From an uncultured Oscillospiraceae bacterium (GTDB lineage: Bacteria; Bacillota; Clostridia; Oscillospirales; Oscillospiraceae), in contig CAKTLD010000016.1 in the NCBI GenBank assembly GCA_934572445.1, forward strand, positions 1 to 25,183: a stretch of 25,183 nucleotides of DNA, in the 5' to 3' direction. A model generated the notes under the pieces. That model made no database searches, had not been told where the DNA came from, and was given only the letters and a program-made list of their open reading frames with translations. The position numbers were made by a program, and so were the translations under genes. Below are positions 1-25,183 of this stretch, one piece after another; the first letter of the stretch is position 1, and every line of letters begins with the position of its first letter.

Positions 1-20
1 TTACAAATTATCTTTTGCCG

Positions 21-224
21 TCAGATCACCAGCTTTTGGCTGATGTACTGTTCAAACTCCCGGCGCTTTACCAGCTTCTTTGCCCCGACGAACAAGACGA
101 ACGGGCAGTTGGGCGAGCGTAGCATACTGTCGATCTTGTTGATGCCGATGTTGCTGTACTCTGCTGCTTCTCTGGCGGTCAGCGTCATTTTGAGGTGGAT
201 CGGCACTTGCAATTCCTCAGCCAT
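21..224 (-). CDS. xis: Tn916/Tn1549-type excisionase (Xis)
   Basis: A 67-residue protein with the winged-helix layout of conjugative-transposon excisionases: a short N-terminus, the LTAREAAEYSNIG helix-turn-helix (about residues 15-27), the NCPFVLFVGAKKLVKR wing (about 39-54) and a basic tail ending EFEQYI. In this family Xis bends the element ends and directs the tyrosine integrase towards excision. The start at 224 follows an AGGTGG ribosome site 7 nt upstream. In Tn916-like elements int follows xis directly; here it would lie beyond the left edge of the window, so the partner cannot be seen. The conjugation genes expected upstream of xis are absent, because host metabolic genes begin within 1.5 kb. 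It is therefore probably a relic. Confidence 0.85.
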   Translation of the reverse strand: MAEELQVPIHLKMTLTAREAAEYSNIGINKIDSMLRSPNCPFVLFVGAKKLVKRREFEQYISQKLVI

Positions 225-242
225 ACCATCGCCACCTGTGTA

Positions 243-320
243 TTACATTCCGAGTTGCCGGCTTAGAGACGCAGCATTGGGGGAAAGCGAAAGCTCGTCC
301 GAGCTGTCATCTCTTTCCAT
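243..320 (-). CDS. 25-aa micro-ORF upstream of xis
   Basis: A 25-codon ORF beginning MERDDSSDEL and ending SRQLGM. Its ATG lies inside the last codons of the 44-aa ORF upstream (overlap 307-320), and it ends 18 bp before the xis start, consistent with translational coupling in a small xis operon. No function is recognised. It could equally be chance. Confidence 0.3.
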   Translation of the reverse strand: MERDDSSDELSLSPNAASLSRQLGM

Positions 321-441
321 ATCGAAAGTTCAGCAGCCATTTGTCGGGTATCGTGATCAGATCAGGCCCTGTGCTGCGGATCCGTTTTACAATATCTGAC
401 TGGTATGCGAATAATGCACCTCTATCCAGTTCGGTCCTCAT
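307..441 (-). CDS. 44-aa hypothetical protein upstream of xis
   Basis: A 44-codon ORF (begins MRTELDRGAL, ends NFRYGKR) with an AAAAGGAAAG ribosome site just upstream of its ATG at 441. The stop of an open frame to its right, at 438-440, overlaps this ATG (ATGA). The next micro-ORF overlaps its own end. The chain of overlaps leading to xis suggests a small operon of the former conjugative element. No domain is recognised. Confidence 0.4.
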   Translation of the reverse strand: MRTELDRGALFAYQSDIVKRIRSTGPDLITIPDKWLLNFRYGKR

Positions 442-1400
442 TTTCTTTCCTTTTTAAGGCGTACGCCTCCGAAAGCAGCTCCAGACTGAACAGATACGGC
501 GGAAGCATCCGGGACAGATTTACTACATATAACCATGGGAATACGCAAGCAAAGGGGCGACGGCGGCAGCTTCCACCCCTGACAAAACTCATATCGGTTT
601 GGCTCGCGTGTCGGCTTCCCGGAATAGGCCCTGATAAAACGGGCGGTTTCCAGCTCCTTGCTGTGCTTCCGCAGACCGGAAGGGGCGATCCCGTACTTTT
701 TGCGGCCTTTTGCGGGAAAATAGAATTGTCCGCTTTGCCGCTCTCCGCAGCCATGCAGAAATAGAGAAACCGGCTGCCAGCGCTGAGCGCGTGGAATTGC
801 CTGGAAAGGAGCAGAGAGTTTCCTGCCTGAATGGATCGTTTTTCTCTGTTATCCGCCTTGGCAGATAGGTGTTGGAGAAGAGCGGGGCCGCATTTTCGTT
901 TGCTCAAATGAAATTTCTTCTTTCGCGTAAGGATAGGGACGTGGGTGATCCGTGTCCCTTCGTAATAAATGTAGAAAACCGCCCCTGTTTGACCACCCAT
1001 ACAAAGCAAAACAAATTACACTCAACGCAGACCTTCGTAAACACAGAATGATCTGAATTTACATTAGGTCTGCACTGAGTGTAATGCTTGTGGGTATGTT
1101 TACTTAACTCGACAGCATGTGTAATAACAGGAAATACAATTCTCAAAACATGATGCAGCAGCGGAAGAACGATATCCGCTTACATAAATGTGTTTAGCGG
1201 CAAGCAAGAGTGAAGCCGCACTGTCGATTTGAGACACTTTAGCCTATCGATAAACCTATGGCGTCGTCGAATTCAAATCGGGCTTCAAACATGCGAGGAA
1301 AAAGCAGCAATGATATTAGATTTCCTCCCAATCGACCTGCTTTTTCTGATTTAGGGCCAAGCACAATTTATTCTTTGATAATCAAAAGCAGAAAAGGAGT
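442..1400. other. Decayed spacer between transposon relic and host operon
   Basis: No convincing intact gene was found. On the minus strand a frame that stays open from about 855 to its stop at 438-440 encodes a basic, plausible-looking stretch (for example FYFPAKGRKKYGIAP and LRKHSKELETARF) but has no start codon. It ends in an ATGA overlap with the 44-aa ORF, so it may be the tail of a broken gene of the conjugative element. The longest start-bounded ORF here (422-1009, minus) is low-complexity and runs in a different frame. From about 1090 to 1400 nothing is recognisable. Confidence 0.4.
1015..1085. repeat. 71-bp imperfect inverted repeat
   Basis: Arms 1015-1034 (ATTACACTCAACGCAGACCT) and 1066-1085 pair at 18 of 20 positions. 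Inside them GTAAA (1037-1041) pairs with TTTAC (1058-1062). Neither arm is followed by a T-tract, so it is not a standard terminator. It may be a large operator, a hairpin mobile-element remnant, or a scar. Confidence 0.6.
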
Positions 1401-1405
1401 GCATC

Positions 1406-1684
1406 TTAAAGAATGACGCCTGTCTTTTGCTGTTCAAACTGTCGAATTGCCTCGCGTGCTCTTTCGCGTAACTGCAAAATGCTCTTTGCATGAGAACACA
1501 GGATCATGCCTGCGTCCGACGGTTGGACACTTCTTGTGCCGCGAACAACCAACTGCATGCCTGCTTTGCGCTCTAACGCCGATATATGAGTAGATACTGT
1601 AGGCTGTGATAAGTGCAGACATTTTGCCGTCTGGGAAAAACTGTTGGTCTCCACTACATACATGAGGCATTCCAACTCCTTCAT
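1406..1684 (-). pseudogene. Truncated LysR-type regulator (DNA-binding domain only)
   Basis: Residues 1-60 form a clear LysR helix-turn-helix: MKELECLMYVVETNSFSQTA, then LHLSQPTVSTHISALE. A dimerisation helix rich in R and E follows. The protein stops after 92 residues, while LysR proteins are about 290-300 residues; the whole effector-binding domain is missing. The sequence beyond the stop does not resume LysR homology in another frame, so a deletion is more likely than a frameshift. The ATG at 1684 starts the family's N-terminus; the longer TTG start at 1711 is less likely. It lies 58 bp downstream of the malic enzyme gene and may once have regulated the malate operon. A surviving HTH-only protein could still bind DNA. 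Confidence 0.75.
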
Positions 1685-1741
1685 ATCAATACCAGTATCA
1701 ATGTATACCAAACTTCGCCCTTTCTTTATATCGAACTATCC

Positions 1742-2914
1742 TCAGATCCTCGCCACGCCGCTCCTGCGCGCAGCCTCGGCCACGGCCTTCGCCACCGCGG
1801 GACCGACGCGCGGATCGAACGCCGCGGGGATGATGTAGTCCTCGCTAAGCTCATCGCCCACAAGACCCGCCAGCGCTTCCGCCGCCGCGACCTTCATCTC
1901 TTCGTTGATGTCGCTCGCGCGCACATCGAACGCGCCGCGGAAGATGCCCGGGAACGCGAGCACGTTGTTGATCTGGTTGGGATAGTCGCTGCGTCCGGTG
2001 GAGATGACCCTTGCGCCGCCCGCTTTCGCCGCGTCGGGGAAGATCTCCGGCGTCGGGTTCGCGCAGGCAAAGATGATGGCATCCTTGTTCATCGTCTTGA
2101 CCATTTCGGTCGTGACGGTGTTCGGTGCAGAAACGCCGATGAACACATCCGCGCCCACGAGCATATCGGCGAGCGAGCCCGCCTTATGGCTCAGGTTCGT
2201 GACCTCGGCCATCTCGGTCTTGATCCAGTTGAGGCCCTCGCGGCCCTGGTAGATCGCGCCCTTGCGGTCGCACATTGTAATGTCCTTGAAACCCGCCGAG
2301 AGCAGCAGCTTTGTGATGGCGATGGCTGCCGCGCCCGCGCCGGAGGTCACGATCTTCACGTCCTCCTTCTTCTTGCCCACGACCTTGAGCGCGTTCGTGA
2401 GGCCCGCGAGCGTGATGACGGCGGTGCCGTGCTGGTCATCGTGGAAGATGGGAATGTCGCACTTTTCCTTCAGCTTGCGCTCGATCTCGAAGCAGCGCGG
2501 CGCGGCGATGTCCTCAAGATTGATGCCGCCGAAGCTGCCGGAGATGTTGTAGACCGTCTCCACGAACTCATCCACGTCCTTGGTCTTGACACAGAGCGGG
2601 AAAGCGTCCACATCGCCGAATGCCTTGAACAGCACGCACTTGCCCTCCATGACGGGCATACCGGCCTCGGGGCCGATGTCGCCGAGGCCCAAGACGGCGC
2701 TGCCGTCGGTGATGACCGCCGCCATGTTCCAGCGGCGGGTAAGCTCATAGCTTTTGTTGATATCCTTCTGGATCTCCAGGCAGGGCTGCGCGACGCCGGG
2801 GGTGTAGGCCAGGGACAGATCGTCCTTCGTCTTGACCGGCACGCGGGTCACCATTTCGATCTTGCCCTTCCACTCGCCGTGGAGGCGGAGCGATTCTTTT
2901 GCATAATCCATCAT
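1742..2914 (-). CDS. NAD(P)-dependent malic enzyme
   Basis: A 390-residue oxaloacetate-decarboxylating malate dehydrogenase of the short bacterial type (malate + NAD(P)+ to pyruvate + CO2). Visible features are [10 protein letters not shown] (catalytic Tyr near 37), [12 protein letters not shown] (catalytic Lys near 92), [12 protein letters not shown] (metal and substrate acids near 159-160) and a dinucleotide-binding loop SGAGAAA (191-197). Tandem ATGs lie at 2914 and 2911 behind AAAGGAG, 5 and 8 nt upstream. That Shine-Dalgarno overlaps the stop of fumC (2926-2928), so the pair is one transcript with coupled translation. Together they convert fumarate to pyruvate. Cofactor preference cannot be read reliably from the sequence. 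Confidence 0.95.
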
Positions 2915-2925
2915 GTTTTCTCCTT

Positions 2926-4302
2926 TCAAACCATCCGCTCGGGGCGGACGATGCGGTCGAATTCCTCCGGCGGCAGAAGCTCCAGCGCGGCGCAGGCCTC
3001 GCGCAGCGTCAGGTTCTCCGCGTATGCCTTTTTTGCGATCCTCGCGGCGTTTTCGTAGCCGATGTGCGGGTTGAGCGCCGTGACGAGCATCAGCGAGCGG
3101 CGCACATTTTCGTCCATCCTCTCCCGATTTGCGCGGATGCCGGACGCACAGTTTTTGTCAAACGAAGCGATAGCCTCGCTCAGCAGCCGCGCGGACTGCA
3201 AAAAGTTATAGGCGCACACGGGCATAAAAACGTTCAGCTCAAAGTTCCCCTGCGCCGCGGCCATGCCAACGGCGGCGTCGTTGCCCATGACCTGCACCGC
3301 CACCATCGTCACCGCCTCGCACTGCGTCGGGTTGACCTTGCCGGGCATGATGGACGAGCCGGGCTCGTTGGCGGGGATGCTGATCTCCCCCAGCCCCGTG
3401 CGCGGGCCGGAGGCGAGCCAGCGCACATCGTTTGCGATCTTCATCATGTCGCACGCGAGCGCCTTGATCGCGCCGTGCGCGAACACCAGCTCGTCCTTCG
3501 ACGTGAGCGCGTGAAATTTGTTGGCGGCGGTGACAAAGGGCCTGCCCGTCAGACGCGCGATCGCCGCGGCGGCCTCCGTGTCAAAGCCCTTCGGCGCATT
3601 CAGCCCCGTGCCGACAGCCGTGCCGCCGAGCGCCAGCTCATGCAGCGGCGGCAGCGCGGCTGCGAGCAGCTCCCTGTCCCGCGCAAGGCTCGTCCGCCAG
3701 CCGGAGATCTCCTGCCCGAAGGTGATCGGCGTCGCGTCCTGCAAATGCGTCCGGCCGGACTTGAGCACTGCCGCGTTTTCCGCTTCCAGCCGGAAAAGCG
3801 TCTCCTCCAGCGCGCGGACCGCGGGCAGCAGCCGCTCCCCGACGGCGAGGCAGGCCGCGATGTGCATGGCCGTCGGAAAGGTGTCGTTTGAGGACTGCGA
3901 CATATTGACGTCGTCGTTCGGGTGCAGGAGCCGCTTGCCGGCCAGCTCGTTGCCGCGGTTGGCGACGACCTCGTTGACGTTCATGTTCGACTGTGTGCCC
4001 GAGCCCGTCTGCCACACGACGAGCGGAAAATGCCCGTCCAGCTTGCCGGCAAGGATCTCATCGCAGACCGCTCCGATCACGGTGCATTTTTCCTCCGTCA
4101 TCCGCTCGGGCAGCAGCGCGCGGTTGGCGATGGCCGCCGCCTTTTTCAGCACGGCAAATGCCCGGATGATCTCCGCGGGCATCGTCTCGATCCCGACGCC
4201 GATGGGAAAATTCTCATGCGAGCGCTGCGTCTGCGCGCCCCAGTAACGGTCCGCGGGGACGCGGACCTCCCCCAGTGAATCATGCTCTGTTCTGTACTCC
4301 AT
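2926..4302 (-). CDS. fumC: Fumarate hydratase, class II
   Basis: A 458-residue, full-length iron-independent fumarase of the aspartase/fumarase superfamily, interconverting fumarate and malate as a cytosolic tetramer. Substrate-site motifs appear in family order: [10 protein letters not shown] (99-108), SSNDTFPT (137-144), [10 protein letters not shown] with the catalytic His (183-192) and the mobile signature loop [11 protein letters not shown] (315-325). The ATG at 4302 follows GCGAGG. It is first in an operon with malic enzyme, whose ribosome site overlaps the fumC stop. A near-consensus promoter lies 35 bp upstream. Aspartase is the main alternative, but the motifs and pairing with malic enzyme fit fumarase. 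Confidence 0.96.
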
Positions 4303-4328
4303 GGCTTAACCTCGCTTTTTTTGATCTC

Positions 4329-5038
4329 TTATCTAAATAATACACGCTGTGGCACTGCCGTCAACATGATTCTCAATTCTTCCTGCGACAGTCCATGGCA
4401 GAGCAGCGTACAGATAAAATGCTTCATGGCTTGAACCGGTGTTTCTCTGGTGCTTTGTCCTCTGTCGGTCGAGATATAGCAGCGCTCTGCACCTGCTGCA
4501 CGGATGTTTGCGGCCATCTGCTCACTGCTGCATTCCCCTTCCGCAAGGTTATACCAACAATGTTCAATAAGCACACCGGTTTCTGCCAACTCTTTTTGCA
4601 GCGCAGCAGGACACTGTGTTCGCGAAAATTCCGGATGCGTCAGAACCATTTTTACACCGTTTGCTATGCCTTCCCTGCAAAGGACAAGGCTTTCTTTCGG
4701 GCTGATATGTCCGGTTGCCAGGGCAGCATGACTACCCTTAACCGCATCAAAAATTTCATATACTTCGCGCTTGAGCCGACCGTCCTTATCGCAGACAGCA
4801 AACCCGCTGCGATCGAAAAAGTCTCCGGGCATATTCCCGCTGACGAGTGAATTTGCAGCATCCCGTGTCGGCATATAGATGATACGGGCACCGCGCTTTA
4901 GTGCATCCTGCACAGCGTATGGATTCAGCCCGCCTACAGGACAATTAAGTGCCAGCGCACCATACGCGAGCGTAGTTGCCTTTGCATATCGATTTGCAAT
5001 AAATGCTCTATCCGCGGTCGATTCATATTCTTCTGATT
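4329..5038 (-). pseudogene. DUF6282-like hydrolase fragment, N-terminus lost
   Basis: From about 5038 down to the stop at 4329 one minus-strand frame encodes a run typical of DUF6282/amidohydrolase-like proteins: EEYESTADRAF, LNCPVGGLNPYAVQDAL, RGARIIYMPTRDA, then a C-terminal domain with HPEFSRTQ and RCYISTDRGQ. The N-terminal metal-binding part expected in this family is absent. Reading upstream, the frame enters the carboxymuconolactone decarboxylase gene and meets a TGA with no start codon. A GTG at 4913 is internal to the conserved region. This is the 3' remnant of a gene fused by deletion to the 5' part of its neighbour. Family assignment is by recalled motif resemblance. Confidence 0.7.
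4337..4364 (-). promoter_or_regulatory. SigA-type promoter for fumC-malic enzyme
   Basis: Minus-strand -35 TTGACG (4359-4364), a 16-bp spacer and -10 TATTAT (4337-4342), about 35 bp before the fumC ATG. It lies in the 3' end of the DUF6282 remnant, so the operon is independent of the genes to its right. Confidence 0.7.
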
Positions 5039-5512
5039 TTCCGGCGCTGCGGCGCGCATAGCGTCAATATGTTCACCGAAAATGGACTTCTGCGCGGCAA
5101 TGCCATCGGGCAGTCTGCTTTCCTCTGTGACGGTCTGGCCGCTCTCCAGCGGCAGGGCGACACCCTTTTCGGCAAACACTTCATTCATTGCGATCACGGC
5201 GTTTTCCGCCTTGCCGAGGCCGATGTACGGCGCACAGTGGTAGACGGCCTCCCGGATCTCCTCCGGCGCTGCGCCGGAGGCAAGGGCGGCGGCGGTATGA
5301 CGCCTGACCTCATTCATGGTTTGGTTCGTCGCCGTAGCGGCAAGGATCACCAGCTCGCGCATTTTGGCGCTCAGCTTTTCTTCGGCATAAACCTCACCGT
5401 AGATGAGCCGCTCCTTGACCGCGCAGAACTCCGAATCGGAGACGGTCAGGCCGGCGTGCTCCCGGCCGTATAAGGTATTCATGGCCTTCTCTGCTTTCTC
5501 TGTCCTGTTCAT
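4934..5512 (-). pseudogene. Carboxymuconolactone decarboxylase-like protein, C-terminally truncated
   Basis: The first about 160 codons are a good CMD/AhpD-like domain: KMRELVILAATATNQ and EEIREAVYHCAPYIG with the family's Cys-X-Pro motif, then FGEHIDAMRAAAPENQK. Relatives of this two-repeat type are about 250 residues and continue into a second CMD repeat. Here, right after ENQK (codon at 5030-5032), homology stops. The last about 30 codons read out of frame through the DUF6282 fragment. The start at 5512 has a GGAGGG ribosome site and sits 13 bp behind the flavodoxin stop, so it is the third gene of the MerR-flavodoxin operon. A one-repeat CMD protein might still fold, but the novel tail argues for a disabled gene. 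Confidence 0.8.
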
Positions 5513-5525
5513 TGTGATCCCTCCG

Positions 5526-6314
5526 TTATTTTGTCAAGTCCAGTTCATTGACCCAGCTTTGCACCGCGGACAAGTCGGCGCCGCCGGAAAAGCGCCGGCC
5601 GTCCAGCACGTCTGCTCCCGCCGCGCTCGCCTTGACGCCGCTCAGGCTGCCGCCGATGCCGCTGCTTCCCGAGGTGCAGAACGGAACAATGGTCTTTCCG
5701 GAAAAGTCATAGCTCTCCAGAAAGGTGTCGATGATCTTTGGTTCCTTGCCCCACCAGATGGGATAGCCGAGGAAAATGATATCGTAACCGTCCATACCGT
5801 CGACGCTGCCGCTGATGGCGGGGCGGGCGCTGTCGTCGTTCTGCTCCCGGTTTGCGCGGCAATCGCTGTTGTAATCCAGATCTGCCGTTGTGTACGGATC
5901 TTCCGGTGTGATCTCGTAAAGGTCGGCGCCCAGCGCCGTCTGCAGCGTTTCCGCCACGCTTTTCGTATGACCGGTGGCAGAAAAATAGGCAACAAGGATT
6001 TTCCCGCCCGTATCTGCGGATGGCTCCGGCTCCGCGGACGGCTGCTCCGTTTTGGCCCCGGTCGGGGGCTCCGCCGTATCTGCCGGTGCCTCGCCCGTGG
6101 TCTCCTGCGGCGGTTCCTCCGCCGTATTGTCGGGCGCTTCCGGTCCCGTCCGGTCGGCCGCCTCGCCGGGCGCGGCCTGCGCGGCCTGCGCGGCGCTGTC
6201 CGGCGCCGTGTTCTCCGGCTTGTCCGCCGGACTGTCGTCGGCGCTCCTTGCGCCGCAGGCTGCCAGCGCCGTCAGCATCGTCAGCGCCAGCAGCAGGGAA
6301 ACCAGCTTTTTCAT
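5526..6314 (-). CDS. Flavodoxin-domain lipoprotein
   Basis: 262 residues: a lipoprotein signal peptide with lipobox LAAC (Cys20), a low-complexity Ala/Pro/Glu/Thr linker (about 21-104), then a flavodoxin-like fold from about 105. KILVAYFSATGHTKSVAETL contains the FMN phosphate loop SATGHT, GYDIIFLGYPIWWGKEP the second flavin loop, and FCTSGSSGIGGS the third. It is predicted to be a membrane-tethered extracytoplasmic FMN protein carrying electrons to or from a surface reductase; the partner is unknown. Its ATG overlaps the MerR stop by 4 bp (ATGA), so the two are coupled, and the CMD-like gene follows 13 bp later. MerR-flavodoxin-CMD clusters suggest a redox or electrophile response. Confidence 0.88.
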   Translation of the reverse strand: MKKLVSLLLALTMLTALAACGARSADDSPADKPENTAPDSAAQAAQAAPGEAADRTGPEAPDNTAEEPPQETTGEAPADTAEPPTGAKTEQPSAEPEPSADTGGKILVAYFSATGHTKSVAETLQTALGADLYEITPEDPYTTADLDYNSDCRANREQNDDSARPAISGSVDGMDGYDIIFLGYPIWWGKEPKIIDTFLESYDFSGKTIVPFCTSGSSGIGGSLSGVKASAAGADVLDGRRFSGGADLSAVQSWVNELDLTK

Positions 6315-6673
6315 TTGATATCGCTCCTTCCTGTTTTTTGGATCTCATGGCGCAGATAGTCCAGCCGTTCAAGCTGCCGCTCGCGGAAGTGGATCTCGTC
6401 CAGGGTCATTTTCCTCCTGTCCTCCAGCATCCGCAGCTGTTTCCGACGGTTGTCCGGCTGTTCCGGAAGAAGCCGCATATAGGTCTCCGCCTCTTCGGCG
6501 GTAAAACCAATGTCATGCAGCGTCATGATGGTGCTGAGCCGTTCCAGGTCCTCGTCATCATACTGCCGCACGTCCATCGCCTGCCTTGCCGAACCGTGCA
6601 GTCCCCAGCTTTCATACTCCTGCAAAATGAAGGCCGGAATATGGTAGCGCTCGCTTGCCTCCTGCCGTGTCAT
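6311..6673 (-). CDS. MerR-family transcriptional regulator
   Basis: About 120 residues: an N-terminal winged helix (MTRQEASERYHIPAFILQEYES, then RQYDDEDLERLSTIMTLHDIGFTAEEAE) and a C-terminal coiled coil (RKQLRMLEDRRKMTLDEI). This matches small MerR activators, which act as dimers that realign over-spaced promoters. No Cys-rich metal site is visible. ATG 6673 has the better spacing (9 nt) from AGGAG (6683-6687); ATG 6679 is only 3 nt away and a TTG lies at 6682. The stop overlaps the flavodoxin lipoprotein start, so the regulator leads the operon it probably controls. The dyad at 6694-6728 is a candidate operator. Confidence 0.85.
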   Translation of the reverse strand: MTRQEASERYHIPAFILQEYESWGLHGSARQAMDVRQYDDEDLERLSTIMTLHDIGFTAEEAETYMRLLPEQPDNRRKQLRMLEDRRKMTLDEIHFRERQLERLDYLRHEIQKTGRSDIK

Positions 6674-6693
6674 CCGCATCAACTCCTAACGCC

Positions 6694-6728
6694 AAAATGC
6701 AGACATCCGCTTCGGATATCTGCATTTT
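6694..6728 (-). terminator. 16-bp dyad: LysR terminator or MerR operator
   Basis: Arms 6694-6709 and 6713-6728 (AAAATGCAGA...TCTGCATTTT) match at 15 of 16 positions around a 3-nt loop. As RNA it resembles an intrinsic terminator after the LysR stop (6780-6782). It also spans the start region of the putative merR promoter (minus-strand -35 TTCGAC 6748-6753, 16 bp, -10 TATAAA 6726-6731), so it could serve as the MerR operator. Confidence 0.55.
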
Positions 6729-6779
6729 ATACCGCTTTTTCGATTATGTCGAATACCCGTTTTGAGAAATCATAAATGC

Positions 6780-7646
6780 CTAAACCGCATTTTTGACAAA
6801 ACTGAGGAACTGCTCTGCTGCCGATGAATACGCCTGATCCTTCTTCCACGCCAGCACCGTGCCGGTCTCCAGCCTTGGCGAGAGCGGCACAAAGGCCAGC
6901 GCATCGGAAATGTTGCCCAGGTCAAAGCACAGCGCCGCGCCCACGCCGCTTTTTACCATGTTGGCAGCGTTGAGGATAAGGTTGTAGCTGGCGGCGATCT
7001 CCAGCCCTTCATACGCATCGCCGAACCAGCCTGCCAGCTCGTTGCGGACGGTCTCGCGTCCGCTGATGAGCAGCGGGATGCCCAGCAGCTCCTTCGGGGC
7101 AATGCCGTCCTTCCGTGCCAGCGGATGCTCCTTTGGCAGCAGCACGCCCCAGCGATCCTTTTGCGGCGTCCGCAGGAAGGCATACCGGCCGATGTCCACC
7201 GGCTCGGTCAGAAGTCCCATGTCCAGCAGGCCCTTTTCAATGCGCTCCTTCACGTCGTCGGCGTTGGCGCTGTAAATGCGAAACTGCACCTGCGGATGGA
7301 GCCGCCGAAATTCCCGGATGTGCCGGGAGAGAAAGGTCATTGCCGCTGTTTCACCGCAGCCGATGGCGACCTCGCCGGTCACCTCCTCCTCGTGGTGCTG
7401 CAATTCCCGCTCGGCCTTGTCGGCCAGCTCTACGATCTCCTGCGCCCGGCGGCGCAGCAGCATCCCATCATCCGTCAGGACAACACGGTACTGGCTGCGG
7501 CGAAAGAGCCTGACGCCGAGCTCCTCTTCGAGCTGCATGAGCTGACGGGAAAGCGTCGGCTGCGTTACATGGAGCAGCGCCGCTGCCTTTGTAATATTTT
7601 CCTCCCGTGCCACAGCGAGAAAATAGCGCAGAACGCGCAGCTCCAT
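6780..7646 (-). CDS. LysR-family transcriptional regulator
   Basis: 288 residues, normal family length. The HTH spans residues 1-60 (MELRVLRYFLAVAREENITK, then LLHVTQPTLSRQLMQLEEELG and LFRRSQ), followed by a linker helix and a two-lobed effector domain from about 90 (GEVAIGCGETAAMTFL onwards). ATG 7646 follows GAGGTGATC and begins the canonical N-terminus; in-frame sequence further upstream to 7733 crosses the promoter and is not coding. The gene sits between the MerR operon and the NSS transporter on the same strand, behind its own promoter and with a terminator on each side. The target and effector cannot be read from sequence; the adjacent transporter is a possible target. Confidence 0.93.
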   Translation of the reverse strand: MELRVLRYFLAVAREENITKAAALLHVTQPTLSRQLMQLEEELGVRLFRRSQYRVVLTDDGMLLRRRAQEIVELADKAERELQHHEEEVTGEVAIGCGETAAMTFLSRHIREFRRLHPQVQFRIYSANADDVKERIEKGLLDMGLLTEPVDIGRYAFLRTPQKDRWGVLLPKEHPLARKDGIAPKELLGIPLLISGRETVRNELAGWFGDAYEGLEIAASYNLILNAANMVKSGVGAALCFDLGNISDALAFVPLSPRLETGTVLAWKKDQAYSSAAEQFLSFVKNAV

Positions 7647-7647
7647 A

Positions 7648-7693
7648 ATGATCACCTCAAAACGATCATAGCGCAGATCAGGCATTTTTGCAA
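7648..7693 (-). promoter_or_regulatory. LysR promoter with autoregulatory-type dyad
   Basis: Minus-strand -35 TTGCAA (7688-7693), 17-bp spacer, -10 TATGAT (7665-7670). An inverted repeat ATGATC-N10-GATCAT (7648-7669) overlaps the -10 and the ribosome site. LysR proteins commonly bind such dyads and repress themselves. Confidence 0.65.
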
Positions 7694-7717
7694 GTCGGTC
7701 ATGCCTCGGCGCGGGAC

Positions 7718-7744
7718 AAAAAAGGAACGGCACACGGCCGTTCC
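7718..7744 (-). terminator. Rho-independent terminator after NSS transporter
   Basis: Stem GGAACGGC (7724-7731) with GCCGTTCC (7737-7744), 5-nt loop, followed on the minus strand by six T (7718-7723). It lies 11 bp past the transporter stop. Confidence 0.85.
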
Positions 7745-7755
7745 CTTTCTATCTT

Positions 7756-9087
7756 TTAAAACGCCACCTGCATGAACAGCGCCACGCAGCACAGGATCAC
7801 CGCCAGCGGCACATAGACGTAGCGGCCGATGCTGTACCACAGCGCACCGCGCTTTTTCTCGCTGCCGGTGTTGATCGCGTCGAGCAGCTCGTCCTTCTTC
7901 ATCACATAGAACCACGAGATCGCGCCCAGTGTCGCGCCGATGGGGATGATGTAGATGGAGACCAGATCCATCCAGGGGCCCCACTTGGAGATCGGCTCCA
8001 TCCCCAGTCCAAAGCCCAGGCACAGCGCGCACAGGATAGCCAGCACCGCCGTGCGGTTGAGCTTGGGGAACCTGTGCAGCAGCGACTCCGCCACCGCCTC
8101 AAACATGTTCTGCAGCGAACTGACGCCGGCGAAGATCATCGCGACATAAAGGATAATAGCGAACAGCCGCCCCATCGGGATATCCTGCAAAATGGTCGGC
8201 AGCGTGACGAACAGCAGGCTCGGGCCCGCGCCGACGTCCAGCCCGTAGGAGAAGCATGCGGGAATGATGACCAGCGCCGCGACCACCGCCGCGATCGTAT
8301 CAAAGATGGCCGTGTGCCGCGCAACGCCCACCACGTCCTCATCCTTGGAGAGATATGCGCCGTAAACGATCATACCGCTGCCGGTGACGGACAGGGAGAA
8401 GAACGCCTGCCCCATTGCCCAGATCCAGATCATCGGGTCGGCAAGTGCCTCCCAGCGCGGGGCAAACATGAAGAGATAGCCCTCCGCCACGCCGGGCAGG
8501 AACGCCACGCGCACGGCCAGCACGAGGAAAATGATGAAAAACACGGGCATCATGACCTTGTTGGTCCTTTCGATGCTGCGTGCGCCCAGATACAGCGTCA
8601 GCAGCGTGCCCACGACCACAACGATGTGGAACGGCACCACGGAGAAGTCCGTCGAGGAGAACGCGCCGAACCACTCGCCCGCGTCCGCGCTCATCAGCGT
8701 GCCCAGCAGCGAATCGGTCAGCGCCTTGAGCACATACGTCACGATCACCGCGTAGCCGATGGCGATGCACAGCGAGCCCGCCAGCGGCAGCCAGCCGAGC
8801 AGGCCGCCCGCCCGGCCCATGGCCTTGCCGCGCGTCGCCCACGCGTTCTCGTAGGCGCCCAGCGTGCCCGTGGCCGCGCGGCGGCCCATGGCGAATTCCG
8901 CCGGCAGACCGACATAGCTGAAAATGAAGACGAACAGCAGATAGATCAGCAGGAACGCCCCGCCGCCGTTGCTTCCCATCTTGTTGGGAAAGCCCCAAAC
9001 GTTGGCCATGCCAACGGCCGAGCCCACGGATGCCAGAATAAAGCCCCAGCGGCTCGCAAAGCTCTTTGTGCTTTTCTCGTGTTTCAT
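7756..9087 (-). CDS. Sodium-dependent transporter of the NSS family
   Basis: 443 residues with about 11 hydrophobic membrane spans. It starts with the NSS hallmark in TM1 (WGFILASVGSAVGMANVWGFP), the unwound segment forming the substrate and Na+ sites. The family usually has G-N-I-W-R-F-P; here it reads A-N-V-W-G-F-P, so the extracellular-gate Arg is replaced by Gly. TM6 carries AFFSLSVTGSGM. NSS proteins of this bacterial length (MhsT/TnaT-like) import amino acids with sodium at the inner membrane. The start has GGGAG 6 nt upstream. Only about 21 bp separates the ATG from a strong terminator, so no promoter fits directly in front; transcription must enter from the right. Confidence 0.93.
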   Translation of the reverse strand: MKHEKSTKSFASRWGFILASVGSAVGMANVWGFPNKMGSNGGGAFLLIYLLFVFIFSYVGLPAEFAMGRRAATGTLGAYENAWATRGKAMGRAGGLLGWLPLAGSLCIAIGYAVIVTYVLKALTDSLLGTLMSADAGEWFGAFSSTDFSVVPFHIVVVVGTLLTLYLGARSIERTNKVMMPVFFIIFLVLAVRVAFLPGVAEGYLFMFAPRWEALADPMIWIWAMGQAFFSLSVTGSGMIVYGAYLSKDEDVVGVARHTAIFDTIAAVVAALVIIPACFSYGLDVGAGPSLLFVTLPTILQDIPMGRLFAIILYVAMIFAGVSSLQNMFEAVAESLLHRFPKLNRTAVLAILCALCLGFGLGMEPISKWGPWMDLVSIYIIPIGATLGAISWFYVMKKDELLDAINTGSEKKRGALWYSIGRYVYVPLAVILCCVALFMQVAF

Positions 9088-9108
9088 TGTTTTCTCCCAT
9101 CCGATTAC

Positions 9109-9143
9109 AAAAATGCCTGCGATGCGGAAACTACATCGCAGGC
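9109..9143 (-). terminator. Terminator of the split host tRNA-Ser
   Basis: A 10-bp perfect stem (9115-9124 with 9134-9143), 9-nt loop, then a T-rich run on the minus strand, starting 4 bp after the tRNA CCA. It lies between the tRNA 3' half and the NSS gene. Confidence 0.8.
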
Positions 9144-9146
9144 TTC

Positions 9147-9202
9147 TGGCGCAGCGGGAGGGATTCGAACCCTCGTGAGGTTTCCCTCAAACTGATTTCG
9201 AG
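9147..9202 (-). pseudogene. 3' half of host tRNA-Ser(CGA), split by the element
   Basis: On the minus strand: anticodon loop and 3' anticodon stem (CTCGAAATCAG), long serine-type variable arm (GAGG-GAAA-CCTC), T-arm GAGGG-TTCGAAT-CCCTC, acceptor strand CCGCTGC, discriminator G and encoded CCA. The matching 5' acceptor strand GCAGCGG is 15 kb away at 24362-24368. The 5' half here is replaced by element sequence. Joined to that half it gives a flawless 89-nt tRNA-Ser. Confidence 0.92.
9193..9202. other. attL: attL core of the 15-kb element
   Basis: The decamer TGATTTCGAG, identical to 24326-24335 at the other tRNA half. It covers the anticodon loop and the 3' anticodon stem. Bases on either side differ between the two sites, so identity is exactly 10 bp. 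Confidence 0.85.
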
Positions 9203-9316
9203 GGAAATAATCAGAGAAAAGAGCTTTTGTAGCTTCTCAAATGGTGATGTAAAATGTCCGATACAGCTATATTTTTATCGGTCTTTATGTGACTTTGCTT
9301 TTCACAGGAGCAAAGT

Positions 9317-9344
9317 ATTATAGCGCCGCTAAATTCTCTGTCAC
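9317..9344 (-). promoter_or_regulatory. Outward-facing promoter at the left end
   Basis: Minus-strand -35 GTGACA (9339-9344), 16-bp spacer, consensus -10 TATAAT (9317-9322). It points out of the element through the tRNA 3' half towards the NSS transporter. The -35 lies inside the 22-bp repeat 9337-9358, so a protein on that repeat would be expected to block it. Confidence 0.6.
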
Positions 9345-9358
9345 CATTTTGGCACCAT
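9337..9358. repeat. 22-bp direct repeat, left copy (putative arm site)
   Basis: Identical to 24045-24066 in the same orientation. It contains two CACCAT hexamers 11 bp apart (GTCACCATTTTGGCACCAT). It lies about 135 bp inside the left core. Arm-type sites bound by the integrase N-terminal domain are the favoured reading; ends of a nested element are the alternative. Confidence 0.75.
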
Positions 9359-9389
9359 AGGTATCACTCGTTTTCTAGTTCGGTTTAGT

Positions 9390-9421
9390 CCCCCTCAACA
9401 GTTTGATTGAGGGGGCTTTTT
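9390..9421 (+). terminator. Plus-strand terminator near the left end
   Basis: Perfect 9-bp stem CCCCCTCAA (9390-9398) with TTGAGGGGG (9407-9415), then C and five T. No plus-strand gene precedes it here. It would stop transcripts entering from the left flank or crossing the joined ends of the circular form, and it abuts the stop of the 53-aa gene. Confidence 0.8.
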
Positions 9422-9428
9422 AATGATA

Positions 9429-9590
9429 TCACTTTTGATGTTTTTTACGCCATGCCTCGCGTTCGGCTAACGTTTTGAATCCTTTCCAGCCATCGGATGC
9501 CTTGGGCTTAGACGTGCTGGATGCTGAAGTCTGGGTTGTGCTAAACGTAGTACCAACCTGTCGAATAAAATATTTCAGTCCATCTGCCAT
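9429..9590 (-). CDS. 53-aa basic small protein
   Basis: 53 codons, start MADGLKYFIRQVG, a Ser/Thr-rich linker (TSASSTSKPK), then a basic C-terminus WKGFKTLAEREAWRKKHQK. An AAAAGGAGAAG ribosome site precedes the ATG and the gene starts 27 bp after the stop of the 555-aa gene, so it is probably the last gene of a three-gene operon. No membrane segment and no recognised family. Confidence 0.6.
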   Translation of the reverse strand: MADGLKYFIRQVGTTFSTTQTSASSTSKPKASDGWKGFKTLAEREAWRKKHQK

Positions 9591-9617
9591 TAGAGTTTCT
9601 TCTCCTTTTATAGATAT

Positions 9618-11285
9618 TTATAGTAGCTTCCATAACAAACTATCTTGATACGAGTCTGGATGCTTTGTAAAGTACTCTTTGGGTAAGCCCCAGTTTCTCA
9701 ACTTTTGTTGACACCATGTTGATTTTGCAGCATTGCTTTCATATCCAAAAGTCCCCCTTTTCAGAGAGATACTCAGATAGTTAATTGCATCAGGATATTC
9801 CATGCGGACCGCCTTATCGAGAAATGCTCGTCCTTTTGAGATATCTTTGTATGTATTCCAATAGCCATTAAGCAAAACGGTTGCCATTCGAAAAATGCAC
9901 CCAGGGCTATTCAGTTTAACGCCTTGATTCAAAAATTCTTTTGCTTTCGAGTAGCAACTACATCTCTCTTTAATCTCCCATTCGGCAGCAATCGCATAGG
10001 CTACAGGGACACTTTTGGATAACATTAAAGACACAAGTTCTTCAGCTTTCGAAAATCGTTCCTCTGTGAAGAAGTAAATTGTTAGATACTCGGCTATTGG
10101 ATCAGGATTCATCCAAAAGTTACGAGCCCTTTTGGAAAATGGGTCTTGCTTTGCATCACAGTACAACTCCCAAATGTAACGAGAATGATACCTGTCATTC
10201 AAATCTGACAGAATATCATCCGCTTGAAACGGAGTTCCCTCTAGTACCGTCTTTATATCTTGAATGCTATTCGCGATGTCTTGCGCTGTTTTGATTGGTC
10301 GCCTCTGCACGTTATGTACTTGGTCAGACACAAAATCTAACCACCGGTCATGGAAAAATTGTTCTCGCCCTGTTACTTTTAAGATTTCATAGACATCTGC
10401 CGCTGGGAAATCGGGAATATTCAAAATTAGTACGTCATCCATCATACGAACTGAAAAAGGCACTATCATCAGCATGACTGACAGTGTACCACAATAATTT
10501 TGGTATAGCGCAGATTCGGACTCGATTTCCTTCGCAAGGTCTTGCGAATCGTATAATGCACGGACAGCATCGTCGTATGCCTCAGTTGCAATTTGAAGGT
10601 CGTCTACTGAAAAAGTAATTATATGTCGGAGATTGAGGTATTCTAATATGCCAATAGCGGTTGCACATACTGACTCATATAATGAATCCCGAAGAGAGCG
10701 TTGAACCTCATCGCTCGAAAGTAATTTTTGTACCTCCTTCTTCATAACGGCGTGATTGCCCTTTGCGAATAAACTATTTACGCTGTCTCGCAAGATACTT
10801 GCTCCCGCATTTAATAACTCAGCTTGAACCATGCCTGCGACTGCTCCCGCCATTCCGATGCCGCCACCGACCCAACGTTTTCCCGTATCATAAAGTAGTT
10901 TATTGTCCTCGGAATCCCCATACTCTTCAACAAGTTGTACGTACGGTTCAAGAAATGAACTCATAAATGTATTTCCGAACGAAAAGAAAGGATGATCATA
11001 TAGCGTTGAAAAACCGATGTATTCTTTTTCGCTCATTCTGGTATCATAATTCTTATTTAAAAAAGACGCTCCAAGTTGAACCCCTTTTCGCATCCAACTA
11101 ATATAGAATTCCAGCATGGCATCGACTATACTATCAACATTATCAATTTTATTTGGATTAAATTTCTGATCAAACGCTTGGACACAGCTATATGCCAAGT
11201 GTCCAAAATTTTGCGTAAGTTTCCCGAGCTCATGGGACTTCGCAAGAAACTCGTCCTCATTTTCAAAATCAAACATTTCTAACAT
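9618..11285 (-). CDS. 555-aa protein of unknown function with Sel1-like repeats
   Basis: Not recognised as a known family. The N-terminal half is helical, with a Gly/Ala-rich hydrophobic segment near residues 138-165 (RWVGGGIGMAGAVAGMVQAE) that looks like a glycine zipper and could insert in or pack against a membrane. The C-terminal 150 residues resemble degenerate Sel1/TPR-type helical repeats (CIFRMATVLLNGYWNTYKD, then KGRAFLDKAVRMEYPDAINY), usually protein-protein scaffolds. ATG 11285 has AAGGTGG 7 nt upstream, 14 bp after the membrane-protein gene, so the two are one operon and probably one system. Codon use is AT-rich compared with the flanks. The position in element cargo suggests host-interaction or anti-phage function; that is inference. 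Confidence 0.85.
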   Translation of the reverse strand: MLEMFDFENEDEFLAKSHELGKLTQNFGHLAYSCVQAFDQKFNPNKIDNVDSIVDAMLEFYISWMRKGVQLGASFLNKNYDTRMSEKEYIGFSTLYDHPFFSFGNTFMSSFLEPYVQLVEEYGDSEDNKLLYDTGKRWVGGGIGMAGAVAGMVQAELLNAGASILRDSVNSLFAKGNHAVMKKEVQKLLSSDEVQRSLRDSLYESVCATAIGILEYLNLRHIITFSVDDLQIATEAYDDAVRALYDSQDLAKEIESESALYQNYCGTLSVMLMIVPFSVRMMDDVLILNIPDFPAADVYEILKVTGREQFFHDRWLDFVSDQVHNVQRRPIKTAQDIANSIQDIKTVLEGTPFQADDILSDLNDRYHSRYIWELYCDAKQDPFSKRARNFWMNPDPIAEYLTIYFFTEERFSKAEELVSLMLSKSVPVAYAIAAEWEIKERCSCYSKAKEFLNQGVKLNSPGCIFRMATVLLNGYWNTYKDISKGRAFLDKAVRMEYPDAINYLSISLKRGTFGYESNAAKSTWCQQKLRNWGLPKEYFTKHPDSYQDSLLWKLL

Positions 11286-11299
11286 GTTAATACCACCTT

Positions 11300-12103
11300 T
11301 TATTGGCTACACAATCTTGATTTCAGCTGTTCTGCGATAGCGGGAGGAATTTCACTGAGTTCACCTAATATTTGCTCTATGTCCTTCTTATCTGCAAGTG
11401 AACAAAAGTACAGCTCCTCTGAAAGACTGTCAGCAACATCCTCTGAAATATTAACTATATTTTTTATGAGGTATTCTTTAATCATCTTCTTCGCCTGATC
11501 TGCCGAAACGGTATCGGGCATTTTTAGCTCCGGCAATACACCGTCAAAATAGAGAGCGACTTCATTTCTTTTGGGCGGTGCGACAACAGGCTTTGTGCGC
11601 ATTTCCAAATCTGCACATTTGCTCCATGCTTTGATATACGCAAAAGCTACGAGAATCAAGAGCAAATATATATCAGCATTTGATTTATGATACAACTCTA
11701 ATACATATAATATTCCGCTTGTATTTTCAGAATCAGACAATACGGAAGGGATAAGCCACGCCCCAATGTAAAGAATCATAAGCGCAGAGAAGACGTATCC
11801 AAATATACTTACTAACACACTTTGAAATGTATCTTTTGAATACGCATAATCATCCTGACTATGCGACCCCAATTCTATAATGTGTTTAGTTCCTACTCGG
11901 AGAAGCAGGCCGACTGCAAGTATCAAAAATAATGTCTTTGCCGTACCATGGAACATTCTCATTTCAAAAAACACGACCGCAACTACAACGATATATGGCA
12001 AATGTAAAGGAACACATACTTTCGCTAGCACATAGCAAATGCCTTTAACCACAAAATAAAGCACTCCAAGTAGCAGAACTGAAACGATTAGTCCTATAAC
12101 CAT
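11300..12103 (-). CDS. Multi-span membrane protein of unknown function
   Basis: 267 residues with about five hydrophobic segments in the first 160 (roughly 3-25, 34-52, 55-70, 95-118, 142-160). A soluble C-terminal domain of about 100 residues follows, helical and acidic (DQAKKMIKEYLIKNIVNI, SEELYFCSLADKKDIEQILG). No transporter or enzyme signature is visible. AAGGAGATG precedes the ATG at 12103. It is the first gene of the operon with the 555-aa and 53-aa proteins, under a promoter that overlaps the divergent XRE gene's promoter. The membrane topology plus a partner with a hydrophobic hairpin suggests a membrane complex. Confidence 0.85.
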   Translation of the reverse strand: MVIGLIVSVLLLGVLYFVVKGICYVLAKVCVPLHLPYIVVVAVVFFEMRMFHGTAKTLFLILAVGLLLRVGTKHIIELGSHSQDDYAYSKDTFQSVLVSIFGYVFSALMILYIGAWLIPSVLSDSENTSGILYVLELYHKSNADIYLLLILVAFAYIKAWSKCADLEMRTKPVVAPPKRNEVALYFDGVLPELKMPDTVSADQAKKMIKEYLIKNIVNISEDVADSLSEELYFCSLADKKDIEQILGELSEIPPAIAEQLKSRLCSQ

Positions 12104-12148
12104 ACAGACATCTCCTTTTAAATATCGTTTTTAGTTATCTTATAACAT

Positions 12149-12178
12149 ATTTTATCACAACTCATCATCCTTTACAAT
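12149..12178. promoter_or_regulatory. Overlapping divergent promoters, cargo operon and XRE gene
   Basis: Minus strand: -35 TTGTAA (12172-12177), 17 bp, -10 TAAAAT (12149-12154), for the membrane-protein operon. Plus strand: a -10 TACAAT (12173-12178) for the XRE gene overlaps the minus -35. The XRE protein could thus control both directions. Confidence 0.5.
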
Positions 12179-12203
12179 AACGAAAAAAAGGTGGTGAAAC
12201 GTA

Positions 12204-12527
12204 ATGGAAAAGCAACAGCTTATTGAGATCGGCCAGCGTCTGCGGCAACGGCGGCAGGAACTGGGACTGACCCGCGAAAAAATGTCTGAACTTGCCGATA
12301 TCGGCACGGGCTATTACGGACAGTTGGAAGTTGGGACATCGCAGATGTCCATCGATACCCTCATTAAGCTGTCACAGTCCATGCACCTGCCGATGGAATA
12401 TATTATTTACGGTTCCGGTTATGATCCGGGAGATGCTTCCGGTGTGCAGGAATTGCTGTCACGCTGCACGGAGAGAGAATTGAAGCTCGCAGAGGATGTG
12501 CTGAAACTGTTTTTAATGAAGCAATAG
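12204..12527 (+). CDS. XRE-family regulator
   Basis: 107 residues. A Cro/CI-type helix-turn-helix covers about residues 7-63: IGQRLRQRRQELGLTREKMS, ELADIGTGYYGQLEVGTSQMS, then LIKLSQSMHLPMEYIIYG. A short acidic tail ending LKLFLMKQ probably dimerises. AAAGGTGGTG precedes the ATG. Transcribed away from the membrane-protein operon, with overlapping promoters, it is probably a repressor of that operon and of itself. Its GC is higher than that of the operon next to it. Confidence 0.9.
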   Translation: MEKQQLIEIGQRLRQRRQELGLTREKMSELADIGTGYYGQLEVGTSQMSIDTLIKLSQSMHLPMEYIIYGSGYDPGDASGVQELLSRCTERELKLAEDVLKLFLMKQ

Positions 12528-12592
12528 AGAGAAGAAAAGTTGTTCGTATTATATCGGGGCTTTTGCGCGAAGAATGTCGAAGACGGTCGATT

Positions 12593-12629
12593 TTTCAAAA
12601 AGAACTGCGACGAGAGAGTTCGTCGCAGT
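12593..12629 (-). terminator. Terminator of the 51-aa membrane peptide gene
   Basis: Stem ACTGCGACGA (12604-12613) with TCGTCGCAGT (12620-12629), followed on the minus strand by TTCTTTTT. It starts 5 bp past the stop. Confidence 0.8.
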
Positions 12630-12633
12630 CTTG

Positions 12634-12789
12634 CTATATCCCAGTAGACGCAAAGAGGAGGGCCCATACGACGACATAAGCGGCGAGTTTTTTCTTCCCG
12701 CTGAAGAACATTACGTCTGCGCCAATCAGCTTTGCGTATAACCAATAGAGAATGTTGGCGATAACGATAGAGAGTATTGCCGAGATCAT
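12634..12789 (-). CDS. 51-aa two-span membrane peptide
   Basis: 51 codons: hydrophobic MISAILSIVIANILYWLYAK, a short polar turn with SGKKK, then hydrophobic AAYVVVWALLFAST. AAAGGAG precedes the ATG at 12789 and a strong terminator follows the stop, so it is a complete transcription unit. It is divergent from the XRE gene at 12915. Peptides of this type include toxins, holin-like proteins and small regulators; no family is recognised. Confidence 0.6.
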   Translation of the reverse strand: MISAILSIVIANILYWLYAKLIGADVMFFSGKKKLAAYVVVWALLFASTGI

Positions 12790-12840
12790 GTTAGGTGCTC
12801 CTTTCTTGATTTGGTTCTACCTGCATAGTAACAAAATTGA

Positions 12841-12884
12841 AGCACAAAAAGGTTAGCTGGCAGCTAACCTTTTTGTGCTATAAT
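12841..12884 (+). promoter_or_regulatory. 39-bp perfect palindromic operator overlapping a promoter
   Basis: AGCACAAAAAGGTTAGCT (12841-12858) and its exact reverse complement (12862-12879) flank GGC. The -10 hexamer TATAAT (12879-12884) begins on the last base of the palindrome, so the dyad covers the -35 region. It is a strong candidate autorepressor site for the XRE gene downstream. Confidence 0.8.
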
Positions 12885-12914
12885 AAGAGTAATATGTGGG
12901 CAGAGGTGAGATCG

Positions 12915-13334
12915 ATGAAAACAACAGATGAGCTAACGCATGAGATTTGCCAGTCCGATAATATTCTGGACTACTTTGCAGAGAACCGCGGTGAGATGCA
13001 GATCGATAGTCTGCCGGAGTATTTGGAGCAGTGGCTAAAAAGAAAGGACTGCACCAAGGCAGACGTTGTGCGCCGTTCAAACCTAAATAAGGCCTATGTA
13101 TATCAGATATTTTTGGGGAAAAAGTATCCCTCGCGGGACAAGGTGATCGCATTGGCCTTTGGCCTTAAGCTGGATGAAAAAGAAGTACAAGTGCTGCTGA
13201 AACAGGCGGGATACCGGGAGTTATATCCGAGAGATCCGCGCGACGCACTGTTGCTTTATGCTATTGGTCATCACAAGGGGATCATTGATGCAAATGAACT
13301 CTTGTATGATCATAATATTGAAGTGCTGGAATAG
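12915..13334 (+). CDS. XRE-like repressor (second regulator)
   Basis: 139 residues. A helix-turn-helix lies in the middle: YLEQWLKRKDCTKADVVRRS, NLNKAYVYQIFLGKKYPSRDK, then VIALAFGLKLDEKEVQVLLK. N- and C-terminal extensions (SDNILDYFAENRGEMQ and ALLLYAIGHHKGIID) are of a type met beside Ser/Thr kinase genes in Clostridia. ATG 12915 follows GAGGTGAG; an upstream in-frame ATG at 12894 lies almost on the predicted transcription start. It is preceded by the 39-bp palindrome and convergent with the kinase across a shared terminator. A link between kinase and repressor is plausible but not shown. Confidence 0.85.
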   Translation: MKTTDELTHEICQSDNILDYFAENRGEMQIDSLPEYLEQWLKRKDCTKADVVRRSNLNKAYVYQIFLGKKYPSRDKVIALAFGLKLDEKEVQVLLKQAGYRELYPRDPRDALLLYAIGHHKGIIDANELLYDHNIEVLE

Positions 13335-13336
13335 GA

Positions 13337-13369
13337 AAGGCCGCTGGACGATGATCCAGCGGCCTTTTC
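13337..13369. terminator. Bidirectional terminator between XRE and kinase genes
   Basis: 12-bp stem AAGGCCGCTGGA (13337-13348) with TCCAGCGGCCTT (13355-13366), A-rich on the left and TT on the right. It serves both convergent genes. Confidence 0.85.
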
Positions 13370-13374
13370 AGTTA

Positions 13375-14904
13375 TTAAGAGTTAAGAGCAGCGTTCCACT
13401 CTTCTAAACTTAAGTTTCCTTCTACAGCAAAAAGATACTTTTCATAGTCCACTTCGTCATACGGCGTGACACCAGTGGCGGAATTGTACCCATAGGTGTT
13501 AAAGCCGTGGTACGGATTGCGCAGGAGCTCCGATTCCAGGTATCCATCTGAAGTCAATTTGGTGTTGCCGCCGCCCCAAATTCGCCCGCGATAAGCTGCT
13601 ATATTCTCGGAGTTGGTATAAGAATAAACGGCGGATACAGATTCGGCTGATAAGTCACCTACTGATAATACGATTTCCTTTCCATCGTTCCCTTCGGGAT
13701 TTAGATCCACACAGGTCAGCTGAACGTAGAGCTCGTCGGGGAGTTCTGTGATACCGGATAAAGGATTTGCGGTGAGAATAGAGGCCGTGCGCCCATCAGG
13801 CAGCGCCTCGGATAGCGTTACGGGGAGCACTTCGCCAGAAATGATTTCGTTTTCAAAAAGAGTATCTTGCGTAACGGAAGTGAGATAGTCTGCAAGCGGT
13901 ACTTCTGCGGCGGCAAAACTTAGAAGCTCTTTTCCGTAGAAGGCTCCGTCTGCATTTTTGCTGCCGGAGATGACCTCGCACTGAATAGTGCCGGAATCAG
14001 CAGCGTACAATCGGACAAGTTCTTTTTCACGGTTGCCGTCCAAATCGACACGCATGGTCAGATCCTGCCCGGTTGTTCTTAACTTTCCTGCATTTGCAAT
14101 CAGATAATCCTCTGTGGCGGCGTAAAACAACAAGGCCTCATCAGGATAACGGGCCTCGGTGATCTCGGCCTGATTGCTGTGATACCACCATGCAAGGATG
14201 CTTGTACTCAAAAGCACTACGATAGAGATGATCCAAGGCAGGCAGAGTTGAAGTGTCCGTGTCTTTAATGAAAAAAGTAATGACTTTGCCGTGGCGTAGC
14301 GATGCTTGGGCGCAAATTCAGTGCACTTACGGAGAATATGTCGATAGGGGCGCTGATCAGCTCGCTTTCCCAAGAGCTGTTTCATCGTGACTCCTGTGGC
14401 ATAAATGTCAGCACGGGCATCTGTTTGAGCAAAGCCGTATTGTTCAGGCGGTGCATAGCCCTTGGTCCCCAATAGACGAGTATCACTGCCGCCGGTGTTT
14501 TTCTCTTCACGGGCAGCATCAAAGTCGATGAGACGGATATGTCCATTGGGTGCCAATAAAAGATTGGAAGGCTTGATGTCGCGGTGAATGATCCCGTGCT
14601 GGTGGAGAAATACCAATACTTCGCAGAGTTCTTCCATGAGAACTATGACCTGTTTTTCCGGCAGGGTGATTTCCGCCAAATTTGCTCCATCAATAAATTC
14701 TTCTATCAATACAACGCCAGTCCTGGTTTCCTCAACATGAAAAATCTTGGGGAGGTAAGGATGCGAGAGAGCTTGAAGCTGTGCATAAATAGGGTGCGGG
14801 CCTTGCAGCTCCTTGCGGATATAGCGAGTACCGGTATCCGAATCAATGACCAGCGTTACGGTGCTTTTCTCTGTGCGTTGAAGGTTTTTGACTTCTGCAA
14901 GCAT
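13375..14904 (-). CDS. Membrane-anchored Ser/Thr protein kinase
   Basis: 509 residues. The cytoplasmic kinase domain (1-210) has an invariant-type Lys (YIRKEL, Lys31), the catalytic loop HRDIKPSN (107-114), a metal site DFD (127-129) in place of the usual DFG, and the P+1 region GTKGYAPPEQYG. The glycine-rich loop is not evident and the helix-C Glu is not obvious, so nucleotide binding may be atypical. One membrane helix follows (219-240, CLPWIISIVVLLSTSILAWW), then a 270-residue outer domain with Ca-loop-like motifs (VDLDGNREKELV, DLNPEGNDGKEIV). ATG 14904 follows GAGGTGAG; an extended -10 TGTTACAAT (14927-14935) is the likely promoter. It is probably a sensor kinase in the element's regulatory block. 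Confidence 0.9.
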   Translation of the reverse strand: MLAEVKNLQRTEKSTVTLVIDSDTGTRYIRKELQGPHPIYAQLQALSHPYLPKIFHVEETRTGVVLIEEFIDGANLAEITLPEKQVIVLMEELCEVLVFLHQHGIIHRDIKPSNLLLAPNGHIRLIDFDAAREEKNTGGSDTRLLGTKGYAPPEQYGFAQTDARADIYATGVTMKQLLGKRADQRPYRHILRKCTEFAPKHRYATAKSLLFSLKTRTLQLCLPWIISIVVLLSTSILAWWYHSNQAEITEARYPDEALLFYAATEDYLIANAGKLRTTGQDLTMRVDLDGNREKELVRLYAADSGTIQCEVISGSKNADGAFYGKELLSFAAAEVPLADYLTSVTQDTLFENEIISGEVLPVTLSEALPDGRTASILTANPLSGITELPDELYVQLTCVDLNPEGNDGKEIVLSVGDLSAESVSAVYSYTNSENIAAYRGRIWGGGNTKLTSDGYLESELLRNPYHGFNTYGYNSATGVTPYDEVDYEKYLFAVEGNLSLEEWNAALNS

Positions 14905-15024
14905 AGCGATCTCACCTCTTGTGGCCATTGTAACACATTTCGTGATGCTATGGCACATCTTTTTCGTTTAACCTCGTTCTGCCTTGCAGATGTGCAATAC
15001 TTCTGATGGCAGACAAATTATAGG

Positions 15025-15053
15025 TTGTATTTCTCCTATTTCTGGCGTATACT
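15025..15053 (+). promoter_or_regulatory. Putative phd-doc promoter
   Basis: TTGTAT (15025-15030), 17-bp spacer, TATACT (15048-15053), 23 bp before the phd ATG. Confidence 0.5.
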
Positions 15054-15076
15054 ATCATCAAAGGAGTGTGATACAC

Positions 15077-15319
15077 ATGATGGTCAATACGAATAATCTG
15101 GTTTCCATCACTGAGGCCAATCAGAATTTCTCCAAGGTGGCGAGGCTCGTGGACGAGCGGGGCTCTGCCGTTATTTTGAAAAATAACACCCCGCGCTATC
15201 TGATCATCGAGTTCAGTCAGGCAGAGCAGCTTCAAGCAGCAGAGGATGAAGATGTGATGAACATCTCTGCGCGTTTGCTCAAGCAGAACCGTGAAGCGTA
15301 TGAGGTGCTGGCGAAGTGA
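15077..15319 (+). CDS. phd: Phd-family antitoxin
   Basis: 80 residues. The Phd/YefM N-terminal fold is visible (VSITEANQNFSKVARLVDERG, then SAVILKNNTPRYLIIEFSQ), which binds the operator, followed by a charged disordered tail that would neutralise the toxin (EDEDVMNISARLLKQNREAY). The ATG at 15077 follows AAAGGAG; earlier starts lack a ribosome site. The last bases overlap the toxin start by 4 bp (GTGA), the usual coupled arrangement. Probable role: maintenance of the element, or control of infected cells. Confidence 0.93.
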   Translation: MMVNTNNLVSITEANQNFSKVARLVDERGSAVILKNNTPRYLIIEFSQAEQLQAAEDEDVMNISARLLKQNREAYEVLAK

Positions 15320-15693
15320 AGACACTCAGTAAGCGGCAGATCCTTATGCTGCATCGGCAGTTGGTGGAGCAGACCGGCGGCTCAGACGGCATCCGAGACG
15401 AAGGCTTGCTGGATTCTGCGCTATCGGCTCCATTTCAGAGCTTCGACAATACGGACGTTTATCCGTCCTTGCAGCAAAAGGCGGCTCGTCTCTGCTTTGG
15501 GCTGGTCAAGAACCATCCCTTTGTAGACGGAAATAAGCGAATCGGTGCGCACGCCATGCTGGTGTTTCTGGCGGTCAACGGCGTGGAGTTGACATATACC
15601 CAGGCAGAACTGAGCGACATCATTTTGCAGGTGGCGGCCAGCGAGAAGGAATACCCCGACCTGCTGGACTGGCTGATCCGGCATCAGAACTAA
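15316..15693 (+). CDS. doc: Doc-family toxin (Fic fold)
   Basis: 125 residues, standard length. N-terminal GIRDEGLLDSALSAP and the catalytic Fic/Doc motif HPFVDGNKR (67-75) are intact. Doc of phage P1 phosphorylates EF-Tu and blocks translation; the same chemistry is expected here from the family. It starts with GTG, overlapping the phd stop. The conserved motif suggests an active toxin held by Phd. Confidence 0.94.
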   Translation: MKTLSKRQILMLHRQLVEQTGGSDGIRDEGLLDSALSAPFQSFDNTDVYPSLQQKAARLCFGLVKNHPFVDGNKRIGAHAMLVFLAVNGVELTYTQAELSDIILQVAASEKEYPDLLDWLIRHQN

Positions 15694-15717
15694 AAGCGAT
15701 TTTACGCGAGACATAGG

Positions 15718-15792
15718 GAGTCCCATTAGGGCTTCTTTCCGACTTTCGGCATGTGCCGTTTGTCAGAAGGACCCTAATGGGACTCTTTTTTT
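15718..15792 (+). terminator. Long nested hairpin terminator after doc
   Basis: 14-bp stem GAGTCCCATTAGGG (15718-15731) with CCCTAATGGGACTC (15772-15785), then seven T. Inside lies a second stem CGGCA/TGCCG, and outside CGAGAC (15707-15712) can pair with GTCTCG (15795-15800). Confidence 0.8.
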
Positions 15793-15822
15793 GCGTCTCG
15801 TTGGGGTATGCCCTAATGGGAC
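15719..15822. repeat. Three copies of CCCTAATGGGAC
   Basis: Copies at 15720-15731 (inverted), 15772-15783 and 15811-15822. The first two form the doc terminator; the third stands alone, 3 bp past the stop of the DUF3846 gene. Confidence 0.7.
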
Positions 15823-15825
15823 GCC

Positions 15826-16194
15826 TTACAGGTACGGCAGGACGAAGATATCGCCGTTGGCCTTGATGAACCGCTCCGGCATCGCAAAGCGCTCCATGCA
15901 GGTCTGCGCCTGTTCATCGGTCAGTCCCTCAAAGCGGTCGCTGTTAGCAGGAGCCGCGCAGAGGAAGAAAGTCCCCGCCACGATGTCGTAGATAGCTCCA
16001 GTGCTGTCTCTCAGCGCACGGTTCGGCGGCAGGTTCAGCAGCTTTCCCTCATCGTTGCAGATCAGGGCGACCGGTTCCTCAAATGGGTAGACCGCCTGAA
16101 TGTTTCCGCCGACGATCTGCTGCATGGAGGCAAGGCCGCTGTCGATGTTCTGCACGACCGGTTTCTTCTCAGGTTCCACAATAACAACTTGCAT
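15826..16194 (-). CDS. DUF3846-domain protein
   Basis: 122 residues matching the DUF3846 pattern: MQVVIVEPEKKPVV, a central GGNIQAVYPFEEPVALICNDEGK and AGTFFLCAAP. The family is common on phages, plasmids and integrative elements of Firmicutes; its function is unknown. An AAGGGGGGTAG ribosome site precedes the ATG at 16194. It is the last gene of the amidoligase operon, 12 bp after the gene before it. Confidence 0.85.
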   Translation of the reverse strand: MQVVIVEPEKKPVVQNIDSGLASMQQIVGGNIQAVYPFEEPVALICNDEGKLLNLPPNRALRDSTGAIYDIVAGTFFLCAAPANSDRFEGLTDEQAQTCMERFAMPERFIKANGDIFVLPYL

Positions 16195-16206
16195 GAGCTA
16201 CCCCCC

Positions 16207-16482
16207 TTACGCAATGACAAAACGCCGTATAGTGGTGCTGCGGCTGAACTGATTAAACAGATCTGCGTGCGTCAGCTTGAAGGCAGCGCTGTCGAAGCGG
16301 TTTGTGATAATAGTTTCCCATGTGATCAGATAGTCCTTTCCGGACAGCACATCCGTGTTCTTTGCCAGCATTTCTGCCTTCAGGGAATCTTCAATGGCCG
16401 CGATGGAGGACTTCACCTCGGCTTCCATATCTCGCAGCTCCTTCAACTCTTTGACTTTCGCATCGATCTCGTAAATACTCAT
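16207..16482 (-). CDS. Phage-type 91-aa coiled-coil protein
   Basis: 91 residues. The N-terminal half is a charged helix (YEIDAKVKELKELRDMEAEV); the C-terminal half holds a compact domain ending FSRSTTIRRFVIA, a tail I associate with small phage and plasmid proteins found beside recombination and DUF3846 genes. It starts on the last base of the amidotransferase stop (TGATG), so translation is coupled. No biochemical role is known to me. Confidence 0.75.
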   Translation of the reverse strand: MSIYEIDAKVKELKELRDMEAEVKSSIAAIEDSLKAEMLAKNTDVLSGKDYLITWETIITNRFDSAAFKLTHADLFNQFSRSTTIRRFVIA

Positions 16483-17414
16483 CAGTAGATCATCCTTTCA
16501 TACAGTAATTCTTCAATTTCATCGGTAGAGAAGCCCACGTCCAGCAGCTCATCAATAGAGCTTGGCTCGTAGCCGTAGTAGGCGGCAACGCCTTTCAGCG
16601 TGTCCAGATATTCCTGTTCGGCCCTGTGCTGCTGCGGGACGGCCTTCCTCTGCACGGGATACAGCGAAAAGCTGCTCCATGGGCAAAGCAGGTTCGCCGC
16701 GTCGAAAGAGGATCTTTCCATCTGCCCAGTGGGGCGGAGCTTCAGAATATCTCCACAGTTCAGCTCGACACGCTCCGGCTTGCCAACGGGCAGATGCAGC
16801 CGTTTCAGCGCGCGGTTCAAAATAGCCTCGGTGGACGCATACAGGTACAGGCCACAGTGCGGGTAGTAATAGAGACACAGCGGATTATCGCCCTTCACAA
16901 AGTACAGATTTTCGCGCTGGTCCAGCACGGTGAATGTGAAAGAGCCCTCGACCGCTTCCGCCATGTATTTAAGGCAGGAAAAGTCGAGGGCGTTTTTCTG
17001 TTCAATGAGCTGAACGGCCACATAGCTGTCCGTCTCGATTTTCGTTTTCGGCAAGCGCTTGGTGCGGCGAAGAATGCCGTCGTTCCAGAGAACGCCGTTG
17101 TGTGCAAGGGCGAACGGTTTATTTTCCGCGTAGCCGAGGAATGGGTGATTGTTCCGATTCTTCCGCGCATCGCCCTGCGTGGTCATACGGGTATGGCCCA
17201 TAATGACCCTGCTGTCTGCCGGAATACGGAACCTCATACGGTGCGCCTCTACGGGACGCTTGTAGATGCTTAAATGCCGGTGAGAGCAGTACGCGATGCC
17301 GGTGGCATCTGTGCCGCGCTCTTCACATTCCGTCGCCAATATGGAGAGGATGCGACTTTTCTCCTTGGCACTAAATTGGTTCCGGCTGTCAATCAGACCG
17401 AATAAGCAGCACAT
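16482..17414 (-). CDS. Class II glutamine amidotransferase-like (Ntn hydrolase)
   Basis: 310 residues. It begins MCCLFGL: removal of Met would expose Cys2 as the N-terminal nucleophile. Family features follow in order: RGTDATGIAY, the HTRMTTQGD loop near residue 74, NNHPFLG, and AHNGVLWND with the oxyanion Asn-Gly. This domain releases ammonia from glutamine in GlmS, PurF and AsnB; here it is free-standing, with a C-terminal extension of unknown role. The ATG lies 1 nt after the amidoligase stop, behind GGAGGT. Tight coupling to an amidoligase fits known amidoligase-amidotransferase pairs on mobile elements, supplying nitrogen or trimming amide bonds. Confidence 0.88.
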   Translation of the reverse strand: MCCLFGLIDSRNQFSAKEKSRILSILATECEERGTDATGIAYCSHRHLSIYKRPVEAHRMRFRIPADSRVIMGHTRMTTQGDARKNRNNHPFLGYAENKPFALAHNGVLWNDGILRRTKRLPKTKIETDSYVAVQLIEQKNALDFSCLKYMAEAVEGSFTFTVLDQRENLYFVKGDNPLCLYYYPHCGLYLYASTEAILNRALKRLHLPVGKPERVELNCGDILKLRPTGQMERSSFDAANLLCPWSSFSLYPVQRKAVPQQHRAEQEYLDTLKGVAAYYGYEPSSIDELLDVGFSTDEIEELLYERMIY

Positions 17415-17415
17415 A

Positions 17416-18528
17416 TCAGACCTCCGCCTCGCTTTCTACCGGCTCGTTCACATACAAGCGACGCTCCTTCAAGTACTGCACCAACTCTGGCTGTGTGCAG
17501 CCGGAGACAAAGGTCGTCCAAGACATCGCTTTCAACTCCTCGTCGGACATGAAAAGCGCCACATCACAGATCCGGTCAAGGAGCTGTAATGTGGCGATGA
17601 GCGTGTTGTATTTGAGCGTCCCACGGAAGATGCGAAACTCAATGGTGTTCTTGTTGGTGAGGTTGACGCTGGTATAGCGGCCGGCGTGAGCGCTCTTTTT
17701 AGCATGGTCCAAAAGCTCCTTCGGCTGATCCTTGTAGCCATAGCGGGTAGCCCACTGATCGAGCTGATGCTGCGTTCTTCGGCTGAACTTCAAGAGCTCC
17801 TCCCAGTTCTTTTCAAAGAAATAAAGAATGCGGGCAATCACGGCGTCCTGCTGTGCTTCCGTTTCACCGAAGGCATTGCGGTTGACGTGAACATGGAGTC
17901 CGCAAGTGCCCGCCTGATGGCTTTTGTACCCCATCTGCACGGCCTTCCGCAAGATGGCTGCCCACGGCATCTCCGACTGATGATAGGCGAGCGTCATGGG
18001 GTGCGTCACCATTTCGAAGCCGTCATCCAGAGAGCCGTCATGCTTGCAGTAGAGGTTTTCCAAGCCATTGCCGTTGGCAATAGACATGACTTCGGCGGCG
18101 TTGTCATCGTCCTCACCGGCACCGTCCACTTCCAGCTCTACGCCGAAGTAGCGATCGCCGTCCCCACGGAACAGCGGCTCAGGCTTGTAGTAATAATCCT
18201 GAATCGGCTTGCGGGAAGTGCGGCTCGTGTAGCAGTCATAACAGAACGGATACTCGTTGCCGTCACTCTCACAGGCGTAATAGGTCTGGCTGATGCGGAT
18301 GATATCACCGCAGCTGTGACAGTTTGTGTAGTGACGGTCGTAGCAGTCCTGACAGAGCGGCGTGGATTCATCTCCGGCGTTGTCATCCCGCCAGATGCGC
18401 TCACCGCAGTGAGAGCAGAGCATTGTTGTTTCCTCGGCACAGTTCTCGCATAAAGGGTTCTCGTTCATCCAGGTAGGGGTGGTCAAAATCATTTCTCCGC
18501 AGTGGCGGCAGGTGTAAGGTTCAGTCAT
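17416..18528 (-). CDS. Zinc-ribbon amidoligase-family protein
   Basis: 370 residues. The first about 100 hold repeated Cys pairs: CRHC (7-10), CENC (27-30), CSHC (38-41), CQDC (59-62), CHSC (70-73) and CYDC (96-99), zinc ribbons likely to bind nucleic acid or protein. The rest matches the amidoligase fold, related to glutamine synthetase and carboxylate-amine ligases: YFGVELEVDG (127-136), CKHDGSLDDGFEMVTHP (161-177) with acidic metal ligands, CGLHVHVNR (209-217) and NTIEFRIFRGTL. Such enzymes join amines to carboxylates with ATP. ATG 18528 follows AAAGGAG. The substrate is unknown; a protein side chain, peptide or cell-wall target are options. Confidence 0.88.
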   Translation of the reverse strand: MTEPYTCRHCGEMILTTPTWMNENPLCENCAEETTMLCSHCGERIWRDDNAGDESTPLCQDCYDRHYTNCHSCGDIIRISQTYYACESDGNEYPFCYDCYTSRTSRKPIQDYYYKPEPLFRGDGDRYFGVELEVDGAGEDDDNAAEVMSIANGNGLENLYCKHDGSLDDGFEMVTHPMTLAYHQSEMPWAAILRKAVQMGYKSHQAGTCGLHVHVNRNAFGETEAQQDAVIARILYFFEKNWEELLKFSRRTQHQLDQWATRYGYKDQPKELLDHAKKSAHAGRYTSVNLTNKNTIEFRIFRGTLKYNTLIATLQLLDRICDVALFMSDEELKAMSWTTFVSGCTQPELVQYLKERRLYVNEPVESEAEV

Positions 18529-18622
18529 CGTTTTCTTTCTCCTTTGTAAAATAGTCGATCGCTGCACAGAGCAGCGCGGCGGCAGCGGCCAGCATAATTT
18601 CAATGATGTTGTTGGTACTCAA
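18521..18622 (-). CDS. 33-aa hydrophobic micro-ORF before amidoligase
   Basis: Starts with TTG (18622), AAGGA about 10 nt upstream. The product MSTNNIIEIMLAAAAALLCA then IDYFTKEKENDD has one short hydrophobic stretch. It overlaps the amidoligase start by 8 bp (ATGACTGA), suggesting coupling. The TTG start and small size leave real doubt. Confidence 0.4.
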   Translation of the reverse strand: MSTNNIIEIMLAAAAALLCAAIDYFTKEKENDD

Positions 18623-18670
18623 GTTCTGATTATCCTTGGTGATCCTCTCCCTTCCTGTCCCTCGTGCCCA

Positions 18671-18760
18671 TCACGATAACACAGTCTTTCGCAGCAGAAC
18701 GCCGACGATCTCCGCCAAAACCGTGCGGATGAGACGCAGTAAGTGGTGCAGCATAGTCAT
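18671..18760 (-). CDS. 29-aa amphipathic micro-ORF, first in the amidoligase operon
   Basis: AAAGGAG precedes two in-frame ATGs (18760, 18754); the second has better spacing. The product MLHHLLRLIRTVLAEIVGVL ending LRKTVLS is amphipathic and basic. It could be a leader peptide, a membrane-active peptide, or chance behind a good ribosome site. Confidence 0.4.
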   Translation of the reverse strand: MTMLHHLLRLIRTVLAEIVGVLLRKTVLS

Positions 18761-18843
18761 AATCTCCTTTCGCATTTTTCTTGTGTTTTTCGCTGATTTG
18801 CAGCTTGCAGCGCAGAAAATCCATCATTTTCTCTGCAAAATCG

Positions 18844-18894
18844 AAAAAGAGCCAGCGCCCGTGATCGTCGAGGATCTTCGGGCACTGGCTCTTT
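18844..18894. terminator. Bidirectional hairpin with T-tracts
   Basis: Arms GAGCCAGCGCCCG (18849-18861) and CGGGCACTGGCTC (18879-18891) pair at 12 of 13 positions. Five A lie on the left and TTT-CTCTT on the right, so it can stop transcription in either direction and would insulate the amidoligase operon. Confidence 0.7.
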
Positions 18895-19004
18895 CTCTTA
18901 CTAATAATATACGGTTGAGAAGTGAGAAATAACGCTAAATGGGACGAAAGGAGACAACAAGGATATAAGGCTTTATGCCAATTACAACACAGGAGGTTTT
19001 TACG

Positions 19005-19232
19005 ATGACAAGATATGATGACCGCTACGATGAGTTCGGCTATGAGCGTGAGGATTATGACGGCACGCTGGAACTCAACGAGTATTTGACGCCCCGAGAG
19101 GTGATGGAGCTGCTGGCAATCGGAAAGAACACCTTCTACAAGATGGTCCAGTCCGGTGAGCTGCCGGCATTTAGAATTGGCAAGCAGTGGAGGGTGAAAA
19201 GGGATGCATTAGATAGCTTTACTTCAATATGA
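19005..19232 (+). CDS. Excisionase/MerR-type helix-turn-helix protein
   Basis: 75 residues: an acidic, Tyr/Asp-rich N-terminus (MTRYDDRYDEFGYEREDYDG), then a MerR-like excisionase HTH (EYLTPREVMELLAIGKNTFY, KMVQSGELPAFRIGKQWRVK). ATG 19005 has GGAGG 8 nt upstream; the ATG at 18975 has none. These proteins bend DNA as recombination directionality factors or act as small regulators. Its 3' end overlaps the convergent 386-aa gene by 14 bp. Confidence 0.85.
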   Translation: MTRYDDRYDEFGYEREDYDGTLELNEYLTPREVMELLAIGKNTFYKMVQSGELPAFRIGKQWRVKRDALDSFTSI

Positions 19233-20379
19233 TTTCGTCGTGCTTTTTATCTTTTCGGTGTGCTCGACATTTTGTGTGGCTGCTATGCGGAGGCAGAACG
19301 AACACATCATCTCCTGCCTGCTTTTTGCCCTCATATTGCTTGCTAGGCTTGGTAACAAGAGGAAAACATAATACTTCTTTGACTTGATCTACACTGGCAC
19401 ATCGAATGTTTTCAAGAGCTACTTCTTTTAGATGATATTGCAAAAGGGAATAGCTGTCTTTGGCGTATGGTTCGCAGGCAAGCATCTTGCTTTTCCTTTT
19501 AGAATAGAACGCCTCGCATGCTGTCTGATACCATGCTAAAAAGGCTGTGTGATAAAACTCAATTCGATATTCTCGCGGGCTTTCATTAGCATCAAGGTAT
19601 TCATATTCGATTTCAGGTAAGCGATCTGCTTCTTCTTTAGTTTTAGTTGCAGAAGAACTATCTATATCTTTATGAATGATATAACTACCGTGCTTAATTT
19701 TGTGCTCAAAGCTAGTAAGTGCTTCGATTGGAACAAGATATACGTCTGTAGAGTATCCCGATACTTCTATGAGAGCTGCATCAGGAAAAAAGAACATGTT
19801 TCGTATTTTTTCTTGCATTTTCTTTTCACGTGATGGCAGAGAGACAACTCCATTTGTTAGATATTTACCAATTCCATACATATCTGGGCGTCGCCGAGCC
19901 TTTTGGCTTTCTTGGCTGTCCTGATGTTGTTGATCACCTATTAGGTCGTTCGGTTTGAGCGAATTATCCGGCTCAATCCCAAAAAAATATTGGTCTTTCC
20001 ATGTTGGCCTCCAAGTGGAAGGACATGAGTTATTTATAAAGCCTGTAATCAGCTTGTTGCTGTGAAAGTTGTACATATATGCAGTTAGTAAATAAGGAAG
20101 AATACAAGCGATTCTTTCATCACGTATATCCAATATTTGCCCAAGTCCACATTCCCAACCATTTAAGCCAATATTGCATAGAGATTTCCTGCTGACATGA
20201 TATGTATAAAATCGCCTAAAAAGGTCCTGTGTACTTAAACCCACTTCTTTAGGGAGCCAACCATCACAATCTGTTCCCCAAATCTTTAATCGTTCGTCTA
20301 TAGCCGATTTCGCAGCATCGATTTGCTTTTGCAGACTTTGCGGCATGTCAACATTCCTAATTCGTGCTATCTCCTTCAT
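19219..20379 (-). CDS. 386-aa orphan protein
   Basis: No family recognised. It is largely soluble. Visible features: an N-terminal helical region (MPQSLQKQIDAAKSAIDERL), aromatic-rich patches (WRPTWKDQYFFGIEP), a charged segment (QQHQDSQESQKARRRPD), the stretch FFPDAALIEVSGYSTDVYLVPIEA, and a Lys/His-rich C-terminus (HSSHTKCRAHRKDKKHDE) that may bind nucleic acid. No nuclease or ATPase motif is evident. AGGAGG lies 9 nt before the ATG at 20379. The gene is clearly more AT-rich than its neighbours and stands alone between an HTH gene and the helicase, which is typical of cargo. A defence or counter-defence role is possible but unsupported by motif. Confidence 0.8.
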   Translation of the reverse strand: MKEIARIRNVDMPQSLQKQIDAAKSAIDERLKIWGTDCDGWLPKEVGLSTQDLFRRFYTYHVSRKSLCNIGLNGWECGLGQILDIRDERIACILPYLLTAYMYNFHSNKLITGFINNSCPSTWRPTWKDQYFFGIEPDNSLKPNDLIGDQQHQDSQESQKARRRPDMYGIGKYLTNGVVSLPSREKKMQEKIRNMFFFPDAALIEVSGYSTDVYLVPIEALTSFEHKIKHGSYIIHKDIDSSSATKTKEEADRLPEIEYEYLDANESPREYRIEFYHTAFLAWYQTACEAFYSKRKSKMLACEPYAKDSYSLLQYHLKEVALENIRCASVDQVKEVLCFPLVTKPSKQYEGKKQAGDDVFVLPPHSSHTKCRAHRKDKKHDEIILK

Positions 20380-20729
20380 GCCAGCTTTCCTCCTATTCTT
20401 ACACTTCGTTTTGAAATGCGGACTTATAATTTTTTTCCATTTATTTTATAAAGGGTGCGATAGTAAATACCCTTTATTTTTTCGTATATGGGGCTGTTTA
20501 TACTTTCACCATCTGTCCAGGAAACTTTTTTTAGCTTGCTACGGACACGTTCTAAAATCGAAGTGTTCTCAACACCATCATTTTTTTATGCTAATATAGG
20601 CCCATCTCCGGAGAACATGTACCTCGAAAAACTATTTCTCGCAAGTGGGCTAGTAGTCCACGCCCTGTATAAGTATCAACCTCAAGTGTGTTTTCTCTAT
20701 AAGAAGACCACGCCGTCAAAGGAGCCTAT
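20380..20729. other. AT-rich intergenic region before the helicase
   Basis: 350 bp with no convincing gene; an ORF at 20488-20733 lacks a ribosome site. It holds the 386-aa gene's leader, an inverted repeat ATAAAGGGT (20448-20456) with ACCCTTTAT (20469-20477) flanked by A/T tracts, and the helicase leader. An origin for the helicase is possible, by position and AT content only. Confidence 0.5.
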
Positions 20730-22196
20730 ATGAGTAAGCATAAGAAAAGCAGCCAGTATTATGGTGAAGTATTTGATGATCCATATTACGACAACATTCC
20801 TATGTCTGAGTATTCTCAGTTCGACTCAGACGAAGATGATATCCCGAGCATTGAAATTCCAACGATAGAAGTACCAACCAACAAGAAGGCGCGCGCCGTG
20901 CGAGCCTTCGCCAACCGGATCGCGTGTGACTGTCACGTAAAGATTTTGGAGCACAAGGAGCTCTTGTTCTATGATGAAGAGGCCTTCTGCTACACGCCGA
21001 TTTCCGCGCCGCTCGTCTTTGTGCAACAGGTATTAGGAACGAAGGCATGGAACCTGACACAGAAGGATATGGGCGACATTGTTCAGGCCTTGTTCAGCGA
21101 CCCTGATATTCAGATTGCTGCTGAGGATGTCAATGCTGATCCGTACCGTATCAACTGTCTGTCCGGAGATCTGGATTGGCAAACCGGACAGCTGCGAGAG
21201 CATTCCAATCAGAAGCTGTACACCTATTGTGTGGACGCTTACTATCTCATGCCAGATGATCGGCAGGGATGTCCTGTATTTGATCAGTTCTGCGCCACGT
21301 CTCTTCAGAATGATCCAGAAAAGCGGCAGCAGCTGTTAGAGGTGCTGGGCTATATTTTGAGTGATGCTGTGGGAGCTAAGAGTGCTTTTTTCCTGCACGG
21401 TGCACCTGACAGTGGAAAGTCCATCCTGCTCAACTTTGCCTCGGCTCTGCTGGACAAGCGCTTAATCGTCAACATCCAGCTCCATCAGCTTAACGAGAAG
21501 TTCAAAATTGCAGAGCTTCTCGGAAAGAAGATAAACGTAGCCGGTGAGATCAAGGGGAGTGCTCTGAGAGATATCTCCAGCTTCAAGTCTATCACCGGAG
21601 GGGACAGGATGTGTGGGGAATTCAAAGGTGAATCACCGTTTTATTTCACACCAACCTGTAAGCTCCTGTTTGCTGGGAACACCCTGCCGGAAACGAAAGA
21701 CACGGATATGACCCGCTCATTCGTCAACCGCCTCTGTGTAGTGATTTTCGGTGTCAGCATTCCGAAGGACAAGCAGGATAAGAACCTTCTGAATAAGCTG
21801 CTGGAAGAACGTGACGAGATATTTTCCCTTGCCATGGATGCGCTCGCGTCCCTGCATAAGAGAAACTACCAATTCACCGTACCGACCGATACGCAGCATT
21901 TCCTGAACGCATACGCTGAGACGCAAAGCTCTGTTCATGCGTTTTTGAAGGACTGGTGCGAGGTTGGAAATGGCGGCTATGTTTTCAGTCAGGATCTGTG
22001 CAGCGCCTACCGAGAGTACTGCGATCTGAATGGTTTTGATCCAATCAAGAATCAAGCTATGCAGAATATGATCGTGACTCTCCCGAATGTATCCAGAGAG
22101 CGCATTCGGGCCGAAGGGAAAAACCTTCGAGGCTTCCGCGGCCTGATTGTCCATAGAGAAAGCAGAAATGCTGGAACAATGGAACACAGCTCCTGA
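20730..22196 (+). CDS. D5/P4-type SF3 helicase (phage/plasmid primase family)
   Basis: 488 residues. The N-terminal 180 include a D5-N-like region (YRINCLSGDLDWQTGQLREH); no classical primase catalytic motif is obvious. The SF3 ATPase core follows: Walker A GAPDSGKS (224-231), acidic Walker B strand KINVAGEI (267-274) and motif C KLLFAGN (311-317). A C-terminal winged-helix-like domain (FLKDWCEVGNGGYVFSQDL) would bind DNA. Such proteins unwind the origin of P4-like satellites, phages and plasmids as hexamers. AAAGGAG lies 6 nt before the ATG. Together with integrase and no conjugation genes it indicates autonomous replication after excision. Confidence 0.92.
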   Translation: MSKHKKSSQYYGEVFDDPYYDNIPMSEYSQFDSDEDDIPSIEIPTIEVPTNKKARAVRAFANRIACDCHVKILEHKELLFYDEEAFCYTPISAPLVFVQQVLGTKAWNLTQKDMGDIVQALFSDPDIQIAAEDVNADPYRINCLSGDLDWQTGQLREHSNQKLYTYCVDAYYLMPDDRQGCPVFDQFCATSLQNDPEKRQQLLEVLGYILSDAVGAKSAFFLHGAPDSGKSILLNFASALLDKRLIVNIQLHQLNEKFKIAELLGKKINVAGEIKGSALRDISSFKSITGGDRMCGEFKGESPFYFTPTCKLLFAGNTLPETKDTDMTRSFVNRLCVVIFGVSIPKDKQDKNLLNKLLEERDEIFSLAMDALASLHKRNYQFTVPTDTQHFLNAYAETQSSVHAFLKDWCEVGNGGYVFSQDLCSAYREYCDLNGFDPIKNQAMQNMIVTLPNVSRERIRAEGKNLRGFRGLIVHRESRNAGTMEHSS

Positions 22197-22203
22197 TGCG
22201 TTG

Positions 22204-22265
22204 GCAGACAACACCTTTTGGCGTTCCACTCTTCATGGACCGTTCCGTGGCGTGGAATCGTCTGC
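22204..22265. repeat. Nested inverted repeat upstream of excisionase
   Basis: GCAGAC (22204-22209) pairs with GTCTGC (22260-22265), and TTCCAC (22224-22229) with GTGGAA (22252-22257); CGTTCC occurs twice (22222-22227, 22241-22246). It lies between helicase and excisionase. It could be the replication origin or a regulatory structure. Confidence 0.5.
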
Positions 22266-22268
22266 TTC

Positions 22269-22292
22269 ACCCGTATATTATTCTAATATAAT
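22269..22292 (+). promoter_or_regulatory. Putative xis-int promoter
   Basis: Consensus -10 TATAAT (22287-22292) in an AT-rich tract, 24 bp before the excisionase ATG; the -35 region (about 22264-22269) is weak, which suggests activator control. Confidence 0.45.
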
Positions 22293-22315
22293 AAAGTAAG
22301 GAAGGTCTTATTTCT

Positions 22316-22552
22316 ATGAATACCAAGAAGAACTCTATCACGATGCCCCTGCTGGTGACCGCTAAAGAGCTTGCCCGAATCAGCGGTATTGGTGAGAACA
22401 CCATTCGCCGCCTGATGGACGCGGGCGAACTGGAATATCTGCTGGTCGGCAACCACCGTCTTCTGAGACCAGCGGCTATTATCGACTATTATGATCGGCA
22501 TAAGACGCCCATCCGTTCGTACAGGAGTAATAAGCTCGGCGAGCCTGCGTAA
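22316..22552 (+). CDS. xis: Excisionase-like HTH protein
   Basis: 78 residues with the MerR/excisionase fold: MPLLVTAKELARISGIGENT, IRRLMDAGELEYLLVGNHRL, and a basic tail. AAGGAAGG precedes the ATG. It lies 162 bp upstream of int, in the same direction and close to the right end of the element, the usual place for the directionality factor. The 75-aa HTH protein at 19005 is a second candidate for that job. Confidence 0.85.
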   Translation: MNTKKNSITMPLLVTAKELARISGIGENTIRRLMDAGELEYLLVGNHRLLRPAAIIDYYDRHKTPIRSYRSNKLGEPA

Positions 22553-22714
22553 GCAATTTAATTAGATCACATCTGCGACTGGCAGCGTGATTTTTATGGG
22601 TGGGGCCGTGCGGCAGCTGACACGTCTTCCAAGAAGCGTGCAGTCCGTACGGCAACGCCCATGAAAATTGCGTTGACTGACGCAGCGCAAAGGAGAAAAG
22701 GAGATATATCTATT

Positions 22715-23944
22715 ATGGCAATTACAGAACGTACCGTCAAGAACAAACGCAACTCCACTGGCGTTTTGACCGGCAAGCCGGGAATCGTCTATGATGTCAA
22801 TGTCAAATATCGCTCCGAAGGGAAAGTAAAGGCCCATTCGAAAAAGGGCTTTGCAACCAAGAGCGAAGCCCAGCAATACGAGGCCATGATGAAAAATAAA
22901 CTGGCAAACCCGTCCTATGTACCGCCTACGGCATCACAGCGGCGGCTGACTGTGAGAGACTACCTCGCCGAGTGGTTAGAGCGTCATGGCACTGCTAATC
23001 TGCGCCCCAGCACCAAGGCAAGCTATCAGAGTCATATCCGCAATCATATCGATCCCTATATTGGGGACGTCTATCTGGGGCAGCTGACTCCTGCCATGCT
23101 GGATGATATGTTTGCAAAGCTGACTGAGAAGGGGCTATCGCCTTCCTCGGTAAAATATGCTCACCGTATCATTGGTGTGGCCCTTGAACACGCCAGAAAA
23201 TATCACTATATTGAGAGCAATCCGGCCCGAGATATCATCACCAGATTCGGCAAGCAGGGGAAAACTCCTGACCCGTACACGGTAGAAGAGATGCGTCAAC
23301 TGCTGGTTCGAACAGCTGGAACGGACTGGGAGTTGATCGTTGTCCTCGGCGGCCTGTACGGACTGCGACTGAGCGAAATATTTGGACTGCGCTGGAGAAA
23401 TGTTGACTTGGAAAATCAGACGTTCAACGTCATAGAGCAGCTTCCCTTTGCGCTTCCAGCAGGGACTACATACATTAAGGAGATGGCCCCTGTTAAATCC
23501 GGCGACCGAGCTCTGCCTATCACAGACTTAACGCTGCCATATTTTATTCGGCAAAAAGAGCGACAGGACGAGCAGAAACGGCTGTTGGCGATGTCTGGTG
23601 AAACCTACTACGAAAATGATCTGGTGCTTGCCAAACCGAACGGCATTCCCGAACGCAGGGAAAGAGTGTCTGCAAACTTCGGACAGTTTCTTCGCCATCA
23701 GGAACTTCGGCATATTCGCTTCCATGATCTTCGCCATTCGGCAGCAACCAATATGCATGAACTGACAGGAGATTTCTATACTGTAGGTCAGATCCTCGGT
23801 CACAGCTTAAAGGGAATCGGCATTCAGCTCGGAATCTCTAACAATATGGAGGCAGTTACTGCGCAGTATGTGGACGTTCGCCTCGACAGAAAGCGATTTG
23901 TCCTCGATACCTACCACAAGGAAACATTAGGCCATGAAGCATAA
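22715..23944 (+). CDS. int: Tyrosine-recombinase integrase
   Basis: 409 residues. The N-terminal arm-binding AP2-like domain (about 20-65: YDVNVKYRSEGKVKAHSKKG) is followed by a SAM-like core-binding domain (about 78-165) and the catalytic domain with the complete pentad: Arg218 in GLRLSE, Lys261 in PVKSGDR, His337 and Arg340 in HDLRHSAAT, His363 in ILGHS, and the nucleophile Tyr385 in TAQYVDVR. ATG 22715 follows an AAGGAG site 12 nt upstream; the longer frame to 22661 is not needed for any domain. It lies about 380 bp from the right core and catalyses insertion into the tRNA-Ser anticodon loop; this assignment rests on position. Confidence 0.95.
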   Translation: MAITERTVKNKRNSTGVLTGKPGIVYDVNVKYRSEGKVKAHSKKGFATKSEAQQYEAMMKNKLANPSYVPPTASQRRLTVRDYLAEWLERHGTANLRPSTKASYQSHIRNHIDPYIGDVYLGQLTPAMLDDMFAKLTEKGLSPSSVKYAHRIIGVALEHARKYHYIESNPARDIITRFGKQGKTPDPYTVEEMRQLLVRTAGTDWELIVVLGGLYGLRLSEIFGLRWRNVDLENQTFNVIEQLPFALPAGTTYIKEMAPVKSGDRALPITDLTLPYFIRQKERQDEQKRLLAMSGETYYENDLVLAKPNGIPERRERVSANFGQFLRHQELRHIRFHDLRHSAATNMHELTGDFYTVGQILGHSLKGIGIQLGISNNMEAVTAQYVDVRLDRKRFVLDTYHKETLGHEA

Positions 23945-23948
23945 GTAC

Positions 23949-23990
23949 AAGGACATCCTCTCCGAAATGCTGAGGATGTCCTTTCTATTT
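23949..23990 (+). terminator. Terminator after integrase
   Basis: Perfect 12-bp stem AAGGACATCCTC (23949-23960) with GAGGATGTCCTT (23972-23983), then T-rich TCTATTTT. It prevents int transcription from running into the tRNA region. Confidence 0.85.
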
Positions 23991-24044
23991 TGCTTGCAGC
24001 CTTGCACACGTTTATATCGCGTTATATAGGCTGCTGTGGAAGCA

Positions 24045-24066
24045 TCTGTCACCATTTTGGCACCAT
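24045..24066. repeat. 22-bp direct repeat, right copy (putative arm site)
   Basis: Identical to 9337-9358 over 22 bp; flanking bases differ. It lies about 260 bp inside the right core, between int and the carried tRNA. Confidence 0.75.
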
Positions 24067-24159
24067 TGCATTCAAAGCGCAAGCATAATATGCAGTGCCT
24101 GACAGCGAGAGGTTCTCCGCCTATGTGCTAATACAAGAAGCGCGCCAGATATGTAGTGC

Positions 24160-24194
24160 AAAAAAGAAACCTTGGAAACATTGAGTTTCCAAGG
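24160..24194 (-). terminator. Terminator of the carried tRNA-Ser
   Basis: Perfect 10-bp stem (24170-24179 with 24185-24194), 5-nt loop; minus-strand T-tract TTTCTTTTTT (24160-24169). It starts 5 bp past the tRNA CCA. Confidence 0.88.
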
Positions 24195-24199
24195 CTTTT

Positions 24200-24288
24200 T
24201 GGCGGAGCGGGTGGGATTCGAACCCACGTGCCCTTGCGGACAACTTGATTTCGAGTCAAGCTCGTTACGACCACTTCGATACCGCTCC
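24200..24288 (-). tRNA. Complete tRNA-Ser(CGA) carried by the element
   Basis: 89 nt. Acceptor GGAGCGG pairs with CCGCTCC, discriminator G and encoded CCA; anticodon arm CTTGA-CTCGAAA-TCAAG with CGA at 24251-24253; long variable arm GTCC-GCAA-GGGC; T-arm GTGGG-TTCGAAT-CCCAC. It lies between the two halves of the disrupted host tRNA, so it belongs to the insertion. It differs from the reconstructed host tRNA at 17 of 89 positions, mostly as compensated stem changes, yet has the same anticodon and length. Its own terminator follows. No promoter is evident in the 37 bp between it and the host 5' half. Confidence 0.96.
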
Positions 24289-24300
24289 ATACGATAAACT

Positions 24301-24318
24301 TATTCAGTTCTCTGAATA
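24301..24318. repeat. 7-bp hairpin between carried tRNA and host 5' half
   Basis: TATTCAG (24301-24307) and CTGAATA (24312-24318) around TTCT. It might help processing between the truncated tRNA leader and the intact tRNA, or bind integrase at the core. Confidence 0.6.
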
Positions 24319-24325
24319 TGATACA

Positions 24326-24335
24326 TGATTTCGAG
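24326..24335. other. attR: attR core of the 15-kb element
   Basis: TGATTTCGAG, identical to attL at 9193-9202. The same decamer also occurs in the carried tRNA (24246-24255). Confidence 0.85.
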
Positions 24336-24368
24336 TCAGCCCCGTTATGACCACTTCGATACCGCTGC
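24326..24368 (-). pseudogene. 5' half of host tRNA-Ser(CGA), split by the element
   Basis: Minus strand: acceptor GCAGCGG, D-arm TATCGAAGTGGTCATAACGG, 5' anticodon stem and loop GCTGACTCGAAATCA, then unrelated sequence. It completes the 3' half at 9147-9202: acceptor strands GCAGCGG/CCGCTGC and anticodon stem GCTGA/TCAGT pair across the 15-kb gap. Confidence 0.92.
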
Positions 24369-24395
24369 ATATCAGCTGTCATTCACGACTCAAAT

Positions 24396-24424
24396 ATTAT
24401 GCCATAACTTTTCCTGTCTTGCAA
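24396..24424 (-). promoter_or_regulatory. Host tRNA-Ser promoter
   Basis: Minus-strand -35 TTGCAA (24419-24424), 17-bp spacer, -10 CATAAT (24396-24401), about 28 bp before the tRNA 5' end. It now transcribes the severed 5' half and then the carried tRNA. Confidence 0.7.
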
Positions 24425-24459
24425 GGTATTTTTTCGCCTTCCGCGCATATTCTTCCGGT

Positions 24460-25062
24460 ATGAAGAGCGTTTATCTGTCTGTACCCCTGAAAAATTACGA
24501 AAATGCGCTCGCCCTGACCGGCGTGCGCCCCGCCGGATCGCCCGAAGAGGCCGACGTCCTCCTGCTCGTGGGCGGCGGCGACCTTCACCCGCGCCGGTAC
24601 GGCCGGTGCCTTGACGGCGCGTCGGATATCGACGAGGCCCGTGACGCGCGCGAGCTCGCCCTGACCGAGGATTTTCTGCGCCGCGGCCTGCCCGTGTTCG
24701 GGATCTGCCGCGGCCTGCAGCTCATCAACGTCTTCTTCGGCGGCACACTGCATCAGCATATCGGCGGACACAGCCGGTGCGAGGGCTGTGACCGTCTGCA
24801 TCCCGTCTGCGCGGAGACAGGGCTGCTGTGCGCGCTCTATGGCCCGCGCTTCATCGTCAACAGCGCGCACCATCAGTCGGTCGACCGGCTGGGCCGCGGC
24901 CTGCGCGGCCTTGCCCGCGCGGACGACGGCGTGGTCGAGGCGCTCGCGCACGAAAGCCTGCCCGTTTTTGCCGTCCAGTGGCATCCCGAGCGTCTCTGCG
25001 GCGCGTTTTTCCGCCCGGATGCGGCAGACGGCGCACCCCTGTTTGCCGCTTTATTACAGTGA
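24460..25062 (+). CDS. Peptidase C26 / class I glutamine-amidotransferase-like hydrolase
   Basis: 200 residues, short for the C26 family (usually 230-260). The catalytic triad is visible: nucleophile elbow FGICRGLQ, and VQWHPER with His and Glu; also LLLVGGGDLHPRRYG and NSAHHQSVD, typical of PuuD-like gamma-glutamyl-GABA hydrolases. It probably cleaves a gamma-glutamyl amide. The N-terminus is abbreviated (MKSVYLSVPLKNYENALALT). ATG 24460 has no recognisable Shine-Dalgarno sequence, so it is either poorly translated or reads from an atypical leader. High GC marks it as host chromosome, beyond the right end of the element and divergent from the tRNA. Confidence 0.88.
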   Translation: MKSVYLSVPLKNYENALALTGVRPAGSPEEADVLLLVGGGDLHPRRYGRCLDGASDIDEARDARELALTEDFLRRGLPVFGICRGLQLINVFFGGTLHQHIGGHSRCEGCDRLHPVCAETGLLCALYGPRFIVNSAHHQSVDRLGRGLRGLARADDGVVEALAHESLPVFAVQWHPERLCGAFFRPDAADGAPLFAALLQ

Positions 25063-25095
25063 CGCAAAAAAGTAAAAGGAAATTCAGGAAAGTTG

Positions 25096-25124
25096 TTGAC
25101 AAACGGGGGCAATGATGCTATTAT
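25096..25124 (+). promoter_or_regulatory. Strong SigA promoter for a tRNA
   Basis: Consensus -35 TTGACA (25096-25101), 17-bp spacer, -10 TATTAT (25119-25124), about 32 bp before the tRNA-like sequence. Confidence 0.85.
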
Positions 25125-25156
25125 AACGGAGCTGACGATTTTTGCGGAGGGCGAAT

Positions 25157-25183
25157 GCAGGTGTAGCACAATGGCCAGGGCAC
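25157..25183 (+). tRNA. 5' portion of a tRNA, cut by the window end
   Basis: GCAGGTG-TA-GCACAATGG fits the acceptor strand, positions 8-9 and the start of the D-arm of a tRNA. The anticodon lies outside the window, so the amino acid cannot be assigned. Confidence 0.6.

What the first reader, a model, noticed from the sequence alone, without database searches (positions are those of the whole stretch)
9147..24368. Element splits a tRNA-Ser(CGA) in the anticodon loop and carries a complete substitute tRNA-Ser(CGA)
The two halves at 9147-9202 and 24326-24368 share only the decamer TGATTTCGAG. Joined, they form a flawless 89-nt tRNA-Ser with matched acceptor, anticodon, variable and T stems. Elements that use tRNA genes normally carry the distal tRNA part next to the core so the gene is rebuilt at one junction. 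Here neither junction rebuilds it. Instead a separate 89-nt tRNA-Ser with the same anticodon, differing at 17 positions, lies 37 bp inside the right end. That is a break-and-replace strategy, which might also make the host depend on the element for UCG decoding.
Basis: partly seen in the sequence, partly recalled or inferred. Interest (0 to 1): 0.93.

Follow-up and report, generated by a model that had tools for sequence, protein, structure and literature searches.

The report
Mobile element that swaps host tRNA
A 15-kilobase, apparently mobile DNA element has split a bacterium's serine-tRNA gene in two and carries a complete serine-tRNA of its own just behind the broken gene's predicted promoter, which it likely borrows to keep the host's decoding intact; the idea is known from some phages and conjugative elements, but in a relative of this bacterium the swap appears to have happened three times in a row at one gene.

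Summary
A 15.1-kb tyrosine-integrase element splits a tRNA-Ser(CGA) gene at the anticodon loop (10-bp core), rebuilds it at neither end, and carries a complete 89-nt tRNA-Ser(CGA) 37 bp inside the right end (17/89 differences). A sister species has one uninterrupted tRNA, 89/89 identical to the joined halves, beside the same right-flank gene. The layout recurs: 22 of 35 related genome loci with a complete tRNA-Ser show 5' half, linker, complete tRNA; anticodons match in all 22 and in the window. The borne tRNA lies between core and predicted arm sites, is followed by a predicted terminator, and shows no upstream promoter signal above shuffles, whereas the split gene keeps its promoter: predicted promoter capture. 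Ladders of two or three broken 5' halves before one intact tRNA point to repeated integration, apparently by two integrase families. The principle is published (tRNA-dependent lysogeny; some Pasteurellaceae ICEs), so this is a new variant, not a new kind. Host dependence for UCG decoding is untested; 15 of 18 genomes searched also hold tRNA-Ser(UGA). No transcript, excised circle or whole host genome was available.

The parts
24396..24424 (-). predicted promoter of the host tRNA gene (TTGCAA-17-CATAAT), left upstream of the split gene
   Evidence: CATAATA is shared with all six empty-site relatives and TTGCAA with five (the printed stretch of L112 starts after it)
24326..24368 (-). 5' half of host tRNA-Ser(CGA), ending in the 10-bp core
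   Evidence: completes the 3' half to an 89-mer identical to the intact tRNA of L104
24326..24335 (-). att core, right copy (CTCGAAATCA on the minus strand; anticodon loop)
24289..24325 (-). linker between core and borne tRNA; core start to tRNA start is 44-47 bp in 18 of 19 CGA rows
24200..24288 (-). complete element-borne tRNA-Ser(CGA), CCA encoded
24160..24199 (-). hairpin plus T-run directly after the borne tRNA, predicted intrinsic terminator
24045..24066 (+). 22-bp repeat TCTGTCACCATTTTGGCACCAT, right copy: predicted arm-type integrase site
9337..9358 (+). 22-bp repeat, left copy: predicted arm-type integrase site
22661..23944 (+). tyrosine integrase (Phage_integrase, SAM_3, Arm-DNA-bind_4); second possible start at residue 19
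22316..22552 (+). small excisionase/HTH-like protein (weak matches)
20730..22196 (+). primase/helicase-like protein (D5_N, DUF5906)
17416..18603 (-). amidoligase-like protein
16482..17414 (-). class-II glutamine amidotransferase-like protein
15826..16194 (-). DUF3846 protein
13375..14958 (-). Ser/Thr protein kinase domain protein
12204..12527 (+). HTH repressor-like regulator
9193..9202 (-). att core, left copy
9147..9202 (-). 3' half of host tRNA-Ser(CGA) with core, CCA encoded
24460..25062 (+). host flank gene (Peptidase C26 / gamma-glutamyl hydrolase type), next to the intact tRNA in sister species

Best explanation
The 15.1-kb integrase-bearing element interrupts the host's tRNA-Ser(CGA) gene at the anticodon loop, rebuilds it at neither end, and carries a complete tRNA-Ser(CGA) of its own 37 bp inside the promoter-side junction, where the host gene's promoter is predicted to transcribe it. 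Steps. (1) Integrase likely joins a 10-bp core in attP to the same core in the host gene (inferred from the junctions; crossover point not mapped). (2) The predicted host promoter and the 5' half stay upstream; the 3' half lies 15 kb away (shown). (3) The borne tRNA, followed by a predicted terminator, lies between the core and a predicted arm-type site, so it lands in the same orientation right behind the host promoter (position shown; transcription predicted). (4) RNase P would release the tRNA from a leader holding the dead 5' half (inferred). (5) The borne tRNA has a fresh anticodon loop and so re-arms the site: later elements, of this or another integrase family, likely enter it and leave ladders of broken 5' halves (ladders shown in relatives; the order of events inferred).
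For: Uninterrupted tRNA in G216 (L104), 89/89 to the joined halves, plus five further single-tRNA sites. Same layout in 22 of 35 genome loci with a complete tRNA-Ser plus the window (5' half above the best of 100 mononucleotide shuffles); anticodon of half and borne tRNA agree in 23 of 23 (19 CGA, 4 GGA). Core-to-tRNA distance 44-47 bp in 18 of the 19 CGA rows, 68 in L035. Host 5' halves of window, L059 and L062 identical (43/43) while L062's borne tRNA is 76/89 to the window's. Promoter score upstream of the outermost half found: mean 9.92, against 6.45 just upstream of the complete tRNA (22 rows from 39 candidates, p 0.002; 21 after removing a duplicate, p 0.0016); the latter is not above shuffles (p 0.98), the former is (p 0.0004). 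Partner 3' halves: L020 on the same contig; L019, L055 and L063 on other contigs of the same genome (L117, L119, L120). tRNA still on the promoter side when the integrase is at the other end: L027/L128 on one contig; L065/L122 on two contigs of one genome. Ladders: G036 three halves, L142 two; tandem array L121.
Against: A first promoter test on the 80 bp next to the inner half was inconclusive (23 rows, p 0.32). Of 36 rows with a complete tRNA-Ser (35 loci and the window), 13 show no recognisable half 24-75 bp upstream: nine look restored (L009, L017, L042, L052, L057, L061, L069, L071, L072; only L052 checked at both ends), L004 and L014 have a core at the usual distance but no half above shuffles, L013 is cut by its contig end, L029 is unclear. 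L003's 5' half does not pair in the anticodon stem with the 3' half on another contig (L126), nor fully does L027's with its own (L127). The left flank gene (7756-9087) is not beside a tRNA-Ser in L084-L099. No transcript, circle or window genome was seen.
Confidence: 0.82

Rival explanations
1. Ordinary restoring element: the complete tRNA is the rebuilt target gene of an earlier classic integration, and the half beside it is debris of a second event.
For: Some relatives look restored: complete tRNA directly behind a good promoter with no half (L042, L052), and tRNA 3' halves next to integrases exist.
Against: A rebuilt gene would have the host's 5' half, but the borne tRNA's 5' half differs from the host half here, and the whole tRNA is 89/89 identical to that of L013, in another genome record with a different 3' half. 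The 44-47 bp spacing and the linker motif recur in loci with different host tRNAs.
Confidence: 0.07
2. The host had two neighbouring tRNA-Ser genes and the element merely entered one.
For: The complete tRNA and the 5' half are only 37 bp apart.
Against: Six sister-species loci have one tRNA-Ser at this place; the borne tRNA follows the element, not the host.
Confidence: 0.03
3. The tRNA is cargo with its own promoter, as in actinophage tRNA-dependent lysogeny, and its place behind the host promoter is incidental.
For: A published case has a working promoter of its own (PMC10865867, read in part); the linker motif AAAACTGAATA is widespread in the linkers and unexplained.
Against: The region upstream of the complete tRNA scores no better than shuffles (p 0.98); the tRNA stays on the promoter side when the integrase is at the other end. 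Consensus scoring cannot exclude an unusual promoter.
Confidence: 0.12
4. Assembly artefact.
For: The window is a single record with no genome held.
Against: The same junction anatomy is in 22 other genome loci.
Confidence: 0.01

Closest known systems
tRNA-dependent lysogeny of actinobacteriophages (Fionnbharth, cluster L, Gaia and others; PMC10865867, parts 1-5 of 8 and passages read)
   Same: Tyrosine integrase, about 10-bp core in a host tRNA, no rebuilding at either junction, borne tRNA of the same isotype; related integrases differ between restoring and replacing.
   Different: Those are phages with the tRNA at varied places (Fionnbharth: opposite strand of gene 37, own promoter). Here the tRNA lies next to the core behind the host promoter, no virion genes were found in 13 ORFs scanned, and the tRNA is Ser(CGA) or Ser(GGA). 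Integration into the borne tRNA was only speculated there; ladders look like its footprint here.
Some Pasteurellaceae ICEs at tRNA-Leu (passages of PMC6028734)
   Same: Disrupted tRNA at both ends, 10-13 nt remnant core, intact tRNA copy at the ICE end; possibly the same promoter-side layout (not stated in the passages read).
   Different: Gammaproteobacterial conjugative elements and tRNA-Leu; no ladders in the passages read. [quoted passage not shown]
Sinorhizobium meliloti prophages and islands with replacement tRNAs (passages of PMC11476347); Lactobacillus prophage Lj965 (named in PMC10865867)
   Same: Inactivated tRNA gene replaced by an isoacceptor on the inserted element.
   Different: Other tRNAs and hosts; layout relative to the promoter not described in what I read. 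phiLM21-like prophages were reported not to do it (passages of PMC12429752).
Classic tRNA-targeting islands (Islander, PMC4383910, part 1 of 3 read)
   Same: Tyrosine integrase at a tRNA gene.
   Different: Those carry a tDNA fragment that restores the gene at one junction; not so here.

Membership tests
tRNA-dependent lysogeny | tyrosine integrase with attB in a tRNA gene | tested here: met
tRNA-dependent lysogeny | short core, no functional tRNA rebuilt at attL or attR | tested here: met
   10-bp core; ARAGORN finds no tRNA at either junction, only after joining
tRNA-dependent lysogeny | borne tRNA of the same isotype and anticodon | tested here: met
   23 of 23 rows
tRNA-dependent lysogeny | borne tRNA required for viable integration | not testable with these tools
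   needs deletion or integration-vector assays
tRNA-dependent lysogeny | carrier is a temperate phage | tested here: not met
   no virion gene in 13 element ORFs scanned with Pfam and/or PHROGs; one 78-aa HTH protein has a weak terminase-small match beside an excisionase match; not every ORF was scanned
tRNA-dependent lysogeny | borne tRNA has its own promoter (shown for Fionnbharth) | tested here: inconclusive
   consensus scoring only: upstream of the complete tRNA not above shuffles; an earlier comparison was undecided
Classic restoring tRNA island | element carries the distal tRNA part, gene rebuilt at one junction | tested here: not met
Pasteurellaceae-type ICE | split tRNA with intact copy at the element end | tested here: met
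Pasteurellaceae-type ICE | conjugation genes | tested here: not met
   none in the nine element ORFs scanned with Pfam; smaller ORFs not scanned with Pfam; the long-linker element in G161 does have a T4SS coupling protein

The most novel reading that the evidence does not exclude
In Clostridia the tRNA-Ser(CGA) gene is a self-renewing promoter trap: at least two distinct element families place a promoterless tRNA-terminator cassette, built into attP, behind the captured host promoter, and each borne tRNA becomes the next attB. Host tRNA genes are thus serially overwritten by mobile DNA, and even the 'host' tRNA split here (GCAGCGG type) was itself brought in by an earlier element, as in G087, where it follows a broken copy of the GGACAGG-type tRNA of its genus.
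Probability: 0.55. Interest if true: 0.76.

Novelty: new variant of a known kind. Interest (0 to 1): 0.62.

Why it matters
Replacing a broken tRNA has been described for some phages and some Pasteurellaceae ICEs. Here it is the commonest layout among the Ser-targeting loci found for a family of integrases in Clostridia, and a distinct conjugative element uses it at the same gene. Placing the tRNA next to the core behind the host promoter would remove the need for both a promoter and extended att homology, and would re-arm the site so that insertions can stack. Chromosomal tRNA genes, usually taken as vertically inherited, could thus be turned over by mobile DNA, and tools that look for a restored tRNA plus one fragment may misplace the ends of such elements.

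Tried and rejected
Tandem host tRNA genes: rejected by single-tRNA sites. Full left-right synteny of the empty site: not obtained; no tRNA-Ser lies within the fetched stretches (up to 1.5 kb each side) around the Na+-transporter gene in L084-L099, so the empty-site argument rests on the tRNA, its promoter and the right flank. In one search my C26 query was out of frame, so its zero hits mean nothing; it was redone in frame. Immediate-upstream promoter test: inconclusive, because in ladders the DNA next to the inner half is an older linker; I then tested upstream of the outermost half that a regular expression could chain. That test took CGA loci only; L007, L027, L074 and the four GGA loci were not given, 17 of 39 candidates gave no row, and in L141, L142 and L158 an outer or degenerate half was probably missed, which works against my reading. 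L003/L126 as a partner pair: dropped, anticodon stems do not match. Tree: 48 rows; 6 of 54 attempted were too short and loci not in my list were left out; it shows break-and-replace spread over the tree and one non-tRNA clade of 11, not a single origin. Paper searches with no hits; one search gave one useful paper. PADLOC gave kinase-domain and HTH-regulator matches only. No structure prediction was run.
Full report
OBSERVATION. ARAGORN reports a single tRNA in the window, tRNA-Ser(CGA) at 24200-24288 (-), which Rfam confirms. Joined with the core counted once they form an 89-nt tRNA-Ser(CGA) accepted by ARAGORN; it differs from the borne tRNA at 17 of 89 positions. Both halves and the borne tRNA point the same way (minus strand), so reading that strand one meets: predicted host promoter, 5' half, core, 37-bp linker, complete tRNA, predicted terminator, arm-like repeat, integrase (on the other strand), element body, arm-like repeat, core, 3' half. 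The inner element is 15,123 bp at 47.2% G+C against 58.8% in the flanks.

EMPTY SITE. No genome is held for the window. The left-flank transporter led to close relatives (49 of 250 family genomes with a match, six at 85-89% identity). The right-flank gene (24460-25062), searched in the 18 genomes of one such genus, matched in 10. Of the 13 loci fetched, seven have a tRNA-Ser(CGA) beside it: in L104 (genome G216) it is 89/89 identical to the joined window halves and in L105 84/89; L107, L109, L110, L111 and L112 carry a 91-nt type. L109 is set aside because that genome also has a 3' half on another contig (L138). None of the other six has a second tRNA-Ser in the fetched stretch. Upstream, CATAATA is shared with the window in all six, and TTGCAA in five (the printed stretch of L112 starts after it). 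The 3' flank differs between them and the left-flank gene lies elsewhere. G216 also has a second tRNA-Ser(CGA) on another contig in a long-linker context (L134).

FAMILY. A 19-row integrase alignment found 79 loci in a collection with one genome per species; 95 stretches encoded a relative and the best 80 were kept. ARAGORN finds a complete tRNA-Ser in 35 of the 79. In 22 of the 35, and in the window, the DNA outboard of the complete tRNA holds a tRNA-Ser 5' half scoring above all of 100 mononucleotide shuffles; anticodons agree in 23 of 23 (19 CGA, 4 GGA). The distance from core start to tRNA start is 44-47 bp in 18 of the 19 CGA rows (68 in L035) and 45-67 bp in the four GGA rows. L004 and L014 have a core at that distance but no half above shuffles; L013's contig ends 35 bp past the tRNA, but its left-end 3' half is of another type than its borne tRNA. 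Eight minus-strand loci (L009, L017, L042, L057, L061, L069, L071, L072) and L052 show a complete tRNA with no half, several behind strong promoters, and look restored; L029 is unclear. In another subset the 3' half lies on the integrase side (L023, L024, L027, L028, L043, L044, L052, L065). Where a far end could be read, L027/L128 (same contig) and L065/L122 (two contigs of one genome) again show 5' half, linker and complete tRNA, while L052/L124 looks restored. Break-and-replace rows are spread over the integrase tree of 48 rows; one clade of 11 has no tRNA target.

THE BORNE tRNA IS CARGO. The window's borne tRNA is 89/89 identical to that of L013 and 88/89 to that of L059, but 72/89 to the window's host tRNA. 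Window, L059 and L062 have identical 43-nt host halves although L062's borne tRNA matches the window's at only 76 of 89 positions. Partner 3' halves, matching by eye in acceptor and anticodon stems, were found for L020 (same contig) and for L019 (L117), L055 (L119) and L063 (L120) on other contigs. In 18 of 18 genomes with a resolved CGA locus (L007's genome was not searched) every intact match to a tRNA-Ser(CGA) pattern is element-borne: one copy in 16, two in G005, one plus a copy cut by the contig end in G272. The pattern misses variant T-loops and assemblies are partial. tRNA-Ser(UGA) is matched in 15 of 18 genomes, so UCG decoding may not hang on the borne tRNA alone. UCG is 26 of 115 serine codons in seven host genes of the window and 23 of 240 in 11 element genes.

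PROMOTER CAPTURE. A test on the 80 bp directly upstream of the inner half against the 80 bp upstream of the complete tRNA gave no difference (23 rows, p 0.32). Taking the outermost half instead, 22 rows from 39 candidates gave mean scores of 9.92 against 6.45 (p 0.002); after removing one locus present twice, 21 rows gave p 0.0016. The region upstream of the complete tRNA was not above shuffles (p 0.98), the outermost region was (p 0.0004). By eye a hairpin with T-rich 3' side follows the CCA in the rows printed; a fold was computed for the window only. The tRNA stays on the promoter side whichever end holds the integrase. Transcription itself is predicted, not seen. The linker motif AAAACTGAATA is unexplained.

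REPEATED REPLACEMENT. L142 has two 5' halves before the complete tRNA; L141 has one clear half and one degenerate one; G036 has three (spacings 79, 192 and 213 bp), mixing short and long linkers. L121 is a tandem array: U-arm, core, linker, complete tRNA. In 250 family genomes the short-linker signature occurs in 8 (a second D-arm is seen in six of them) and the long-linker one in 14 (11 of them); G036 is in both lists, and G001 has a long-linker match just upstream of L003's short-linker one. Reversed-pattern controls gave 0 and 1. In 391 genomes of the class the short signature occurs in 6. The long-linker element of G161 spans about 27 kb between complete tRNA and 3' half beside the same tRNA cluster, has a tyrosine integrase only 30% identical to the window's and a T4SS coupling protein, hence probably a conjugative element; that other long linkers belong to the same integrase family is inferred. 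In L006 a sequence like that element's end interrupts the borne tRNA. In G087 and G269 the GCAGCGG-type tRNA, the type split in the window, follows a 5' half ending in CGGCCCTGACTCGAAA; in G087 (L155) that half is readable as the GGACAGG type of its genus. I infer, without proof, that the 'host' tRNA of the window is a relic of an earlier replacement.

PRIOR ART. The principle is published. Guerrero-Bustamante and Hatfull (PMC10865867; parts 1-5 of 8 and passages read) describe tRNA-dependent lysogeny with about 10-bp cores and a required phage tRNA, shown for one phage to have its own promoter; they speculate about integration into the borne tRNA. Passages of PMC6028734 describe Pasteurellaceae ICEs with a disrupted tRNA-Leu at both ends and an intact copy at the ICE end, while passages of PMC4908127 describe restoring ones. 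Passages of PMC11476347 note tRNA substitution in S. meliloti; PMC12429752 (passages) reports none in another prophage group. In the listings of nine searches and in the papers I opened I found no account of promoter capture, ladders or Clostridia; the library holds open-licence PMC papers only. Hence: new variant of a known kind.

Noticed in passing
L132 6122-6210 to L133 13261; L151-L164: A second, probably conjugative element family with a roughly 160-bp linker uses the same break-and-replace trick at the same tRNA-Ser(CGA) gene.
   Followed up: partly
L047 11529-11617, L071 485-576: tRNA-Ser(GGA) genes whose body looks like the CGA isoacceptor, as if the anticodon changed with the target.
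   Followed up: no
window 13375-14958: Kinase-domain protein whose best PADLOC matches are PD-T4-6 defence kinases (domain-level only).
   Followed up: no
L002, L030-L034, L036, L045, L049, L050, L073: A clade of 11 related integrases that lacks a tRNA; the eight loci of it printed share ACTATTTTTT or a near match downstream of the integrase, suggesting a non-tRNA target.
   Followed up: no
L006 around 4993, L012 around 2923: Borne tRNAs interrupted at the anticodon loop, in L006 by DNA resembling the end of the conjugative family.
   Followed up: partly
window 24289-24325; linkers printed; L104 upstream of 1407: Recurrent linker motif AAAACTGAATA and a similar AACTGAATAT just before the intact tRNA of L104; could be a processing signal or an integrase site.
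   Followed up: no
window 7756-9147: The gene next to the 3' half lies elsewhere in sister genomes, so the downstream side of this tRNA is variable between species.
   Followed up: partly
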